Origin: Lacipirellula parvula
GTDB lineage: Bacteria; Planctomycetota; Planctomycetia; Pirellulales; Lacipirellulaceae
Assembly (NCBI RefSeq): GCF_009177095.1
Contig: NZ_AP021861.1
Coordinates: forward strand, 6,616,501 to 6,680,500
Length of the DNA stretch: 64,000 nt
Direction: 5' to 3'
Below the pieces are notes generated by a model. That model searched no databases, was not told where the DNA came from, and saw only the letters and a program-made list of their open reading frames with translations. Below, piece after piece: positions 1-64,000 of this stretch. Each line of letters opens with the position of its first letter. The first letter of the stretch is position 1. Made by a program: the position numbers and the translations under genes.

Positions 1-198
1 CACAAAAAACACCAGCGCCACGCCGACGATGACGATCGTCGGCAAGTGCGCCTTGAGCGCCGCCGGCCACCCCATTGCCCGCGCGGTCGACTTCAGCCCC
101 AGCACGCTGAACACGGCCCACAACAGCAGCAACACCCCCGCGCCGAAGATCGGCACGTTGTCCCATTTCAGCGGAATCCGAAAAAGTTCAGAGCACAT
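1..198 (-). CDS. lgt: Probable prolipoprotein diacylglyceryl transferase, N-terminal fragment
   Basis: Partial gene running off the left edge; 66 residues are visible, starting MCSELFRIPLKWDNVPIFG. The Leu/Val-rich stretch that follows looks like a first membrane segment, and a second hydrophobic stretch ends at the window edge. The opening (aromatic/Ile-Pro motif, then P-(V/I)-F-G and a membrane helix) resembles the N-terminus of Lgt, the inner-membrane enzyme that transfers diacylglyceryl from phosphatidylglycerol to lipoprotein cysteines. The catalytic loops lie outside the window, so this is a family-resemblance call only. A palindromic repeat separates it from panC. Confidence 0.5.
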   Translation of the reverse strand, partial: MCSELFRIPLKWDNVPIFGAGVLLLLWAVFSVLGLKSTARAMGWPAALKAHLPTIVIVGVALVFFV

Positions 199-253
199 GG
201 GGGAATATTACTTGGGTGAATATCTGGTCGGTTGTCGATCGTTAGCGGCGGGC

Positions 254-347
254 TTGTCAGTTGTCCGTTGTCAGTCGTCAGTTGTGAAGGCCAGCTGGTA
301 GATGCCGCTATCTAGTCGCAACTGACAACGGACCACTGACAACTGAC
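254..347. repeat. Palindromic repeat, family D (copy D1)
   Basis: An imperfect inverted repeat whose arms read GTCAGTTGTCCGTTGTCAG on one side and its near-complement CTGACAACGGACCACTGAC on the other. The same arms recur at 17191-17223, 44613-44709 and 47579-47599. It fills the spacer between panC and lgt. Confidence 0.85.
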
Positions 348-351
348 GCGA

Positions 352-1218
352 TTAGCCAATCCGCAAATTATCGATCAGCCGCGTCGTGCCGACCTTCGCT
401 GCGACGGCAATCGTAATCGGGCCGCTGATCGTCGCAACTTCGTCGACCGTCTCGTCGCGGACGATCGCGACGTACTCGACGTTCACGTCGCCGGCCGCCG
501 CCAGGTGTGCTAGCATCCGCTCACGAACCATAAGTGCGTCGCGCTCGCCGCCGGAAATTAATTCTTCTGCCAACCGCAGCGATTGGCTCAGCGAGAGCGC
601 TCGCCGCCGCTCATCGGGGCTGAGGTAAACGTTCCGCGAACTGAGCGCGAGCCCGTCGGCGTCGCGAATGATCGCGCAAACTCGCACATCGACCGGCAGG
701 TTGAGGTCGGCGGCCATCCGCTTCACGACGAGCGTCTGCTGATAATCTTTCCGCCCGAAGTACGCCCGATCGGCCGGCACGCATTCGAACAGCTTCAGCA
801 CCACCGTCGCGACGCCAGAAAAATGCCCCGGACGTGCGGCGCCTTCCCACGGCACGGCGACGGCGCCGACGTCGATCGACGTGCCATAGCCCGCCGGATA
901 CATCTCAGCCGCCTCGGGCACGAACACGAACTCGCAGCCCCGCTCCCGCAGCAAATCGAGATCACGCTCCAGCGGCCGCGGGTACTTCGTAAAGTCTTCG
1001 TTCGGACCGAACTGCGTTGGGTTGACGAAAATACTCGCCGCGACGCGATCGCATTCCGCGGCAGCCGCGTCGATCAAACTGAGGTGCCCCTCGTGCAGGG
1101 CGCCCATCGTCGGCACGAAGCCGACCGTCTCGCCGCCGCGCTGCACGTCGCGAATCGCGGTGCGCATCGCTTCAACGCCGTTGATCACCTGAAGGGAACG
1201 AGGCACGGCGGCGGGCAT
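352..1218 (-). CDS. panC: Pantothenate synthetase
   Basis: Cytosolic enzyme that condenses pantoate with beta-alanine, using ATP, in the last step of pantothenate (vitamin B5 / CoA precursor) synthesis. The 288-residue length is normal for the family. Visible motifs are the nucleotidyl-transferase HIGH-type segment PTMGALHEGHLSL near residue 37, NPTQFGPNEDF, FGRKDYQQ and the KMSKS-like region LSSRNVYLS. It lies 6 bp downstream of folK on the same strand, so the two probably form one transcript joining folate and pantothenate synthesis. Transcription ends in or before repeat D1. The function is secure from motifs; the start is the first ATG after the folK stop. Confidence 0.95.
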   Translation of the reverse strand: MPAAVPRSLQVINGVEAMRTAIRDVQRGGETVGFVPTMGALHEGHLSLIDAAAAECDRVAASIFVNPTQFGPNEDFTKYPRPLERDLDLLRERGCEFVFVPEAAEMYPAGYGTSIDVGAVAVPWEGAARPGHFSGVATVVLKLFECVPADRAYFGRKDYQQTLVVKRMAADLNLPVDVRVCAIIRDADGLALSSRNVYLSPDERRRALSLSQSLRLAEELISGGERDALMVRERMLAHLAAAGDVNVEYVAIVRDETVDEVATISGPITIAVAAKVGTTRLIDNLRIG

Positions 1219-1224
1219 CGCGAG

Positions 1225-2289
1225 CTAATCCGAAGGGGGTGCGACCGCCGCCAGCTCCGGCCACACTGCTTGGATCGCCGCCGCCGCTTCGGTCATCGGG
1301 TCGGCCGCCCCGAGTTGAGAGATCCACGCGACGGGGCCGCCGGTTGGAAGGTTAGGCATTCTACGCGAACCAGCCCCGGCGTGGAACGCGGGTCTGGCGG
1401 GCTGCGTCGGCGATTCACCAGCGGCCGTGGACGCGCTAGAAAAATTCAAAATTAATTTCGGCCGGCGTCGCCGCGACTCGTCGGCGCCCGCGCGGTAGGC
1501 AGCCCACGTCACGATTTGCGGCAACGCGAGCGCACCAGGGCTCGCCGCAAATGCATTGCGGAAGTGAGCACGCAGTCGCTCGGCCCACGCTTCAGCCTGT
1601 TGCTCGCTGTCCGCGATCACTGCGGCGACATCGGTGCCATGTTGAAGTTGCCTCAGCAGCGCAGCGACCGTCCAGCCGCTTGGCGGATGGATCATTCCCG
1701 GCGCGACGGCGGCAGCCGGCTCAAGGACGAAGCGCCGAAACGCCATCCGCGGATGCGGGACAATGAGATTGTCCGCATGACAGGGCGGGCGGCGAATCTC
1801 ACTTACCTGCGAACCGTCGAGAGAGCGAGCGACTAATGACTCTGAGGTCCCCTCCCCTTGAGGGGGAGGGCTAGGGAGGGGTGATTGCAGCGGGTACCAG
1901 CGTTCCACCCCCTCCCCAACCCTCCCCTCAAGGGGGAGGGAGCCAGAGAGAAGTGAATGTTGTTGAGAGCTTACGAACTGATCGTAGAGGAGTAGATCGA
2001 GATCGATCACCCTGGCTCCCCAACGTTCGGTGCGAACGCGGCCGAGCGCATCCTCAATTCGCTGCAGCGCTGCTAGCAGTGCTGTCGGCGCGAGAGACGT
2101 TTCCAATAAGGCCGCGCCATTGAGAAACGCCCCCTGCCCTGTCGGCCCGCCTATCGGGGGGGTCTCGAACCACCCGCTGCGGCGGATCAGTTGCGACTCC
2201 GGCAATCGCGCGAACTCGTCGAGCGCGCCGCCAAGCTGCCGCGCGCGGTCGCCGAGATTCGCACCGAGGGCAACAAGTGCGTGAGCCAT
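1225..2289 (-). CDS. folK: 2-amino-4-hydroxy-6-hydroxymethyldihydropteridine pyrophosphokinase with an in-frame repeat insertion
   Basis: HPPK transfers pyrophosphate from ATP to the hydroxymethylpterin in folate synthesis. The core is visible as ALGANLGDR at the N-terminus, RWGARVIDLDLLLYD near residue 100, and LIVPHPRMAFRRFVLEP after residue 174. In typical HPPK the last two motifs lie about 10-15 residues apart; here about 70 residues intervene. Thirty-three of these are the translation of a 99-bp family A palindrome (1846-1944). A C-terminal extension of about 140 residues follows the HPPK core and ends in a segment containing LPTGGPVAWISQ; I do not recognise it with confidence. An upstream TTG at 2295 is possible, but the ATG at 2289 fits the family start. 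Panther-like truncation is not seen: both core halves are intact. Confidence 0.88.
   Translation of the reverse strand: MAHALVALGANLGDRARQLGGALDEFARLPESQLIRRSGWFETPPIGGPTGQGAFLNGAALLETSLAPTALLAALQRIEDALGRVRTERWGARVIDLDLLLYDQFVSSQQHSLLSGSLPLEGRVGEGVERWYPLQSPLPSPPPQGEGTSESLVARSLDGSQVSEIRRPPCHADNLIVPHPRMAFRRFVLEPAAAVAPGMIHPPSGWTVAALLRQLQHGTDVAAVIADSEQQAEAWAERLRAHFRNAFAASPGALALPQIVTWAAYRAGADESRRRRPKLILNFSSASTAAGESPTQPARPAFHAGAGSRRMPNLPTGGPVAWISQLGAADPMTEAAAAIQAVWPELAAVAPPSD
1846..1944. repeat. Palindromic repeat, family A (copy A1), inside folK
   Basis: A 99-bp near-palindrome with GC-rich arms: CCCTCCCCTTGAGGGGGAGG at one end, its near-complement at the other, and a GGTACC-containing centre. 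Its length is a multiple of three and it carries no stop in the folK frame. A nearly identical 99-bp copy lies between genes at 15237-15335. Confidence 0.92.
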
Positions 2290-2337
2290 CGCCAAGCAAG
2301 CCGACTACGACTCTCCGCAGGCGCAATAAGAGACCAT

Positions 2338-2381
2338 GAAACAAAAACGGGGCTTGTGGCATGGTACCACAAGCCCCGTTT
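2338..2381 (-). terminator. Intrinsic terminator upstream of folK
   Basis: A perfect 15-bp inverted repeat (2345-2359 with 2367-2381, 7-nt loop) is followed on the minus strand by a T-rich tract, TTTTTGTTT. It sits about 50 nt before the folK start. No convincing coding sequence lies upstream on that strand, so it may end a non-coding transcript or act as an attenuator of folK-panC. Confidence 0.7.
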
Positions 2382-3341
2382 AGGCGCCTCACGGCGAAAA
2401 AAGCTGGGGAGGACATCCGGGCACGCGAAATGACTTCGCCGACGGTCGATCCAGTCAGTCGTCGCCCCCCAACGCATCGAATGGCGTCTCTCACTGCGAG
2501 TATTCCCCCCACGCAGGAGCGCCAAATTTGTTCTTCACGCTGAGTGCAGGCGTCGCCTCAGCGGTCTGGTTCGCATTGCGACGCCAGATCGAGATGATCT
2601 GACGGGCAAGTTGCGTGCCTAGTTGGGAGGCGGCGTTCGCAATGCGCGCAACGCCTCGCAAAATGAGACACAACTAACCGCGACGCACAGGCTAGGTCGC
2701 GCCGCCACAGGAGACGAAGCCTGCCAAGCAATTCCAAGCACGACGCATGATGGGCCACAATCACACGCGTCGGAAGCAAGTCGCTCGGCCAAACTTCCTG
2801 TTCGAACCTGCGGTCATTTTGCGGAGTTGTCGTCGTGTGTCAAGCAACTTTTTGCAGAATGAATTCAGCGCGTCGCGCAGTGCATTTGTGCGACACCACA
2901 AAATGTGTTGCGCGCGGTAGTTGACAAATTGTGAAGCGTCGAATGCGTGACGCTCGCGCGATCTCAGGCCTTACAATTCTGGTTGCGCTAGTGCTGATGC
3001 GCAGGTCAGAAAATGCGAACTAAATTGCAAACCGCGAATCACGCGAATCGTCGCGAATAATTTCGGTTGACAATGACACGCACGAACAAACTGTTTCCGT
3101 CACTCACAATGGAGTGCGCAACCCAGAGCCAACAGAATTTTTTATTCGTGCCAATTCGCGTGATTCGCGGTTAATCTTCTTTGCATTTCATCCGTCCGTT
3201 TCGCAGAAAAACCGCCACATTCCCGCGGAAAATCCGCAGGTCGGCGGCCGCGCTCCAGTGTGATAAACTGGGCGATTACCCAGCACTCGCCGCCGTCGCT
3301 CACCACGGCGGGCCATCACATACGCACAGGTCGATCGTTTC
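2382..3341. other. About 1 kb without a supported gene, between folK and hemDE
   Basis: No reading frame here has family motifs or a good start on either strand. A 60-codon frame at 2491-2673 (minus) has no recognisable features. The stretch contains an AT-richer segment (2860-3180) and the inverted repeat at 3030-3172. The promoter of hemDE must lie here or in its 3' part, but no good -35/-10 pair stands out. Confidence 0.6.
3030..3172. repeat. Inverted repeat with 19-bp perfect arms
   Basis: The arm AACCGCGAATCACGCGAAT at 3030-3048 is repeated as its exact complement at 3154-3172, with about 105 bp between. The wording CGAATCACGCGAAT suggests another dispersed palindromic family, although I found no second copy in the window. 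Confidence 0.8.
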
Positions 3342-5309
3342 ATGGGAACTTCGCCGCCGTCGTACGACGGACTCCGCATCGCCTCGTTCGAAAGTCGCAA
3401 AGCCGACGACACGACGCGGATGATCGAACGCTTCGGCGGCGTCGCGCATGTGAGTCCCTCAATGCGCGAAATCCCCGTCGAAGCCGATCGCTCGGTCGTT
3501 GATTTTGGTCACCGTCTCATCACCGGCCAGATCGAAGCCGTGATTCTCCTCACCGGCGTCGGCACGCGCGAGATGGTCGCGCGCGTCGAACGTCACATCG
3601 ATCGCCAACGCTTTCTCGATACGCTCGCCGACGTAAAAACGATCGTCCGCGGACCGAAGCCGCTCGCCGTGATGCGCGAGTTGCAGATCACGCCGACGAT
3701 CGTCGCGCCAGAGCCGAACACTTGGCGCGAAGTCCTCGCCGAACTCGACGCGAAGCTCCCGGTCGCGAATCTCACTGTCGCGGTCCAAGAGTACGGCGTG
3801 CCGAACGTCAGCCTCGTCGCCGGCCTCGAAGCCCGCGGCGCCATCGTCGAATCGTTCAAAGTCTACCGCTGGGATCTGCCCGAAGACGCCGCTCCGTTGC
3901 GCGAGAACATTAAGCGACTCGCTGCCGGCGAACTCGATCTAGCGATGTTTACTTCCGCCCAGCAAGTGCTCCACGTGTTGCGCGTGGCCAAGGAACTCGA
4001 CCTCGAACAACAAGTTCGCGACGCCTTCCGCCAAACGGCGATCGCCTCCGTCGGTCCGACCACCAGCGAAATGCTCCGCGCGAACGGCCTGCCGGTCGAC
4101 TTCGAACCGTCGCATCCTAAGCTCGGCCACCTCGTCGCCGAGTCGGCCTCGCAAGCGAAGTCGATTTTGGAACGCAAGCAAACAATCGCCGCGGGCTGGA
4201 ACCACTACACGGCGGTCACCACGCAGGCCGCCGCCCCGCGAGGCGCTCAGCGCGACCTCACGCAGCACGACAACCACCCGTCGCAGGCCGGCCCCTTCAT
4301 GCGAGCCTGCCGCCGCGAGCCGGTTCCCTACACGCCGATCTGGCTCATGCGGCAAGCGGGCCGCTACATGGCCGAGTACCGCGAAGTCCGCGCGAAGCAG
4401 TCGTTTCTCGAACTGTGCAAGAACCCCAAGCTCTGCAGCGAAGTGATGTGCACCGCCGTCAATCGCCTCGGCGTCGACGCGGCGATCATCTTCTCCGACC
4501 TGCTGCCGATCCTCGAACCGATGGGCCTCGACCTCGAGTTCGCCCCCGGCGACGGCCCGCAAATCCACAACCCGGTCCGTGAATCGGAAGACGTGTCGCG
4601 AGTGATCGAACTCGAAAGCACCGAGTCGCTCCACTTCGTCTTCGAAACGGTGACGCAGACTCGCAAAGACCTGCCGGAGCACATTCCGCTCATCGGCTTC
4701 TCCGGCGCCCCGTTCACGCTCGCCAGCTACGCGATCGAAGGGGGCGGCAGCCGCAACTTCCTCCACACGAAGACGCTGATGTACCGCGAACCGGCCGCAT
4801 GGCGAGAACTGATGGAGCGGCTGTCGCGGTCGATTACGCGTTACCTCAACGCCCAAATCGCCGCCGGCGCTCAGGCGGTGCAATTGTTCGATAGCTGGGT
4901 CGGCTGCCTGTCGCCCGCCGACTACCGGACGTTCGTGCTGCCGCACGTCCGCAGCATCGCCGACGGCCTTTCGCCCGGCGCCCCGCTGATCCACTTCGGC
5001 ACCGGCAACCCGTCGCTGCTGCCGCTGATGGCCGAAGCAGGCGGCGACGTCATCGGCGTCGACTGGCGGATCGACTTGGCTGATGCGTGGCGCACCGTGG
5101 GCTATGACCGAGCCGTGCAAGGGAACCTCGACCCGACGATCTTGCTGGCCGACCGCGCGTCGATCGAATCGCAAGCCCGCGCGGTGCTTGCCTCCGCGGC
5201 GAATCGCCCTGGCCACATCTTTAATCTCGGCCACGGCGTACTGCAGCAGACGCCGGTCGACAATGTGAAGGCGCTCGTTGAGTTTGTGCAGTCAGAGAGC
5301 CGGCGCTAA
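3342..5309 (+). CDS. hemDE: Fused uroporphyrinogen-III synthase / uroporphyrinogen decarboxylase
   Basis: A 655-residue protein carrying two consecutive steps of tetrapyrrole synthesis. Residues about 1-280 match uroporphyrinogen-III synthase (HemD): it begins LRIASFESRKADD, has LLTGVGTREM, and ends with a MFTSAQQV / IASVGPTTSEML pair. Residues about 315-655 are a complete uroporphyrinogen decarboxylase (HemE): WLMRQAGRYMAEYR, IIFSDLLPILEPMG, ASYAIEGGGSRNF, DSWVGCLSP and NLGHGVLQQTP hold the equivalents of the active-site Arg, Asp, Tyr, Ser and His. The linker is Ala/Gln/His-rich (residues about 281-312). There is no internal stop or likely frameshift. HemD makes the HemE substrate, so the fusion could couple the two steps. 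It converges on the acyltransferase with a 5-bp gap. Confidence 0.93.
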   Translation: MGTSPPSYDGLRIASFESRKADDTTRMIERFGGVAHVSPSMREIPVEADRSVVDFGHRLITGQIEAVILLTGVGTREMVARVERHIDRQRFLDTLADVKTIVRGPKPLAVMRELQITPTIVAPEPNTWREVLAELDAKLPVANLTVAVQEYGVPNVSLVAGLEARGAIVESFKVYRWDLPEDAAPLRENIKRLAAGELDLAMFTSAQQVLHVLRVAKELDLEQQVRDAFRQTAIASVGPTTSEMLRANGLPVDFEPSHPKLGHLVAESASQAKSILERKQTIAAGWNHYTAVTTQAAAPRGAQRDLTQHDNHPSQAGPFMRACRREPVPYTPIWLMRQAGRYMAEYREVRAKQSFLELCKNPKLCSEVMCTAVNRLGVDAAIIFSDLLPILEPMGLDLEFAPGDGPQIHNPVRESEDVSRVIELESTESLHFVFETVTQTRKDLPEHIPLIGFSGAPFTLASYAIEGGGSRNFLHTKTLMYREPAAWRELMERLSRSITRYLNAQIAAGAQAVQLFDSWVGCLSPADYRTFVLPHVRSIADGLSPGAPLIHFGTGNPSLLPLMAEAGGDVIGVDWRIDLADAWRTVGYDRAVQGNLDPTILLADRASIESQARAVLASAANRPGHIFNLGHGVLQQTPVDNVKALVEFVQSESRR

Positions 5310-5314
5310 GCGAC

Positions 5315-6490
5315 TCAAGCCGCCCTCTGCAGCGGTTCCGCTTCCGGCGGCGTTAGCCTGACGACCGCGTTGCCGGTAGTCCGCGAAGGATGCCAGCGAT
5401 CCCGCAATTTCAGCACGGGCGCCTCGACGATCTTCGCCATCCCCAGGCCGATAATGAACGCGGCCGCCATGTAAATGGCCTGTCGCAGCGGCCACGAGAC
5501 GCTGCCATGCATCTTCGGCACGGCCCACTGCATGACGGTCATGTGCCACAGGTAGATCGAATACGAATACGTGCCGAGCATCGCAAGCCACGCGATCACT
5601 CGGTTCTTGGGAATCTCGCACATCAGCACGCCGATCATCAGTGCCGCCGAGCCGACGTAACACTGCGCGTACCCGAACGTCACCAGGTAGGCGATGCTCA
5701 TGGGAATGAAACTGCGAGAGAACAGCAACGCGACGCCCGCGGCGATGAGCACGAACCGAAGCGGATGGGCGATGCGGCGAAACGACTCGGCATGGAAATG
5801 GTAGGCATATGCCACCAGCGTCCCGAAGAACAGCGAATCGAGCCGCAGGTGAGTGTGAAATGTATGAGCGTAAACGTTGTATTCTGGGCGCATTTTCCAG
5901 TTCATCAGCCGGATCGCGGTTCCTGCGATCAGTACCGCTCCCACGAACCACGGCACCGCTCGAAAGGGATTCGCCGCACCTCGATTTCTCCACATCATCG
6001 CCGCCAGCAGCAACGGCATCACCAAGTAAAAATGCTCTTCAACCGCTAACGTCCACGTATGATTCCAGAGCCCTTGCAAGTAACTCTGCAAGAAGAAGAC
6101 CTCGGCGAGTACCCACTCCTGAGGCGGCGTCCAATTGAGTGCGTACCGCGCATGCAGCAGGGTCACGCCGATCAACACGAAGAACGGCGGATAGATCCGC
6201 CAGGCCCGCCGGGCATAGAACCGCGCGATCGACACCTCGTTCCGCTTGCGATATTCAGAGAACAGCAATCCGGAGACGAGAAACCCGCTCAGCACGAAAA
6301 ACAGGTCGACGCCCCGCGCACCGTTGTCCATCCACTCGCGGATCAGCGGCCGCAGGGGCGAATCCCAACCCTCGGGCAACGCCTCCATATGGCAACCGAG
6401 CACCAACAACACGGCGAGCAGACGTAGGAGGTCCAGACCGGCCAGACGCCCTTTTTCGCTAGTATTAGTGGAAGTTGCCGAGGCTGTCAT
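5315..6490 (-). CDS. Membrane acyltransferase, acyltransferase 3 family (OafA/YrhL-like)
   Basis: A multi-pass inner-membrane protein of about 391 residues. It begins with the family signature RLAGLDLLRLLAVLLVLGCH, followed by DLFFVLSGFLVSGLLFSEY and RRAWRIYPPFF; the segment WTLAVEEHFYLVMPLLL is also diagnostic. About ten hydrophobic segments span the remainder. Family members O-acetylate cell-surface polysaccharides or peptidoglycan; the substrate cannot be read from sequence and no polysaccharide cluster adjoins. A TTG at 6511 would add seven residues; the ATG at 6490 is preferred. It converges with hemDE. Confidence 0.9.
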   Translation of the reverse strand: MTASATSTNTSEKGRLAGLDLLRLLAVLLVLGCHMEALPEGWDSPLRPLIREWMDNGARGVDLFFVLSGFLVSGLLFSEYRKRNEVSIARFYARRAWRIYPPFFVLIGVTLLHARYALNWTPPQEWVLAEVFFLQSYLQGLWNHTWTLAVEEHFYLVMPLLLAAMMWRNRGAANPFRAVPWFVGAVLIAGTAIRLMNWKMRPEYNVYAHTFHTHLRLDSLFFGTLVAYAYHFHAESFRRIAHPLRFVLIAAGVALLFSRSFIPMSIAYLVTFGYAQCYVGSAALMIGVLMCEIPKNRVIAWLAMLGTYSYSIYLWHMTVMQWAVPKMHGSVSWPLRQAIYMAAAFIIGLGMAKIVEAPVLKLRDRWHPSRTTGNAVVRLTPPEAEPLQRAA

Positions 6491-6697
6491 CCGTGACGCT
6501 CCGCGGGCCAAGACGGGCCAAACGGCCGCTATTCAACTCTCTATCCCGCCTGACTACCACATACGGCGACATTACGTCCAGAGCACGTTATCCAAATACC
6601 GCACCCCAAGAAACCGGCCAACTAGCGGTACAAACGCCGAAAATAGCACGCGACTGCAGCCACGGAACGCTGAAGAGGTCGTCCCAAACGACTAAAC

Positions 6698-6736
6698 GCC
6701 CCCTAGCCGGAGGCCCACGGCCTCCGGGGGCGACAC
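6698..6736. repeat. Palindromic repeat, family I (copy I1)
   Basis: A hairpin of the form CCCCTAGCCGGAGG - CCTCCGGGGGCG. A related copy with a different stem (CTAGCCGGACCG - CGGTCCGGGCGGC) lies at 19434-19473. The conserved parts are the flanks CTAGCCGG and CCGGG(C/G)GGCG. It lies between the acyltransferase gene and the next gene upstream. Confidence 0.6.
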
Positions 6737-6757
6737 CAGCGGCTTGGACCGCCGCAT

Positions 6758-7639
6758 TCAAATGATGTAGCAATCCCCCGGCAGCCCCAACGGAACGATG
6801 GCGGATTCGCGATCAAGGTAGTGTCGAATTGTTCTAAACGAATCGCGATCGGATGCTGTGGATTCTTCGGCAACCATGTACACGCGGGGAAGGCCTTCAA
6901 TCTGATACATCGTGTATTCCGAGCCTTCGCGACGCTCTACAGGCTTTGGAAACATCAGCCCATTCACGCTCTTCTTGTAATAAGTCTCGAACGTTTCTTT
7001 CCGATTGGGATCCGGTTCGACATCGTAAATCCAAGAATCTCTTAGTACTTCGCGAAGCCTTTTATCTCGGTCTGCCGCCGACACGCTGCCAGCTCGTTCC
7101 AGCACTCTTCCAACGAATTCTCTGGTCAAGCGATACGCCGGCTCCTCACTAATTAGTTGGTCGAAGGCGACGGCGAAATCAGGATCGTAACAGCCGCTCG
7201 TTCGCAGTCGGTGAAAAATATCGGAATACCGATTCGTCTTCGCTCCTAGTTCCTGATAATGCCTCGGCAGTTCTCGATAAACATCGAACTGCTTCAGATC
7301 CATCTCGCGAACACGACTCGCCAGCGTCACTTCGATTTCCCGAATCTGTTCTGCACTGAAGCACCTTCCATCCCCCGGCGGTCCGTCGTAATGGCCATCG
7401 GAAACGCGAAAATAACCGTGAGCAAACTCGTCGGAGGCGTCGCGATTTAGCGCCGGATGCAGGCAGGCGTACCAACGCTCACAACCGGGCTGCCGGTCGA
7501 AGAAGTACCGTTGGTCGAACGAGAAGACGTTCATGAATTGATTGAATGCCCTAGCCTCGCCCCGAAACAACCAGCCAACGGGCCACCGTTCGACTTGTGG
7601 CCTACGATAGCGTAGGCACATGCCGCTTCGCTTCCTCAA
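6758..7639 (-). CDS. Hypothetical protein, lower GC than its neighbours
   Basis: A 293-residue protein that I do not recognise. It is hydrophilic, without signal peptide or membrane segment, and rich in Arg, Tyr, Phe and Asp. Its central part (RVREMDLKQFDVYRELPRH, then HRLRTSGCYDPDF) looks helical. It overlaps the 3' end of the LOG-family gene by 38 bp, suggesting translational coupling if the start at 7639 is right; ATGs at 7621 and 7534 are alternatives. Base composition is visibly less GC-rich than in flanking genes, so it may be acquired or poorly expressed. Confidence 0.6.
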   Translation of the reverse strand: MRKRSGMCLRYRRPQVERWPVGWLFRGEARAFNQFMNVFSFDQRYFFDRQPGCERWYACLHPALNRDASDEFAHGYFRVSDGHYDGPPGDGRCFSAEQIREIEVTLASRVREMDLKQFDVYRELPRHYQELGAKTNRYSDIFHRLRTSGCYDPDFAVAFDQLISEEPAYRLTREFVGRVLERAGSVSAADRDKRLREVLRDSWIYDVEPDPNRKETFETYYKKSVNGLMFPKPVERREGSEYTMYQIEGLPRVYMVAEESTASDRDSFRTIRHYLDRESAIVPLGLPGDCYII

Positions 7640-8639
7640 TCGCCGGCGGCTTCGCTTCGTTGATTAAATCAATCAGCACCCGCAGCCGCCCATAGTTCCG
7701 TCGATTGAAGTGAAACGCCAACCGCGGCAACGTCGAGAGGCTAAAGTCGTCGGCTTCTTCCTTAAACGCTTCGCGCTGCACGAACTCGCCCTTCGCCAAG
7801 AGGTCGGTGAAGTCGCGATTGATCTCCGCGAGCGTCTCCTCCGGCAGCTTGTGCTGCAAGCGGAACACTAGTTCCTTCCGCACGAACCGCATGCTGTGGA
7901 ACACACGATAGAACTGCATAATCTCGCCGACAGTCTCCTCGACCGTGTCGAACACTTTGTACAAACGGAAGTCAACGTGCGAGATCATTCGCTCGCCCCA
8001 CAGATGCTTGTCGACGAACGCGTGGAAGTCTTTCCAATAAGTGCCGCCCGGCTCGTCGAGCAAAATCACGGGCACCATGTCGCGTTTGCCTGTTTGCAAC
8101 AGCGTGAGCACTTCGAGCCCTTCGTCGAGCGTGCCGAAGCCGCCCGGCAGGCAGACCACGGCGTCGCACTCTTTGACGAACATCAGCTTGCGCGTGAAGA
8201 AGTACTTCATGTTCACGAGCTTCGGATCGTCGCGAATGATTTCGTTCGACGACTGCTCGAAGGGCAACATAATGTTGAGCCCCATCGAGTTCTCGCGCCC
8301 CGCGCCGCGATGCCCCGCCTCCATGATGCCGCTGGCGGCGCCGGTGACGACCAACCACTGCCGGTCGGCCATCTCCTTGCCGAGCTCCATCGCCTGCACG
8401 TAGGCCGGCGCGTCGGCCGGCGTGCGGGCTGAGCCGAAGACGGTCACCTTCCGCTTCCCCCGATAGCCGGCGAAGACTTTGAACGCATACCGCAGTTCGC
8501 GGATCGTGCGGGCGAGGATCTTCAAGTCGCCGCGATCGATGCGATCGGCGTGCATCTTGTCGGTCGACTCGCGTAGCATCGCGATCAGATCGGAAATATC
8601 GTCAGGCTCCATCGGAAGCTGGGAATCAACGGTCGACAT
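7602..8639 (-). CDS. LOG-family (TIGR00730) Rossmann-fold protein with C-terminal extension
   Basis: A 345-residue protein with the LOG / cytokinin-riboside-phosphoribohydrolase fold. VTVFGSARTPAD (near residue 64), VVTGAASGIMEAGHRGAG and the hallmark PGGFGTLDE (near residue 165) are all present. Characterised members hydrolyse nucleoside 5'-monophosphates to base and ribose phosphate; many bacterial ones are mis-annotated as lysine decarboxylases. Relative to short LOG proteins (about 190 residues) it has a helical N-terminal extension of about 60 residues and a C-terminal extension of about 100. Such long forms occur in several phyla. Cytosolic; its substrate is unknown. Confidence 0.9.
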   Translation of the reverse strand: MSTVDSQLPMEPDDISDLIAMLRESTDKMHADRIDRGDLKILARTIRELRYAFKVFAGYRGKRKVTVFGSARTPADAPAYVQAMELGKEMADRQWLVVTGAASGIMEAGHRGAGRENSMGLNIMLPFEQSSNEIIRDDPKLVNMKYFFTRKLMFVKECDAVVCLPGGFGTLDEGLEVLTLLQTGKRDMVPVILLDEPGGTYWKDFHAFVDKHLWGERMISHVDFRLYKVFDTVEETVGEIMQFYRVFHSMRFVRKELVFRLQHKLPEETLAEINRDFTDLLAKGEFVQREAFKEEADDFSLSTLPRLAFHFNRRNYGRLRVLIDLINEAKPPAIEEAKRHVPTLS

Positions 8640-8713
8640 GCTCTTTCGCTCTCTCTAACAGTCAGCGCAACGCACAGGCCCTGGGACTGCGCTGGAACGC
8701 GGTTCGATTTTTT

Positions 8714-8801
8714 TGACAGGATAACAGGATGTCAGAGATCAACGGGATGAAATTCGTTCTTACCGAAATCCTGTCGATCCCCCTCATCCTGTAATCCTGT
8801 C
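8714..8801. repeat. Palindromic repeat, family E (copy E1)
   Basis: Arms GACAGGATAACAGGAT and ATCCTGTAATCCTGTCC enclose a partly repeated centre containing AAATCCTGTCGATCC. Related copies lie at 30917-31008 and 32204-32329. It lies upstream of the LOG-family gene, which reads away from it. Confidence 0.85.
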
Positions 8802-8902
8802 CAGTCTTCAGTATTCTTAGCAACCAGACGCAACGAAAACAGCCCGGCGGGTGACGCCGGGCTGCTTCGAAGGTGTTCAAACTCGGTCGCGAGCGATCCC
8901 GC

Positions 8903-9148
8903 TCAGGCCGAGGGGCGACGGTAGTACTGGTAGGCCAGCAGCACTTCGTACAGGTCGGCCGAGAGGGTGATCTCGTCGTCCTCGAAGTCGCTCAGCCAAG
9001 TGCGACGGCTGTTCACGGCGTCGGCGAGCAGCGGCAACACCTCGCTCAGCGGGGCGGTGACGCAGGGCTTGCCGGCGGTCGACTTGGCCAGCGTCGGCGT
9101 GCTGACTTCTTCCGGACCGCGGTAAATTCTCAGGTAGCTAGCAGACAT
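8903..9148 (-). CDS. Small hypothetical protein
   Basis: An 81-residue acidic protein, MSASYLRIYRGPEEVSTPTL at its N-terminus and LSADLYEVLLAYQYYRRPSA at its C-terminus. There is no signal peptide, membrane segment or metal motif. The start at 9148 is preceded by AGGGA 12 nt upstream; an upstream ATG at 9235 would add 29 residues of non-protein-like sequence and is rejected. Balanced composition and a clean ribosome-binding site suggest a real gene, but I cannot assign a role. It stands alone, with a 370-bp spacer on its upstream side. Confidence 0.65.
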   Translation of the reverse strand: MSASYLRIYRGPEEVSTPTLAKSTAGKPCVTAPLSEVLPLLADAVNSRRTWLSDFEDDEITLSADLYEVLLAYQYYRRPSA

Positions 9149-9520
9149 CTCGAGGGGTCCCTCCCATCGGTGACATGTCGTAACGCGATGACTCAGTTGC
9201 GTGCGACGCATCGGGCTCATCCATGAGCCGCTCACGCCATCAATGGCGCATGCGCCCCCTCACACGCATTGGGTGGTATCGTCTGGCGCGGTTTGGGACG
9301 TTGAGCCAATCGGAGGGGAAATCGGAAATGTGCCCAAAGCCGCTGCTAGCGGAGCTTGGCCTGCATATTCCGTCGACAGCAGGCGCAAACCCTCACTCGC
9401 GCGCGAAAATGCGCCGATAAAGTCGACATTGCCGCGACATTTCGCCGCCTGATCACGCCTCGGAGCCGCCGGCTGCTAGCATGCCGACCGCCTCTGCGGC
9501 CTCCGCTTCTGCCAAATCGC
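9149..9520. other. Spacer upstream of the first outer-membrane barrel gene
   Basis: A divergent spacer between the small minus-strand gene and the first barrel gene. I see no repeat family copy, tRNA or convincing promoter pair. A TTG-initiated extension of the barrel frame to 9356 is possible but reads as Arg-rich, non-signal sequence. Confidence 0.5.
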
Positions 9521-10708
9521 ATGACGAGCCCAACCTCCACCAGCGTGCCCGGCGAACGCGCCGGACGCCGTTGGCGGGCTTGGTGGCGAGTCGTGCTACT
9601 GCTGCTGGCGCCCTGCCCGCTCGCCGCTCGCGCTGCGGAGCCGGTCGCGGAACTCGCCCCGCTGCCGCCGGTGCTCGAACAGCCGAGCGAGCTCGCCGCC
9701 GCGGAGTTCGAACACGCGACGCCCGTCTCGTTCGACGACGCCCTCCTGCAGTCAGCGCCGTCGCCAGCTCACCGCGTCTCGTTCTTCGCCGACCTGCTCA
9801 TTTGGAACGTCCGCGAAGGCGCCGCCGACAACTGGGCTCAAGAGATTGCTCCCCCCAGCGGCCTCGCCAACAGCGGCACGGTCCAACTGATCGACGCCCC
9901 GTTCGACTGGAACGCCGGCCTCCGCGTCGGCATGGCGAAGCAACTAAACGATGGCTTCGACGTCGGCCTCGCTTACACGAACTTCTCCACCCAGGCGACC
10001 AACCAAGCCTCGGGCGCCGTCTACTCCGCCTTCCTCGGCAACTTCTACGTCGACAACACCGACGGCTCGTCGTTCGGCCCGCACTACGAGCAGGCCGCCG
10101 TCGATTGGGATTTTGACTTTCACGCGATCGACTTCGAAGTCGGCCGCACCTTCGTCGTCGACCATTCGCTCACGCTGCGCCCCTACGCCGGCTTGAAAGC
10201 GGCGATCATCGACCAAACGATTCACTCGCGTTGGCAGAACCCGATCAACGACGGTTCGCACGTTTATCTGTTCGATTCCGCGGTTGAGAACCTGCAGCAA
10301 GATTTTTGGGGCATCGGCCCCGCGATCGGCGTCACAGGGACCGCTCCGCTCCATACGTCGTCGAGCCGTTCGCTCCGCCTCGTTGCGTCGCCCTCGGCCG
10401 CGGTGATGTACGGCCACTGGAAGTTCAGCGACCGCTACCAAAACGACGGCCCCACGTCGACGACGATCGGGACGCCGACATCGATCGCGATCGATGCCAG
10501 CCCTATCGACGGCGCCGCGACGATGGCTCGCGGCTTCGTCGGCATTGAATGGACGCAACAGTTCGCCGGAACGACGGCGGCCATCAGCCTCGGCTACGAG
10601 GCACAGGTTTGGTTGAACCAGATGCAGTTTTACTCGTTCAACATGGGGCGATTGAATAACCTCACGTCGCTGCAGGGAGGGCTGATTGAGCTGAGCTTTG
10701 ATTTTTGA
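9521..10708 (+). CDS. Outer-membrane barrel protein, Lpg1974-like (paralogue 1 of 3)
   Basis: A 395-residue exported protein: Arg-rich n-region, a hydrophobic core (VVLLLLAPCPLAARAA) ending in AAEP, and a beta-rich mature part. Landmarks shared with the next two genes are FFADLLIWN (first strand), FDWNAGLRVGM, HAIDFEVGRTF, LRPYAGLKAAIIDQTI and DFWGIGPAIGV. The protein ends in Phe (ELSFDF), as outer-membrane barrels usually do. The pattern fits the Lpg1974 / Legionella_OMP pore-forming family; pore activity itself is inferred. The start at 9521 was chosen because it opens directly into the signal peptide. An A-type and an F-type hairpin lie just after the stop. Confidence 0.8.
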   Translation: MTSPTSTSVPGERAGRRWRAWWRVVLLLLAPCPLAARAAEPVAELAPLPPVLEQPSELAAAEFEHATPVSFDDALLQSAPSPAHRVSFFADLLIWNVREGAADNWAQEIAPPSGLANSGTVQLIDAPFDWNAGLRVGMAKQLNDGFDVGLAYTNFSTQATNQASGAVYSAFLGNFYVDNTDGSSFGPHYEQAAVDWDFDFHAIDFEVGRTFVVDHSLTLRPYAGLKAAIIDQTIHSRWQNPINDGSHVYLFDSAVENLQQDFWGIGPAIGVTGTAPLHTSSSRSLRLVASPSAAVMYGHWKFSDRYQNDGPTSTTIGTPTSIAIDASPIDGAATMARGFVGIEWTQQFAGTTAAISLGYEAQVWLNQMQFYSFNMGRLNNLTSLQGGLIELSFDF

Positions 10709-10710
10709 TG

Positions 10711-10755
10711 ATTAATCCCCCTCCCTTGAAGGGAGGGGCTAGGGGAGGGATTAAA
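10711..10755. repeat. Short family A-like palindrome (copy A2)
   Basis: TTAATCCCCCTCCCTTGAAG pairs with a GGGAGGGGCTAGGGGAGGGATTAA-type right arm. It begins 3 bp after the stop of the first barrel gene and is followed by AAAAAA. It could work as a terminator in either direction. Confidence 0.75.
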
Positions 10756-10758
10756 AAA

Positions 10759-10785
10759 GACCGCTGGCATCAAGCCAGCGGCTCG
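10759..10785. repeat. Hairpin repeat, family F (copy F7)
   Basis: GACCGCTGGC-ATCAA-GCCAGCGG followed by CTCGC. Family F hairpins share the flanks GCGAGCC and GGTC (or their complements) and a variable stem. Other copies are at 21259, 23598, 43529, 44067, 47001 and 47139. Confidence 0.7.
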
Positions 10786-10821
10786 CCTGGAAGTTGGAGT
10801 TGATGCTTTAACTGATTCTGC

Positions 10822-11781
10822 ATGCCGCGTCTTACGAACTACCTGCTGCTGCTCTTACTCGCCGCCGGCGCCTCGCGCGCCGTCGCCGCGGAACAGCTTG
10901 CGCCGTTCGCCGACGTGCTCGCCTGGCAAGCCTCCCAAGAGACCTCCTCCGTCTGGGCCAGCGTCATCAGTTCCGATCCCGCGACTTCCACCGACACATT
11001 CACCCCCGCGCAAGTCGACTTCGATTGGAACGCCGGCCTCCGCGCCGGGTTCGAGTTCACGCCCGACGAATCGCTCTGGAGCTCGCAGCTCTACTGGACC
11101 TACTTTCCTACCGAGCAAACCTCCTCGATCGCCGACGGCGCTCACCTCATCCTTCCCGAATCGTTCAGCGGTTTCACGAGCGGCCTCGACGCGTTCCTGT
11201 TCACCGCCGCGTCGATCAAGTGGCAACTCGATTACAACACAATCGATCTCGTCGCCGGCCGCGACATCCCGCTCACGGAAACGCTTTCCATCCGCCCCAC
11301 GCTCGGGCTGAAGGCCGCGATCATCAACCAATCGATCCAAACCGATTGGCAAAACCCGCTCATCGGCCTCCACGCGACCGGCGACGTTCAGCACGACTAC
11401 TGGGGTCTCGGCCCCGCGTTCGGCATCGACGGCCGTTGGGGCATGAAAGAGAGCGGCCTCAGTCTCGTCGGCTCGTTCTCCGGCGCCTTCATGAACGGCG
11501 TCTGGAACGTCACCGACCGCTTCCAACACGATCCGTTCCTCATCTACCCTGCGGAGAGCATCACCACTACCGTCAAAGACTCGGCCCTCGGCACGTTGAT
11601 GCTCCGCTATTTCTTCGGCCTGCGGTGGAGCCGCCCCGGCCACGTGTCGACCGCGGTTCACCTCGGCTATGAACTCGAGTGGTGGGCCAACCAACAGCGA
11701 CTGCCGACGTTCCAGCAACTACCCATGCATGGCGACCTCACATTACAGGGGGCGTCATGCGGCGTATCATTCTCCTTCTAA
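10822..11781 (+). CDS. Outer-membrane barrel protein, Lpg1974-like (paralogue 2 of 3)
   Basis: A 319-residue exported protein with a clear signal peptide (MPRLTNYLLLLLLAAGASRA-VAAEQ). The mature part aligns by eye with its neighbours: APFADVLAWQ, DFDWNAGLRAGFEF, YNTIDLVAGRDI, IRPTLGLKAAIINQSIQTDW, YWGLGPAFGIDGRWG, and a C-terminal strand ending in Phe (GVSFSF). It lacks the longer N-terminal linker of paralogue 1. Its last 25 bp overlap the start of paralogue 3, implying translational coupling in one operon. Confidence 0.8.
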   Translation: MPRLTNYLLLLLLAAGASRAVAAEQLAPFADVLAWQASQETSSVWASVISSDPATSTDTFTPAQVDFDWNAGLRAGFEFTPDESLWSSQLYWTYFPTEQTSSIADGAHLILPESFSGFTSGLDAFLFTAASIKWQLDYNTIDLVAGRDIPLTETLSIRPTLGLKAAIINQSIQTDWQNPLIGLHATGDVQHDYWGLGPAFGIDGRWGMKESGLSLVGSFSGAFMNGVWNVTDRFQHDPFLIYPAESITTTVKDSALGTLMLRYFFGLRWSRPGHVSTAVHLGYELEWWANQQRLPTFQQLPMHGDLTLQGASCGVSFSF

Positions 11782-12710
11782 CGCTCAGTTGGCAACTCCT
11801 CTGCCACAACGCGAGCGCGCATGCGCTCGAGTTCTTCGGCGACTTCCTCTACTGGAAGGCGACCGAGACCGTCGACTGGACGCTCGACCAGAACAGCAAT
11901 CCCGCCAACCAGTTCGTCGCCTACCGCACCATCGAGTATGGCTTCGACCCCGGCTTCCGCGCGGGCGTCGCCCATGAAGGCGATCTCGACGCAAGGTTCT
12001 ACTACACACGGTTCCACACGAGCACGTCCGACTCCGCGACCGGCCAACTGACCGGCGCCTTCATGGGCGCGAAGATGAACCAGCCGCCGGCGCCGACGAG
12101 CTACTTCGACGTCGGCCAGGTCGCCGCCGAGATCGACTACAACATGTTCGACTTCGATCTCGGCCGCCGCTTCCAGCCTAGCGAATCGCTGATGCTGCGG
12201 CCCGTCGTTGGCCTCCGCGCCGGTTGGATCAACCAGAACATCGACTCGCAGTTCGACGCCAACTACCTCGACAACGGCGCGCCGCTCCATCGCCAGGTGA
12301 ACGAAGCGATGACCAACGACTTCTGGGGGATCGGCCCGAAGCTCGGCCTGGAAAATGCTCTGAACCTCCATCGCGGCGAAGCGTGCGAGTTCAACCTCGC
12401 AGCCAACTTCTACGCGGCGTACCTCATCGGCCACTGGGACGTCGACGACGTCACCCGCATCGCCAACACGCAGAACGGCAGCACGACGAACTCGAATTAC
12501 GTCGTCGACGTCGACAGCCGCGACTTCGGCGCCCTCGCGTTCCAGGCGATCCTCGGCCTGAATATGAAATACGGCCGTTGGACCGGAACGGTCGGCTACG
12601 AACTAAACGACTGGCTCAACCAGGGCCAATTCTTCGACGACGCCACCGGCCCCCACGACAACGACCTGCTGCTCCAAGGCCTCACGGCGCGGCTCGGTTG
12701 TAGTTTTTGA
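11757..12710 (+). CDS. Outer-membrane barrel protein, Lpg1974-like (paralogue 3 of 3)
   Basis: A 317-residue exported protein starting inside the 3' end of paralogue 2. The signal peptide is MRRIILLLTLSWQLLCHNAS-AHA. Landmarks are EFFGDFLYWK, EYGFDPGFRAGV, NMFDFDLGRRF, LRPVVGLRAGWINQNI, DFWGIGPKLGLE, and a last strand ending LTARLGCSF. The three proteins share topology but are clearly diverged, so the duplications are old. An upstream ATG at 11679 would add 26 residues before the signal peptide and is unlikely. Confidence 0.8.
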   Translation: MRRIILLLTLSWQLLCHNASAHALEFFGDFLYWKATETVDWTLDQNSNPANQFVAYRTIEYGFDPGFRAGVAHEGDLDARFYYTRFHTSTSDSATGQLTGAFMGAKMNQPPAPTSYFDVGQVAAEIDYNMFDFDLGRRFQPSESLMLRPVVGLRAGWINQNIDSQFDANYLDNGAPLHRQVNEAMTNDFWGIGPKLGLENALNLHRGEACEFNLAANFYAAYLIGHWDVDDVTRIANTQNGSTTNSNYVVDVDSRDFGALAFQAILGLNMKYGRWTGTVGYELNDWLNQGQFFDDATGPHDNDLLLQGLTARLGCSF

Positions 12711-12728
12711 GCGAGCGCCTAGGATAAA

Positions 12729-12772
12729 TGCGGTAGCCGCTCCGCTACCCCCGGGCAGAGCCCGGGGCTAAA
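12729..12772. repeat. Partial family B-like palindrome (copy B1)
   Basis: Two adjacent hairpins just after the third barrel gene: GCGGTAGCCGCTCCGCTACC and CCCCGGGCAGAGCCCGGGGC followed by TAAA. The second matches one arm of family B (see 58880-58970). It may serve as the end of the barrel operon. Confidence 0.7.
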
Positions 12773-12808
12773 TTCCCTCACGTTCCATCATCGCCCCTTC
12801 GCCCTTCC

Positions 12809-13294
12809 ATGGACTTCCGCGAACGACTTCAACGCGCCACCCTCCGCGGCCAGCAGGCCCGCGACGCCGAGGCGCAGGCTCAAGCCGCCAAGGCCCTCAG
12901 CGAAGAGGAGTGCCGCCGGCTTCACGCGAGCTATCGAAACATCCTGAACGACCACATCGAAAGTTGTCTCAAGCAACTCGCCGAAAACTTCCCTGGCTTC
13001 AACTACGAACCGGTAATCAGCGACAAGGGTTGGGGCGGCGCCATCCGTCGCGACGACTTCGGCATGAGCCACGGCCGGCGAGAAAACTACTTCAGCCGTT
13101 TGGAGATTCTGGTCAGCCCCCACAACCAGTACCACGTCCTCGACGTGGTCGCGAAGGGCGCCGTCCGCAATAAGGAGAACTTCAGCCGGAATCACTACCA
13201 CCTGCTGAAGGACGCCGATCTCGACGCGTTCAAGAATATGATCGAGCAGTGGACGTTAGACTACGCCGAACAATACGCGGCCAGCACGACGTAG
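12809..13294 (+). CDS. Hypothetical cytosolic protein
   Basis: A 161-residue protein that I do not recognise. The N-terminal 45 residues are Ala/Gln/Arg-rich and likely a coiled helix. The rest is mixed: CLKQLAENFPGFNYEPVISD, GWGGAIRRDDFGM, YFSRLEILVSP, LDVVAKGAVRNKENFSRNHY. No signal peptide or membrane segment is seen. Normal base composition and a defined ATG support a real gene. A bidirectional terminator lies about 195 bp downstream. Confidence 0.75.
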   Translation: MDFRERLQRATLRGQQARDAEAQAQAAKALSEEECRRLHASYRNILNDHIESCLKQLAENFPGFNYEPVISDKGWGGAIRRDDFGMSHGRRENYFSRLEILVSPHNQYHVLDVVAKGAVRNKENFSRNHYHLLKDADLDAFKNMIEQWTLDYAEQYAASTT

Positions 13295-13328
13295 CGTCCT
13301 AGCCCCTGGCTCCAAAAATAAACCCTGT

Positions 13329-13429
13329 GGTTCCCTCCCCTTGATGGGGAGGGTTAGGGAGGGGTGATTGAGGCGGGTACCAGGGTTCACTCCCCCCTCC
13401 CCAGCCCTCCCCTCAAGGGGGAGGGAGCC
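13329..13429. repeat. Palindromic repeat, family A (copy A3)
   Basis: A 101-bp copy of the family A near-palindrome found inside folK, here between convergent genes. It is two bases longer than the coding-compatible 99-bp copies. Confidence 0.92.
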
Positions 13430-13488
13430 GCAACATTTCTCTTGGGGAACGTCCCCAACTGGGGCTAGAAGAAACAACACAATAAAAG

Positions 13489-13520
13489 AAGCCGCGGAGG
13501 TTTCGCTCCGCGGCTTTTCT
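13489..13520. terminator. Bidirectional intrinsic terminator
   Basis: A 10-bp perfect stem (AAGCCGCGGA with TCCGCGGCTT) around an 8-nt loop. TTTTCTGTT follows on the plus strand and CTTTTATT on the minus strand. It sits between two convergent genes and can serve both. Confidence 0.8.
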
Positions 13521-13567
13521 GTTCCATCGCAACGTCAAACGTCACGCCGTCAGGCTAGAGGCCCGAC

Positions 13568-14419
13568 CTACGCATCCATCGGTGCGAGCGTCAGCTGACG
13601 CAACGCATCGAGACACTCAATCACCGACTCCGGCGTCGTCTCGGCCCACTCCAAGCGACGCTGCGTGATGATCGCCAGCTTGAACTGCTCGAACGCATCG
13701 GCAATGTCGTCAGGCAGGTCGCCCACTTCGACGCTCAACCGGGTCCGCTCTTTCTTTTGGCTCTTCGGCGATTCGTCATCGTAGGACGACGAGCTCGACT
13801 CGCCACCTTCCGATTCCGCCTCTTCGTCCGACTCTTCTTTCGTCCGCTTGGCGGTCCCTTCGACCGACTTCACCTCGGCCGATTCGCCGGTGATCGCATC
13901 TTCGCGCGACGCCATTTCCGACTCGTCTTCGCCGAGCCATGGCGCCTCTTCATCGTCGCCCGCGGCTTCCTCGTCGTCAGCCGGCATCGTTTCGCCTGGC
14001 TTGCCGACTGTTTCCCAACGTTGGCCGCGCATCTGCGAGACCGACCAACCGTTGTGGATCGCCCCTTCGAGCCACATCTCGGCGTCTTCCCAATCAATCG
14101 CCGCTTGGAAGTGACTCCAGAACAAGCCTTGGTACTGATCGAACGCGTCGCCGAAGCGTTGGTAGACGCGACGCAACCGGCCGACGTGCTGGCTGGTGAC
14201 GCGGCCGACGAGGTTCGACCACGCTTCATCGGAGTACTCGGTCACCGCGGCGCCGGAAGCGAGCAGCGCTTCGCGCCATTCGCAAATGATTCGCCCCTTT
14301 TCCCAGTTGGTCGTACTGACCAGGCGATTCCATTGTCCGACAAACCGTCCTGCAGCTTCGTCGGTCGACGACGCTCCTTCAGCAACAGCGGTGTCAGACT
14401 CGTTCTTTCCGGCGGCCAT
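13568..14419 (-). CDS. Hypothetical protein with a Trp-rich N-terminal domain and an acidic linker
   Basis: A 283-residue cytosolic protein of unknown function. Residues about 25-140 form a compact, Trp-rich helical-looking domain (FVGQWNRLVSTTNWEKGRII, RVTSQHVGRLRRVYQRFG, FQAAIDWEDAEMWLEGAIHN). Residues about 145-225 are a low-complexity Asp/Glu/Ser linker (EESDEEAESEGG, SSSSSYDDE). The last 60 residues form a second small helical region (DLPDDIADAFEQFKLAIITQ). The layout suggests a two-domain adaptor or regulator, which is inference. No operon partner is visible. Confidence 0.75.
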   Translation of the reverse strand: MAAGKNESDTAVAEGASSTDEAAGRFVGQWNRLVSTTNWEKGRIICEWREALLASGAAVTEYSDEAWSNLVGRVTSQHVGRLRRVYQRFGDAFDQYQGLFWSHFQAAIDWEDAEMWLEGAIHNGWSVSQMRGQRWETVGKPGETMPADDEEAAGDDEEAPWLGEDESEMASREDAITGESAEVKSVEGTAKRTKEESDEEAESEGGESSSSSYDDESPKSQKKERTRLSVEVGDLPDDIADAFEQFKLAIITQRRLEWAETTPESVIECLDALRQLTLAPMDA

Positions 14420-14669
14420 GCAGATCGCTCCTTGCAGCGTGAAATTCCCAGACGCCGACGAGACGCTCGCCTCGTCGGGGCCGCGGATTCTATCACGCTA
14501 GCGACGAGCAAAACCACAAGGCGCAAGGGGCGCTGGCGTGGAAAAGAGCGGAGTTCTCGCACGGCGCCACGGCAACACCGTTATTCGCCGCAATCTTCGC
14601 GAGTCCGGCGCCCCGCGCCGATCGCGCCAACCGCCAAACTTTCGCGCGCCGACGGGGGATAAGCTGTCG

Positions 14670-14853
14670 GCAGCCGCGGATCAACGATCCGCCGGAGCGA
14701 CTTTCGAATGGGGAATGCCTCATTAATGGCGAATGCTGAATGGGGAATGTGGTAGCGCCGGCGCAGCGGCTGGGAGGCGCTGCTTCCCCCATTCCACATT
14801 CAGCATTCGACATTTGCGATCACCGCACCGGCCGGTCGTTGACCGGCGGCTAC
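14670..14853. repeat. Nested palindromes (family G outside, family H inside)
   Basis: Outer arms: CAGCCGCGGATCAACGATCC at 14670-14700, and its partner GGCCGGTCGTTGACCGGCGG at 14826-14853. Between them a second, unrelated palindrome at 14727-14815 has arms GCGAATGCTGAATGGGGAAT and its complement. The same outer pair encloses a different inner palindrome at 18045-18219. With the short flank 14420-14669, in which I see nothing, it fills the spacer between the preceding and following genes. Confidence 0.85.
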
Positions 14854-15068
14854 TCCAGCACGGGCACTTGTTCGTCGGAGACGAAGTCGCAGCCCTTGTG
14901 GGCGCCGTCGCAGAACGGCCGCTTCGCCGAGTGGCCGCAGCGGCAGAGCGCGTACGCCGGCTTCGCCGGATCAAGCTTGTACTCGCGCCCCTGGGAATCG
15001 AGCAACTTGAAAGGCCCTTCGACGAGGAAGGGGCCGTTGGGGCGCATGCGAATGGTCACGTCTGCCAT
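14850..15068 (-). CDS. CDGSH-type iron-sulfur domain protein
   Basis: A 72-residue protein with one CDGSH (mitoNEET-like) 2Fe-2S motif: ALCRCGHSAKRPFCDGAH, i.e. C-X-C-X2-S-X3-P-X-C-D-G-A-H, giving three Cys and one His ligand. Small bacterial CDGSH proteins bind a redox-active, acid-labile cluster; their partners are mostly unknown. The first 40 residues (VTIRMRPNGPFLVEGPFKLL) form the usual beta-cap. The ATG at 15068 is chosen over 15116 because MADVTIRMRP is the usual family opening. Confidence 0.88.
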   Translation of the reverse strand: MADVTIRMRPNGPFLVEGPFKLLDSQGREYKLDPAKPAYALCRCGHSAKRPFCDGAHKGCDFVSDEQVPVLE

Positions 15069-15236
15069 GGGAAAACCCTGCGGTGCGGTGGCGTTGAGCC
15101 GGGCCAGCGGAGGCACGTCGACTGGAACTGAAGTGACACCAGTCTACCCGATTGCCGAGCGCGCTTGAAGCGAGCACGAGGTGCGCGATGATGCACGCGC
15201 GTTCCATCCCATCCCCAAAGAAAAACTAACCCGTGA

Positions 15237-15335
15237 GGTCCCCTCCCCTTGAGGGGGAGGGTTAGGGAGGGGTGACGGAAGCGGGTACCAGCGTTCCACC
15301 CCCTCCCCAGCCCTCCCCTCAAGGGGGAGGGAGCC
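15237..15335. repeat. Palindromic repeat, family A (copy A4)
   Basis: A 99-bp copy almost identical to the one inside folK, located between the CDGSH gene and the anti-sigma factor gene. Its minus-strand translation in one frame gives the same peptide as the folK insert. Confidence 0.93.
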
Positions 15336-15363
15336 ACAACATTTGTTGTGGCAACAACACGCT

Positions 15364-17055
15364 TCAGCGGGCTTCGCCGCTCGTCGCTGGAGCAACCGTT
15401 GGAAGCGCCGCCGGAGCCGTCGGCGATGCCTCGATCAGCGGTGATTGCAAGACAAACAACACGCGCACCCGTGAATCCGCAGCGGCAGCTTCTTTCGGCG
15501 CCTCGCTGCTCGACACTGCCAAACCGCCCGTCAGCGGCGCCGCGTCCGCAGCCTGACCAACGCCGGCAACGCTCACTGTCGGCTTGCCTGTTTGCTGCGG
15601 CGCGACTGCATCGACCGCCGCAGCGCCGTCGACGCTCACCGCCGACACCATCGCTCCCGTCGCGCGACACGCAGCAAGCAGCTGCTCGATCTTCTGCGAC
15701 GACGCTTCGACCCACACGACTTGTTGATCGCCGCCGTTCCGCGAGCGCAATTCCACACCCAGCGCCGGCGACGTTTGGCTGTAAAAGTAAAAACGATCGC
15801 CCGCCGCCCCGTTCTTTGCTTCGATCTTGCCATCAGCGAGTTCGGAACGATCAGCTTCATTGTCGAACGCTCCGCCAGTCGTGAGTTGGCGACTCGCGGC
15901 GTCTGCCTGCTCCGCTTTGTCGTGCGCGGCAATCGATCCCCCTCGGGCCTGCATGCCGCGCGCGAGCGGCCAGCCAAGCTCGTCCCCCTCGCCCTTCGAC
16001 GGCGTCGACGCAGCGATGTCACTCTTTGCGAGCAACTCGCGGAACCACTCCGCGCCTTCCGGCTTGGCGAGTTCGAGCGTGACGGTCGTCGCTCCTTCCG
16101 CTTCGCTTGCTTTGAGCGTCTCTAGCGCCGCGCGCTGAGATTCGTCGGTCGCCACAGCGTCTTCGGCCTTCTTGCCGAGGCTCGGCACCCCTGCTCCGCC
16201 ACCGCCTCCGCCAGCCATGCCAAACGCTTGCGGCGCCGCATCGCTCATTGGCTCCGCTGCCGCGAGCGCCGCATCAGCGGCCGGCGCCGCTTCTTTGAAT
16301 TCCAGCGCCCTCGCGCCGCCCGTCCCGGACGACTCCATCGCCAAGGCATCGGCCGGCGCGCTCGCTGGTTCCGACATGGGAGCTGCTGGTGCGACAGTCG
16401 CCGGAGCAGCCGCCGCATCGACGGCGAGCGTCGTCGTCTCGCCCACGGGCGGAGACGGCGCCGCAGCGCTCATCTGCGCGCGAAACCCGGGCGGCACTTC
16501 ATCAGCCTTCTGCTTTACAGCGGCGCGCGGCTCGTTCGACTGCTCCGCGAGCAAGCCGTCGTCCGCGCGACGCAGCTCAACGCCCCCTTCGCGTGCCAGC
16601 TGTTCGGCCTCCTCTTGCCGAGGCGCCGCCATCACGGGCGCCTTCTTCGCCTTCGCCACGTTCTCGCCCGCGTGCTTTTCTTCCGGCGGCTGGAAGATCG
16701 CGATCACGATCGTCGCAGCGATCGCCAATGCCGACCAAACCAGCCCGCGACGGATCCCCGCCCAGCGATCGATCGGCGGCTCAGGCAACGTCGCCGGGCC
16801 ATGCGCGGCAAGATCGGCCCGAGCCTGATCAATCTCAGCCAACACGCTCGCACGCAAGTCGAGCCCCAGCGGCTCGCGCGGCAAGCGCTGAATCTCGTTC
16901 GACAGCGATCGCAGCTCATCGACAAGCGCCGCAGCCAGCGGATCGTTCCGCAGCCGCTCCTCAACGCGCGCACGCTCCGCCGCCGTCAGCTCCCCATCGA
17001 CATAAGCGCTGAGGAGCTCGTCGTCGAATTCGTCGTTAGCGTTCTCGGCCGTCAT
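15364..17055 (-). CDS. Membrane anti-sigma factor with large C-terminal domain
   Basis: A 563-residue protein with an anti-sigma N-terminus: DDELLSAYVDGELTAAERAR and the following helices match zinc-finger-type anti-sigma domains, though a complete ZAS His-X3-Cys-X2-Cys set is absent. One membrane helix follows near residue 110 (LVWSALAIAATIVIAIFQPP). The region 125-290 is Ala/Pro-rich and disordered. The last 270 residues include VTLELAKPEGAEWFRELLAK and DRFYFYSQTSPALGVELRS and look like a folded domain outside the membrane. It starts about 270 bp after the sigma factor gene on the same strand, so it probably holds that sigma factor at the membrane until a cell-envelope signal arrives. Confidence 0.85.
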   Translation of the reverse strand: MTAENANDEFDDELLSAYVDGELTAAERARVEERLRNDPLAAALVDELRSLSNEIQRLPREPLGLDLRASVLAEIDQARADLAAHGPATLPEPPIDRWAGIRRGLVWSALAIAATIVIAIFQPPEEKHAGENVAKAKKAPVMAAPRQEEAEQLAREGGVELRRADDGLLAEQSNEPRAAVKQKADEVPPGFRAQMSAAAPSPPVGETTTLAVDAAAAPATVAPAAPMSEPASAPADALAMESSGTGGARALEFKEAAPAADAALAAAEPMSDAAPQAFGMAGGGGGGAGVPSLGKKAEDAVATDESQRAALETLKASEAEGATTVTLELAKPEGAEWFRELLAKSDIAASTPSKGEGDELGWPLARGMQARGGSIAAHDKAEQADAASRQLTTGGAFDNEADRSELADGKIEAKNGAAGDRFYFYSQTSPALGVELRSRNGGDQQVVWVEASSQKIEQLLAACRATGAMVSAVSVDGAAAVDAVAPQQTGKPTVSVAGVGQAADAAPLTGGLAVSSSEAPKEAAAADSRVRVLFVLQSPLIEASPTAPAALPTVAPATSGEAR

Positions 17056-17079
17056 GCTCTTAGTAAATACAAATACGAT

Positions 17080-17302
17080 TCAACCACGAAAACGACGAAA
17101 GGTACGAAAACAAGGAAAGGCATTGGAACCGCAGATGAACGCCGATGGACGCAAATAGGAAAGCGGTCAACCGCTCGCTCAACTCTGTACTAGCAACTGA
17201 CAACGGACCACTGACAACTGACTCTTGTTCAATCTGCGTTTATCCGCGGTTCCAAAACTCGAATTCCCATCTTTCGTTCTTTTCGTCAATTTCGTGGTTA
17301 AA
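17080..17302. repeat. Three nested inverted repeats between sigma and anti-sigma genes
   Basis: Outer arms: AACCACGAAAACGACGAAAG near 17083 and TTTCGTCAATTTCGTGGTTA ending near 17299. Middle arms: GGAACCGCAGATGAACGCC near 17124 and CTGCGTTTATCCGCGGTTCC ending near 17254. Innermost: half of a family D element at 17191-17223. Each layer belongs to a different family. Confidence 0.8.
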
Positions 17303-17322
17303 AAATCCCCGCATTAAAAACC

Positions 17323-17907
17323 CTAACCCGCCTGCGGGGCTTCCTCGCCCCACATGCTCCGCAGCCGGTCGCGGAGTTGCAACCGGGCTCGGAACAACCG
17401 ACTCCGTACGGTCCCGACCGGTAATTCTAGAATCTCCGCAATCGCCTCGTACGAACACCCTTCCATTTCCCGCAGCACCAGAATCTTCCGGTGCTGGTCA
17501 CCCAGTTCCGCCAGGGCCGTGTGAACCTGCTCGGCCCGCTCGTCGACGAGCATCTGCTCGCCTGGCGCCGCTGTTTCATCCATCGGTTCCTCCCCGGCTC
17601 CCTCTTTGGCCGCGTCGATCGACGCCATCGGCCGCGCTCGCCGCCGGCGGGTTAGCGCCTGATTCATCGCAATGCGGTACAGCCACGTGAAAAACTGCGA
17701 GTCGCCCCGGAAGGCGTCGAGCTTCAGGTAAGCCTGCACAAACGCATCTTGCACGGCGTCCGCGGCGTCTTCGCGCGTGCCGGCAATCCGCAGCATCGTG
17801 TTGAAGAGCCGCTCCTGGTACCGCCCCACCAAATCGCCAAACGCAGCGCGATCGCCCGCGCGGGCGGCCTCGACTAGCTCGGCGTCGGTGGGGACCGTTG
17901 GATTCAC
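17323..17907 (-). CDS. ECF-type RNA polymerase sigma factor
   Basis: A sigma-70 factor of the ECF (RpoE-like) class, about 194 residues from the GTG start. Region 2 is clear: DLVGRYQERLFNTMLRI, DAADAVQDAFVQAYLKL and FFTWLYRIAMNQALTRRRR (promoter melting and -10 recognition). Region 4 follows: LGDQHRKILVLREMEGCSYE and LELPVGTVRSRLFRARLQLR (-35-binding helix-turn-helix). An ATG at 18009 would add 34 residues but lacks a ribosome-binding site; the GTG at 17907 has GAGAAG just upstream. It is paired with the membrane anti-sigma gene downstream. Target genes cannot be deduced. Confidence 0.92.
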   Translation of the reverse strand: MNPTVPTDAELVEAARAGDRAAFGDLVGRYQERLFNTMLRIAGTREDAADAVQDAFVQAYLKLDAFRGDSQFFTWLYRIAMNQALTRRRRARPMASIDAAKEGAGEEPMDETAAPGEQMLVDERAEQVHTALAELGDQHRKILVLREMEGCSYEAIAEILELPVGTVRSRLFRARLQLRDRLRSMWGEEAPQAG

Positions 17908-18044
17908 GCTCTTCTCTGGAGAATGTAGATGCCTGGGCGGCGGAGAAAGTTCCCCGAAAAGGTTCCGGCGCGCATTCTTTCGCACCTGCCGCCCCCTGTC
18001 AAACCGCATGTTACGGGGCCGTTACAGGGGCCCGCTGTCACGCC

Positions 18045-18219
18045 AGCAGCCGCGGGTCAACGACCCGCCGGAGCGAAACAAGAACATGTATGATGTAGGA
18101 TTTATGATTGCTGATCTGCCTGCCGGAGGCGCCCGTACCCTCCCCACATCAGAAATCATAAATCCTAAATCATAAATCCCTCTCTCCCCGCTCCGGCCGG
18201 TCGTTGACCGGCGGCTGCT
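18045..18219. repeat. Nested palindromes (family G outside, another palindrome inside)
   Basis: Outer arms: CAGCCGCGGGTCAACGACCC at 18045-18075 and GGCCGGTCGTTGACCGGCGG at 18191-18219, the same pair as at 14670-14853. The inner palindrome (18083-18179) has arms GTAGGATTTATGATT and AATCATAAATCCTAAATCAT, unrelated to the inner one of the first copy. It fills the divergent spacer between the sigma factor and bioF genes. Confidence 0.85.
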
Positions 18220-18236
18220 TGCCTCGATTAGGCTCC

Positions 18237-19412
18237 ATGGCTCCGCTTGATTGGATCGACGCTGAACTCGCAGGCCTACGCCAGCGTGATCTGCTGCGCG
18301 AACTGCCGGCGCCGTTCGACCTGCAAACCACGACGATCGAAGTCGCCGGTCGGCCGCTGATCAACTTCGCGTCGAACGACTATCTCGGCCTCGCCGCCGA
18401 TCCCCGCCTTGCCGCCGCGGCGGCCGAGGCCTGCCATGCGACCGGCGTCGGTCGCGGCGCCAGCCCGCTCGTCTGCGGCCGTTCCACCATTCACGCCGAA
18501 CTCGAACGCCGGCTCGCCGAGTTCGAGCACGCCGAGGCCGCCCTGCTCTTCCCCTCCGGCTTCGCGGCGAACGCCGGCATTGTCCCCGCCCTTGCCGACC
18601 GCGGCGATGCGATCTTTGCCGATGCGAAGAACCACGCCAGCCTCATCGACGGCTGCCGCCTCTCGCGGGCCGAGACGCACATCTACCGCCACAACGATGC
18701 CGCGCACCTCGCCGAGTTGCTTGCCACCCATGCACCGCAGGCCCGCCGTTCGCTGATCGCAACCGACACCCTGTTCAGCATGGATGGCGACGTGGCGCCG
18801 CTCGTCGAGATCGCCGCCCTCGCGCGCCGCTACGATGCGATGCTGCTGCTCGACGAAGCCCACGCCACCGGCGTCTTCGGCCCGCACGGCCGCGGGCTGG
18901 CCGAGGCCGCCAGCATCGAACCGGACGGCGCCATCCGCATCGGCACGATGAGCAAGGCCCTCGGCGTCGCGGGCGGGTTTGTCGTCGGGCCGCAGGCGCT
19001 CGTCGATTACCTCGCGAATCGGGCCCGCAGCTACGTTTTCTCGACCGCTCAGCCGGCGTCGACCGCCGCCGCAGCGATTGTCGCCCTCGACGTCGTCGTC
19101 GCCGAACCGCAGCGCCGAACGCAGCTACTCGCCACGGCCGCCGACCTTCGCGAACGTCTCCAAGCCGCCGGCTGGCGAACCGGCGACTCAGCCAGCCAGA
19201 TCATCCCGATCGAGGTCGGCCCCGCAGCCGAAGCCGTCGCCCTCAGCCGCCGCCTCCGCGACGCCGGGTTCTGGGTCCCAGCGATCCGCCCCCCCTCGGT
19301 CCCCCCCGGCGAATCGCTGCTCCGCCTCAGCCTCACCGCCAATCACACCCCGGCGATGATCGGCGCCCTGCTCGCCGCCCTGGGAGCGAACCACCAAGAC
19401 GCGAAGGCATGA
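18237..19412 (+). CDS. bioF: 8-amino-7-oxononanoate synthase
   Basis: A PLP enzyme of the alpha-oxoamine synthase family, 391 residues. It condenses pimeloyl-ACP/CoA with alanine to make KAPA in biotin synthesis. Motifs: NFASNDYLGLAADPRL, GASPLVCGRSTIHAELE, ALLFPSGFAANAG, DAKNHASLIDGCRLS, LLLDEAHATGVFGPHGRG and the PLP-lysine segment TMSKALGVAGGFV. Close relatives (glycine C-acetyltransferase, Kbl) share these motifs; the N-terminal LRQRDLLRELPA favours BioF. No other bio gene is nearby. The last residues (NHQDAKA) and the stop lie in a dispersed repeat (see 19389-19594), so the natural end may have been replaced. Confidence 0.9.
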   Translation: MAPLDWIDAELAGLRQRDLLRELPAPFDLQTTTIEVAGRPLINFASNDYLGLAADPRLAAAAAEACHATGVGRGASPLVCGRSTIHAELERRLAEFEHAEAALLFPSGFAANAGIVPALADRGDAIFADAKNHASLIDGCRLSRAETHIYRHNDAAHLAELLATHAPQARRSLIATDTLFSMDGDVAPLVEIAALARRYDAMLLLDEAHATGVFGPHGRGLAEAASIEPDGAIRIGTMSKALGVAGGFVVGPQALVDYLANRARSYVFSTAQPASTAAAAIVALDVVVAEPQRRTQLLATAADLRERLQAAGWRTGDSASQIIPIEVGPAAEAVALSRRLRDAGFWVPAIRPPSVPPGESLLRLSLTANHTPAMIGALLAALGANHQDAKA

Positions 19413-19594
19413 AGAACGCACGAAGCACAAGCCCGCCTCTAGCCGGACCGCCACGCGGTCCGGGCGGCGCCACAAAACCGCTCGCCATTAAGCCACGGTG
19501 ACTCCACCGCAGCCCGGAGGACAGTGGCCCTCCGGCTGGAAGCCATACTTCCCCTTCGTGACTTCCTTCGTGCCCTCCGAGCCTTCGTGGCTTG
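19389..19594. repeat. Composite inverted repeat overlapping the bioF stop
   Basis: Outer arms: ACCACCAAGACGCGAAGGCA near 19390 and its imperfect partner CGAGCCTTCGTGGCTTGC ending near 19594. A family I hairpin (19434-19473) lies inside. The remaining spacer to 19870 holds a C-rich stretch and several copies of TGACCGC near 19810, but no gene that I can support. Confidence 0.7.
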
Positions 19595-19870
19595 CCCGCA
19601 AAATCGCCCCGTTCCCCCCAAAACAATGGCCACCCGCCGTGACGCAAGTCGCAGCCCCGCAAAAACTTGACGCTGCCAACTAGGCCACTTAACATCAAAG
19701 CTGCACAATTTCCCCAATCCCCCAGGTCATCCATAGGGGGAGAGCGATCGACTTTCAGCTTTCAGCATTCAGCCAAACAAGCAGCCCGCCCGGGCGCCCT
19801 TTCCGGCTGACCGCTGACCGCTGACCGCCGACCGCTTCCAAAGCGGCCCGCAGCGCAGGAACAGATTCCC

Positions 19871-21259
19871 TTGGCCCTCATTCTGCAAATCGTCGTTCTC
19901 TTGGTGGTCCTGGTCGGTCTGATCACGATCATCATGAGCATCAAGAACTGGCACTGGGCCCAGATGCTCCTGCTGCTGAGCATCTTCTTTATGTCGCTCG
20001 CCACCTTCTACTTGGGGTTGGAAACTTTCCGCCTCAATCGCAACATTCGCAAGAACATCATCACCAAGGAAAAGCAGCTAGCCGACCTCCAAGCCGACGT
20101 GCGCGCGTTGCAGCGGGGAACGATCAGCAGCGATCCGGCCGTGATGCGCGTCTTCAACTCCGAAAAGTTTGCCGGCGAAGTGCCGTACGACGCCGAGGTC
20201 GAAGGCCGCATGCCGAGCCTCGCCGTCTGGACGACGCGGTTGCAAGATCTCGCCCGCGCTCGCGGCAAGGTCTGGCGCAACGCGACCCCCACCGCGATTC
20301 AGCAAACGGGCCAGGTGACCGTCACGATTGCTCCGGCGCAGCTGGCTCCGGCGGTCGATCCCGACATCGCTGACCCAAGCGCCGAGGCTCCTGCCGCCGC
20401 AGCTCCCGCGGCGCCGCAAGGTCACGGCCTCCCCGTCGGCGCCATCGTTTACGCCTTCGAGAACGGCGCCCCGAATCCTGCCGCTCCCGACCAAGGCGCC
20501 CAGTACATCGGCGAATTCAAAGTCGCCCAGGCCACCGAAAACGCGGTGGTGCTGGAACCAGTCCAAGCCATCACGCCGTTCATTGGCAATCGCATCCTCA
20601 AGTCGATCCAGACGAAGAAAACCTGGAGCCTGTACGAGCTGATGCCGGCAGACAACCACGCCCTCTTCGCCGGGCTCGATGAAGCCGCCCTCAAAGCGCT
20701 TCTGCCGGCGTCGACGGTCAACGAGTACATCCGCCAGGGAACGCCCGCGAAGCCCGACGACGACGAATACCACCGCGCCGCCTTCGACGCGGCCGCTCCC
20801 GAAGGGAATCAGATCGGTCCCGACGACGCGAAGGCAGACCCCTCGAAGGTCGTCGAATGGCGTTACGACCGCCCGCTGCGCGACTACAGCTACCTGTTCC
20901 CCGATATGATGCGCGAACGCTCCGTGATGGAAGCGGACATCGCGGAATTAAAGCAGCAGATTGCCGACCTCGACGCCGCGCAGGCCAGTGCGAAGAAGCT
21001 CGAAGCACTGCGTACGAAGGAGCGGACCGAGGTCAGCGCCGACCTGAAGAACATGGAACGCGACCTCGCGTTCATCAAGAACCTGCGGGCGAAAATCAAC
21101 TCGCAGATCGCTAACGGCCGGGCGCAGATCGAAAACTTGCTCAAGCAAAACGCCGATGGCGCCCGCACGCTGATCGCAGAGAAACTGGCGGAACTGCAAG
21201 AAATCGACAGACAGTCCCCCGCCCCAGCGCCCAGATCCCTGCTCAATCTCCCTAACTAG
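19871..21259 (+). CDS. Hypothetical membrane-anchored coiled-coil protein
   Basis: A 462-residue protein with two N-terminal membrane helices (LILQIVVLLVVLVGLITIIM and AQMLLLLSIFFMSLATFYLG), then a large soluble part. Residues about 60-95 and 345-440 are strongly coiled-coil (EADIAELKQQIADLDAAQAS, RDLAFIKNLRAKINSQIAN). A middle domain (GAIVYAFENG, YIGEFKVAQATENAVVLEPV) may be beta-rich. It starts with TTG; the first ATG is inside the first helix (MSIKNWH), so the TTG is needed for a complete helix. Function unknown; likely envelope-associated. No operon partner. Confidence 0.78.
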   Translation: MALILQIVVLLVVLVGLITIIMSIKNWHWAQMLLLLSIFFMSLATFYLGLETFRLNRNIRKNIITKEKQLADLQADVRALQRGTISSDPAVMRVFNSEKFAGEVPYDAEVEGRMPSLAVWTTRLQDLARARGKVWRNATPTAIQQTGQVTVTIAPAQLAPAVDPDIADPSAEAPAAAAPAAPQGHGLPVGAIVYAFENGAPNPAAPDQGAQYIGEFKVAQATENAVVLEPVQAITPFIGNRILKSIQTKKTWSLYELMPADNHALFAGLDEAALKALLPASTVNEYIRQGTPAKPDDDEYHRAAFDAAAPEGNQIGPDDAKADPSKVVEWRYDRPLRDYSYLFPDMMRERSVMEADIAELKQQIADLDAAQASAKKLEALRTKERTEVSADLKNMERDLAFIKNLRAKINSQIANGRAQIENLLKQNADGARTLIAEKLAELQEIDRQSPAPAPRSLLNLPN

Positions 21260-21286
21260 CGAGCCGCGGGGTTCACCCCCGCGGTC
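21259..21286. repeat. Hairpin repeat, family F (copy F1)
   Basis: GCGAGCCGCGGGGTTCACCC with its complementary stem and GGTC end, immediately after the stop of the coiled-coil protein gene. It could act as a terminator, but no T-tract follows. Confidence 0.8.
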
Positions 21287-21341
21287 TGCGTCCCCCCGCA
21301 GTTCTCTTTCTCGCCGCCAGCGACGACGATAAAATCGTCAC

Positions 21342-21437
21342 ATGCCCGTTCCGCGGAAAACAAAGCTCCCCGCCGCCGACGCCTGGATGCTGGCATTCAT
21401 GGTCGTCGTTGAACTACTGGCGTGGGTCTCGCTCTAA
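21342..21437 (+). CDS. Possible 31-residue membrane peptide
   Basis: A short frame (MPVPRKTKLPAADAWM, then hydrophobic LAFMVVVELLAWVSL) with a basic start and one potential membrane helix. It is preceded by the small palindrome GACGATAAAATCGTC. There is no strong ribosome-binding site and no known family. It lies in the 410-bp spacer upstream of the rhomboid gene, which otherwise holds only F1 and C-rich sequence. Confidence 0.3.
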   Translation: MPVPRKTKLPAADAWMLAFMVVVELLAWVSL

Positions 21438-21669
21438 CCACGGGCGTCCGCCGTGCCATCGCCTGCCCCAAGCTCCCCGTAGGCCGCTGGCCTCCGGCTG
21501 CTTCGCGCGGAAAAGCCGCGACAGTCCCGCGAAGGTTCCGCCTTCCCCCCTCGTCTTTCTGCGGCTACCTTCCCCTCTGACGCCCTCGCCGGCCCCGCCG
21601 ACGTACAATTCGGGGGCCCGCTCCGCATCCACTCCGCCGTTCGCGGCGAATTAGTAGTCAGCAGCCGCT

Positions 21670-22554
21670 ATGGGACTTTACGACCGAGAATACGCCCGCG
21701 ACGGCGAACCAGGCTTCCGCCTCAGCGCGCCGACTTCGGCGACGATGCAGTTGATCGTCATCACCGGCGTCGTGTACCTGGCGCAATTGTTCACCCCCGC
21801 AGTAGGCGACTATTTCTCGCTGAAGTGCGACTGGTTCTTGCGTCCCTGGACCTCCTACCAACTGGTCACGTACGGGTTCCTCCACTCGCAGCAAGACGTC
21901 GCGCATATTTTGATCAATATGCTCGTGCTGTTCATGTTCGGGCGCGAGGTGGAAGCCCGCTATGGAAAACGTGAGTTTATTCTCTTTTACTTGCTCGGCA
22001 TCGTGGCGGCCGGCTTGGTTTGGTCGTTGAGCGAATATGCCGTCAACGTGAGCGACCCGGACTTCGCGGTGCTGCGGCAACTCGGGAAAGTGCCGACGGC
22101 CATCGGCGCCTCGGGCGCCCTCGCCGGCCTTGTGGTCCTCTTCGCCTTCAATTGGCCGCACCGGCAGGTACTGCTGTTCTTCCTGATTCCCGTCCCGATG
22201 TGGGTCGCCGCCGCACTTGGCATCCTCTTCGACGTTCGGGGGGCGATGGCGCGCAGCGGCGACATCGCGTTCACCTGCCATCTTGGCGGCGCCCTCTATG
22301 GTCTGGCGTACTACAAGCTCGGCTGGCAACTGAGCCGGTTTTGGCCGACGAACTTCACCATGCCCAAACTCCCTGGCAGCGGTCCTAAGCTCCGCGTTCA
22401 CGATCCCGACGAAGACGATGCGGAAGACTCTCTCGCCCAGCAAGTCGACGTCATCCTCGAAAAGATCCAACGCAGCGGCAAAGACAGCCTCACGTGGAAA
22501 GAACGCCGCACGCTTGAACGGGCGAGCAAGGAGTACCAGGAGAAACGGCGTTAG
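21670..22554 (+). CDS. Rhomboid-family intramembrane serine protease
   Basis: A 294-residue membrane protein. The rhomboid core has the catalytic Ser in IGASGALAGLV (near residue 148), the catalytic His in CHLGGALYGLAYYKLGW (near residue 206), and the loop-1/helix-2 segment TYGFLHSQQDVAHILINMLV with its conserved His and Asn. Six to seven helices are visible. The soluble C-terminal tail of about 80 residues is charged (DPDEDDAEDSLAQQVDVILE, SLTWKERRTLERASKEYQEK), a tail also seen in other bacterial rhomboids. Substrate unknown. Confidence 0.92.
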   Translation: MGLYDREYARDGEPGFRLSAPTSATMQLIVITGVVYLAQLFTPAVGDYFSLKCDWFLRPWTSYQLVTYGFLHSQQDVAHILINMLVLFMFGREVEARYGKREFILFYLLGIVAAGLVWSLSEYAVNVSDPDFAVLRQLGKVPTAIGASGALAGLVVLFAFNWPHRQVLLFFLIPVPMWVAAALGILFDVRGAMARSGDIAFTCHLGGALYGLAYYKLGWQLSRFWPTNFTMPKLPGSGPKLRVHDPDEDDAEDSLAQQVDVILEKIQRSGKDSLTWKERRTLERASKEYQEKRR

Positions 22555-22673
22555 GTAGGGTTCAGAAGTACGGGTCGATACGGGGAAACTTCGGAACGCT
22601 TTATGCAGGCACGTATCGCGTAACGGCGGCTTAATTGCCCACTGCCCACAAAACTCCAACCCCGCTCATCTCC

Positions 22674-23594
22674 ATGTCATCGCTCGCCAATCAGCGCATT
22701 CTCATCACCGGCGCCAGCGGCCTCGTTGGGTCGCGACTCTCGGCTGAGCTCGCCAAACTCGGCGCCCAGCCAGTCGCCGCCGTCCGCCGGCCGGTGAGGG
22801 ACGAAGCCCGTGAACTCTATTGGAATCCTGACCGCGGCGAGATCGATCGCGCGAAGCTCGAGGGGATCGACGCCGTCGTCCACCTCGCCGGCGAGAACAT
22901 CGCCGAGGGTCGCTGGAGCGAGGAGTTCAAACGCAAGATTCTCGAAAGCCGCGTCAAAGGGACGCACCTCGTCGCCGACGCCCTCGCCCATTTGGAACGC
23001 AAGCCCCGCGTCTTCGTCTCCGCCTCGGCCATCGGTTACTATGGCAACCGCGGCGCCGACGTGATGACCGAGCAATCGTCGCCCGACGACGACTTCCTCG
23101 CCAAAGTCTGCCAACAGTGGGAAGCGGCCGCCCAGCCGGCCCGCGACGCCGGCATTCCGGTGACGAACATCCGCATTGGCGTCGTCCTCAGCGCCGACGG
23201 CGCCGCGCTGGCGAAGATGCTCACGCCGTTCAAGCTCGGCCTCGGCGGCAAGGTCGGCAGCGGCGAGCAGTTTATGAGTTGGATCACGATCGACGACCTC
23301 GTCGGCGCGATCATCTTCCTGCTCAGCCGCAGCGAGCCCGTCGTCGGCCCGGTGAACGTCGTCGCTCCCAATCCGTCGACGAACCTCAGCTTCACGAAAA
23401 CCCTCGGCCGGGTCCTCGGCCGCCCGACGGTACTCCCCATGCCCGCGTTCGCAGTAAAGCTGCTGTTCGGCGAAATGGGCGACGCCCTGCTCCTCTCCAG
23501 CACCCGCGTCGCCCCCACGGCTCTGCAGTCGGCCGGCTACCAGTTCCAGTACCCCGAACTAGAACCCGCCCTCCGCCATCTTCTCAACAGATGA
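22674..23594 (+). CDS. TIGR01777-family NAD(P)-binding epimerase-like protein
   Basis: An SDR-superfamily protein of 306 residues. It has the nucleotide-binding ILITGASGLVGSRLSAELAK at the N-terminus, VVHLAGENIAEGRWSEEFKR, SASAIGYYGNRG with the Tyr of the SDR site, and SWITIDDLVGAIIFLL. These match the YfcH/TIGR01777 group, whose members are widespread but biochemically undefined. The ATG at 22674 is used because the motif follows at once; the upstream ATG at 22635 adds 13 residues of non-conserved sequence. A family F hairpin follows 4 bp after the stop. Confidence 0.9.
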   Translation: MSSLANQRILITGASGLVGSRLSAELAKLGAQPVAAVRRPVRDEARELYWNPDRGEIDRAKLEGIDAVVHLAGENIAEGRWSEEFKRKILESRVKGTHLVADALAHLERKPRVFVSASAIGYYGNRGADVMTEQSSPDDDFLAKVCQQWEAAAQPARDAGIPVTNIRIGVVLSADGAALAKMLTPFKLGLGGKVGSGEQFMSWITIDDLVGAIIFLLSRSEPVVGPVNVVAPNPSTNLSFTKTLGRVLGRPTVLPMPAFAVKLLFGEMGDALLLSSTRVAPTALQSAGYQFQYPELEPALRHLLNR

Positions 23595-23597
23595 CCA

Positions 23598-23624
23598 GCG
23601 AGCCGGAGGGTTCATCCCTCCGGT
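23598..23624. repeat. Hairpin repeat, family F (copy F2)
   Basis: GCGAGCCGGAGGGTTCATCC with its complementary stem, ending in GGTC. Best match to the family consensus. It may act as the terminator of the preceding gene. Confidence 0.82.
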
Positions 23625-23887
23625 CCCCGCCCCGGTCCCCCGCCCCCAGATCCCGCCCCGCCAATCTGCGCAAAACCACCGCCCCCCTTCTGCGTAAAAT
23701 AGGGAGTAGGAATTCGTTCCACGCACGGGGATACTGAATGCCCTGCCAACCGTTGGGCTTCCCGGCCAGCCCCGCCCAAAAACGTCCCGCCCCGCCGCTC
23801 CCCGCCCCGCATCATTAAGGTTCCGTCATCCCCGCCATCGCCCGTTCCCGCGGGTAACAGCCCGTTTCCCACCCCGGCGCCATGCCA
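23625..23887. other. C-rich spacer upstream of the lpd promoter
   Basis: Strong strand asymmetry: repeated CCCCGCCCC, CCCGCCCC and CCCCC runs on the plus strand, so G-runs on the minus strand. No gene is supported. G-quadruplex or i-motif potential is conceivable but unproven. Confidence 0.5.
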
Positions 23888-23915
23888 TTGTGAGAACCCC
23901 GCCCCCCGTTAAAAT
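23888..23915 (+). promoter_or_regulatory. Sigma-70-like promoter for the pyruvate dehydrogenase genes
   Basis: TTGTGA and TAAAAT are separated by 16 nt, about 90 nt upstream of the lpd start. The leader then ends in a strong ribosome-binding site (GAGGAGAGG) at 24000-24007. It is the best hexamer pair in the spacer. Confidence 0.45.
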
Positions 23916-24008
23916 GATGGGTTCGCGAGGGTTAGATCAGCTAGGTTCAGTCGTCCATCGAGACGCGGCCGACGAGAGAAGGCCAACGAAAAGGAACTGA
24001 GGAGAGGT

Positions 24009-25448
24009 ATGCATTCGCAAGTAGTCGTGCTCGGCGGTGGTCCCGGCGGTTATGCAGCAGCCTTCATGGCAGCCGACCTCGGGCTGGAAACTACGATCGT
24101 CGAAGCCGATCCTCGCCTGGGCGGCACCTGCCTCCTCCGCGGTTGCATCCCGTCGAAGGCCCTCCTCCACGTCGCCAAGGTCATCAGCGAAGCCCGCGAG
24201 ATGGTCGAGTGGGGCGTCGAGTTTCCGCAGCCGAAATTCAGCATCGACAAAATTCGCGAACGCAAAGAGAAGGTGATCGCCACCCTCACCGGCGGTCTCG
24301 GCCAACTCGCCAAGCGTCGCAAGGTGAAGGTCGTCAACGCCCGCGGCATTTTCGTCGATTCGCAAACGCTGCAGCTTGAAGGGGGCGACCCCGCCACCTA
24401 CGGCGGCGATGGACGCATTACCTTCGATCACTGCATCCTCGCCACCGGCTCGACTCCGGCGATGCCGAAGATGTTCCAGATCGGCTCAGACCGCGTGATG
24501 GATTCGACCGGCGCCCTCGCGCTCGCCGACATCCCCGAATCGCTGCTCGTCGTCGGCGGCGGTTACATCGGCCTCGAAATGGGTTCGGTCTACAGTGAAC
24601 TCGGTTCGAAGGTCTCGGTCGTCGAACTTCTCGACGGTCTCCTCCCCGGCGCCGACCGCGATCTGGTGAAGCCGCTGGAGAAGCGCCTCCGCGAACACTT
24701 CCACTCGATCATGCTCAGCACGAAGGTGCTCGGCGTCACCGACGTCGGCGGCAAGGTCGAAGTCGAAATGGAAGGCCCCGACGGCGCGAAGTTCACGAAC
24801 ACTTACGACCGCGTGCTGATCTCGGTCGGCCGTCGTCCCAAGTCGGCCGGCTTCGGTATCGAGAACACGAAGGTCAAAGTCAACGAAAAGGGCTTCGTCG
24901 AAATCGACGACCAGCAACGCACCAGCGACCCGCACATCTTCGCCATCGGCGACGTGGCGGGCGAGCCGATGCTAGCCCACAAGGCCTCGCACGAAGGCAA
25001 AGTCGCGGCCGAAGTGATCGCCGGCGAACCGGCGGCCTTCGACAAGGCGGCCATCCCCGCCGTCGTCTTCACCGATCCCGAAATCGCCTGGGCCGGCCTC
25101 ACCGCCGACCAAGCGCAGCGCGAAGGCCGCGAAGTTGAAGTCGCCCAGTACCCGTGGCAAGCCAGCGGTCGCGCGATCGCCAACGGTCGCACCGACGGCC
25201 TCACGAAGCTGATCGTCGACCCGGCCACCGAGCGCGTCCTCGGTTGCGGCATCGTCGGCGCCGGCGCCGGCGAGCTGATCGCCGAAGCCGTCCTCGCGAT
25301 CGAAATGGGCTGCACGGCCCGCGACCTCGCCGAGTCGGTCCACCCCCACCCCACCCTCAGCGAAACGGTCGGCTTCAGCGCCGAAGCCCAACTCGGCTAC
25401 GCCACCGAAATCTACCGCCCCAAGCGGAAGCAAACGCAAGAGAACTAA
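24009..25448 (+). CDS. lpd: Dihydrolipoyl dehydrogenase (E3)
   Basis: The flavoprotein that reoxidises dihydrolipoamide in the pyruvate (and other 2-oxo acid) dehydrogenase complex, 479 residues. FAD-binding motif [20 protein letters not shown]; redox-active disulfide in [13 protein letters not shown] (Cys41, Cys46); NAD-binding [23 protein letters not shown]-contact [20 protein letters not shown]; catalytic HPHPTLSE near the C-terminus. A strong ribosome-binding site ends two bases before the ATG, so its effective spacing is short. It is the first gene of the cluster, ahead of E1 and E2, whereas many bacteria place it last. Confidence 0.97.
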
Positions 25449-25449
25449 C

Positions 25450-25522
25450 TCACCACAAAGACACAACGAGCACGACGAAGACTGGCTGACTGATTCGCTT
25501 CTTCCGTCGTGCCGTCGTGGTT
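25450..25522. repeat. Inverted repeat between lpd and aceE
   Basis: Left arm CACCACAAAGACACAACGAG (with CACGACGAAG) and right arm CTTCCGTCGTGCCGTCGTGG. The same family lies between aceE and aceF (28290-28424). On RNA it would form a hairpin within the operon. Confidence 0.75.
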
Positions 25523-25556
25523 CAATTCAGAAGATAAAAGAAGGACGATTGCCGGT

Positions 25557-28265
25557 ATGGCAACAGGAAAAGCAACCGAAGTCCGCTCGCCGATTCCGAA
25601 CGACGTCGATCCGGTCGAAACGAACGAGTGGCTCGAATCGCTCGACTACGTGCTGGAGCACAAAGGCTCCGAGCGCGCGCAAGAACTGCTGACCGCCCTC
25701 GACGAAGCCGCCCACCGCAACGGCGTCGAGCTGCCGTTCACGGCGACCACTCCGTACGTCAACACGATCCCCGCCGACAAGCAGGCGCCCTTCCCCGGCA
25801 ATCGGGAACTGGAGCGCCGCATCAAAAGCTTCGTCCGCTGGAACGCGATGGCGATGGTCACCCGCGCCAACCGCGATAAGGCGAAGCCAGGCGGCCACAT
25901 CAGCACGTTCGCTTCATCGGCAACGCTGTACGAAGTGGCGTGGAACCACTTCATCCGCGGCCGCGGCGAGAACGGCTACGACGGCGACCAAGTCTACTAC
26001 CAAGGCCACGCGGCGCCCGGCATGTACGCTCGCGCGTTCCTTGAAGGTCGACTCACCGAGCAGAACCTCGTCAACTTCCGCCGCGAACTGGGCGAAGGGG
26101 GCGGCCTGTCTTCCTACCCGCATCCCTGGCTGATGCCCGACTTCTGGGAATTCCCCACGGTCTCGATGGGCCTCGGCCCGATCATGGCAATCTACCAAGC
26201 TCGCTTCAATCGCTACCTGACCGATCGCAAGATCAAGGACTTGTCGAAGAAGCACGTCTGGGCCTTCCTCGGCGACGGCGAATGCGACGAGCCCGAAACG
26301 CTCGGCGCCATCACGCTCGCTTCGCGTGAACAGCTCGACAATCTCACCTTCGTCATCAACTGCAACCTGCAGCGGCTCGACGGCCCGGTCCGCGGCAACG
26401 GCAAGATCATCCAAGAACTTGAAGGCGCCTTCCGCGGCGCCGGCTGGAACGTCATCAAGGTCGTCTGGGGCTCCGATTGGGACCCGCTGCTCGACGCCGA
26501 CGATTCGGGCCTGCTCGCTCAGCGGATGATGGAAGTCATCGACGGTCAGTACCAGAAGTACGTCGTCTCCGGCGGCGATTACATTCGCGAGCATTTCTTC
26601 GGCAAGTACCCCGAGCTGCTCAAGCTCGTGAAGAAGTATTCGGACGAAAAACTCCGCACGCTGAAACGCGGCGGCCACGACCCCGAGAAAGTCTACGCCG
26701 CCTATCACGCCGCCCTCGAAACCAAGGGCCGCCCGACGGTCATCCTCGCCAAGACGATCAAAGGCTACGGCGTCGGCGAAGCGGGCGAAGGCCGCAACAT
26801 CACGCACAACAACAAGGAACTGAACGAAGCCGAACTCACTGAGTTCCGCACTCGCTTCGGCATTCCGATTTCGGACGAGCGCGTCGCCGAGGCGCCCTTC
26901 TACCGTCCGCCGGAAAACAGCCCCGAAATGAAGTACATGCGCGAGCACCGCAAGGCGCTCGGCGGTTCGGTGCCCGCCCGCAACAACGCCCCCGTGACGC
27001 TGGAAGTCCCGCGGCTGGCCGACTACGCGAAGTCGCTGGAAAAGCTCGTCAGCAAAGGCCCCGGCAAGGAAATGTCGACGACGATGGGCTTCGTCCGTCT
27101 GCTCGGCGACTTGCTCCGCGACAAGAAGATCGGCAAGGCGATCGTCCCGATCGTCCCTGACGAATCGCGCACGTTCGGCATGGAAGGTCTCTTCCGCCAA
27201 GTTGGCATCTACGCCCACAGCGGCCAGCTCTACGAGCCGGTCGATAGCGATCAGCTTGCCTACTACAAGGAAGCCAAAGACGGCCAGCTGCTCGAAGAAG
27301 GCATTACCGAGTGCGGTTCGATGTCGTCGTTCATCGCCGCCGGCACGAGCTACTCGTCGCACGGCGTCGCGATGATCCCGATGTTCATCTACTACTCGAT
27401 GTTCGGCTTCCAGCGGATCGGCGACTCGATCTGGGCCGCCGCCGACGCCCGCGCGAAGGGCTTCATGCTCGGCGGCACCGCCGGTCGCACGACGCTCAAC
27501 GGCGAAGGCCTGCAGCATCAAGACGGCCACAGCCTGATCAACGCGATGGCGTTCCCGACCGTTCGCGCCTACGACCCCGCCTACGCCTACGAGACGGCAG
27601 TCATCGTCTTCGACGGCCTTAAGCGGATGTACGAGGACAACGAAACGGCGATCTACTACATCACGCTCGAGAACGAAAACTACGAGATGCCCGAGATGCC
27701 TGCCGGCTGCGAAGAAGGCATCATCCGCGGCATGTACCGAGTTGCAAACAACGAAGCCGAGGGCGGCTCGCTCCGCGTGCAGTTGTTCGGCAGCGGCCCG
27801 ATTCTCCGCGAATCGCTCCGCGCGGCCGAGATCCTCAAGACGAAGTACAACGTCTCCAGCGACGTCTGGAGCGTCACGAGCTACAACCAGCTCCGTCGCG
27901 ACGCCCAAGAGTGCGAACGCTGGAATATGCTCAATCCCGAGAAGCCGCGCCGCCACTCCTACCTGCAGGAGCAAATCGACGCGACCGAAGGGCCGATCAT
28001 CGCCGCCAGCGACTACATGCGAATCCTGCCCGACCAACTCGGTCCGTGGCTCAAGGGTCGCTTGTTCTCGCTTGGCACCGACGGCATGGGGCGCAGCGAA
28101 AGCCGCGCCAACCTCCGCCGCCACTTCGAGGTCGACGCCGAGTCGATCGTCGTCGCCACGCTCTACAAGCTCTCGCTCGACGGCAAGTACGACGCCGCCG
28201 CGGTGGCGCAAGCGATTAAGGATCTCGGCATCAATCCAGAGAAGAAATCGGCCTTGTACGCTTAA
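25557..28265 (+). CDS. aceE: Pyruvate dehydrogenase E1 component, homodimeric type
   Basis: The ThDP enzyme that decarboxylates pyruvate and acetylates the lipoyl group of E2, 902 residues, a normal length for homodimeric (AceE) E1. Visible features: GHISTFASSATLYEVAWNHF, the ThDP motif starting FLGDGECDEPE (near residue 238) and ending INCNLQRLDGPV, IKGYGVGEAGEGRNITHNNK, and the transketolase-like half GMSSFIAAGTSYSSHG-type sequence with NGEGLQHQDGHS. The start at 25557 has AAGGA 12 nt upstream; the frame opens earlier at 25509 without support. It follows lpd and precedes aceF; both spacers carry related inverted repeats. Confidence 0.97.
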   Translation: MATGKATEVRSPIPNDVDPVETNEWLESLDYVLEHKGSERAQELLTALDEAAHRNGVELPFTATTPYVNTIPADKQAPFPGNRELERRIKSFVRWNAMAMVTRANRDKAKPGGHISTFASSATLYEVAWNHFIRGRGENGYDGDQVYYQGHAAPGMYARAFLEGRLTEQNLVNFRRELGEGGGLSSYPHPWLMPDFWEFPTVSMGLGPIMAIYQARFNRYLTDRKIKDLSKKHVWAFLGDGECDEPETLGAITLASREQLDNLTFVINCNLQRLDGPVRGNGKIIQELEGAFRGAGWNVIKVVWGSDWDPLLDADDSGLLAQRMMEVIDGQYQKYVVSGGDYIREHFFGKYPELLKLVKKYSDEKLRTLKRGGHDPEKVYAAYHAALETKGRPTVILAKTIKGYGVGEAGEGRNITHNNKELNEAELTEFRTRFGIPISDERVAEAPFYRPPENSPEMKYMREHRKALGGSVPARNNAPVTLEVPRLADYAKSLEKLVSKGPGKEMSTTMGFVRLLGDLLRDKKIGKAIVPIVPDESRTFGMEGLFRQVGIYAHSGQLYEPVDSDQLAYYKEAKDGQLLEEGITECGSMSSFIAAGTSYSSHGVAMIPMFIYYSMFGFQRIGDSIWAAADARAKGFMLGGTAGRTTLNGEGLQHQDGHSLINAMAFPTVRAYDPAYAYETAVIVFDGLKRMYEDNETAIYYITLENENYEMPEMPAGCEEGIIRGMYRVANNEAEGGSLRVQLFGSGPILRESLRAAEILKTKYNVSSDVWSVTSYNQLRRDAQECERWNMLNPEKPRRHSYLQEQIDATEGPIIAASDYMRILPDQLGPWLKGRLFSLGTDGMGRSESRANLRRHFEVDAESIVVATLYKLSLDGKYDAAAVAQAIKDLGINPEKKSALYA

Positions 28266-28289
28266 ACGCCCGGTTCTAAGTAACTCATT

Positions 28290-28424
28290 TCACCACCACG
28301 ACACAACGATCACGACGTGAGGAAGTAGGCGGATTCATTCGGACCGCACGCTGCGATAGCGGGCGGCAAGCAATGCCTGGCGTTGCTTCTGATTTTTCGT
28401 CGTGTGCTTCGTGCCGTTGTGGTT
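28290..28424. repeat. Inverted repeat between aceE and aceF
   Basis: Left arm CACCACCACGACACAACGAT (with CACGACG) and right arm CGTCGTGTGCTTCGTGCCGT followed by TGTGGTT. It is the same family as in the lpd-aceE spacer, with a longer interior. Confidence 0.75.
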
Positions 28425-28449
28425 AATCTTCTTACTCATTCGGAACACG

Positions 28450-29850
28450 ATGGCCACGCAAATCACCCTTCCCTCGCTCGGCGAGAACATTGAATCTGGC
28501 GACGTTCTTTCGATCCTCGTGAGCGAAGGCGACGTCGTCACGAAGGACCAAGACCTCCTCGAGCTCGAGACCGACAAGGCCACCATGCCGGTCCCCAGCC
28601 CGCAAGCGGGCAAGATCGTCAAGGTCCTCGTCTCCGAAGGCGACACCGTACCAGTCGGCGGCGCCATCTTCGAGATTGAAGCCGCCGCCGGCGGCGCCAG
28701 CAACGGCGCAGCCGCTAAGAAGGAACCGGCCAAGGCGCCCGAGAAGAAGGAAGAGAAGCCGAAGGCCGCTCCCAAGAAGGAGGCGATCGTCGAAGAAGAG
28801 CAAGTCGACGAAGCGGTCGCCGACGAGCAAGAAGAGCCGGAAGCCCCCAAGCCGGCAAAGAAGCCCGCCGCGAAGCCAGCGGCCAAGATCGCCCCGGCCC
28901 CCGAGTCGACGCCAGTGATCGTCGAGTCCGATGAAAAGTCCGGCGACGGTCAGTCCTCCGCAGCCGCTGGCCCCGCCGTCCGCCGCCTCGCCCGCGAGCT
29001 CGGCGTCGACCTCCGCCGTGTCCGCACCACCGGCGACCGCATCACCGAAGAAGACGTCCGCAACCACGTTCGCCGTGCCCAAGCTGAATCGGAAGCGAAG
29101 GCCCCCAAGGGCGTCACGCCCCCCGGCTCGCCCGAGTCCGACAGCCAAGGCGCCGTCCGCCGCGAGAAGATGACTCGCATGCGGCAGACGATCGCCCGCA
29201 ACATGCTGAACTCGCACCAGACGATTCCGCAGCTCACCAACTTCGACGACGTCGACGTTACCGACCTCGAGCGCATCCGCAAGGAAAGCCAAAAGGACTA
29301 CGACTCGCAAGGCGTCAAGCTCACGACGCTGCCGTTCCTGGTGAAGGCCCTCGCGGTCGCGTTGAAGAACCACCCGATCATCAACGCCTCGGTCAGCGAC
29401 GAAGGCACGGAGATCATCTACAAGGAATACGTGAACATCGGCATCGCCGTCGACACGGAGAAGGGGCTCATCGTCCCCGTCCTCCGCGACGCCGATCGCA
29501 AGAACATTCCGCAAATCGCTCGTGAGCTGGTGCAGATCGCCGACGCGGCCCGCAACGGCACGTTCAAGGTCGAAGACCTCCGCGGCGGCACGTTCACCAT
29601 CAGCAATCTCGGCGCGATCGGCGGCACCTACTCGACGCCGATCATCAATCCGCCGGAAGTCGCGATCCTGCTCATCGGCCGCAGTCGCATGCTACCGCAA
29701 TGGATCGACAATTCGTTCCAACCGCGATTGATGATGCCGCTGTCGATCAGCTACGACCACCGCATCGTCGACGGCGCCGCGGCTCAGCGGTTCCTTAACG
29801 ACGTGAAGGGCTACCTCGCTCACCCAGGCCGGTTGCTGCTGGCCCCGTAA
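28450..29850 (+). CDS. aceF: Dihydrolipoamide acetyltransferase (E2) of pyruvate dehydrogenase
   Basis: The core of the complex, 467 residues: it carries acetyl groups on a lipoyl arm and transfers them to CoA. One lipoyl domain (residues 1-80) has the lipoylated Lys43 in LELETDKATMP. An Ala/Lys/Glu/Pro-rich flexible linker follows (about 85-170). Next comes the peripheral subunit-binding domain (PAVRRLARELGVDLRRVRTT to EEDVRNHVRRA), then the catalytic domain ending in SYDHRIVDGAAAQRFLNDV with the catalytic His and Asp. The ATG at 28450 opens into the lipoyl domain. A strong terminator lies 45 bp after the stop, closing the operon. Confidence 0.97.
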   Translation: MATQITLPSLGENIESGDVLSILVSEGDVVTKDQDLLELETDKATMPVPSPQAGKIVKVLVSEGDTVPVGGAIFEIEAAAGGASNGAAAKKEPAKAPEKKEEKPKAAPKKEAIVEEEQVDEAVADEQEEPEAPKPAKKPAAKPAAKIAPAPESTPVIVESDEKSGDGQSSAAAGPAVRRLARELGVDLRRVRTTGDRITEEDVRNHVRRAQAESEAKAPKGVTPPGSPESDSQGAVRREKMTRMRQTIARNMLNSHQTIPQLTNFDDVDVTDLERIRKESQKDYDSQGVKLTTLPFLVKALAVALKNHPIINASVSDEGTEIIYKEYVNIGIAVDTEKGLIVPVLRDADRKNIPQIARELVQIADAARNGTFKVEDLRGGTFTISNLGAIGGTYSTPIINPPEVAILLIGRSRMLPQWIDNSFQPRLMMPLSISYDHRIVDGAAAQRFLNDVKGYLAHPGRLLLAP

Positions 29851-29895
29851 ACAGGCTCGCTCATCGGCTGACCGCCTGCCTGGCGGAGGCTACTG

Positions 29896-29933
29896 ACGCG
29901 ATGGGCGAGCTTCGCCCATCGCGTTATTTTTTC
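29896..29933 (+). terminator. Intrinsic terminator of the lpd-aceE-aceF operon
   Basis: A perfect 13-bp stem (ACGCGATGGGCGA with TCGCCCATCGCGT) around a 3-nt loop, followed by TATTTTTTCC on the plus strand. Confidence 0.9.
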
Positions 29934-29956
29934 CTCGTAACGAAAGCCGTCCTCCA

Positions 29957-30874
29957 ATGCTTCGCTCGCTTGTCTTCGCCGCCGCCGCATCGCTCATCGC
30001 CGCCCCTGCCTTCGCTCAACGCGGCGGCTATCCGCCGAAGTTCGAAGAGGGCGTCACAGAGCACGTCTTCAAGCAAGCTGGCGACGTCGAGCTGAAGCTG
30101 TACGTCTTCGAGCCGGCCGATCACAAGCCGAGCGACAAAACCCCCGCCATCGTCTTCTTCTTCGGCGGCGGCTGGGTCGGCGGCTCGCCCGAGCAATTCG
30201 CGCCGCAGGCCCGCTACCTCGCCTCGCGCGGCATGGTCGCCATCGTCGCCGACTACCGCGTGAAAAATCGCCACGGCGTGATGGGCGTCGATTGCGTCCG
30301 CGACGCGAAGTCGGCGATCCGCTGGGTCCGCGCCCACGCCGAGGAGCTCGGCATCGATCCCAATCGCATCGCGGCCAGCGGCGGCTCGGCCGGCGGCCAT
30401 CTCGCCGCCGCAACAGGCACGATCAAAGAATTCGACGAACCGAGCGAAGACGCCGCCGTCAGTTCCGTGCCGAACGCGATGATCCTCTACAACCCCGCCG
30501 CCTCATTCGATCCCGCGACGCTAATCCCCGGCGAAAAGCGCGGCGGCAACTACGGCGCGCGCATGGGCGTCGACCCGACCAAACTCTCGCCCGCCGACCA
30601 CATCGACGCGAAGACCCCGCCAACGCTGATCATGATCGGCACCAACGACTATCTCATCGGCGGCTCCCACCAATTCACCGACCGCATGAAAGCCGCCGGC
30701 GCGCGCTGCGACCTCGACCTCTACGAAGGCCGCGGCCACGGCTTCTTCAACCTCCGCCCCAACAAGCCGAGCAAAGACTTCTACGCCACCACCAAATCGC
30801 TGGACAAGTTCCTCACGTCGCTCGGCTATCTCGAAGGCGAGCAGACGGTGAAGGAGTTTTTCAAGAAGAAGTAG
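29957..30874 (+). CDS. Secreted alpha/beta hydrolase, acetyl-esterase type
   Basis: A 305-residue protein with a signal peptide (MLRSLVFAAAASLIAAPAFA-QRG). The alpha/beta-hydrolase elements are an oxyanion segment AIVFFFGGGWVGGS (the HGGG of the family changed to FGGG), the nucleophile elbow AASGGSAGGHLAAA near residue 155, the acid in MIGTNDYLIGG, and the catalytic His in YEGRGHGFFN. It resembles the BD-FAE / acetyl-xylan-esterase group common in planctomycete polysaccharide degradation. The lost oxyanion-adjacent His is worth noting but is tolerated in the family. It starts just after the terminator of the pdh operon. Confidence 0.87.
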   Translation: MLRSLVFAAAASLIAAPAFAQRGGYPPKFEEGVTEHVFKQAGDVELKLYVFEPADHKPSDKTPAIVFFFGGGWVGGSPEQFAPQARYLASRGMVAIVADYRVKNRHGVMGVDCVRDAKSAIRWVRAHAEELGIDPNRIAASGGSAGGHLAAATGTIKEFDEPSEDAAVSSVPNAMILYNPAASFDPATLIPGEKRGGNYGARMGVDPTKLSPADHIDAKTPPTLIMIGTNDYLIGGSHQFTDRMKAAGARCDLDLYEGRGHGFFNLRPNKPSKDFYATTKSLDKFLTSLGYLEGEQTVKEFFKKK

Positions 30875-30916
30875 CCGGTCAGCGCCGACTCTTGCGTTCA
30901 CTCAAGCCTTCGAAAG

Positions 30917-31008
30917 ACTGGACAGGATAACAGGATCTCGCGGATTGACAGGATCAGCGGCAACCGCAAGAAGATCCTGTCGATCTATGTAATCCTGTTA
31001 TCCTGTCA
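30917..31008. repeat. Palindromic repeat, family E (copy E2)
   Basis: Arms GACAGGATAACAGGATCTCG and ATCCTGTTATCCTGTC with an interior GACAGGATC/GATCCTGTC pair. It lies between the convergent esterase and M50 protease genes; AAAAAATC follows on the plus strand. Confidence 0.88.
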
Positions 31009-31029
31009 AAAAATCAATCGGTGAAGCTG

Positions 31030-32130
31030 CTACTGCCGGAACCCCAGCAGCGGAAAGCACAGCACCGGAATCAGCAGCGACGCCAGCCCGATCGCCCACC
31101 GCACTGGCCCCAGCGGAACCGAATCATCCTGCGTCTTCGGGTGGTGAATCCCCAAGAAGATCACCAGCAGCAACATCGGCGTCCAGAGGATCGCTTCCTC
31201 AAGATTGATCACGACGTAAAAAATCGCGAACGAAATGAAGAATCGCGCGAACGTGTGGGCCTTGTCGAGAAAGAGCGCGTAAATCGTGTGACCGCCGTCG
31301 AGCTGGCTGATCGGCAGCATGTTGAGCCCCGTGATCAACATGCCGACCCACCCCGCCATGAAGTACGGGTTTAGCTCCGACAGCCCGACCCATTGCTCAT
31401 GCGCCCACGGCTTGTCGGGATGAGCCCACTGCAGCATCCACTGCCCCACCAGCGGCAGGTAGAACTCAATCTCGCCCGGCTGTGGCGCCCGGCTCAAGTC
31501 GAGCGCCTTGATCCCTTGCCACAACACGGGGAACGCGACCGCCAGCCCCGCGAGCGGACCCGCGATGCCGATGTCAAAAATCTGCCGTCGATCCGCACGG
31601 CTGCCATCCATGCCGATGACGGCGCCCATCGTGCCGATTGAATTGAACGGCACCGGAATGCACAGCGGGTAGCTCGCCGGGATGCCGTACTTCACGGTCT
31701 GCAAGAAGTGCCCCATCTCGTGCGTCAGCAAAATTGCCAGCACGGCGCCCATGTAGGCGAGGCCGATATGCCAATTCTCTTGCACCACGGCGCCCACCTG
31801 CGGCCACGTGACGCTCACGCCGAACTGCATCGGATCCCAGCGCGTGGCGCCGACCCAGAAGGTCGAGATGCACGTCGCGATGAACAACATCGCCGGCACC
31901 AAAATTTGCCGCTGCGGCGGGATCTGCACGCCGCTTTCGATGTCCGACTTCATCAACTCCGGCAAGTGGGCCAGCGTTGAATCGTGGAACGAGTCCCCCT
32001 GCAGCGGCCGTTTCGCGATCGGCTGATCGACCGCGGCGACGCTCGTCGGGCGGCCGGCAGGAACCAGCGACTGCCCGCCGGACGTCGCGGGGGGCTGGTG
32101 TTCGGGGGCAGGATTTTCGCCGGTGCTCAT
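31030..32130 (-). CDS. Site-2 protease family membrane metalloprotease (M50)
   Basis: A 366-residue multi-pass protein with the zinc site HEMGH in AILLTHEMGHFLQTVKYGIP and the second motif ISQLDGGHTIYALFL, where LDGG matches the M50 LDG signature. IPVPFNSIGTMGAVIGM between them is typical of the EGY/long M50 branch. An N-terminal cytosolic extension of about 85 residues is Pro/Gln-rich. Such proteases cleave membrane-embedded regulators, but no substrate is adjacent. The ATG at 32130 is chosen over 32175, which would add non-conserved residues. It lies between two family E repeats. Confidence 0.9.
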   Translation of the reverse strand: MSTGENPAPEHQPPATSGGQSLVPAGRPTSVAAVDQPIAKRPLQGDSFHDSTLAHLPELMKSDIESGVQIPPQRQILVPAMLFIATCISTFWVGATRWDPMQFGVSVTWPQVGAVVQENWHIGLAYMGAVLAILLTHEMGHFLQTVKYGIPASYPLCIPVPFNSIGTMGAVIGMDGSRADRRQIFDIGIAGPLAGLAVAFPVLWQGIKALDLSRAPQPGEIEFYLPLVGQWMLQWAHPDKPWAHEQWVGLSELNPYFMAGWVGMLITGLNMLPISQLDGGHTIYALFLDKAHTFARFFISFAIFYVVINLEEAILWTPMLLLVIFLGIHHPKTQDDSVPLGPVRWAIGLASLLIPVLCFPLLGFRQ

Positions 32131-32203
32131 TCGCCAATCATAGCAAACTGAGGGGCCTCGGACAGGCGGAGCCACCCGCGGTCGCTTCGAGGTTTTTCGG
32201 AAG

Positions 32204-32329
32204 ACTGGACAGGATCACAAGATGGTACAGATCGACTAGATGAAGAATAAACCGAGCGATTCGCTACCTGTTCATCGCGGCCATCATTCCCCAATCCCGT
32301 CGATCCCCCTCAATCCTGTTATCCTGTCT
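32204..32329. repeat. Palindromic repeat, family E (copy E3)
   Basis: Arms GACAGGATCACAAGATGG and CAATCCTGTTATCCTGTC around a longer interior with TCCCGTCGATCC. It is more diverged than E1 and E2. Confidence 0.8.
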
Positions 32330-32360
32330 ATTATTCGTCAGAAGCAGCGAAAACTTGCCG

Positions 32361-34022
32361 CTACGAAACCTCGAGGCTCTTCACGCCGCCGGTTCGCAGC
32401 GCCGCCGTCAAGCAGCGGTCGGCCGTTTCGAGCAGGCTCACCGCGCGAAAGTTTTTCGCCGGCGTCGCCGCCCACGCCACGCCCGCGCCGGCAATCACCG
32501 GCGTCAACTGCTCGCGGCGAACGAGCGGCTCGACCAGCGCCCGCAACTCATCGTGCAGATGCCGGGCCGCCGTCACCGCTTCGTGCCGATCACGCCCAGG
32601 CAACATTACGACGCGACGCAACGGGCCCAGTCGCTCGACCGTGAGATGCGGGTCGGCCGCGCGGCACGCGCGATCGAGATAGCGCTCCAGGAGTCCCTCT
32701 TCGAGCGTGCTCAACAATTCCGATGGCTGGAACGCGACGATCGCCAGTCCCACCGGCCGCCGCAACGAACGGCAGCGCCCCACTTCCAGCGTGAGCCGCG
32801 TTTCCAAGTCGCTCGTCCCAGCCAACGCCGCTTGACTCGCTGCGGTGCGACTTGCCGCGACGGCGAATGGGTTGGAATCCTCGGCGCTCGCAGCAGCACT
32901 TGGAGCTTGAGCTTCCGCCGCGACAGCCGCCGTCGTCCCGCGATAAAAATCTTCAAACGACGCCCGCAGCTGCCGCGCCAACGCCATCGCTTGCGTCTCG
33001 CGGCAATCGCCTTCAATCGGATTGGCCGCTTCGTTCGCCAACCCGCGGCTCAGCGGCGCCGCCACCGACTCGGCCACGCGCGACATCTGTTCGTGCGCTT
33101 GCACGATGATCTGCAAGTAATCTTCGCCGCCGGCGAGCGGCAGCGACAACACGCCCGCCAGTTGCCGTACCTTCGGCTCGAGCGTGGCGATCAAGTCGTT
33201 CAGCTTTGATTTGTCGAGTTCGCAGTAAGCTTCGCCCGCGTCGAGCAGGTCGGGCAGCACGCTCAACCGTCGCTGGCCGATGAGCTGCGCGAACAGTTCC
33301 GCCAGATGGAGCACCCGCACCAGGTGGGCATGCTCCGCCTTGTTGTGAGCCCAGTACCGAATGTCTTGCTCAGCGCCGATCGCCGTGACGAGCAGCGGCG
33401 GCAAGTTCCACCGTTTCAATAATCCCGCCGTCAACTGGCGATGATCGAAGCCCAACGACTCGCGTTCCAGCGCAGCAAGATCCGACTGCGACGCAATCGC
33501 CTCGCTCAACAGCGCCGCGTACGGCTCGCGAAATTCGCTCAGCAGCACCAGCACGCCAATGTCTTGCAGCAACCCGGCGAGAAACGCATCATCGCCCGGC
33601 TTCCCAAATAACTGTTCGCTAATCTCGCGGGCCGACACGGCCCGCACAAGCGACGTCTTCCAATACCAATCAAGCTGGTCGCGAGCCGCCGACAGGAACA
33701 ACCCCTCAGGCAAGCTGAACCCAAGCGCCAGCAACTTGAGCGGCTTGATCCCCAACAGCGCCAGCGCCTGGTTGAGATCGCTCACCTCGCGCGGCAGCCC
33801 GAACAGCGAGCTGTTCACCACCCGCAGAATCTTCACCGTCAGCGCCGGGTCACGCTCGATGCACTCCTTGAGAGCGTGCACGTCGACCCGCGGCGATTCC
33901 GTGAGCCGCAACACCTCGACCGCGACGGCCGGCAACGTAAACAGCGCTCCGGCGCGGCCGACAATTTGGTCGAGCGCGTCGGGGTACGTTGGCGTCACGG
34001 AGGCAGGTGTCGAGGCGGGCAT
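32361..34022 (-). CDS. HDOD-domain signalling protein with a degenerate GGDEF-like C-terminus
   Basis: A 553-residue cytosolic protein. Residues about 15-230 are an HDOD domain: LFTLPAVAVEVLRLTESPRV, LTVKILRVVNSSLFGLPREV and ALALLGIKPLKLLALGFSLP are all diagnostic. The last 150 residues have the outline of a GGDEF domain (RLTLEVGRCRSLRRPVGLAI; VIAGAGVAWAA; LLETADRCLTAALRTGGVKS) but no GG(D/E)EF signature, so diguanylate cyclase activity is unlikely. HDOD proteins act as scaffolds in signalling, chemotaxis and stress; a role as a c-di-GMP-independent regulator is inference. The start follows the family N-terminus; longer frames to 34190 are Arg-rich and unlikely. Confidence 0.87.
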   Translation of the reverse strand: MPASTPASVTPTYPDALDQIVGRAGALFTLPAVAVEVLRLTESPRVDVHALKECIERDPALTVKILRVVNSSLFGLPREVSDLNQALALLGIKPLKLLALGFSLPEGLFLSAARDQLDWYWKTSLVRAVSAREISEQLFGKPGDDAFLAGLLQDIGVLVLLSEFREPYAALLSEAIASQSDLAALERESLGFDHRQLTAGLLKRWNLPPLLVTAIGAEQDIRYWAHNKAEHAHLVRVLHLAELFAQLIGQRRLSVLPDLLDAGEAYCELDKSKLNDLIATLEPKVRQLAGVLSLPLAGGEDYLQIIVQAHEQMSRVAESVAAPLSRGLANEAANPIEGDCRETQAMALARQLRASFEDFYRGTTAAVAAEAQAPSAAASAEDSNPFAVAASRTAASQAALAGTSDLETRLTLEVGRCRSLRRPVGLAIVAFQPSELLSTLEEGLLERYLDRACRAADPHLTVERLGPLRRVVMLPGRDRHEAVTAARHLHDELRALVEPLVRREQLTPVIAGAGVAWAATPAKNFRAVSLLETADRCLTAALRTGGVKSLEVS

Positions 34023-34377
34023 ACGGCGGGAGCGGGGACTAACGCGGCGGCGAAAACGCCATCGCGCGGCGGGGAATTCAGCAATGCGCAAGTGTAGCTC
34101 ATAGTGGAGAACCGCCATGTCGCCGCCTGCCTTCGTCGGCACGCGCCTGCCGCTGCTAGCACGACCGCTACAACCGCCCCACGACGGCACGTCGCCCTGC
34201 TCCCCCTAGCCCCGGGCTCCGCCCGGGGGTCGCCAACCATTCCGGTAACCGTTGCCCCACGTAACGCTCCCCCCGGGCGAAGCCCGGGGCTAGAAGCGCC
34301 TCACACACACCGAGGTGCCCTAGGGCCCCTCTCCGACCCGCAGTACAATCACCCGCCGCCCTTCGCTCGCCTCAAGG
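34023..34377. other. Divergent promoter region between the HDOD and CBM9-like genes
   Basis: 355 bp between divergent starts. The central part is the family B repeat copy B2. No clear -35/-10 pair stands out for either gene. Confidence 0.5.
34207..34292. repeat. Palindromic repeat, family B (copy B2)
   Basis: Arms TAGCCCCGGGCTCCGCCCGG and its near-complement; the interior includes ACCATTCCGGTAACCGTTGC, a diverged form of the interior seen in other copies. Confidence 0.88.
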
Positions 34378-35925
34378 ATGACGCCAGCCATGCCCCCGTG
34401 CTCTCATCGCTCCCACTCGCTCCTCGCGCTGCTTCTAGCCGCTTGCGGCTTAGCGATCTCCCTCGCATTTGCGCCATCCATCGCCCACGCTCAAGCAACC
34501 TTCGCCGAAGAAGTCGCCCAAGCGAGCTACAGCGAGCCGATCGATAGCAAGCCGATTGTCGCGGGCGGCGAAGTCGACGCGGCCGCCGTCGCCAAGCAAG
34601 CCGAAGAGATCGAAATCATTCGCCAACTCGCCCGCCATCGCGGCGGCCAACCGGCCGCTCTCGCGCAACTCATCCAAATGGCGCGACCTTTCAGCGACGA
34701 CGTCGCCGCTGAACTGATCGACGAACTCGCCACGGCCCACCTGCAAGCCGGCGAACTCAACCTCGCCGCCGAGACCCGCCGCGTCCTCTCCGAGCAATAC
34801 CCCGGCACGCCGCGGGCGCAAGACGCCCTCCTCTGGTTGGTGCGTCTGTACGCGAGCAGCGAGATGGTTCACGCCCATCGCGAGCCTTCGCAAGCCGCGC
34901 AAGACATGCTGCAACAACTCCCCGCCAACGCCGACCTCGCGAACGCCCGCACTAACAACGCGATCGTCCCGAAGCAGCGCCGCAAGCCGAAGAACGTCGC
35001 GGATGCCGCCAGCCAACCCGCCGCGCCCTACGCGGTTCACTTGGCGTCGCAATCGATGGACCGCCATCCCGAACTCGCCGACAGCGCGCCCCTCGCCTAC
35101 CAACGGGCCGTCGCTGCGCGTCTCGCGGGCGAACAGAAATCCGCGCACGCTTACCTATCGCCGCTGAAGCATCGCCGCCCCGGCGACCCCTGGGGCGACG
35201 CCGCCCGCATGGAGTCCTGGCTCGAAAGCGGCGCCAAAGATCGCGCGCCCAAGCCGACGGCCGCCGTTGCCTTCGCGGACAATCCGCCGAAGCTCGACGG
35301 CATCCTTGCCGAACCCTTCTGGCAGCTCGCCCTCCCCATGCCGCTGCAAGCGAACGACGCACCGGCCGCTCGCGATGAAGGAGTCGAACTCGCCGCTGCC
35401 GAACAGCCGCTCGCGCCGCAATCGCCCGCGACGCCCCTGCCCGCCAGCCAAGTGCAACTTGCCTACGACCGCGAATACCTCTACATCGCGATCGTCTGCG
35501 AGAAAGCCCCCACCGGCGACTACCCCGCGAGCGCCGGGCCGCGCCCGCGCGACGGAGCGATCGCCTCGGCCGACCACGTCTGCGTTCGCCTCGATCTCGA
35601 CCGCGATTATGCGTCTTACTACGAGTTGCTGGTCGACGCCCGCGGCTGGACCGCCGAACGCTGCTGGGGCGATGCGGGTTGGAACCCAGAGTGGTACGTC
35701 GCCGCCGCCGAAGCGAACGCCGCCAGCTCGCGCTGGATTGTGGAGGCCGCGATCCCCTGGAGCGCACTCACGACGAAGCACCCGAAGAGCGGCCAAGCCT
35801 GGGCCTGCTCGCTCCACCGCATGACGCCGAACGCGACCGACGGCACTCCGACGCAGCAATCGTGGCAAGGCCCCGCGAACCAACCCGAAAGTCCCGCCCA
35901 CTTCGGCGTGCTGCAGTTCGAGTAG
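34378..35925 (+). CDS. Secreted protein with TPR-like repeats and a CBM9-like domain
   Basis: A 515-residue exported protein with signal peptide LLALLLAACGLAISLAFAPS ending at AHA-QA. Residues about 60-290 are Ala/Leu helical pairs consistent with tetratricopeptide-like repeats (ELIDELATAHLQAGELNLAA, DALLWLVRLYASSEM). Residues about 300-515 resemble the family 9 carbohydrate-binding (DOMON-like) fold: PKLDGILAEPFWQLALPMPL at the start, then QLAYDREYLYIAIVCEK, DHVCVRLDLDRDYASYYELL and WIVEAAIPWSAL. Such domains often bind sugars or occur on heme/sugar-binding envelope proteins. The ligand is unknown. A family B repeat follows the stop. Confidence 0.75.
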   Translation: MTPAMPPCSHRSHSLLALLLAACGLAISLAFAPSIAHAQATFAEEVAQASYSEPIDSKPIVAGGEVDAAAVAKQAEEIEIIRQLARHRGGQPAALAQLIQMARPFSDDVAAELIDELATAHLQAGELNLAAETRRVLSEQYPGTPRAQDALLWLVRLYASSEMVHAHREPSQAAQDMLQQLPANADLANARTNNAIVPKQRRKPKNVADAASQPAAPYAVHLASQSMDRHPELADSAPLAYQRAVAARLAGEQKSAHAYLSPLKHRRPGDPWGDAARMESWLESGAKDRAPKPTAAVAFADNPPKLDGILAEPFWQLALPMPLQANDAPAARDEGVELAAAEQPLAPQSPATPLPASQVQLAYDREYLYIAIVCEKAPTGDYPASAGPRPRDGAIASADHVCVRLDLDRDYASYYELLVDARGWTAERCWGDAGWNPEWYVAAAEANAASSRWIVEAAIPWSALTTKHPKSGQAWACSLHRMTPNATDGTPTQQSWQGPANQPESPAHFGVLQFE

Positions 35926-35949
35926 CAACAACCGTCGCCGCAACGCACC

Positions 35950-36043
35950 TAGCCCCGGGCTCCGCCCGGGGGGGGTGAGCTTCCATTCCGTTTGGCGACG
36001 TCGCGCGCTGTGGTAACCGACCCCCAGGCGGAGCCCAGGGCTA
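35950..36043. repeat. Palindromic repeat, family B (copy B3)
   Basis: Arms TAGCCCCGGGCTCCGCCCGG and near-complement GGCGGAGCCCAGGGCTA. The interior, GCTTCCATTCCGTTTGGCGA, is the reverse complement of the interior in B5-B7, so this copy is inverted relative to them. The rest of the 347-bp spacer is the blaI promoter region. Confidence 0.9.
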
Positions 36044-36187
36044 GTAACTACTCCATCCAGCGAAGCGCAATCATCCGCGTTCGTTTCTCTTCGTGCCTCG
36101 GTCCGTATCTTCGCGCCTCAGTGGTTGCATCCCCCCGAACGCTGAGTTTGTGCTTCTGCCCCCCCACAAACTTTCTCCAAAATTCCG

Positions 36188-36220
36188 TCGACTCGCTTTA
36201 TTCTAATTCGTTAGAATTAG
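36188..36220 (+). promoter_or_regulatory. BlaI-type operator overlapping a promoter
   Basis: Two overlapping perfect palindromes, TTCTAATTCGTTAGAA (36201-36216) and CTAATTCGTTAGAATTAG (36203-36220). They overlay a possible -10 TAGAAT (36212-36217) with -35 TCGACT 18 nt upstream. BlaI/MecI repressors bind such dyads, so autoregulation of blaI and the M56 gene is likely. Confidence 0.65.
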
Positions 36221-36272
36221 CGCCAACACGCCGCCGACGGCCCAACGGCCGCCACCCAGGAGGACCAGCACG

Positions 36273-36689
36273 ATGCCCCGCGCCCCCAGCCCCCACCCCA
36301 CCGACGTCGAGCTTGAAATCCTCCAGGCCCTCTGGAATCACGGCCCCTGCTCGCTCAGCGTCGTGTGTGAAACGCTCCGCACCGAGCGTGAAGTCGCCGC
36401 TACCACCGTCGCCACGATGCTCCGCGTGATGAGCGACAAACAACTCGTTAAGCGAACCGGCAGCGGCCGCGGCGCCACGTGGAGCGCCGTCGTCACCCAA
36501 CAACGGACCGAAGCCGGCATGGTCGGCGCCCTCGTCGACCGCCTCTTCGCCGGCGCCGCCGACCGCCTCGCCGCCCATCTCGTCGAAGGGGGACAGCTCA
36601 ACCCCACGCAATTGGCCGAACTCCGCCAATTGATCGATCAGCAATCCAAAAGCACAACCACGAAGCCGCGAAAGCACAAAGAAAAATGA
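36273..36689 (+). CDS. blaI: BlaI/MecI-family transcriptional repressor
   Basis: A 138-residue winged-helix repressor. It starts PHPTDVELEILQALWNHGPC, has VAATTVATMLRVMSDKQLVK (recognition helix region) and a dimerisation part RTEAGMVGALVDRLFAGAAD. In the BlaI/BlaR1 scheme, the membrane M56 protein triggers cleavage or release of the repressor. A ribosome-binding site AGGAGG lies 9 nt before the ATG. The last dozen residues (STTTKPRKHKEK) are encoded by a dispersed repeat sequence and look added. The 2,046-residue M56 gene follows after 115 bp, and a matching operator lies upstream. Confidence 0.93.
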   Translation: MPRAPSPHPTDVELEILQALWNHGPCSLSVVCETLRTEREVAATTVATMLRVMSDKQLVKRTGSGRGATWSAVVTQQRTEAGMVGALVDRLFAGAADRLAAHLVEGGQLNPTQLAELRQLIDQQSKSTTTKPRKHKEK

Positions 36690-36760
36690 CGAAGCCCGAA
36701 TGACGAATGAAAGTCGCTTGCGTCCCTCATTCGTCATTCGGATTTCGTCATTCGTCATTA
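36654..36760. repeat. Composite inverted repeat at the blaI 3' end
   Basis: AACCACGAAGCCGCGAAAGC (coding the BlaI tail) is followed by an inverted pair built from ATGACGAA and TTCGTCAT motifs (36686-36760). It separates blaI from the M56 gene. Confidence 0.7.
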
Positions 36761-36804
36761 ACTCCTCAAACGCCAGCTCACTCTTCCCCTACGGGACTGT
36801 CGCC

Positions 36805-39800
36805 ATGAACGCCTCGCTCTGGCAACTCGCCGGTTGGACGATGATTCACTCGCTCTGGATCGGCGCCGCCGTCGCCCTCGCCGGCGGCATCGTGCGTCTC
36901 GCCGCCCGCCGCGCCGCACCGAGCACCCGCTACGCAATCAGCCTCGTGACGCTCGCGGCCCTCGCGATTTCCCCCCTCGCCGCCGCCACGTGGCTCAGCG
37001 TGAACGGCGTGCCCATGATTAACACTGTCCTGCTCCCTCCCCCTGGAGGGGAGGGCTGGGGAGGGGGGCAGCCAGCCGTTAATGGCATGCAGTTCGCCAA
37101 AGCGATAGAGAATGCTCAAGGTGCAGGGCAGTCCGCGTACCCGCTTCTTCACCCCTCCCTAACCCTCCCCCTCAAGGGGAGGGAACCAGAAGAAATTGAA
37201 AACGCTACCGAGCAATCTGGGGCGCCAACCTCTCTCGTCATCGACCTCGCCCACTCCGATCCCTCGCCCCCGTACTCCGGGGAGAGGTTAGGTGAGGGGC
37301 AGAACCTGCTAACGTCGATGCCTCCCGCCGCCGCAAGCGTCTTCCCCAACGCCACGGTCGAGAATCCCTCCCCTACCCCCTCCCTTCCAGGGAGGGGAAC
37401 CCACTTCCCCACCGATCACCAGTCACCGCTCACCGAATACCTCTCCCGCCTCGCCGCCGCCATCCCCTACCTCCCCATCCTCTGGCTCGTCGGCGCCCCG
37501 CTCACCTTCACGCTCCTCGCCGCCGGCCTCGTCGGCTCCGAACGCCTTCGCCGCCGCGCGACGCCACTCGTCGCCGGCCCGGCCTTCGACGCCTGCCAGC
37601 GGATGCGCACCGCCCTCCGCATTTCGCGCCGCGTCGCGCTCGCCGCATGCGACGGCGTCGCCCAACCGGTCCTCGTCGGCGTCTTTCGCCCGCTCATCCT
37701 GCTGCCGACCGCCGCCCTCGCCGGTTGGACGCCCGAGCAACTCGACATGATCTTGCTCCACGAACTCGCCCACGTCCGCCGCTGGGACAACCTCGTCAAC
37801 CTGCTGCAGCGAATTATCGAGTCGCTACTCTTCTATCACCCCGCCGTCTGGATCCTCAGCCGGCAAGTTCGCCACGACCGCGAAGAATGCTGCGACGCGA
37901 CGGTGATTCGCCACACCGATCAGCCGCACCAATATGCCGAACTGCTCGTCTCGATCGCCGCCGCCCTACGAGGCGGCCCAGCCCCCTCGCTTGCCGTGGC
38001 CAGCGCGATGGCCAGCCACCCCCTCGCCGGCCGCATCCGCCGGATCCTCAACATCGAGGCCGAACCAATGCGCATCACCCGTCGCACGCTCGCCGCCACG
38101 CTCTTGCTCCCGCTCCTCCTCGCCGGCGCCATCCTCTACAGCGGCGCGAACGCGCAAAATCCCCCTCCCTCGCAGGGAGGGGCCAGGGGAGGGATTCCCG
38201 ATGCTAGCCAACCGAGTACGCTCGCCAGTGACGAGCAAACGGACAAGAACATCGTCCCAACATCCAAGCTATCGTCCTTGGAAGCAAAAGCTCCCGCAGC
38301 GCTCACGCAGGCTCTCGCCGACGTCCAAAAAAACAAAGAGGCGTTACTCGCAGCGCAACAGCAATTACAGGCAGCTCAAGCCGACACAAAGTTAAGCAAT
38401 GATGAAATGGTTGAGCGATTGCTTTTAAAAAGGTTGGATGAAGACGAAACGCACCAAATCCTCACGCAGCAATCTGCTGCGATCAAGTCCCAGCTAGAGA
38501 ACTGGCTGGCGGCCGGCGTCTCCAGCGACGACGCGGGAGTGAAGCAACTCAAAGATTCCTTGGCAAAGGTCGATGCCGAAATCGCTGAGTGCCGGCAGTC
38601 GATTCGAGCGAAGGTCGAAGGCGGGATGTCCCTAGGAAATGACGATTATCGTAGAAACGTCCGAGAAGCGATTCGTAACGACGAAGCCAATCGCGCGCGG
38701 CAGCTCATCTTCGAACGCCAAAACGAGTTCCGCAATTCGCTCAGTCGGCTCGCTAACCTCACCGTCGCCGTGAACGCCAATGGCCCTGGTCCCTCAAGCC
38801 AGCCTGCCGCAGCCAACAACGCCCCCGCAACCGCCAGCGCCCCGTCCGCCGCCGCGCCGACCGCAACCGAAGATGCCCCCGTCTATCTGATGACACATCC
38901 CCTCGACAAATTCCCCGAGAACGTCGACATGCGGCGTTGGATGGAGATCGTTACTTCAGATCCACGCATCGAAATCCAATGGCAACCAGCGGAAAAACGA
39001 TTCGTAGTTGCCGCCCCCAAGAGCGGCCATGAGCAATTCACGGCTCTACTTGCAGCCGCCCGCAAGTCGATGGCTGCCGGCGAAGAACCTTCTGCCAACG
39101 CAGAAGTCTCCCAACTCCAAACCGAAATCCGCAACATCGAAGCGGAAATTCGCAAAACGCAAGAAGATCTCACAAACCTCGAAGTCTTCAGGCAGCTGGC
39201 GGTTGAAGGCGCATCGTCACCGGCGCTGATTGAGCAAGCGATCGCCTTAGAACTTGAAAAGAACGAAACGCTGAAGAGCTTCAACAATCGTCTCCTCGAC
39301 ATCGATCGCTTCGTTGCGTCGGAGGAATCACAGCTGGCTGACGATGCGACCGACCAAGAGCGCGAGACGATTGCCAACCTCGGCGCCCTCCGCAAAACGA
39401 CGGCCGCAAAACGCGACGCTTACCGAACCGAAGCGGCAAAGAAGCTGCGCGACCGCATCGCCAAAATGCCAAATGAAGCCCTCCGCTCCGCGACTATCGA
39501 GTACAACATCCGCCGTAAAGTCGTCGACCGCAAGCTCGCCGAGCATCAACAAGAACTGGATGCAGCCCGCCAGAGGCTCATGCAACTCGGCGTCGACAAC
39601 CACATCCCTACCCTGCGAGACGAAATCCGCAACCTCGAAGTGCTCGCCGCCAGGGCTCAAGAGGAAGTGGTCAATCTCGAACTCTACAAGCAAATCGACG
39701 GCTACGGCCGTCACCCCGGCAGCGGCGAACTCGACCAAGCTATCGCCAAAGAAATGGAGCAAGACCCGACCGTCAACGAACTACGCCAAAAACTGTTCGA

Positions 39801-42800
39801 GCAACAAAGGCAACTTCAAACGCAACTCGCCGAATCGAAGAACCCCAACTCCTCGGCAATCAAAAAGCTGCGATCTGCCGTTCAACTGACCGAAGCCGAG
39901 CTAGCCAAGCACGTACAGCAACTCGAGAAGTCGCTACGCAAGAAGCTTGCCCACATCCCCGCTGATGCGAAAGCGCAGGCCGAAGCCGAGTACAACACCC
40001 GCTACCAAGCCGCGAAGGAGAATCTCGCCAAGCACCAGCAGAACCTAGCCGCAGCCAAGACGAAGCTGGCGGAACATGCATCGAGCGAGAATATCCCTAG
40101 CTCGCCGAACCAAGGCGCCGCCCCGCGAGATCCCGCGCTGCAGCCGCTCCTCACGCCGGAAGACGTTCTCAAAAAGACGCTCACAGACACCCGCCAACGA
40201 CTCGCGGACCGACTCGCAACAGCCAAAGAACATGGCGCCGGCGGAGTCCCTGAATCTCAAGGTCTTGGCGAGCCCTCCCTCACTCTGCGGGAGAAGATTC
40301 CAGCCTGGAAAGCGATGAATGAAGCCCGTTTGAAAGCGGAAGACGGCCCCGCCCCCGATTCGCCGGCCCCAAACGCCGCCCACATCGAAAATCCCGCCAA
40401 CAACGCCCAACCAACCGCCAACGCCCCCGACATCGCGTCAGCTCAAGCGCCAAATCCGTCCACCGATGCTTGGTCGGCCCCGCCAACCGCTGCATCACCG
40501 GCATGGAATACTCCCGCCCCTAGCCTCGCCCCCACCGACCCGGCAAGCAATCCATGGGGCCATGCTGCGCCGCAGTCCACCGATGCCTCCTCCCCTCCCG
40601 CAATCAACCCGCAAATCGTTCCGCAGTCCGCGAACCAGCCCGCGCGCGAATCTTCGGCATGGAACCAAAACACCACGGACCCGTACGCAGGCGTCGCCCA
40701 AACATCCCCCTTCGCGCCTCCCTACCACGCCAACTACGCCACCAACGGCGGCATCCCCGCGGACTTCAACGGCCTCGCCAACGCGGCCAAGAACAAACAC
40801 GACGGATCCATCACTTGGGACGAGGCCTTCACCACCCTCCACGTCTACGGCCCGGCCAACCTCCACGCTCAAGTCCAACTCTATCTGCAGTGGCTCAGCA
40901 CCAAAGACACGACAAATCCGCCATCCAACCTCGACCTCAAGGCGATCACGGGGCGACATCGAAAAACAAACTACGAACTCCGCAAAGGCTCGCGTCCGAT
41001 CGTCGAAGCGTGGTTCGCCGAGCACCCCTCCCACGGCCTGAGCTACCACATTGCCGAGCCCAACGAAGCCCCGAGCCTCGTCGCCCGCGGCCCGCAAGAA
41101 GCGCACGAGCAGCTGATGGCCGCGCTCGTGAATCTGGGAATCCTGCGCTCGACGAGCGGCGAACCACCGCAACCTTCAGCGCCAACGGCCACACCGCCGC
41201 AATCGCCCTCCTTCCCCACCCTCGAACACCAAAAACTCGCCGACCGCGCGTACAAACTCCTCGGCCTCGAACTCGAACCGCTCAATCCGAAAGACCTGGA
41301 GCGAGTCAAGAAGCTCGGTTACACGGGCGGATTGAAAGTCACTCAATGCACGCCCCTGATCCGAAATTCCAACCCCGAACTCCGCGGCGGCTTGTTGGTC
41401 GGCCTCCATGTTTGGCCCGTCACCGACTTCGCGTCGCTCAATGAAGTTCTGCAACGCCCCGACTTGGCTGAACTTGAGCCGCTGAAATACTACGCGATCA
41501 TCAAAAATGAATCGACGACTAGCAGCGCCGAGCAGCCCGACCTCTTGATCTCCGGCCGCCTGCCAATCGACGCCGCGATTCTCGATTCAATCAAACAGAC
41601 GGCCGCGACAACGAATTCGACCGAACCAGATTCGCCGCGCGACCCAGCCCTCGCAATGAGCCCCGTCGGCGATCTCAGTCACTACTCGGATGTTGCGGGC
41701 GGCCCTGGTTCCGCAAACCAGGGTGGCGCAGCCCCAGGGAGCATCCCTGCCAACGCCATCATGTCCTCGAGCGACTTTGAGCCAATTTCCGTAATACAAG
41801 CGCCAACCACGCAGAAGACGGGGCTCACGGGCGAAACCACGACAACCGCCTACCTCAAAGTGGATTTCGACCGTCTCTCCGGCGCATCGGCCAGCGCTGG
41901 CGGGCGAACCACGCCGCAAGAAATCCAGCGCAACGCCATGAACTGCCTGACGTTTGTCAAAAGCCCAAATGTCCTGCGAGCGGCTCTGAATGCCGTCACG
42001 CCCAAAAACTTTACCATCACCTGGAGCGCCGACGCCGTCGAACAACTGCAAGAACGCTTGAGCGCCTCCTTCCCGGGCGATGGCGAGATTCTCGAGCTGA
42101 AACTAAAAGGCGATGAAAAAATCCCCGGCAACGAGATCCTCTTACAAGCAATCATCGACGCCTTTATCGCCGCGATGAAGACTCCGCCGGGAACCTCGGC
42201 CGACGCCAACGCAGCGCCCACCCCACCGACCGGCACGGCCAGCGAGCCCACTTTCCTCTACGACGGCAAAACCTTCGAACAGTGGCGCGATCTCTGGAAA
42301 CTGGAGCTCAACCCCAAACGTCGCGTCGAGGCGATCAAGGCGCTCACCGCCTTCAACCGCGCCGGCCGCGGCCGCGAAGCCGCCGACGCCGTGTTTGAAG
42401 TCGCGAGCCAGTACGACTTCGGCAATTACGCCTCCAGCAACGACGACGATCAAGTGAAGTTAACCGTCATCAAACTTTGCACGGACAGCTACGGCAATCA
42501 ACTTGCCACCACCGACTGGATTCCTGCGCTGGAGAAAGTCCTCAAGAAAGACCCCAAACAAAACAAAGGACTCGCCCTCTGGCTGCTATCGGAATTGCAG
42601 GACACCAGCGACGAAGCGAAAGCAGCATTGCAGACGCTGGCGACGAATGAGGATCCCGAAATTCGCGACGCAGCCGAAGCAGCGCGGACGTGGCCCGAGA
42701 AGCTGCTCGAAAAACTCATGAAAGCCGACGCCGACGGCGATCAGCAACTTAGTAACCAGGAAGTGATCGACGCCAAAATACTTAGTGCGCCCAACTTCAA

Positions 42801-42945
42801 TTCGCTCGACAAGAGCGGCGATGGTCAACTTAGCGTCGAAGAGTTGCGAGCAAAGATTCCGCACCCCCTCGATCGTCAGGGTCGCTACCTCATGATGGGC
42901 GGAGGGGGCGGCATGGGCGGTGGAGCGGGCGGCGGCTTCTTCTAA
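36805..42945 (+). CDS. Giant BlaR1-like M56 peptidase with coiled-coil, PDZ-like, HEAT-like and EF-hand regions
   Basis: A 2,046-residue membrane receptor-protease. The M56 part (about 1-450) has N-terminal helices (LAGWTMIHSLWIGAAVALAG), the zinc motif HELAHVRRWDN (His319), RHDREECCDATVIRHT, and a last helix near 430-446. Four insertions derived from palindromic repeats lie at about residues 76-130, 151-166, 187-200 and 451-465. Then: a Glu/Gln/Lys-rich coiled-coil region (about 490-1100), an Asn/Pro/Ala-rich stretch (about 1175-1320), a PDZ-like region (near 1480-1575; GLELEPLNPKDLERVKKLGY, GGLLVGLHVW), a segment resembling Wzz-type sequences (RNAMNCLTFVKSPNVLRAAL), HEAT-like helices (1820-1966), two EF-hands (DADGDQQLS, DKSGDGQLS near 1974 and 2002), and a Gly-rich tail. 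It probably senses an envelope signal and releases BlaI. The start at 36805 is preferred over 36700, whose first 35 codons are repeat-derived. Confidence 0.88.
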   Translation: MNASLWQLAGWTMIHSLWIGAAVALAGGIVRLAARRAAPSTRYAISLVTLAALAISPLAAATWLSVNGVPMINTVLLPPPGGEGWGGGQPAVNGMQFAKAIENAQGAGQSAYPLLHPSLTLPLKGREPEEIENATEQSGAPTSLVIDLAHSDPSPPYSGERLGEGQNLLTSMPPAAASVFPNATVENPSPTPSLPGRGTHFPTDHQSPLTEYLSRLAAAIPYLPILWLVGAPLTFTLLAAGLVGSERLRRRATPLVAGPAFDACQRMRTALRISRRVALAACDGVAQPVLVGVFRPLILLPTAALAGWTPEQLDMILLHELAHVRRWDNLVNLLQRIIESLLFYHPAVWILSRQVRHDREECCDATVIRHTDQPHQYAELLVSIAAALRGGPAPSLAVASAMASHPLAGRIRRILNIEAEPMRITRRTLAATLLLPLLLAGAILYSGANAQNPPPSQGGARGGIPDASQPSTLASDEQTDKNIVPTSKLSSLEAKAPAALTQALADVQKNKEALLAAQQQLQAAQADTKLSNDEMVERLLLKRLDEDETHQILTQQSAAIKSQLENWLAAGVSSDDAGVKQLKDSLAKVDAEIAECRQSIRAKVEGGMSLGNDDYRRNVREAIRNDEANRARQLIFERQNEFRNSLSRLANLTVAVNANGPGPSSQPAAANNAPATASAPSAAAPTATEDAPVYLMTHPLDKFPENVDMRRWMEIVTSDPRIEIQWQPAEKRFVVAAPKSGHEQFTALLAAARKSMAAGEEPSANAEVSQLQTEIRNIEAEIRKTQEDLTNLEVFRQLAVEGASSPALIEQAIALELEKNETLKSFNNRLLDIDRFVASEESQLADDATDQERETIANLGALRKTTAAKRDAYRTEAAKKLRDRIAKMPNEALRSATIEYNIRRKVVDRKLAEHQQELDAARQRLMQLGVDNHIPTLRDEIRNLEVLAARAQEEVVNLELYKQIDGYGRHPGSGELDQAIAKEMEQDPTVNELRQKLFEQQRQLQTQLAESKNPNSSAIKKLRSAVQLTEAELAKHVQQLEKSLRKKLAHIPADAKAQAEAEYNTRYQAAKENLAKHQQNLAAAKTKLAEHASSENIPSSPNQGAAPRDPALQPLLTPEDVLKKTLTDTRQRLADRLATAKEHGAGGVPESQGLGEPSLTLREKIPAWKAMNEARLKAEDGPAPDSPAPNAAHIENPANNAQPTANAPDIASAQAPNPSTDAWSAPPTAASPAWNTPAPSLAPTDPASNPWGHAAPQSTDASSPPAINPQIVPQSANQPARESSAWNQNTTDPYAGVAQTSPFAPPYHANYATNGGIPADFNGLANAAKNKHDGSITWDEAFTTLHVYGPANLHAQVQLYLQWLSTKDTTNPPSNLDLKAITGRHRKTNYELRKGSRPIVEAWFAEHPSHGLSYHIAEPNEAPSLVARGPQEAHEQLMAALVNLGILRSTSGEPPQPSAPTATPPQSPSFPTLEHQKLADRAYKLLGLELEPLNPKDLERVKKLGYTGGLKVTQCTPLIRNSNPELRGGLLVGLHVWPVTDFASLNEVLQRPDLAELEPLKYYAIIKNESTTSSAEQPDLLISGRLPIDAAILDSIKQTAATTNSTEPDSPRDPALAMSPVGDLSHYSDVAGGPGSANQGGAAPGSIPANAIMSSSDFEPISVIQAPTTQKTGLTGETTTTAYLKVDFDRLSGASASAGGRTTPQEIQRNAMNCLTFVKSPNVLRAALNAVTPKNFTITWSADAVEQLQERLSASFPGDGEILELKLKGDEKIPGNEILLQAIIDAFIAAMKTPPGTSADANAAPTPPTGTASEPTFLYDGKTFEQWRDLWKLELNPKRRVEAIKALTAFNRAGRGREAADAVFEVASQYDFGNYASSNDDDQVKLTVIKLCTDSYGNQLATTDWIPALEKVLKKDPKQNKGLALWLLSELQDTSDEAKAALQTLATNEDPEIRDAAEAARTWPEKLLEKLMKADADGDQQLSNQEVIDAKILSAPNFNSLDKSGDGQLSVEELRAKIPHPLDRQGRYLMMGGGGGMGGGAGGGFF
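37032..37192. repeat. Family A-like palindrome inside the M56 gene (copy A5)
   Basis: Left part CTCCCTCCCCCTGGAGGGGA and right part CACCCCTCCCTAACCCTCCC with CTCAAGGGGAGGG, separated by about 75 bp. In frame, it adds PPPGGEGWGGG and HPSLTLPLKGREP. The second peptide is another frame of the family A element. Confidence 0.85.
37257..37301. repeat. Family A-like palindrome inside the M56 gene (copy A6)
   Basis: CCCTCGCCCCCGTACTCCGG followed by GGAGAGGTTAGGTGAGGGG. Translates in frame as PSPPYSGERLGEGQ. Confidence 0.75.
37363..37402. repeat. Family A-like palindrome inside the M56 gene (copy A7)
   Basis: AATCCCTCCCCTACCCCCTC followed by CCTTCCAGGGAGGGGAA. Translates in frame as NPSPTPSLPGRGT. 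Confidence 0.78.
38155..38197. repeat. Family A-like palindrome inside the M56 gene (copy A8)
   Basis: AATCCCCCTCCCTCGCAGGG followed by AGGGGCCAGGGGAGGGATT, nearly the same as A2 after the first barrel gene. Translates in frame as NPPPSQGGARGGIP directly after the last M56 membrane helix. Confidence 0.82.
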
Positions 42946-43397
42946 ACCGCCCCGCCCAGCGCAGCCCTCCACATCGCCACGCTCCTCCCCACTTCGGACT
43001 GGTCGCTTAAGCGACCAGTCCAATGCGGCCTCCATCCCGCGCTCCCACCGCCCTGCTCCTGCTGGGTGGCCGAGAATCGTTGTGGAAATCCCCGCCCCGA
43101 ACCGTTAGGTTCGATCTACCGGCGCGCGGGAATCGCTGCGCGCCGTCGTCGCGCGATCTGCTCGTGGCTTAGCCGCTTAGCGGCTACTCACAGCAACGAT
43201 CACAATCAGCGCCACACGACATAATGTCGCCTCAAATACGACACCAAGGACGCGACAAATCACCCTAACGCGTTACTGCAAAACAACTTAATCCCGCCAA
43301 CTTAGTGTCGCCTAAAATCGCATTCACGACATGCGACCACTCGACGCGACACGACACGACATCAACTCAGCATCCACTCCGCCAGCACGGCCAACTC
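42946..43397. other. Spacer between the M56 and RNase HII-like genes
   Basis: 452 bp without a gene. It holds the 26-bp palindrome at 42996-43021 and the small palindrome TTAGCCGCTTAGCGGCTA near 43168. An AT-richer 3' part has the direct repeat TGTCGCCT at 43225 and 43305, the dyad CGACATAATGTCG and several GACACGACACGAC-like steps. A regulatory role is possible but no promoter pair is clear. Confidence 0.5.
42996..43021. repeat. Perfect 26-bp palindrome
   Basis: GGACTGGTCGCTT joined directly to its exact complement AAGCGACCAGTCC, 50 bp after the M56 stop. No T-tract follows. It could be a repeat, a protein site or a terminator-like hairpin. Confidence 0.85.
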
Positions 43398-44606
43398 ATG
43401 CCCATCCTCATCGGCGTCGACGAAGCCGGCTACGGACCGAACTACGGCCCGCTCGCCATCGCCGCCACCGCCTGGCGAGTGGCGGAGAGGCTAGAAGCCA
43501 GAGGTCAGAAGCCAGAGAAAAATAAAAAGCGAGCCGGGGGGTTCATCCCCCCGGTCTTGGCTCCATCCCTCCCCGCGATCGACCTCTACAAACTCCTAAA
43601 AAAATCGGTCGTCCGCTCCCCCCAAGAGTGCCCCAAGCGAATCGCCATCGCCGATTCCAAACAACTCTACAAACCAGGCCTCGGCATCCGCCATCTCGAA
43701 CGCGGCGTCCTCGCAGCGCTCATCAATACGTCGCCGACGACACAACAAAAGTGCGTTGAGCGCGTTGAACAACTCCTCGCCGCGACGCTCGCCGATCCGC
43801 ACTCGCGCCGCCACGAACTCGCCTGCCACGCCGGCGACGACCAACAGCTGCCGCTCGATGCCATCGCGGAAGAGATCTGCACCGCAGCCGCCCTCTTCCG
43901 CGAAGTCGCCGCCGCCAACGGCGTCGCGCTGCTGACGATCCGCGCGAAACTGATTTATCCCGCCGAGTTCAACGACCTCGTCGACAAGCACGGCACGAAG
44001 GGGGCGGTGCTGTCGCATCTCACGCTTGAGCTCGTGCGCGAGACGGTCGACGCGGCGCTGATGAACGGAGGGATAAACCCTCCGGCTCGCAATCAATCGA
44101 ACCTTCCGGCTCGCCAGTCAGGCATCGCCTCCGCTCGCAAACAACCAAAATCACAAGCCACGCTCTTCCCCCCTGAACCCCGAACCCCGACCCCTACGAC
44201 CTCCCGAACCCTGCGCCCCGAACCCTGCCACCTCACCTTAGACAAACACGGCGGCCGCAACCGCTACGCCGCGATCCTCCAGCACCACTTCCCCGACAGC
44301 TGGATCGAAACCCTCGACGAAGGCCGCGCGGCGAGCCGTTACCGTTGGACCCATCGCGACGCCCCGATCGAAGCGACCTTCCGCGTCGGCGGCGAAGAGC
44401 AACTCCCGACCGCGCTCGCCTCGATGACCGCCAAGTACCACCGCGAGTTGGCGATGCGAGCATTCAACGATTTTTGGACGACTCGTCTCCCCGGCCTCAA
44501 ACCAACCGCCGGGTACCCAAACGACGCGAAAAGATTTCGCGCGGAGATCGAGCATCTGCAACGCGAATTGAAAATTGACGACCGACTTATTTGGCGGAAT
44601 CGATAA
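43398..44606 (+). CDS. Divergent RNase HII-like protein with repeat-derived insertions
   Basis: A 402-residue protein. The N-terminus ILIGVDEAGYGPNYGPLAIA and the segment RIAIADSKQLYK match RNase HII, with its Asp-Glu pair in the first motif. LTLDKHGGRNRYAAIL and GGEEQLPTALASMTAKYHRE look like the later active-site segments, with Glu where Asp is usual. It is much longer than RNase HII (about 200 residues). Two segments are repeat-derived: KRAGGFIPPVLAPS (family F at 43529-43556), and GGINPPARNQ (family F at 44067-44090) plus a Pro/Thr/Arg-rich stretch. RNA-DNA hybrid cleavage is plausible, not shown. The ATG at 43398 opens on the motif. Confidence 0.72.
   Translation: MPILIGVDEAGYGPNYGPLAIAATAWRVAERLEARGQKPEKNKKRAGGFIPPVLAPSLPAIDLYKLLKKSVVRSPQECPKRIAIADSKQLYKPGLGIRHLERGVLAALINTSPTTQQKCVERVEQLLAATLADPHSRRHELACHAGDDQQLPLDAIAEEICTAAALFREVAAANGVALLTIRAKLIYPAEFNDLVDKHGTKGAVLSHLTLELVRETVDAALMNGGINPPARNQSNLPARQSGIASARKQPKSQATLFPPEPRTPTPTTSRTLRPEPCHLTLDKHGGRNRYAAILQHHFPDSWIETLDEGRAASRYRWTHRDAPIEATFRVGGEEQLPTALASMTAKYHRELAMRAFNDFWTTRLPGLKPTAGYPNDAKRFRAEIEHLQRELKIDDRLIWRNR
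43529..43556. repeat. Hairpin repeat, family F (copy F3), inside a coding region
   Basis: GCGAGCCGGGGGGTTCATCC with its complementary stem and GGTC end. It lies in frame in the RNase HII-like gene. Confidence 0.83.
44067..44090. repeat. Hairpin repeat, family F (copy F4), inside a coding region
   Basis: GGAGGGATAAACCCTCCGGC followed by TCGC, the reverse orientation of F2/F3. It lies in frame in the RNase HII-like gene. Confidence 0.78.
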
Positions 44607-44612
44607 TGAATG

Positions 44613-44709
44613 CGTCAGTTGTCAGTGGTCCGTTGTCAGTTGCGAAATGCAGGAACCCGCGACCGAGCATCGAACCCGACAACAACTGACAACGGACCAC
44701 TGACCACGG
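44613..44709. repeat. Palindromic repeat, family D (copy D3)
   Basis: CGTCAGTTGTCAGTGGTCCG and its complement CGGACCACTGACCACGGAC-type arm fill most of the spacer upstream of the SixA-like gene. It is a full-length copy comparable to D1. Confidence 0.88.
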
Positions 44710-44723
44710 ACAAAAAAGAAAAA

Positions 44724-45212
44724 ATGCACCTCTACATCATCCGTCACGCCTGGGCCTACGAGCATGGCGACCCGCGCTGGCCCGACGATTCGCAGCGCCC
44801 GCTTGAAGATGCAGGCGTCGAGCGATTCGCGCACGTCGTCGAACTCCTCCGCGAGCGCGGTTTTGCGCCGCAAGCGATCGCCACGAGCCCCTACGTCCGC
44901 TGTCGGCAAACCGCAGAGATCGCCGCCGCACACTCCACGCAGTCGCCGCAAATTACCGAGCTCGACGCATTGCAGCCTGGCAGCGACTTCGCCGAGCTGA
45001 TCGCGTGGACGCGCCAGCAGCAGGTCGATTCGATCGCTTGGGTCGGCCACGCCCCCGACGTCAGCCTGCTCACCGCCGCCCTCATCGGCGACGGCGACGC
45101 GCTCATTCGCTTCGCCAAAGGCTCGGTCGCCTCGCTCCGCATCGCCCCCCCGCTCGGCGCCGGCTGCGGCGAACTTGAATGGCACGCCACCGCGAAGTTG
45201 CTCGGCGTCTAG
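44724..45212 (+). CDS. Histidine phosphatase family protein, SixA-like
   Basis: A 162-residue cytosolic protein with the catalytic histidine in LYIIRHAWAYEHGDPRWPDD (RHG motif as RHA), ATSPYVRCRQTAEI with the conserved Arg, and the second catalytic His in WVGHAPDVSLL. Length and motifs match SixA, which dephosphorylates phosphohistidine on HPt/phosphotransfer proteins. No two-component gene is next to it. The ATG at 44724 is chosen; the longer frame upstream is translated repeat D3. Confidence 0.88.
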   Translation: MHLYIIRHAWAYEHGDPRWPDDSQRPLEDAGVERFAHVVELLRERGFAPQAIATSPYVRCRQTAEIAAAHSTQSPQITELDALQPGSDFAELIAWTRQQQVDSIAWVGHAPDVSLLTAALIGDGDALIRFAKGSVASLRIAPPLGAGCGELEWHATAKLLGV

Positions 45213-45315
45213 CCATCATGTCGACGGCGCGAGATAACCGATGCTAGGGAGACGCGATCATAGCGTGATTCACAGTCGTCTCTCACGAGACTGCTAGCAA
45301 GGAAGCGGTGTCGGC

Positions 45316-46944
45316 ATGGCTCAGCATGGCAAGTTTGATTGCATCATCATCGGCGGCGGCCACAACGGCCTCGTCTGCGCCGCGTATCTCGCCAAAGCGG
45401 GACGCAGCGTGTGCGTCCTCGAACGCCGCCACGTCCTCGGCGGTTGCGCGACCACCGAAGAGCTGTGGCCCGGCTACAAAGTCTCGACCGCCGCGTATGT
45501 GATCAGCCTGTTCCAAATGGGCATCCTCCGCGAGCTGCGGCTGCCGCAGTACGGGCTCGAGATTTTGCCCCGCAACCCGTCGTCGTTCACGCCGCTCCCC
45601 GATGGCCGCAGCCTCACGCTCGGCCCCGACGCGGCGCTGGCCGAGCGCGAGATCAGCAAGTTCAGCATCCGCGACGCGACCGCCTACCCGCGCTACAACG
45701 CGCTGCTCGAACGGATCGCCGCGACGCTCGAACCAGCGCTCAACGAAACGGCTCCCGATCCGCTGCCGCTGCCCGAACACTGGCGCAAGATCGGCATGGG
45801 CAAGCGGCTCCGCGACGGCAAGAAGCTGTGGCAACTCCACGGCGCGCTCAAGGCCCTCGGCGCCGATCTCCCCGAAGCGGTCGAGATCCTCACCGGCGCC
45901 GCGCGGCCGATCCTCGAACGTTGGTTCGAAAGCGAAATCCTCAAAGCCACCCTCGCCACCGACGCGATCATCGGCGCCTTCACCGGCATCAGCTCGCCCG
46001 GCAGCGCGTACGTGCTGCTCCATCACGTGATGGGCGAAGCCGGCGGCGCCCGCGGCGTGTGGGGCTACGTTCGCGGCGGCATGGGCGGTCTCGCAACGGC
46101 CCTCGAAAAGGCCTGCCGCGATCTCGGCGTCGACGTCCGCCGCGAGTCGCCCGTCAACTCGATCCACACCGATCGCCACGGCGCCTGCGGCGTAGGACTC
46201 GAAGACGGCACGCAGCTCGAAGCTCGCGTCGTCGCGTCGAGCGCCGACGCTCATGTCACCTTCGAGAAGCTGCTCGATCCGCAGGTGCTGCCCGAGGAGT
46301 TCCGCACCGCCGTCTCGCGCATCGATTACGCGAGCGCGTCGGCGAAGATCAACGTCGCGCTCTCCGAGCCGCCGCAGTTCACCGCGCTGCCCGGCACCGG
46401 CGTCATGCCGCACCATCACGGCACGATGCACATCGGCCCGACGCTCGACTACCTCGACCGCGCCTACGACGAAGCGAAGTACGGCGAACCGAGCAGCAGC
46501 CCGATCCTGGAAATGACGATGGCCACCAGCGTCGACGAAACGCTCGCCCCGCCCGGCAAGCATATTTTGTCGATGTTCGTCCAATATGCCCCGTACAAGC
46601 TCGCGAGCGGCACGTGGGACGAACGCAAAGAAGCGTTCGCCGACCGCTGCATCGAGGTGCTGGCCCAGTACGCCCCGAACGTGCCGAAGGCGATCGAGCA
46701 TCGGCAAGTGCTCAGCCCGCTCGACCTCGAACGGGTCTACGGCATCACCGGCGGCAACATCATGCAGGGGGCGATGTCTCCGCATCAGCTCTACTGCTTC
46801 CGCCCCGTGGCGGGTTGGGCGGATCACCGCACCCCGGTGCCGGGCCTCTACCTCTGCGGCGCCGCCAGCCACCCCGGCGGCGGCGTGATGGGCTCCTGCG
46901 GCAAAAACGCCGCGACGGAAATCCTCCGCGATAAAGCATGGTAG
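45316..46944 (+). CDS. FAD-dependent oxidoreductase, PYROXD2/phytoene-desaturase-like
   Basis: A 542-residue flavoprotein with the dinucleotide-binding CIIIGGGHNGLVCAAYLAKA at the N-terminus, then VCVLERRHVLGGCATTEELW, and the C-terminal FAD signature GLYLCGAASHPGGGVMGSCG. The organisation matches CrtI-type desaturases, and most closely the PYROXD2-like NAD(P)/FAD oxidoreductases (VWGYVRGGMGGLATALEKA is shared). Its substrate is unknown. No carotenoid genes flank it, so carotenoid synthesis should not be assumed. It stands alone on the plus strand. Confidence 0.85.
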   Translation: MAQHGKFDCIIIGGGHNGLVCAAYLAKAGRSVCVLERRHVLGGCATTEELWPGYKVSTAAYVISLFQMGILRELRLPQYGLEILPRNPSSFTPLPDGRSLTLGPDAALAEREISKFSIRDATAYPRYNALLERIAATLEPALNETAPDPLPLPEHWRKIGMGKRLRDGKKLWQLHGALKALGADLPEAVEILTGAARPILERWFESEILKATLATDAIIGAFTGISSPGSAYVLLHHVMGEAGGARGVWGYVRGGMGGLATALEKACRDLGVDVRRESPVNSIHTDRHGACGVGLEDGTQLEARVVASSADAHVTFEKLLDPQVLPEEFRTAVSRIDYASASAKINVALSEPPQFTALPGTGVMPHHHGTMHIGPTLDYLDRAYDEAKYGEPSSSPILEMTMATSVDETLAPPGKHILSMFVQYAPYKLASGTWDERKEAFADRCIEVLAQYAPNVPKAIEHRQVLSPLDLERVYGITGGNIMQGAMSPHQLYCFRPVAGWADHRTPVPGLYLCGAASHPGGGVMGSCGKNAATEILRDKAW

Positions 46945-47000
46945 AAGGGTTCGGCGGTTAGGGTTCAGGGTTCAGCACAGCACTAACGCTCGCAAAACCA

Positions 47001-47026
47001 GCGAGCCGGGGCGTCCCCGCCCCCGG
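47001..47026. repeat. Hairpin repeat, family F (copy F5)
   Basis: GCGAGCCGGGGCGTCCCCGC and CCCCGG, a diverged copy in the spacer after the oxidoreductase gene. Confidence 0.6.
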
Positions 47027-47138
47027 CCGTGCACCACGCCCCGGCCGCGCGAACCTAGCCCCTCAATTCCCCCCCTCTTATAATGAGGGATCGGCTTACG
47101 GCTGCGCGGTTCCAGCATTGGAACAAGCGCCGCCAAGA

Positions 47139-47164
47139 CCGCGGGGACAAGCCCCGCGGCTCGC
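47139..47164. repeat. Hairpin repeat, family F (copy F6)
   Basis: ACCGCGGGGACAAGCCCCGC followed by GGCTCGC, about 40 bp before sufU. Confidence 0.7.
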
Positions 47165-47206
47165 TCTCGATTACTAGCGCCTCGCGCCTTCCAACTAGCG
47201 CCTCAC

Positions 47207-47599
47207 ATGCCTTCCGAAGAAGAATTCTATCAGGAGCACATCCTCGACCATTACGAGGACCCGTTCCATCGCGGGCATCTCGCCGAGGCGACGCACGCTC
47301 ACGAAGACAAGAACCCCCTCTGTGGCGACGTGGTGCGGATCGAGCTCGCCCTCGACGACGACGGCAAGATCAAGAACGTCTACTTCAACGGCGACGGCTG
47401 CGTCATCAGCCAAGCCTCGGCCTCGATGCTCATCGAAGAGATGTACGGCAAAACGGTCGACGACGTGAAGAATTTCACTGCCGAGGAAATGCTCAACCTC
47501 TACGGCCCGCGACTCACGCCGAACCGCCAAAAATGCTGCCTCCTCTCCTGGAAGGTGTTGCAATCCGCAGTCCACTCGCCACTGACAACTGACAACTAA
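47207..47599 (+). CDS. sufU: SUF-system Fe-S assembly protein SufU
   Basis: A zinc-containing NifU-like protein of 130 residues that accepts sulfur from SufS. Features: FYQEHILDHYEDPFHRG, the first ligand in NPLCGD (Cys39, Asp41), FNGDGCVISQASASMLIEEM (Cys65) and QKCCLLSWKVLQSA (Cys110/111). The N-terminal and central Cys positions match SufU/IscU. The C-terminus is odd: the last nine residues (VHSPLTTDN) and the stop are translated from a family D repeat, replacing the usual short tail. It is 3 bp from sufS on the same strand. Confidence 0.93.
   Translation: MPSEEEFYQEHILDHYEDPFHRGHLAEATHAHEDKNPLCGDVVRIELALDDDGKIKNVYFNGDGCVISQASASMLIEEMYGKTVDDVKNFTAEEMLNLYGPRLTPNRQKCCLLSWKVLQSAVHSPLTTDN
47579..47599. 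repeat. Half-copy of family D (copy D4) at the sufU stop
   Basis: CACTGACAACTGACAACTAA includes the sufU stop codon. It matches the right arm of the full family D elements. Confidence 0.7.
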
Positions 47600-47602
47600 C
47601 GA

Positions 47603-48901
47603 ATGCCAACCATGACTGCCGCGATCGATCGCACCGCCCTGCTGCCGGTCGCGCTGCGCAACGACTTCCCGATCCTCAGCGAAGAGGTCGGCCACCATCA
47701 GCCGCTCGCGTTTCTCGACAACGCGGCCAGCACGCAACGCCCGCGCCAAGTGATCGACGCCATCAGCGGCGTCTACGAGCGCACCTACGCCAACGTCCAT
47801 CGCGGCATCCACACGCTGAGCGAGCTCAGCACCGAGCAGTACGAAACCGCCCGCCGCAGCGTCCAGCGGCTAATCAACGCCCGCGAGTTCCACGAAGTGA
47901 TTTTCACCTCGGGGACCACCGCGTCGATCAACACGGTCGCCCGCAGTTGGGGCGACGCCAACCTCCGCACCGGCGACGAGATCATCCTCTCGGTGATGGA
48001 GCATCACTCGAACCTCGTCCCCTGGCAGCAACTCGCCCAGCGGACCGGCGCCGTACTGCGACACATTCCGCTCACCGAGGACGGACGGCTCGACATGCCG
48101 GCGTACGAGCAACTGCTGAACGAACGCACGAAGCTCGTGGCCGTCGCCGCCGTGTCGAACACGCTCGGCACGATCAATCCCGTGGCCGAGATCGTCGCCA
48201 AGGCCCACTCGGCCGGGGCGCTCGTGCTGATCGACGCGGCTCAAAGCGTGCCGCATCTCGCGGTCGACGTGCAGGCGCTCGACATCGACTTCCTCGCGTT
48301 CAGCGGCCACAAGATGCTCGGCCCGTCGGGCGTCGGCGTCCTCTACGGCAAAGAGTCGCTGCTCGACGCGATGCCCCCGTTCCTCGGCGGCGGCAGCATG
48401 ATCAACGAAGTGAAGCTCGACAGCTTCACCCCTGCGGCGCTCCCCGCGAAGTTCGAAGCCGGCACGCCGCCGATCGTTCCCGCGATCGGCATGAGCGCGG
48501 CGATCGACTACCTCCAATCGATCGGCCTCGACGCGATCCATCGCCACGAGTTCGAACTCACCCGCTACGCCTACGACGCCCTCTCGCAAATCGAGGGACT
48601 GCGGATCCTCGGCCCGGCGCCGGAACATCGCGCAGGCTTGGTGAGCTTTGCGTTCGAGAAGGTGCATGCCCATGAGTTCGCCCAGGTGCTAAACGACCAG
48701 TTCGGCGTCGCCGTGCGAGCCGGCCACCACTGCACGCAACCGCTCCACGCCCACCTCGGCATCGCCGCCAGCACGCGAGCGAGTTTTTATCTGTACAACA
48801 CACTGGAAGAAGTCGATCGACTGATCGAAGGCGTGCAAGCCGTGCAACGGATGTTCGCCCCGCAAGGCCGGCAACGCAAACGCCGCAAGCCTGACGAATG
48901 A
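47603..48901 (+). CDS. sufS: Cysteine desulfurase SufS
   Basis: A PLP enzyme of 432 residues that removes sulfur from cysteine for Fe-S cluster assembly. It starts LAFLDNAASTQRPRQVIDAI. VMEHHSNLVPWQQLA and LVLIDAAQSVPHL hold PLP contacts, FLAFSGHKMLGPSGVGVLYG the PLP lysine, and GVAVRAGHHCTQPLH the catalytic Cys. This is the type II (SufS/CsdA) pattern. It follows sufU directly. No sufBCD genes are in the window, so the scaffold lies elsewhere. The C-terminus has a basic tail (RQRKRRKPDE). Confidence 0.96.
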   Translation: MPTMTAAIDRTALLPVALRNDFPILSEEVGHHQPLAFLDNAASTQRPRQVIDAISGVYERTYANVHRGIHTLSELSTEQYETARRSVQRLINAREFHEVIFTSGTTASINTVARSWGDANLRTGDEIILSVMEHHSNLVPWQQLAQRTGAVLRHIPLTEDGRLDMPAYEQLLNERTKLVAVAAVSNTLGTINPVAEIVAKAHSAGALVLIDAAQSVPHLAVDVQALDIDFLAFSGHKMLGPSGVGVLYGKESLLDAMPPFLGGGSMINEVKLDSFTPAALPAKFEAGTPPIVPAIGMSAAIDYLQSIGLDAIHRHEFELTRYAYDALSQIEGLRILGPAPEHRAGLVSFAFEKVHAHEFAQVLNDQFGVAVRAGHHCTQPLHAHLGIAASTRASFYLYNTLEEVDRLIEGVQAVQRMFAPQGRQRKRRKPDE

Positions 48902-48922
48902 GCGCGTTCTCGATCACTGCTC

Positions 48923-49013
48923 TGTGGGAGGGGTCTCCGACCCCGAAGCAGCGCGGCAAATCGATGACGGCGTGTGGTGGTAAACGGTTTCGGCGTCGGA
49001 GACGCCTCCCACA
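48923..49013. repeat. Palindromic repeat, family C (copy C1)
   Basis: 91 bp. Left arm TGTGGGAGGGGTCTCCGACC, right arm CGGCGTCGGAGACGCCTCCC followed by ACA. Each arm contains its own small palindrome (GGGGTCTCCGACCCC; GGCGTCGGAGACGCC). It lies between convergent genes sufS and the SelW-like gene. Confidence 0.9.
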
Positions 49014-49025
49014 ACAATCACCCAA

Positions 49026-49307
49026 TCACTTCTTCTCGCTGTGCCCCAAATCGCGCTGCGGCGCAATTCGATCGCGCACCATCTGCTTCAGCTCCTTGAT
49101 ATCAGGAAACCCTTCCCGCTCCGCGCGATCCCAAACGAGCTCCTCATTCACACGAATCTGAAACACGCCCCCCGTCCCCGGCGCCAGCGCCACCTCGCCT
49201 AGTTCCTCAGCGAACGTCGAGAGCAACTCCTGCCCCATCCACGCAGCGCGCAGCAGCCAGCGGCATTGGGTGCAGTAGACGATCTCGACTCGCGGCGAAC
49301 GATTCAT
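49026..49307 (-). CDS. SelW/Rdx-family thioredoxin-like protein
   Basis: A 93-residue protein with RVEIVYCTQCRWLLRAAWMG at the N-terminus. The CTQC sits where SelT/SelW/SelH proteins have CxxU or CxxC. It continues with ELLSTFAEELGEVALAPGTG and GVFQIRVNEELVWDRAEREG, typical of the Rdx fold. A redox role is expected; the partner is unknown. There is no signal peptide. It is divergent from the M48 gene. Confidence 0.9.
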   Translation of the reverse strand: MNRSPRVEIVYCTQCRWLLRAAWMGQELLSTFAEELGEVALAPGTGGVFQIRVNEELVWDRAEREGFPDIKELKQMVRDRIAPQRDLGHSEKK

Positions 49308-49353
49308 AGCGGCTCCTGGTCACGCCGAATTTTCCTCAACTTCGGCCGCCTGC

Positions 49354-49359
49354 TATAGT
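49354..49359 (+). promoter_or_regulatory. Possible -10 element for the M48 protease gene
   Basis: TATAGT, about 42 nt before the ATG. The -35 region 17 nt upstream (TTTCCT) is weak, so this is only a candidate. Confidence 0.3.
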
Positions 49360-49400
49360 ACTACCGGCCACTTCTCTTGCAAAACCGCGGAACCGTCGCC

Positions 49401-50318
49401 ATGCGATTGCCCAGCCCTTTTCCGTTTCCTCAGCAACGGTCGCGCAACTCCGGCGGACGCTCTCCATTCGGCGGTTCGTCAGACGGTCGGTCGAACGGCC
49501 TCAAGGCTCGGCTGCTCATTGCACTCGCCATCGTCGGGTTCGCCGTGCTGAGCTACTATCTCAAGCCAGGCGATGTCAATGAAGTCACCGGCGAAGTCGA
49601 GCGCGTCGCGCTGATCGATCCCGAGGAAGAGATCCAGCTCGGCCTGCAAGCGGCGCCCGAAATGGTCGACATGCATGGCGGGCAGTCCCGCGATCGCGGC
49701 GGGCAGCAGGCGGTGAACATTGTCGGCAACCAACTGCTCGATGCACTCGACCGCGACCTCAAACAACACGATCGCCACAACCCGTATCGCAACGCCTTCC
49801 GCTTCACGCTGCTCGCCGATCCGCAGACGGTGAACGCCTTCGCGCTGCCCGGCGGACCGGTCTTCATCACCCAGGCGCTGTATGATAAGTTCACGACGAA
49901 GGGCCAGCTCGCCGGCGTGCTCGGCCACGAGATCGGCCACGTCCTCTCGCGCCATGCTAACAAGCAGATGGCGCGGCAGGGTATGTTCCAAGGCATCGCC
50001 GGCGCCGTCGGCGTGCTCGGCGGAGACGTGAACAGCGCTCAAATGGGGCAGATGGTTTCGTCGGTCCTCAGCACGAGCTACGGCCGCGACGCTGAACTCG
50101 AAAGCGACAAGTGGGGCGTCCGCCTGATGGCGATGGCCGGCTACGACCCGCGGGCGATGATCGACGTGATGCAGATCCTCGACGAAGCAAGCGGCGGCGC
50201 GGGTGGCCCGCCGGAGTTCCTCAGCACGCATCCGAAGCCGGCGAACCGGGTGGAGTACATCAAGCGGGTGATTGCCGAGGAGTTCCCGAACGGCGTGCCA
50301 GATGGCTTAGAGAAGTAA
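49401..50318 (+). CDS. M48-family membrane-anchored metalloprotease
   Basis: A 305-residue protein: a Pro/Ser/Gly-rich N-terminus, one membrane helix (LLIALAIVGFAVLSYYLKPG near residue 45), then a soluble peptidase with FALPGGPVFITQALYD, the zinc site GVLGHEIGHVLSRHANKQMA (HEIGH near residue 178) and the third ligand in YGRDAELESDKWGVRLMAMA. The C-terminal STHPKPANRVEYIKRVI is typical of the Oma1/BepA-like M48 group. Envelope protein quality control is the likely role. A TTG at 49377 is possible, but the ATG at 49401 is preferred. Confidence 0.92.
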   Translation: MRLPSPFPFPQQRSRNSGGRSPFGGSSDGRSNGLKARLLIALAIVGFAVLSYYLKPGDVNEVTGEVERVALIDPEEEIQLGLQAAPEMVDMHGGQSRDRGGQQAVNIVGNQLLDALDRDLKQHDRHNPYRNAFRFTLLADPQTVNAFALPGGPVFITQALYDKFTTKGQLAGVLGHEIGHVLSRHANKQMARQGMFQGIAGAVGVLGGDVNSAQMGQMVSSVLSTSYGRDAELESDKWGVRLMAMAGYDPRAMIDVMQILDEASGGAGGPPEFLSTHPKPANRVEYIKRVIAEEFPNGVPDGLEK

Positions 50319-50339
50319 CCCGCAAGCTCGTCCGGACTT

Positions 50340-50364
50340 TAGCCCTGGACTCCGCCCGGGGCTA
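50340..50364. repeat. Single-arm fragment of family B (copy B4)
   Basis: TTAGCCCTGGACTCCGCCCG followed by GGGCTAG: one hairpin arm only, between convergent genes. Confidence 0.7.
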
Positions 50365-50370
50365 GTGCGA

Positions 50371-51459
50371 TCAAAACAGAGGCAACTGCTCGCCGCTGAT
50401 CCGCGGCGGGCGGAACGCTTTGTTGCTCAGCGGCGGTGACTTCCCATCGAGCCCGTACCGCTTCACAAACACGCGAAACGCCTGCTCGATCTGATCCGCC
50501 ATCGGCCCGGTGCCGCGCATCCGCTGGCCGAACTCCGCCGTGTTGAGCTTTCCTTTGCGGGCCGCGCGGACGAACGATTCGACCTTCGCCGCGTGGTTCG
50601 GCCGTTGCCGCGCGATCCAGTCGAGGAAGACGTCCTTCACGGTCGAGGGCAGCCGCAGCAGCGTATGGTGGGCGCCGATCGCTCCCGCCTCGCTCGCCGC
50701 CTTCAAGATCGCCGGCGTCTCGCTGTCGGTTAGTCCGGGAATGATCGGGCCGACCATCACGTTCGTCGGTACGCCCGCCTTGGCCAGCGTTTCGATCGCT
50801 CTCAGTCGCGCCGTCGGGGCGCTGGTCCGCGGCTCCATCACGCGAGCGAGCGATTGGTCGAGCGTCGTCACGCTGATCGCCACCCGCACCGCCTGGTGGG
50901 CTGCTAGCTCCTGCAGTAGATCGACGTCACGCGTAATGAGCGCGTTCTTGGTGATCATCCCTGCCGGTTGCCGGCACTCGGCAAGCACCTCCAAACAGCC
51001 GCGCGTCAGCTTGAACTCCCGCTCCGCCGGCTGGTAGCAGTCGGTCACTCCGGAGAAGACGATCGTCTCGGCCGTCCACTTCGGCCGCGCAAGGAACTGC
51101 CGCAGTAGCTCGGGGGCGCGTCGTTTGACGAGGATCTTCGTTTCGAAGTCGATCCCCGCGCTCATACCGAGATATTCGTGCCCGGGACGAGCGTAGCAGT
51201 AGCTGCACCCGTGGCTGCAGCCGCGGTAGGGGTTCACGCTGTAGTTGAAGGAAACGTCTGGGCTGTCGTTCGTGGCGACGATCGACTGCGACTCATCGTC
51301 GAGATACTGCGTCGGCGGGCGATCGAGCGAATCGAGGTACTCGTCATCCTCGGCGACGTGCTCGAAGTCGTCGACCTGCCGGGTATGGAGATACGGATTG
51401 TCCGGCTGCACCCCCGCGGCCCGGCCGCGAATGTTCGGTCGTGAATTGGCGCCGCTCAT
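50371..51459 (-). CDS. Radical SAM protein, PA0069 family
   Basis: A 362-residue protein with the 4Fe-4S motif in NPYRGCSHGCSYCYARPGHE (C-X3-C-X2-C), preceded by the conserved segment DVSFNYSVNPYRG. Downstream features are AGIDFETKILVKRRAPELLR, FSGVTDCYQPAEREFKLTRG and VMVGPIIPGLTDSE. This is the SplB-like PA0069 group, whose reaction is not established. The last ten residues are PRISGEQLPLF-type. A promoter-like region with a palindrome lies about 170 bp upstream, beyond a family C repeat. Confidence 0.92.
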   Translation of the reverse strand: MSGANSRPNIRGRAAGVQPDNPYLHTRQVDDFEHVAEDDEYLDSLDRPPTQYLDDESQSIVATNDSPDVSFNYSVNPYRGCSHGCSYCYARPGHEYLGMSAGIDFETKILVKRRAPELLRQFLARPKWTAETIVFSGVTDCYQPAEREFKLTRGCLEVLAECRQPAGMITKNALITRDVDLLQELAAHQAVRVAISVTTLDQSLARVMEPRTSAPTARLRAIETLAKAGVPTNVMVGPIIPGLTDSETPAILKAASEAGAIGAHHTLLRLPSTVKDVFLDWIARQRPNHAAKVESFVRAARKGKLNTAEFGQRMRGTGPMADQIEQAFRVFVKRYGLDGKSPPLSNKAFRPPRISGEQLPLF

Positions 51460-51516
51460 GGATATGAACTCACGAAGCAGGTCTAACAGCGAACTAGGAG
51501 TCAGCCGCGGCCTCCA

Positions 51517-51606
51517 TGTGGGAGGCGTCTCCGACGCCGATTCCGGTCACCGCTACCGGACGATATCGCCTTACCGCGCGACCTCGGGGTCGGAGACCCC
51601 TCCCAC
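51517..51606. repeat. Palindromic repeat, family C (copy C2)
   Basis: 90 bp. Left arm TGTGGGAGGCGTCTCCGACG, right arm CGGGGTCGGAGACCCCTCCC followed by ACA, i.e. inverted relative to C1. It lies in the leader of the radical SAM gene. Confidence 0.9.
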
Positions 51607-51629
51607 AAATCCTCGGCCCTCCGACGAGA

Positions 51630-51658
51630 ATTGTGAACATATGTACATATTAAGTCAA
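51630..51658 (-). promoter_or_regulatory. Promoter-like site with operator-like palindrome, reading toward the radical SAM gene
   Basis: On the minus strand, -35 TTGACT (51653-51658) and -10 CACAAT (51630-51635) are 17 nt apart. The spacer contains the perfect palindrome ATATGTACATAT (51639-51650). This AT-rich island stands out in a GC-rich region. Confidence 0.5.
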
Positions 51659-51768
51659 GGCGAGTTACGGAACCGCCGTTTCCAAGGGGGGCGACTGGCG
51701 CGTACGATTGACTAGTCGCGGCGGGAGTTCGCTGCGGCACTGCACGCTTGAGGGCCAGCGTTACGCCG

Positions 51769-52236
51769 ATGATACGTTCGCTACTGTTGTTCGCGTTTGG
51801 TTACATCATCCTGGAGATGATTTTGCTCATCTCGCTAGGGAGGGCGATTGGGTTGCTTCCGACGTTGCTACTAGTTCTGGGCGCCGGCTTCGTCGGTGCG
51901 TGGCTCGCGCGACGCGAGGGGCTGCGCTCCGCGATGAGAATGCGGAGCCAGATGGCGGCCGGCGCGATGCCCGCCGCGGAACTGACCGACGGCCTGCTGA
52001 TCGGCCTCGCCGCGGTACTGCTAATCATCCCCGGCGTGCTCGGCGACGTCATTGGCATCGCCCTGCTGCTGCCGCCGGCGCGAGCGTTTATTCGCCGATC
52101 GCTAGCGGCGAAGTTCGACAAAGCGGCGACGTTTAGCCGCTTTACCGTTGATGAAGGCGGGCGGGCGATGCACACGCCGCGCGGGGATCAGATTATTGAT
52201 GCCCGCGTCATCGAAACGCGCGTGGTTGAGGAGTAG
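51769..52236 (+). CDS. fxsA: FxsA-family membrane protein
   Basis: A 155-residue protein. IRSLLLFAFGYIILEMILLI and RAIGLLPTLLLVLGAGFVGA are the first two membrane helices and match FxsA. GLLIGLAAVLLIIPGVLGDV and IGIALLLPPARAFIRRSL complete the four-helix unit. FxsA of E. coli protects against phage T7 exclusion by the F plasmid; in most bacteria its role is unknown. The polar C-terminal tail is variable. The ATG at 51769 opens directly into the first helix; a TTG at 51748 is less likely. Confidence 0.9.
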   Translation: MIRSLLLFAFGYIILEMILLISLGRAIGLLPTLLLVLGAGFVGAWLARREGLRSAMRMRSQMAAGAMPAAELTDGLLIGLAAVLLIIPGVLGDVIGIALLLPPARAFIRRSLAAKFDKAATFSRFTVDEGGRAMHTPRGDQIIDARVIETRVVEE

Positions 52237-52252
52237 AACGCCGACGCGATTC

Positions 52253-52343
52253 TAGCCCCGGGCTCCGCCCGGGGATCGGCCACCACATCGCGCGACGTTG
52301 CCGAACGGAATGGAAACTCACCCCCGGGCGGAGCCCGGGGCTA
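52253..52343. repeat. Palindromic repeat, family B (copy B5)
   Basis: 91 bp. Arms TAGCCCCGGGCTCCGCCCGG and near-complement; interior CGCGACGTTGCCGAACGGAA, shared with B6 and B7. It lies between the convergent fxsA and cytochrome c peroxidase genes. Confidence 0.93.
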
Positions 52344-52350
52344 GGGAAGC

Positions 52351-53976
52351 TCACGCCGCTTTGGCTTCTGCTTTCTCTTCCTTCAGCTCCTCTTCCGCCT
52401 TCTCCTTTGCCACTTCGGCGTCGGGCAACAAGCGATCTTCTTCGACTTGCGGCAGCTCGCCCGTGAGACCTTCCTTCATAAAGGCGACAAGATCGGCCTT
52501 GTCCTGATCGCTCAGTTCTAGCTTCTTCACCTTCTCGCTCAGCCACGCGTTCGGGTGGCCCCCCTTGGCGTACCACTCAACGACCTCTTCGAGCGTCGCT
52601 TGCGAGCCGTCGTGCATGTACGGAGCGGTTTGCGCCACGTTGCGGCAAGTCGGGGTCTTGAAGGCCCCCTTGTCGATCTCCTCATTCGAGATCACGAAGC
52701 GGCCGAGATCGGGCTCCTTCGCATCCATGCCAACGCCGAGGTTGTGGTACTTCTCGTCAGTGAAGTTGGCGCCGAGATGGCACGCCGTGCAGCCTGCTTG
52801 CTCGCTGAAGAAAAGCTTGCCGCCGCGGATGGCGCTCTCGCTGATCGGGTGATCATCGGAAGCCTTCTTGAGAGCCATGTACTCGTTGTACAGCTCCTGG
52901 TCTTCTTCCTTTAGCGCGTCGAGGTCTTCGATGTCGGCGGCGAACTGCTGCTGGAAGGCGTCGAGTTCCGTATAGTAATCCCACGGCGCCGGGCCGGTGA
53001 CGAGGGTCCGCTCGAACGACGCAATCGCCTTCGCGACGTTGTCGATCGTCAGGCCGTCTTCGAAAACCAGGTTGAATTGCTTCACGTATCCGGGAATGCC
53101 GCGGAGGCACTCGATGCAGGCTTCGTGGGTGTTTGACATCTCGATCGGATTGGCGATCGGGCCCTTCGCCTGCTCTTCGAGCGACGCCGCCCGACCATCC
53201 CAGAACTGGGCGCCGCTGAGGATGCGGTTGTACGCGGTGGGCGAGTTGCGATTCCCTTCCTGCCCCTCGACGCCGACGCCAAACTTCGTCGCCGCGGCGT
53301 AGCCGGTTTCTGACGCATGGCAGCTTGCGCAGCTCACCGACGCATCAGACGACAACCGTGGATCGAAGTAGAGTTGCCGACCGAGCTCAATCTTTGCGCG
53401 GGTGAGCGGGTTCTCGTCGAGGCCCTTCATCTCCGCTTCGCCCGCCTTCAGGCCGAGCGGCAGTTCCGGCTTCAGCACAACATGGTTCTTCGGCTCGGCG
53501 AGCCAGACTTCCATTTCCTCGAGCGTGATTTCGCCTTCGCCGGGGATGCCGGCCGTCAGCGAGGGGTCGCCGAGTTGGACCGTCTCAGCGGGGAGCATCT
53601 TGGTGATCTTCTCACCGGGAGCGGCGAGATCGGCTTCAGCGTCGAGCTTCGGTTCAACGCCCGGCTCTTGCTCCAAGTCGGTGTCGACGTCGGCCGAGGC
53701 GACGGCGTCGGCAGCGGCTTCTTCGCCCGCATCTTCCGCGGGGAACTTAGGAGCGGGGCCGCCCGCTTGAGCCTTCTTCGCGGCAGCGTCGGCGGCGAGC
53801 TCTTCGGCGTCTTCGCCAGCGTCGTCGGCTTTCTCATCAGCAGCCTTCGCATCGTCCTGCTTCGCGGCAGCCGCCTTCCCCTTCGCCGGCGGCGCGTCGC
53901 CGTCGCCAAACAGATACTTGTTCGCCAGCAAGGCGATCGCGACCAGAACGACAACAACGACGATGAACCGCGCCAT
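52351..53976 (-). CDS. Di-heme cytochrome c peroxidase / MauG-family protein
   Basis: A 541-residue protein with an N-terminal membrane anchor (FIVVVVVLVAIALLANKYLF) and a long Ala/Glu/Asp-rich linker (about 25-140). The catalytic part has two c-type heme sites, VSCASCHASETG (near residue 219) and AGCTACHLGANF (near residue 395), plus KTPTCRNVAQTAPYMHDGSQ, typical of bacterial CCPs. It reduces hydrogen peroxide with electrons from small cytochromes on the outer face of the membrane. The C-terminus is a Lys/Glu/Ala tail. It is followed on its upstream side, same strand, by ahpC and tpx, giving a peroxide-defence group. Confidence 0.93.
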   Translation of the reverse strand: MARFIVVVVVLVAIALLANKYLFGDGDAPPAKGKAAAAKQDDAKAADEKADDAGEDAEELAADAAAKKAQAGGPAPKFPAEDAGEEAAADAVASADVDTDLEQEPGVEPKLDAEADLAAPGEKITKMLPAETVQLGDPSLTAGIPGEGEITLEEMEVWLAEPKNHVVLKPELPLGLKAGEAEMKGLDENPLTRAKIELGRQLYFDPRLSSDASVSCASCHASETGYAAATKFGVGVEGQEGNRNSPTAYNRILSGAQFWDGRAASLEEQAKGPIANPIEMSNTHEACIECLRGIPGYVKQFNLVFEDGLTIDNVAKAIASFERTLVTGPAPWDYYTELDAFQQQFAADIEDLDALKEEDQELYNEYMALKKASDDHPISESAIRGGKLFFSEQAGCTACHLGANFTDEKYHNLGVGMDAKEPDLGRFVISNEEIDKGAFKTPTCRNVAQTAPYMHDGSQATLEEVVEWYAKGGHPNAWLSEKVKKLELSDQDKADLVAFMKEGLTGELPQVEEDRLLPDAEVAKEKAEEELKEEKAEAKAA

Positions 53977-54072
53977 GCGTCAACTCTCCGAGCTTGGGGT
54001 CAAAAGCTTGAGATAAAGAACCGGCCGCGGCGCCCTTCTGGCTGCCGCGGCCAGCTGGATCCTTCCGTGGCG

Positions 54073-54675
54073 TTAGCCTGCGGTTTGCAGGTTCGCCTTT
54101 TCGAAGTACTCGAGGCTCTTCTCGGGATCTGGCTTGATGGTGAGGCTGCCTTGCTTCCAGTTAGCCGGGCAGACTTCGCCGTTCTTTTCGAAGAACTGCA
54201 GGGCGTCGACCATGCGGAGGGCTTCGTCGACGCTGCGGCCGAGCGGCAGATCGTTGACGACTTGGTGACGAACGACGCCTTCCTTGTCCATCAGGAACAG
54301 ACCACGGAGGGCGATGCCGTCGTCGGTGAGGACGCCATACTCTTCGCCGATCTTGCGGTTGAGGTCCGCGAGCATCGGGTACGCGATGTCACCGAGGCCC
54401 CCCTCCGAGCGGGCGCGTTGACGCCACGCGAGGTGGGTGAAGTGGCTATCGATCGAGCAGCTCAGCAGTTGCACGCCGCGCTTCGCGAACTCGGCGTTCG
54501 CATCCGAGAAGGCGATGATCTCGGTCGGGCAAACGAAGGTGAAGTCGAGCGGGTAGAAGAACAGCAGCACGTACTTGCCGCGGTAATCTTCAAGCTTCAC
54601 TTCTTGGAACGTGCCGTCGGCCATGACGGCCTGACACGAGAACGAGGGAGCGGTCTTTTGCACGAGCGATGACAT
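54073..54675 (-). CDS. ahpC: 2-Cys peroxiredoxin, AhpC type
   Basis: A thiol peroxidase of 200 residues. The peroxidatic Cys49 lies in [18 protein letters not shown] and the resolving Cys169 in [13 protein letters not shown], both in the usual AhpC/Prx1 settings. It reduces hydrogen peroxide and organic peroxides in the cytosol. No ahpF lies nearby, so its reductant is probably thioredoxin. It is between ccp and tpx, all on the minus strand. A small palindrome (GAATCG-6-CGATTC at 54732-54749) lies in the spacer before its start. Confidence 0.96.
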
Positions 54676-54731
54676 GGCGAATCTCTCAGTTAACGGTGGG
54701 TGGCGGCGGGAAAAACGAATTGTCCGGACGG

Positions 54732-54749
54732 GAATCGTTCCTTCGATTC
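54732..54749. promoter_or_regulatory. Small inverted repeat upstream of ahpC
   Basis: GAATCG and CGATTC separated by 6 nt, about 57-74 nt before the ahpC start. It could be a regulator site for the peroxide genes. It does not match a binding site that I can name. Confidence 0.35.
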
Positions 54750-54786
54750 ATTTTTCAACCAAACCTTGGCGATGGCGGGGGCGTCG

Positions 54787-55305
54787 CTACGCGAGCGACT
54801 TCACGGCGGCGAGCGCGGGTTCGTAGTTCGGCTCGCTGGCGACTTCGGGGACGTATTCGACGTAAGCGACTTTGCCGGCGCCGTCGAGCACGAAGATCGC
54901 GCGGGATAGAATCTTCAGCTCTTCGATCAGCGTGCCGTAGCTGTTGCCGAAGTTGCGATCTTGGTAATCGCTGCCGACCCGCATGTTCGCGATCCCCTCG
55001 GCGCCGCAGAAGCGGGCTTGGGCGAACGGCAGGTCGAGGCTGACCGTCACGGCATTGATCTTGTCGCCGAGCGCGGCGACCGACTCGTTGAACTTCTTCG
55101 TCTGGATCGCACAAACCGGCGTATCGAGCGACGGGACGACGCTCAGCAGCGTCGGCTTGCCTTTCAGGTCGGCCAGCGTCAATTCCTTCAGGCCGTCCTT
55201 GTAGTAGTGAAGCTTGAAGTCGGGGGCTGCGTCGCCGACGGCGAGCGCCTTGCCGGCGAGCGTGAGCGGGGTTCCCTTGAACGTGACGGCGCCTGAGCGA
55301 CCCAT
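54787..55305 (-). CDS. tpx: Thiol peroxidase (atypical 2-Cys peroxiredoxin)
   Basis: A 172-residue Tpx. The peroxidatic Cys65 is in SVVPSLDTPVCAIQTKKFNE and the second Cys100 in DLPFAQARFCGAEGI, the pair used for the intramolecular disulfide. GAVTFKGTPLTLAGKALAVG and DAAPDFKL at the start fit the family. The ATG at 55305 has AAAGG upstream and is preferred over 55323. It is upstream of ahpC on the same strand with a 111-bp spacer, so co-regulation is likely even if each has its own promoter. Confidence 0.95.
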   Translation of the reverse strand: MGRSGAVTFKGTPLTLAGKALAVGDAAPDFKLHYYKDGLKELTLADLKGKPTLLSVVPSLDTPVCAIQTKKFNESVAALGDKINAVTVSLDLPFAQARFCGAEGIANMRVGSDYQDRNFGNSYGTLIEELKILSRAIFVLDGAGKVAYVEYVPEVASEPNYEPALAAVKSLA

Positions 55306-55492
55306 ATCTTGACCTTTCAGCATGAAGGCAGTGAGCGTGATGCAGCCTGCATGGCGGGGCGCGCTGCAGGGACACTTATTGTCGGCTTTTGGCGAGCCAA
55401 GACAAGGGTTTCAGGGCGCCGCAACGGCCAGTATAGGGGAGGTCTATCGCAGGCAGAATTGCCGCCTATTTAGCAGCTGAAATTGCTCAGCC

Positions 55493-56056
55493 TTACGCCC
55501 CCGTCGCCGTGCGGTAGCAGTGGTCGAACAGGTGCTCCCACTCCAGCCGCTGAATCTCGCGGCACGCCAGATCGTCGCCGCTGCGAACCGCCGCTTCGCA
55601 CGCATCGACGAACGCGTACGGATCGAACGCCCCGCCCGACGTCACGCGCTGCACCGCTTTGCTGTCGCCGAGCCCCAGCTGTGCGATCGCCGGCCCTAGC
55701 TCGCTAAAAACTTCATGCGGCCCCACGTGGCGGAACCAATACTTGGCGTTCGAGAAATCGCCCTCGCGACGATGCATCACGCCATGCCAGAAGCTGCCGC
55801 TCGGCGTTTCGATCTGCTGGCTAATCGAATGCGACTCGTCGAGAAAGTCGTGAAGCAGCCAGAGGCCCGCGAGACAGCAGCGGGCCATGTCGAGGTCGAC
55901 GAGATGGGCGTCGCGAAACACCGTCGCCAGCGTCACCGCTTGCAGCGTGCGTCGTGCGTTCGCATCGCCGCGGCCACTCCCTAAAGTTCGGAGTCGATCG
56001 CCTGCCAACAGCGGCGCAAACGCCGGTCCATACGCCGCGGGGTCGAAGGTGTCCAT
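55493..56056 (-). CDS. Hypothetical protein with WHGVMHRREGDFSNAKYW motif
   Basis: A 187-residue cytosolic protein. Its strongest segments are AGLWLLHDFLDESHSISQQI and FWHGVMHRREGDFSNAKYWF, dense in His, Asp and Trp and so probably structural or catalytic. The C-terminal half (DPYAFVDACEAAVRSGDDLA, REIQRLEWEHLFDHCYRTA) is helical. I believe I have seen this pattern in planctomycete and verrucomicrobial genomes, but cannot attach a function. The His/Asp content would allow a metal site; that is inference. Confidence 0.8.
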   Translation of the reverse strand: MDTFDPAAYGPAFAPLLAGDRLRTLGSGRGDANARRTLQAVTLATVFRDAHLVDLDMARCCLAGLWLLHDFLDESHSISQQIETPSGSFWHGVMHRREGDFSNAKYWFRHVGPHEVFSELGPAIAQLGLGDSKAVQRVTSGGAFDPYAFVDACEAAVRSGDDLACREIQRLEWEHLFDHCYRTATGA

Positions 56057-56164
56057 CGCGTTGCCTCATTCCGAGTGGTGCGTCGCAGTGCGGGCTGCGA
56101 CGTACCAGTCTCGGAGAGGCTGCGCTCACCGTCAACACGTGACGGCCTGGGTCAGAGCGTTTCT

Positions 56165-56255
56165 AGCCCCGGGCTTCGCCCCGGGGGTCGGCCACGACAT
56201 CGCGAGACGTTGCCAAACGGAATGGAAACCTACCCCCGGGCGGAGCCCGGGGCTT
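56165..56255. repeat. Palindromic repeat, family B (copy B6)
   Basis: 91 bp; arms TAGCCCCGGGCTTCGCCCCG and near-complement, interior CGAGACGTTGCCAAACGGAA. It lies just after the stop of the TPR gene (56274) on that gene's 3' side. Confidence 0.93.
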
Positions 56256-56273
56256 CATTAACACGGAAAGCGA

Positions 56274-58565
56274 TTAGCGGCGGCGAACGTTCGTTTCGCT
56301 GTTGGAACGGCGGGCGACGTTCGTTTGTGGGCGTGGATTCGCTGGGCGTCCTTGTTGTGCGGAGGACGAGCTGCGACGCTGTTCGGCGACAGTCGATTCG
56401 CTCATCCGCGGCTCCGGCGTGGTGAGTTCCACTTTGCCCAAAGCTTGCCCCATCGCCGTGAGGTTCCCCTGAGCGACGAGCGTGGCGTCGTTGGTCAAAA
56501 TCCCTTCGCTCACGCCTTGCTCGATCAGTTCCAAGCCCGCTTCGGTCAGGTCGTACGCCTTTTCACGCAGCCCGATCTCCCAGTAGGAAACGCCCATGCT
56601 CACCAGGGCGTCGCCATGGTGGCCCGGCGTGGCGAGCGGCGTCATCGGCGCCGGCTTCAACAGCGGCTTGCAGGCTTTGTCGTACCACTTGCACGCCGTG
56701 CGATGGTCGTTGCGGTGGACGGCATGGACGGCGCCGAGCTGGAAGCAGACGCGACCCATCACGTAATCAGTGTCAGGATACTCCGCACGATTCGTCGCGG
56801 CCGCCGTGAGCAAGCTTTGCGCTTGTTCGCCGTACTTCACCGCCAGGTCCGACTCGCCGCGGCGATGCTGAATCTCCGCCGCGTGGAAGTAGGCGAGGCC
56901 GAGTTCCCAGTTCAGTTCTTTGCGAGCCGCTTCGTCGGTCAGCGTCGGCGTCAGTTCGGTCACCGCTTGTTCGGCTTCAGCGACCCACAGTTTCGGGTCA
57001 ATCGGCGGCGAGAGACGACCGCCGGCCATCAAGGCGCTTTGAGCAACTTGCAAGCGAACGGAAACGTCGGCTTCGCCGGAAGCGATCATCTGCTCGGCAA
57101 TGCCCGAGGCCCGCGTGATCCACTGCCCGACGAACTCATCCTTCTGCTGCCAATCGCCGGCGGAAATCCGTTCGGCGACAGCCAAGTGGGCGGCGAGCAA
57201 CACCTCGTGAGCCGAAGCCTGCACCATCACGTCGTCGTCGGCCGCAAGCTTGTCGGCCAGTTCAATCGCTTTATTGTGGAGCGAGATGGCCCGCTCTTGG
57301 ACTTCCTTCGAGCCGAGGCTCGCCAGCTGGCCCATCTCTTCGAGAGCGGCGGCGCGGACGATATCGGGTGCCGTCTTTCCTTCAAGAATGTGGCGAGTCT
57401 GCTCGACGGCGTCGTTGTAGCGGGCAAGTCGCGTGAGGCACTTGGCCCACTGCAGGCGATACTCGTCGTTCGTCGGATCGGCTTCAACGGCCGAAGCCGC
57501 CAGCTTCTCTGCTTCCGCCAGTTGGCCGACGTGCAACTTGGCCGACGAGAGATAATAGCGGCAGTCGGCGTTGGTCGGATCGAGTTGGAGAGCCGTCTCG
57601 AGATCGGCGATCTGGTGCGTGTAGTCTTTCTCAGGCGAACTGTGAGCACGGTCGACGAACGCCTCGGCGCCGACGGCGCGGATCACGATCTCGCAGACCG
57701 CGTCGACCGGGGTCGGTTCGATGTCGCTCTCAGCGCTGTCGTCGCTCGCCATCTCGCCCATGTTCGGGCTGTGATGGTACGTGACGCCGCGTTCGGGGTA
57801 CGTCGTCGAGACGAGCGAACCCATATCGTCGAGCATCGTCGCCGAACGGAATTCGGTGAGACCAAGCTTGCCGCTAAGGTCTTCCGCGGCGATTACCTCA
57901 GCTAGTTCGACGCGGATCGAGGCGATGCGATCGCCGTCGAAATCAACGATCGTCTGCGGGAAGCCCTTCAAATCGAATGAGAGCGTTTGCGCGGATAGAT
58001 CTTCGTCGAGCGGCTCGCCCCACAGCTTGATCAGCTGATCGCGGGTGGTGACGCCGGGAGTCGCGCCATTGAAGCTGGCGGTCTGCAGTTCCGTTTGGCT
58101 TTGTGTGGCGGCAGGCGCATCTTCGGCGAACGCCATCGGTTCGTCGGAGGGGAACTCGTCGATGACGGCTTCGTCGGTCGCGACCAAACCTTGGGAGTCG
58201 CCAGGCGGATCGGCCAGCGTCGGCTCGGCGCTGCCCGCGGCGGGTTCAGCCAAGTCTGGTTCGAACTGTGATTCGTATTCAGAGACGTCGGCGATTGGCT
58301 CGAGCGGCGCTTCGTCCGACTGATCGGTGGCGAGTTCGACGTCGGGATCAACCGTCGACAGCCGCGGCCCGGTGACGATGATCGAGCGTTCGCCTGGTCG
58401 CGGAGCACGGTCGGCCGCGACGGCGAAGGCAATGTCGAGCGACGACGTTTCCTCCGCGCAAGCAAGAACGGAACCGCCGAAGGCGGTCAGGAGGCCGGAG
58501 AATGAGAGTAGGGCCCACCGCCGCACAGAGCGCAGGCGTGGCCTGGCGAGATTCCCCCCTGACAT
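56274..58565 (-). CDS. Exported tetratricopeptide-repeat protein
   Basis: A 763-residue protein with an Arg-rich start and signal-like helix (WALLSFSGLLTAFGGSVLAC; the Cys may be lipidated, though the lipobox is imperfect). Residues about 40-165 are acidic and disordered. Residues about 165-290 form a small domain (TTRDQLIKLWGEPLDEDLSA, DFDGDRIASIRVELAEVI). From about 300 onward TPR-like helix pairs dominate (DLETALQLDPTNADCRYYLS, AEKLAASAVEADPTNDEYRL, GLAYFHAAEIQHRRGESDLA). The tail is Ser/Arg/Gln-rich. AGGAGG sits 9 nt before the ATG. Probably an envelope scaffold; no partner is known. Confidence 0.85.
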   Translation of the reverse strand: MSGGNLARPRLRSVRRWALLSFSGLLTAFGGSVLACAEETSSLDIAFAVAADRAPRPGERSIIVTGPRLSTVDPDVELATDQSDEAPLEPIADVSEYESQFEPDLAEPAAGSAEPTLADPPGDSQGLVATDEAVIDEFPSDEPMAFAEDAPAATQSQTELQTASFNGATPGVTTRDQLIKLWGEPLDEDLSAQTLSFDLKGFPQTIVDFDGDRIASIRVELAEVIAAEDLSGKLGLTEFRSATMLDDMGSLVSTTYPERGVTYHHSPNMGEMASDDSAESDIEPTPVDAVCEIVIRAVGAEAFVDRAHSSPEKDYTHQIADLETALQLDPTNADCRYYLSSAKLHVGQLAEAEKLAASAVEADPTNDEYRLQWAKCLTRLARYNDAVEQTRHILEGKTAPDIVRAAALEEMGQLASLGSKEVQERAISLHNKAIELADKLAADDDVMVQASAHEVLLAAHLAVAERISAGDWQQKDEFVGQWITRASGIAEQMIASGEADVSVRLQVAQSALMAGGRLSPPIDPKLWVAEAEQAVTELTPTLTDEAARKELNWELGLAYFHAAEIQHRRGESDLAVKYGEQAQSLLTAAATNRAEYPDTDYVMGRVCFQLGAVHAVHRNDHRTACKWYDKACKPLLKPAPMTPLATPGHHGDALVSMGVSYWEIGLREKAYDLTEAGLELIEQGVSEGILTNDATLVAQGNLTAMGQALGKVELTTPEPRMSESTVAEQRRSSSSAQQGRPANPRPQTNVARRSNSETNVRRR

Positions 58566-58760
58566 TGCAACATCCTCCTGCGCTGTGGGCGCTGGGCCAT
58601 CCTGGCCCCGGCTGCTTCAAGATGCGAAATCTTGAGCCTCGTGAGTCGGGTCTCGGCGAGACGGCAAGCCGGCCGTCTCTTGTCGCAAGCGCTGCGCGTC
58701 CAATCTCGCGCGGCGTCGCGTGTCCATGAGTAACTATCGGCCGACACGGTTAGTCGCGTT
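58566..58760 (-). other. Leader of the TPR gene with two hairpins
   Basis: Two clean stems precede the TPR start: TCAAGAT-GCGAA-ATCTTGA (58617-58635) and GAGACGGC-6-GCCGTCTC (58658-58679). An AT-richer stretch at 58730-58800 may hold the promoter, but no hexamer pair is convincing. Beyond it (to 58879) I see nothing. Confidence 0.45.
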
Positions 58761-58879
58761 GCGGAAAATAGTCCGATTAGTCACAGAAACCGATGTAAGC
58801 AAACCCTTTAGCGGCAGTGCTGGCAAGTGAATTCGGAGCGTAAACTTGCCGGCTTGTAGGAGAGCATGCGCGTTCACCC

Positions 58880-58970
58880 TAGCCCCGGGCTCCGCCCGGG
58901 GGTCGGCCGCCCTATCGCGCGACATTGCCAAACGGAATGGAAACCTACCCCCGGGCGGAGCCCGGGGCTA
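58880..58970. repeat. Palindromic repeat, family B (copy B7) ending in the mnmE-like stop
   Basis: 91 bp; arms TAGCCCCGGGCTCCGCCCGG and near-complement, interior CGCGACATTGCCAAACGGAA. The last three bases, read on the minus strand, are the TAG stop codon of the mnmE-like gene. Confidence 0.93.
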
Positions 58971-60137
58971 AAGCGCGAGTTGCGCTAGCAGTGCCTGCGC
59001 TTCATCCGTGTGCGAGTGGTTCGCAGCATTCAGAGCGGAGTGAAGTAGTTCAACTTGCCGCACCGTGAATGGAATCGCTTCACGCTGCGGCGGGCTTGGC
59101 ACAAGCCGTTTGGCAATTGCCGACAACAACGCCGGCAAACCGTCGCCGGTCAGCGCCGAAGTGTAACAAAATTCTACGCCGCCAGCGGCGCGTCGCCGGG
59201 CGTCGACTCGATCCGCTTTGTTCACCACGATCAGCACCCGGTCGATCTCGGCAACGCCGAGTTCTTCGCGCCACTCGCGTGCGGCGGCAATCTGCGGCGA
59301 GTCGGCGAGTGTGGCGCCATCAAGCACCCACAACACAAGGTCCGCCCGCTGCAGTTGCTGGCGTGCCCGCGCGACCCCCTCGGCTTCGAGCGGGTCATTC
59401 GTTTCGCGAATGCCAGCCGCATCGGCGAGCCGCACCGGCCAACCGTCGATTGCCGTCTCGGCGGTTAGCACGTCGCGCGTCGTTCCCGGCTGGTCGAAGA
59501 CGATCGCCCGCTGGTAACCGACGATCGCGTTGATGAGGCTGCTCTTGCCGACGTTCGGCCGGCCCGCGATGGCGACAAGCCACGGTTCAATCAGATGGCG
59601 GCCCAACGGCGCTCGTTCCAGCAAGCGCGAGAGCTGGTCGCACGCCGCATCGAGCTGACCGGCGTTCAATAACTCACGGATAGCAGCGACGGCTTGCTGC
59701 AGAGCGCCATTCCGTTGATTCAACAACATTTCGGCGGTACGGCGGGTCGTCGCTTGCGCGAGCACGGCGTCAGCCTCTGATTCGATCAACGACGCCGAAC
59801 GCTGCTTCGCCCAATCGGCCTGCGACTGAATGACGCAGCCTGCCGATTCAAGGGCCGCGAGAATTCGCTGGGCCGCGGCGACGCCGCCGTGGCAGTGGAT
59901 CTCAAACGCTGCATCGCCGCTGCGGATGACGATCACTTCCTCGCGATGCTCGCCCGCGCCCCATTCGCCGAACGCGATGCGATCGAGCGGCTGCGCTGCC
60001 GCTGAGCGCCCGTTTGCCGCACGGAAGGCGGCGTCGATCGCGGCCGTTGCTCCAGCCCCTTCCGCCGCGATGACGGCGACGGCGCCCCGCCCGGTGGGCG
60101 TCAGCAGAGACGCACAGCTCGCACGCTCGTCGCTCAT
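58968..60137 (-). CDS. MnmE/TrmE-like GTPase, shortened at the C-terminus
   Basis: A 389-residue relative of the tRNA-modification GTPase MnmE. N-terminal domain: LLTPTGRGAVAVIAAEG and EIHCHGGVAAAQRILAALES. G domain: GRPNVGKSS (with the Asn of the K-loop), QPGTTRD, ADAAGIRE (normally DTAG), VVNKAD and TSAL. E. coli MnmE is 454 residues and ends in FCIGK; this protein stops about 50 residues earlier and lacks the C-X-G-K motif. The central helical region is also diverged (ADWAKQRSASLIESEADAVL in place of the usual EFSERAFLN type). The stop is the edge of repeat B7. It overlaps coaX by 4 bp (ATGA). It may be a planctomycete-specific paralogue or a truncated MnmE. Confidence 0.82.
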   Translation of the reverse strand: MSDERASCASLLTPTGRGAVAVIAAEGAGATAAIDAAFRAANGRSAAAQPLDRIAFGEWGAGEHREEVIVIRSGDAAFEIHCHGGVAAAQRILAALESAGCVIQSQADWAKQRSASLIESEADAVLAQATTRRTAEMLLNQRNGALQQAVAAIRELLNAGQLDAACDQLSRLLERAPLGRHLIEPWLVAIAGRPNVGKSSLINAIVGYQRAIVFDQPGTTRDVLTAETAIDGWPVRLADAAGIRETNDPLEAEGVARARQQLQRADLVLWVLDGATLADSPQIAAAREWREELGVAEIDRVLIVVNKADRVDARRRAAGGVEFCYTSALTGDGLPALLSAIAKRLVPSPPQREAIPFTVRQVELLHSALNAANHSHTDEAQALLAQLAL

Positions 60138-60988
60138 ACGACGACAGACCGTTCGGCCGCCAAACGAATACCAGAAAGCACGAGATGCGGCAGATGGCGA
60201 GCCGGCTGGTCCCCCAGCCCGATCAACGGCGCGAACCCATCAGCTCCGCCCCCGGTAAGAAAAACCTGCGGAGGCGTCGCACACTGGCCGGCGAGTTGCT
60301 TCACCAGCTCGCGAATCGCTCCCACGGCCCCCCAATAGGCGCCCGAAGCCATCGCCTCAATCGTCGACTTGCCAACGACCGGCGGCGGCGAGGCGAGCAC
60401 CTGCGCATCGAGCTGCGGCAACGACGCCGTCCCCGCGTGGAGGGCGGAAAGCGTCAGCGTCGGACCGGCAACAATTGCCCCCCCTTCGAACGCCCCGTCG
60501 GGCCCCACGAGATCGACCGTCGTCGCCGTGCCGATGTCGATCGCCACGGCCGGCGACTCAGGACGGCGCAGTTGATTGATCGCGAGCACGCCGAGGAGCC
60601 GGTCGATGCCGACCTTCTCCGGCTCGGCCACGCGGACAGTGAGCGCGAGATCGGCGGCACGCAAACTCGCCAGCCGCCGCCATGGACGAAGCTGCAAGCG
60701 CGTGAGCAGTTTCTCGGCAACGCCGCGGTGAACCGACGCGACGATGCACTCGATTTCTTCGCTCGGCGGCAATTCGCTCAGGCAAGCGTCGATGGCGGCG
60801 GTCCATTGCTCCGCCAGACGATCACGGTGATCGACGCGAAAGACTTCCGCAGGAGTCGCCAGCGGAGTGGCTGCGATGGGCAGCGACGCCGGCTTGTCGC
60901 TCGCACACGCCCCGGCCGCGGGAAACCAGCCGAGCTTGATGCAGCTGCTGCCGACGTCGATCGCCAGAATGTTCGTATCGTTCGCCAT
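60134..60988 (-). CDS. coaX: Type III pantothenate kinase
   Basis: An ASKHA-fold kinase of 284 residues that phosphorylates pantothenate in CoA synthesis. ILAIDVGSSCIKLGWF is the phosphate-binding start, EKVGIDRLLGVLAINQL and VAIDIGTATTVDLV complete the site, and GGAIVAGPTLTLSALHAGTA is typical of CoaX. It is K+/NH4+-dependent in known members. Its stop overlaps the start of the mnmE-like gene by 4 bp, so the two are translationally coupled. obgE lies 30 bp upstream on the same strand. Confidence 0.93.
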   Translation of the reverse strand: MANDTNILAIDVGSSCIKLGWFPAAGACASDKPASLPIAATPLATPAEVFRVDHRDRLAEQWTAAIDACLSELPPSEEIECIVASVHRGVAEKLLTRLQLRPWRRLASLRAADLALTVRVAEPEKVGIDRLLGVLAINQLRRPESPAVAIDIGTATTVDLVGPDGAFEGGAIVAGPTLTLSALHAGTASLPQLDAQVLASPPPVVGKSTIEAMASGAYWGAVGAIRELVKQLAGQCATPPQVFLTGGGADGFAPLIGLGDQPARHLPHLVLSGIRLAAERSVVV

Positions 60989-61018
60989 GTGATCTGAGCC
61001 GAGCGGCGGCGTCAGCGG

Positions 61019-62038
61019 TTAACTGTTCGATGCGGCCTGCTCGGCCTTGCGCGATTCAACCAGCGTCGCGTAGGTCCGCTGCATGAGTGCATTCAATCCT
61101 TCGCCGGTCACCGACGAGAAGAGAAACACCTCGCGTCCCGTTTCGGCCGCGAGCTTATCCCGTACTTCATGAGCGCCGGGGAGTTCCCCTTTGCTCACAG
61201 CGATCAATTCGGGGCGATCGGCGAGGTCGACGTCGTACTGTTCCAGCTCGCCGCGAATGGTCCGATAGTTTTCCAGCGGATCGGTCCCGTCGACGGGCGC
61301 CGGTTCGACGAGGTGGATCAGCACGCGGGTCCGCTCGACGTGGCGGAGGAACTCGTGCCCCAACCCGGCGCCGGCGTGGGCGCCTTCGATCAACCCCGGA
61401 ATGTCGGCGATCACCATCGTCCGATCCATGTCGATCTGCACGATGCCGAGGTTAGGGATCTTCGTCGTGAACGGGTAGTCGGCGATCTCCGGACGAGCCC
61501 GCGAGACGCGGCTGAGCAGCGTGCTCTTGCCGGCGTTCGGTTTGCCGAGCAGGCCGACGTCGGCGATCACTTTCAGTTCGAAAGTGATCCGCCGCTTCTC
61601 GCCCAGACCACCGGCCGTGAACTCGCGCGGGGCCTGATTAGTGGCCGACTTGAACCGGGTGTTCCCCTTGCCGCCGGCGCCGCCGCGAGCGGCGTAGACC
61701 TCTGCGCCTGGCTCCGAAAGATCCTTCAGCACGAACTCGCCCTCGGCGTCGATCAAGACCGTGCCGGGCGGAACGCGGATGATCAGATCCTCGGCCTTAC
61801 GACCGTGGCACTTCGAGCCTTGGCCGTGAGCGCCCGACTTCGCCCGCCAATGTTTCCGATGCACCAGTTCCGAGAGACTGTCGACGCCTGGCTCGGCAAT
61901 CACGATGACGCTTCCGCCATCGCCGCCGTCGCCGCCGTCCGGTCCGCCGCGGGGGACGTACTTTTCACGACGGAAGCTCATGCAACCGTCGCCGCCGCGG
62001 CCCGCTTCAACATCGACAGTAACGCGATCAACGAACAT
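61019..62038 (-). CDS. obgE: Ribosome-assembly GTPase Obg/CgtA
   Basis: A 339-residue protein. The Obg domain is Gly-rich (VEAGRGGDGCMSFRREKYVP, GGPDGGDGGDGGSV). G domain: GKPNAGKSTLLSRV, DIPGLIEGAHAGAGLGHEFL; the expected guanine-specificity motif NKxD appears as SKGE in LIAVSKGELPGAHEV. It acts in 50S maturation and stress responses. The ATG at 62038 (MFVDRVTVDV) is the family start. rpmA precedes it, as in most bacteria, but a terminator lies in the spacer. Confidence 0.95.
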   Translation of the reverse strand: MFVDRVTVDVEAGRGGDGCMSFRREKYVPRGGPDGGDGGDGGSVIVIAEPGVDSLSELVHRKHWRAKSGAHGQGSKCHGRKAEDLIIRVPPGTVLIDAEGEFVLKDLSEPGAEVYAARGGAGGKGNTRFKSATNQAPREFTAGGLGEKRRITFELKVIADVGLLGKPNAGKSTLLSRVSRARPEIADYPFTTKIPNLGIVQIDMDRTMVIADIPGLIEGAHAGAGLGHEFLRHVERTRVLIHLVEPAPVDGTDPLENYRTIRGELEQYDVDLADRPELIAVSKGELPGAHEVRDKLAAETGREVFLFSSVTGEGLNALMQRTYATLVESRKAEQAASNS

Positions 62039-62048
62039 GGAACGACTC

Positions 62049-62084
62049 AAAAAAAACAGGGATGCACCCACCGGCGCATCCCTG
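62049..62084 (-). terminator. Intrinsic terminator between rpmA and obgE
   Basis: A 9-bp stem (CAGGGATGC with GCATCCCTG, 10-nt loop) is followed on the minus strand by eight T residues. It ends about 10 nt before the obgE start, so obgE may be partly uncoupled from rpmA. Confidence 0.85.
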
Positions 62085-62120
62085 GCGAAATCTAATCAAA
62101 CAACGCGACGCGTCAGCCGA

Positions 62121-62378
62121 CTAGTTGACCGACGGTTCCGGAACGATGTTCACGCGGCGACCTTCTTGGTCGAACAACACGCGACCTTCGGTAAGCGCGA
62201 ACAGCGTGTAGTCCTTGCCTTGACCGACGTTCTTGCCGGCGCGGAACTTCGAACCGAGCTGGCGAACGATAATGCTGCCAGCCGTCACGAGTTGACCGCC
62301 GAAGCGCTTGACGCCGCGACGTTGACCGTTCGAATCGCGACCGTTGCGGCTCGAACCTTGACCCTTCTTATGTGCCAT
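62121..62378 (-). CDS. rpmA: 50S ribosomal protein L27
   Basis: 85 residues: [20 protein letters not shown], then [20 protein letters not shown] and [20 protein letters not shown]. This is the standard L27 pattern without an N-terminal cleavage extension. L27 reaches the peptidyl-transferase centre. rplU is not directly upstream; a secreted-protein gene occupies that place. Confidence 0.97.
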
Positions 62379-62497
62379 TGCAGAAGACCTTCGACTGTAA
62401 ACGTTAGGCTAAAGGAAAAATCGATGCCGCGGCGAGGTCGCTGACCTCCAGCCTACGGACGACTAGTCCACAGCCCGAGATTCCGAGTCCGGCGATT

Positions 62498-63490
62498 CTA
62501 CCGGTAAACCCAGCGATAGGCAACGCCTTCGCCGGAGTCATAGAAATCGGCCCGCTGGGGGGCGGTTCCGAAGCGAACTTCCCGCTCATTCTGGCCGATA
62601 TCGTCGCCAGGACGCCAAAAGTTAAGCTGGAGCGTCTTGTAGGTGAATTTCCGCCCGGTCCCCGGGGCATCCCCCTTTTTGAAGACCCCCTTGGGATCGG
62701 TCCAGGCAAGGCCGTTCGACAGCCCCCGGACGTAGATCGAGAAGAAATCGATCTGCGGGTCGACGTCTTCCCACATCGCCACGCCCCACATGCCTTCCTG
62801 GGTGCGGCCGGCTTCGACCTTCAGCAACTGGTTGGCCAGGTCGACGCTGTTGTAGAGCTTGCCTCGCGGCATCTCGCGCTGCTCAATCGGGCCGAGCGCC
62901 GTCGGCACGATCCGATCGAGGTAAGACTTCCGCACCCGCTGGCCGCCGGAGCGGTCGTTGCTCGTTAGCACGAGTTCGGGAATGAAGCGAATCTCGTCGG
63001 TGCTCTTCTCCACGGTCTCGAAGGTGCCGTCGGGGTTTGCCTTGCCGGTGAGCCCGGCGCCGGTGTTCCGCACACGGTAGACCATATACCAGATTTGCTT
63101 GCGCTGAACGCGGCCGCTCGGCTGCGGGACGTCGACCTCGATCATCCGCAGCGGTTTGAACGCGAATTCCAGGCACCAGACGTCGTTGATGAAGACCGCG
63201 TCTTTGGCCATCTCGTAGAGCGTGCGGCTCTTGGTGGTCGTCGACGCCGGTTCCCACTGCAAACTGGTCTCGGAGAGGATTTCCGGGATGTCGTGGTGGC
63301 TGATGACATCCGCGCGATCAACCGACGGAGGAATCGTCGTCAGCACGCCCGGGGCGAATTCGCCGGGAGCGGGCGCGACGTTGGCCGTCACTTGAGCAGG
63401 TTCTTGGGCGCTGACCGCGGCGGCTCCGCAAGCGAGCGACGCCAGCGCGCACATGAGTGCCAAAGAACGGGAAAGTCGATCGCTGCGCAT
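62498..63490 (-). CDS. Secreted protein of unknown function
   Basis: A 330-residue exported protein with signal peptide LSRSLALMCALASLACGAAA-VSAQ. The mature part has no known domain. Characteristic segments are DRADVISHHDIPEILSET, DVWCLEFAFKPLRMIEVDVP, IWYMVYRVRNTGAGLTGK, MWGVAMWEDVDPQIDFFSIY and TLQLNFWRPGDDI. It looks beta-rich. The pattern seems planctomycete-specific; I know no function. A promoter-like pair lies about 95 nt upstream of its start. It stands on the same strand as rpmA, 120 bp before it. Confidence 0.85.
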   Translation of the reverse strand: MRSDRLSRSLALMCALASLACGAAAVSAQEPAQVTANVAPAPGEFAPGVLTTIPPSVDRADVISHHDIPEILSETSLQWEPASTTTKSRTLYEMAKDAVFINDVWCLEFAFKPLRMIEVDVPQPSGRVQRKQIWYMVYRVRNTGAGLTGKANPDGTFETVEKSTDEIRFIPELVLTSNDRSGGQRVRKSYLDRIVPTALGPIEQREMPRGKLYNSVDLANQLLKVEAGRTQEGMWGVAMWEDVDPQIDFFSIYVRGLSNGLAWTDPKGVFKKGDAPGTGRKFTYKTLQLNFWRPGDDIGQNEREVRFGTAPQRADFYDSGEGVAYRWVYR

Positions 63491-63582
63491 GAGATGCTGT
63501 TCCGGGAAACTGACGTAACGTCCGTCGCCGCACGAGCCATCCTATGCAAGGCGAGAAGGATCCTGACTTTAGACGTCCCTGC

Positions 63583-63611
63583 AGTATAAATGCCCTGCCC
63601 CGCAGCAGCAA
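63583..63611 (-). promoter_or_regulatory. Promoter-like pair for the secreted-protein gene
   Basis: On the minus strand, TTGCTG (63606-63611) and TATACT (63583-63588) are 17 nt apart, about 95 nt before the ATG. The -10 is good, the -35 weak. Confidence 0.45.
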
Positions 63612-63728
63612 ACTTCGCCCCGTCGCCCCAGCCTTCCCGCGGCCGTTTTTTCGTGGTTTTATCGGCGGAAACAGGCGAAGAGCCCCCGAGGCCGTACAAC
63701 CGGCAAATCTGCCGACCGCTACTCGGCC

Positions 63729-63819
63729 TGTGGGAGGGGTCTCCGACCCCGACTCAGCGTCGCGCTACCGATTCCGCTCGGCGTGGCGAGTGAAATCGGC
63801 GTCGGAGACGCCTCCCACA
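63729..63819. repeat. Palindromic repeat, family C (copy C3)
   Basis: 91 bp; left arm TGTGGGAGGGGTCTCCGACC, right arm CGGCGTCGGAGACGCCTCCC followed by ACA. Same orientation as C1; the interiors differ. Confidence 0.92.
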
Positions 63820-63855
63820 AACACTGCTTCGGGCCGCCCCGCCCGAAAACGACGA

Positions 63856-63896
63856 TGCCCCGTGGACGCCCAGCCAAGCCGGCAATCCACGGGGCA
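63856..63896 (-). terminator. Hairpin, possible terminator of the gene beyond the right edge
   Basis: An 11-bp stem (TGCCCCGTGGA with TCCACGGGGCA, 19-nt loop). The minus strand continues CATCGTCGTTTTC, a weak T-tract. It fits the end of a minus-strand gene entering from the right. Confidence 0.4.
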
Positions 63897-63978
63897 AACG
63901 CGGTGTCACTATCTTCGGCTTGGACCGCCCACCGGGGGCCGCCCAATTGGCCCCGATGGCGTCCAAGCGAGTTCGCCG

Positions 63979-64000
63979 TTACGCCGACTTTTCGTCAGCC
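63979..64000 (-). CDS. Possible C-terminus of a gene entering from the right
   Basis: Six codons (ADEKSA) followed by TAA on the minus strand, then a hairpin about 80 bp downstream. Too short to identify; it is listed because it would explain that hairpin. Confidence 0.2.

What the first reader, a model, noticed from the sequence alone, without database searches (positions are those of the whole stretch)
254..63819. At least eight palindromic repeat families with a common architecture and no mobiliser in the window
Families A (99-101 bp), B (91 bp), C (90-91 bp), D (about 95 bp) and E (about 90 bp) are unrelated in sequence but alike in build: two GC-rich inverted arms around an interior of about 20-40 bp. 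In A, B and C each arm forms its own hairpin. This resembles REP doublets (BIMEs) or MITEs moved in trans by a RAYT-like Y1 transposase. Similar lengths in unrelated families hint at one shared mechanism with changing substrates. That is the best candidate here for an undescribed system.
Basis: partly seen in the sequence, partly recalled or inferred. Interest (0 to 1): 0.7.

Follow-up and report, generated by a model that had tools for sequence, protein, structure and literature searches.

The report
Hairpin mini-transposons with transposases elsewhere
Most of these short palindromic repeats are known-type bacterial mini-elements (REPINs) that spread through the genome with the help of small single-strand transposases, which here sit outside the window or were found only in related species.

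Summary
The repeats are real. The window lies in a 6.92-Mb planctomycete chromosome; congener G003 is Lacipirellula limnantheis I41. Three doublet families dominate; matches to degenerate arm patterns here are A 261, B 244, C 183, reversed controls 0.

C is a REPIN: its GTGG-headed arms flank a REP-associated tyrosine transposase (RAYT) gene at 1.466 Mb, and the gene's four closest homologues have C-type arms too. B has a RAYT clade in Planctomycetota: 16 of 17 database loci carry B-type hairpins nearby, 13 on both sides. No B-type RAYT was found in this genome; that of L. limnantheis is frame-broken. F hairpins flank two RAYT genes here.

Of sites resolved in both congeners, 5 of 5 C, 7 of 10 B and 4 of 5 A are empty in both; 26 hits were unresolved. 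B and C show no target duplication. No RAYT was found for A; D, E and G are of another build. Known kind, new families; the interesting point is a B population apparently without its own RAYT.

The parts
1843..1945 (+). Family A doublet
   Evidence: no A in the syntenic spacers of G003 and G004, where B-like elements are seen by eye
13314..13443 (+). Family A copy (core 13326-13428) sitting between B half-arms (left half about 13299-13313, right remnant about 13444-13468); G003 and G004 carry a B element without A at this site
15234..15336 (+). Family A doublet
   Evidence: syntenic spacers unresolved
37032..37187 (-). Family A copy with altered interior
   Evidence: G004 has an A at the syntenic spacer, G003 not
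34207..34292 (+). Family B doublet (REPIN)
   Evidence: absent in G003 and G004
35950..36043 (-). Family B doublet
   Evidence: absent in both congeners
52252..52343 (+). Family B doublet
   Evidence: absent in both congeners
56164..56255 (+). Family B doublet
   Evidence: absent in both congeners
58879..58970 (+). Family B doublet; a B-type element with other stem pairs is seen by eye in the G004 spacer
   Evidence: absent in G003, G004 unresolved by script
12735..12770 (+). Lone B arm; G004 has a full B-type element in the matching spacer by eye
   Evidence: unresolved by script
48923..49013 (+). Family C doublet (REPIN)
   Evidence: absent in both congeners
51517..51607 (-). Family C doublet
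   Evidence: absent in both congeners
63729..63819 (+). Family C doublet
   Evidence: absent in both congeners
21258..21289 (+). Family F lone hairpin (AGCGAGCCG head, variable stem)
   Evidence: the same hairpin type flanks two Y1 genes of this genome (read by eye)
23597..23628 (+). Family F lone hairpin
43528..43559 (+). Family F lone hairpin
47000..47031 (+). Family F lone hairpin
   Evidence: near-identical to a hairpin beside the RAYT at 19231-19701 of this genome
8709..8808 (+). Family D inverted array of ACAGGAT units; by eye also in the G004 spacer, not in G003
30914..31013 (+). Family D; by eye also in the G004 spacer, not in G003
36678..36759 (+). Family E inverted array of ATGACGA units; congeners have a different (CACGAAG-type) inverted repeat in this spacer by eye
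254..349 (+). Family G inverted array of ACTGACA units
44612..44711 (+). Family G inverted array

Best explanation
Families B and C, and in single-hairpin form F, are REPs and REPINs: two inverted hairpin ends around a free-to-drift spacer, non-autonomous elements copied through single-stranded DNA by small HUH/Y1 transposases (RAYTs), each recognising its own hairpin. Shown: the doublet anatomy, the copy numbers, RAYT genes flanked by the same arms, presence/absence differences between congeners, and no target duplication. Inferred: that the RAYT does the moving, the single-strand route, and dispersal by copying. C has its RAYT gene in this genome. B's RAYT clade occurs in several Planctomycetota groups but was not found here and is broken in L. 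limnantheis, so the B population has no cognate mobiliser that I could find. A is a mobile doublet far more numerous in this species than in its relatives; what moves it is unknown. D, E and G belong to a separate class of inverted short-unit arrays.
For: C: the RAYT gene at 1466085-1466588 lies between inverted C arms. It scores 119.9 bits against NCBIfam NF047646 (cut-off 80) and matches the solved TnpA-REP 4er8 at 2.2e-6. Four of four of its closest homologues (52-62% identity, two other genera) have C-type arms on both sides. Genomes with at least 30 C arms: 4 of 5 with a close C-RAYT against 4 of 38 without, Fisher p 0.0026, the threshold chosen after seeing the counts. B: the G003 Y1 gene lies among B doublets; of six clade members in this family 5 have B-type hairpins on both sides and 1 on one side, one of the five (L236) with a changed stem. 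In the database scan 13 of 17 loci have them on both sides, 3 on one (one of these without the AGCC head), 1 on none, within 300 bp. The five aligned clade members keep HxH and a Tyr. B spacers are related (54% identity, shuffled 36%). No target duplication of 4 bp or more in 26 B and 12 C copies. Resolved syntenic sites are mostly empty.
Against: No excision or insertion was observed, and absence in congeners could also be loss. Syntenic anchors are only about 71-89% identical, so no base-exact empty site could be read for B or C. B mostly starts with CTAG here (C before TAG in 32 of 42 ends, G in 4), not the classic GTAG/GTGG. The B clade is a weak Y1 match (Pfam best 2.1e-4, first member 21.9 of 23 bits) and finds no solved structure. 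Three of 10 resolved B sites are shared with both congeners. Four genomes have 32 or more C arms without a close C-RAYT. None of 81 Y1-type loci in a motif scan (IS200 types and one repeat included) has A arms on both sides.
Confidence: 0.85

Rival explanations
1. The elements are DDE-transposase MITEs whose terminal inverted repeats happen to be palindromic.
For: Terminal inverted repeats and about 90-100 bp length; A in particular has a partly conserved interior and asymmetric ends.
Against: 26 B and 12 C copies show no target duplication of 4 bp or more; the genes that I found between such arms are Y1 types, though only Y1 genes were searched for. Not tested for A, whose outer boundary is uncertain.
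Confidence: 0.1
2. Independent evolution of transcription terminators or RNA hairpins: the copies are selected hairpins, not transposed units.
For: Three of four F hairpins lie within about 60 bp of the 3' end of a mechanical open reading frame of 300 aa or more; one B stem position varies but mostly stays complementary.
Against: Arms are alike in letters, not only in structure, in hundreds of places; related spacers are carried along (54% against 36% shuffled); 244, 161 and 280 B arm matches in this genome and two congeners but 4, 0 and 0 in three other (draft) congeners.
Confidence: 0.05
3. B elements are old, and gene conversion or a host DNA-binding function keeps the arms alike; RAYT movement is long over in this species.
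For: No B-RAYT found in this genome, yet 244 arm matches; the variable stem pair is mostly G:C here (44 of 50) but mixed in congeners, also at orthologous copies.
Against: Seven copies, four of them in this window, are 87-100% alike over the whole element, and 7 of 10 resolved sites are empty in both congeners, which points to movement after the species split.
Confidence: 0.2

Closest known systems
REP Pflu1 of Pseudomonas fluorescens SBW25 and its RAYT (PMC2817692), and REPINs of that strain (PMC3116915); passages read
   Same: Arm GTGGGAGGGGGCTTGCCCCCGAT against C arm GTGGGAGGGGTCTCCGACCCCGA; inverted doublets with a less conserved spacer; RAYT gene flanked by the same REPs
   Different: Loop TCC instead of TT; in all 12 full C copies listed the left and right stems differ
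GTAG REPs, REPtrons and TIRtrons (Di Nocera 2013, PMC3733652; abstract, section 16 and passages read)
   Same: RAYT genes flanked by REP monomers or dimers or by palindromic TIRs; several families per genome; reported for R. baltica
   Different: The arm sequences found here do not appear in the text that I read; its figures and supplementary tables were not seen
Insertion sequences that target REPs (Tobes and Pareja 2006, PMC1525189; abstract read)
   Same: One A copy sits between the halves of a B palindrome
   Different: A is a 100-130 bp non-coding doublet, not an IS; the association is seen in few copies

Membership tests
REPIN (REP doublet forming hairpin) | Two inverted REPs at fixed spacing | tested here: met
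   B: arm starts 62-69 bp apart in 14 of 14 intact doublets of the sample; C: 91 bp in most of 12 full copies; A: inner arm starts mostly about 46 bp apart
REPIN (REP doublet forming hairpin) | Conserved arms with a diverse spacer | tested here: inconclusive
   B spacers 57% and arms 95% identical in 14 doublets, but these were picked by a pattern that fixes most arm letters, so the arm figure is partly by construction
REPIN (REP doublet forming hairpin) | Cognate RAYT flanked by the same REP in the same genome | tested here: inconclusive
   Met for C and F; not met for A and B in this genome, met for B in relatives
REPIN (REP doublet forming hairpin) | GTAG/GTGG head | tested here: inconclusive
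   C has GTGG; B mostly CTAG here and mostly CAG in congeners; some B-clade loci have GTAG
RAYT (REP-associated tyrosine transposase) | HUH motif and catalytic tyrosine, REP_Tyr_transpos model | tested here: met
   C-RAYT 119.9 bits against a cut-off of 80, TnpA-REP 4er8 match
RAYT (REP-associated tyrosine transposase) | Same model for the B clade | tested here: inconclusive
   All five members match NF047646 but weakly (best 1.3e-7; first member 26.9 of 80 bits); HxH and a Tyr invariant
IS200/IS605-type transposition | No target duplication | tested here: met
   0 of 26 B and 0 of 12 C copies with 4 bp or more; 2-3 bp matches at the level of re-paired controls
REPIN (REP doublet forming hairpin) | Excision or transposition intermediates | not testable with these tools
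   needs deep reads or bench assays

The most novel reading that the evidence does not exclude
In this species a large REPIN population (B, 244 arm matches) has outlived its own transposase lineage and still keeps many intact arms and has made new copies, because another resident RAYT whose arms share the TAGCC head (the 6829470 or 1819508 type) moves it in trans, or because conversion resets the arms.
Probability: 0.22. Interest if true: 0.65.

Novelty: new member of a known kind. Interest (0 to 1): 0.4.

Why it matters
It turns an anonymous repeat landscape in a planctomycete into ten Y1-type loci, eight with matching arms on both sides, and links family B to a RAYT clade found in database bins of Pirellulales and Phycisphaerales. 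Congeners in which the B transposase is broken or was not found while hundreds of arms persist offer a natural test of what keeps REPIN populations alive after RAYT loss; the modelling paper PMC8049555 (passages read) says that it has not addressed RAYT evolution.

Tried and rejected
RAYT with A-type arms: a motif scan of 81 Y1-type loci and reading of further loci found none on both sides; the loci were read for hairpins only. A loose regex for B doublets over-called (350-386 per species) and was replaced by a profile. Guessing syntenic positions in G003 by collinearity mostly failed; contiguous stretches around the window were used instead. C doublets as internally deleted RAYT elements: the right spacer end resembles the 3' end of the RAYT gene (112 of 216 letters; 5 of 20,000 shuffles as good), but other places in the locus match the spacer consensus as well or better, so this is not claimed. 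A targeting B: 4 of 26 A loci lie within about 200 bp of an intact B arm, but so do 6 of 29 H/J/M loci and 1 of 13 C loci (0 of 89 for C1, C2, F and G together, 0 of 3 D, 2% of random positions), so it is not special to A. The plasmid and phage collections gave no match to one B and one C element respectively. Rfam gave none at gathering scores. A literature search for six strings from A, B, C, D, G and a CGCAAAGG-type repeat gave 0 papers; figures are not searchable there, so absence from print is not claimed.
Full report
Setting. The window is 6616501-6680500 of a single 6,922,258-base contig. Its congener G003 has a contig of 6,777,282 bases, the length of NZ_CP036339.1, Lacipirellula limnantheis I41, and the same locus came back under that name. 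That this genome is Lacipirellula parvula is my inference from genus and size (size recalled; the two named species are); no call named it.

The repeats. One search found the families; one search shows them in register. A, B and C are inverted doublets of about 85-103 bp; F is a lone hairpin with a constant AGCGAGCCG head and a variable, complementary stem; D, E and G are inverted arrays of short units (ACAGGAT, ATGACGA, ACTGACA) with 44-56% G+C against 63% for the window. A de novo comparison of the window plus twenty 20-kb samples recovered A and B (merged in one cluster), C and G, and others such as a GGTCGTTGACC palindrome and a CGCAAAGG-type repeat; D, E and F did not reach its listing. 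Hairpins with stems of 8 or more number 219 in 464 kb against 37 after one shuffle of two-base blocks.

Copy numbers. B arms with at most one mismatch: 143 + 156, control 0. B pattern with two free stem letters: this genome 244, G003 161, G004 280, G002 4, G001 0, G005 0, controls 0. C pattern over 43 genomes of the family: this genome 183, G003 45, G010 164, G033 297, G038 76, G016 115, G008 49, G007 32, all others 0-8, controls 0. A pattern: this genome 261, then G005 31, G001 20, G004 18, G034 12, G006 9, G003 8, G008 7, others 0-3, controls 0. G001, G002, G004 and G005 are drafts, so their counts may be low. In 704 kb of unique sequence of this genome a profile finds 32 A and 13 C.

Mobilisers. 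Pfam Y1_Tnp at E up to 0.1 finds 8 places in this genome and a RAYT profile 8 (one at E 0.94 that I discount); together 10 Y1-type loci. Eight have palindromic arms on both sides: GTAGCCAGGGGC (2347180; called H), C (1466085), GCCGCGACCGG (3206016; K), F (19231 and 844787), TAGCCCCGACCTAGC (6829470; N), TTAGCCCCCGGTTCTTC (1819508, with a TGA inside; J) and GGACTGGTCGC (5231258; M). The letters are mine. 5470826 shows a palindrome on one side only and 3356529 is a fragment without arms found. C1 and C2 in other fields are the two extra repeats.

C and its RAYT. The gene at 1466085-1466588 lies between TTGTGGGAGGCGTCTCCGACGCCGATT and its inverse. Its homologues in G017, G038, G010 and G033 are 52-62% identical, and all four carry C-type arms on both sides, G017 with a compensated stem GGGCTC/GAGCCC. 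It is a REP_Tyr_transpos by NCBIfam's own cut-off and matches the solved TnpA-REP 4er8. Of the 5 genomes with a close C-RAYT, 4 have at least 30 C arms (the fifth, G017, has the altered stem, which the pattern misses, and scores 0); of the 38 others, 4 do (Fisher p 0.0026). I set the threshold of 30 after seeing the counts.

B and its RAYT. None of the Y1-type loci of this genome that I read has B arms. In G003 a Y1 gene at 8184-8603 lies among B doublets and reads in two frames. Its five nearest relatives in the family (42-58% identity) have B-type hairpins beside them, four on both sides and one on one side; one of them (G009) has a changed stem, CCCACGGC. A scan of named genomes found 17 loci; within 300 bp 13 have B-type hairpins on both sides, 3 on one side (one without the AGCC head) and 1, a partial match, on none; the record titles name Pirellulales, Phycisphaerales or other Planctomycetota (at least L296 and probably L285 repeat loci). 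The best hit in this genome is a different RAYT (E 1.4e-4). B here therefore looks orphaned. In G004 (86% complete) none was found either. One stem position of B is G:C, T:A or C:G in 49 of 50 arms here, 23 of 25 in G003 and 32 of 33 in G004, never A:T; among the G003 arms listed seven are unpaired there by my reading. Here 44 of 50 are G:C, while congeners are mixed: both arms are of one type in 14 of 14 intact doublets here, 2 of 5 in G003 and 2 of 10 in G004.

Mobility. In the syntenic region (324, 338 and 320 kb), of sites resolved in both congeners, C 5 of 5, B 7 of 10 and A 4 of 5 are absent from both; 3 B sites are present in both and 1 A in G004 only; 9 of 19 B, 13 of 18 A and 4 of 9 C hits could not be resolved, and two of the A hits are halves of one copy. 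Absence was judged with the profiles at E 1e-3, so worn copies could be missed, and absence may be loss. The A copy at 13326 sits between B half-arms, where G003 and G004 have a B element without A. Flanks of 26 B and 12 C copies show no duplication of 4 bp or more. B spacers, aligned alone, are 54% identical against 36% for shuffled ones; in the joint alignment they are 57% and the arms 95%, but those 14 doublets were picked by a pattern that fixes most arm letters, so the arm value is partly by construction. PMC8049555 (passage read) describes REPINs with a 'highly diverse spacer'. Seven copies, 87-100% alike over the whole element, four of them in this window, point to recent spread (which scored 40 of 262 candidates).

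What is not explained. A has no identified mobiliser. D is by eye shared with G004 at both window sites and missing in G003, so it looks older. E and G were not followed.

Verdict. New, as far as the text that I searched goes, are the families themselves, the planctomycete B-RAYT clade, and an apparently orphan B population; figures and supplements of the REP papers were not seen.

Noticed in passing
window 13299-13468: An A element between the halves of a B palindrome; both congeners have a B element without A there.
   Followed up: partly
L282 and L283 (this genome, about 1113.4 kb and 1127.4 kb): Two A copies 14 kb apart carry the same insert of about 60 bp at the same place in the right arm, as if an A carrying a passenger had been copied.
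   Followed up: no
L225:1134-1960 (G003): Frame-broken B-type RAYT of Lacipirellula limnantheis lying among three B doublets, one of them worn.
   Followed up: partly
B arms, own genome and congeners: One stem position is G:C, T:A or C:G in 104 of 108 arms and never A:T.
   Followed up: partly
window 8709-8808 and 30914-31013: Both D elements are by eye kept at the same site in G004 but missing from G003.
   Followed up: no
window 36678-36759: At the E site both congeners carry a different inverted repeat of the same short-unit class (CACGAAG units).
   Followed up: no
L133:2100-2900 (this genome, about 5.47 Mb): A Y1 gene with a GTAGACCGCTTAAGCGGTC palindrome on one side only, perhaps a decaying RAYT element.
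   Followed up: no
L108, L114, L121, L122, L124, L146 in relatives: Several Y1 genes of relatives are bounded by AAAGGGGACATTCTACTTT or close variants, another Y1 arm type in this family of bacteria.
   Followed up: no
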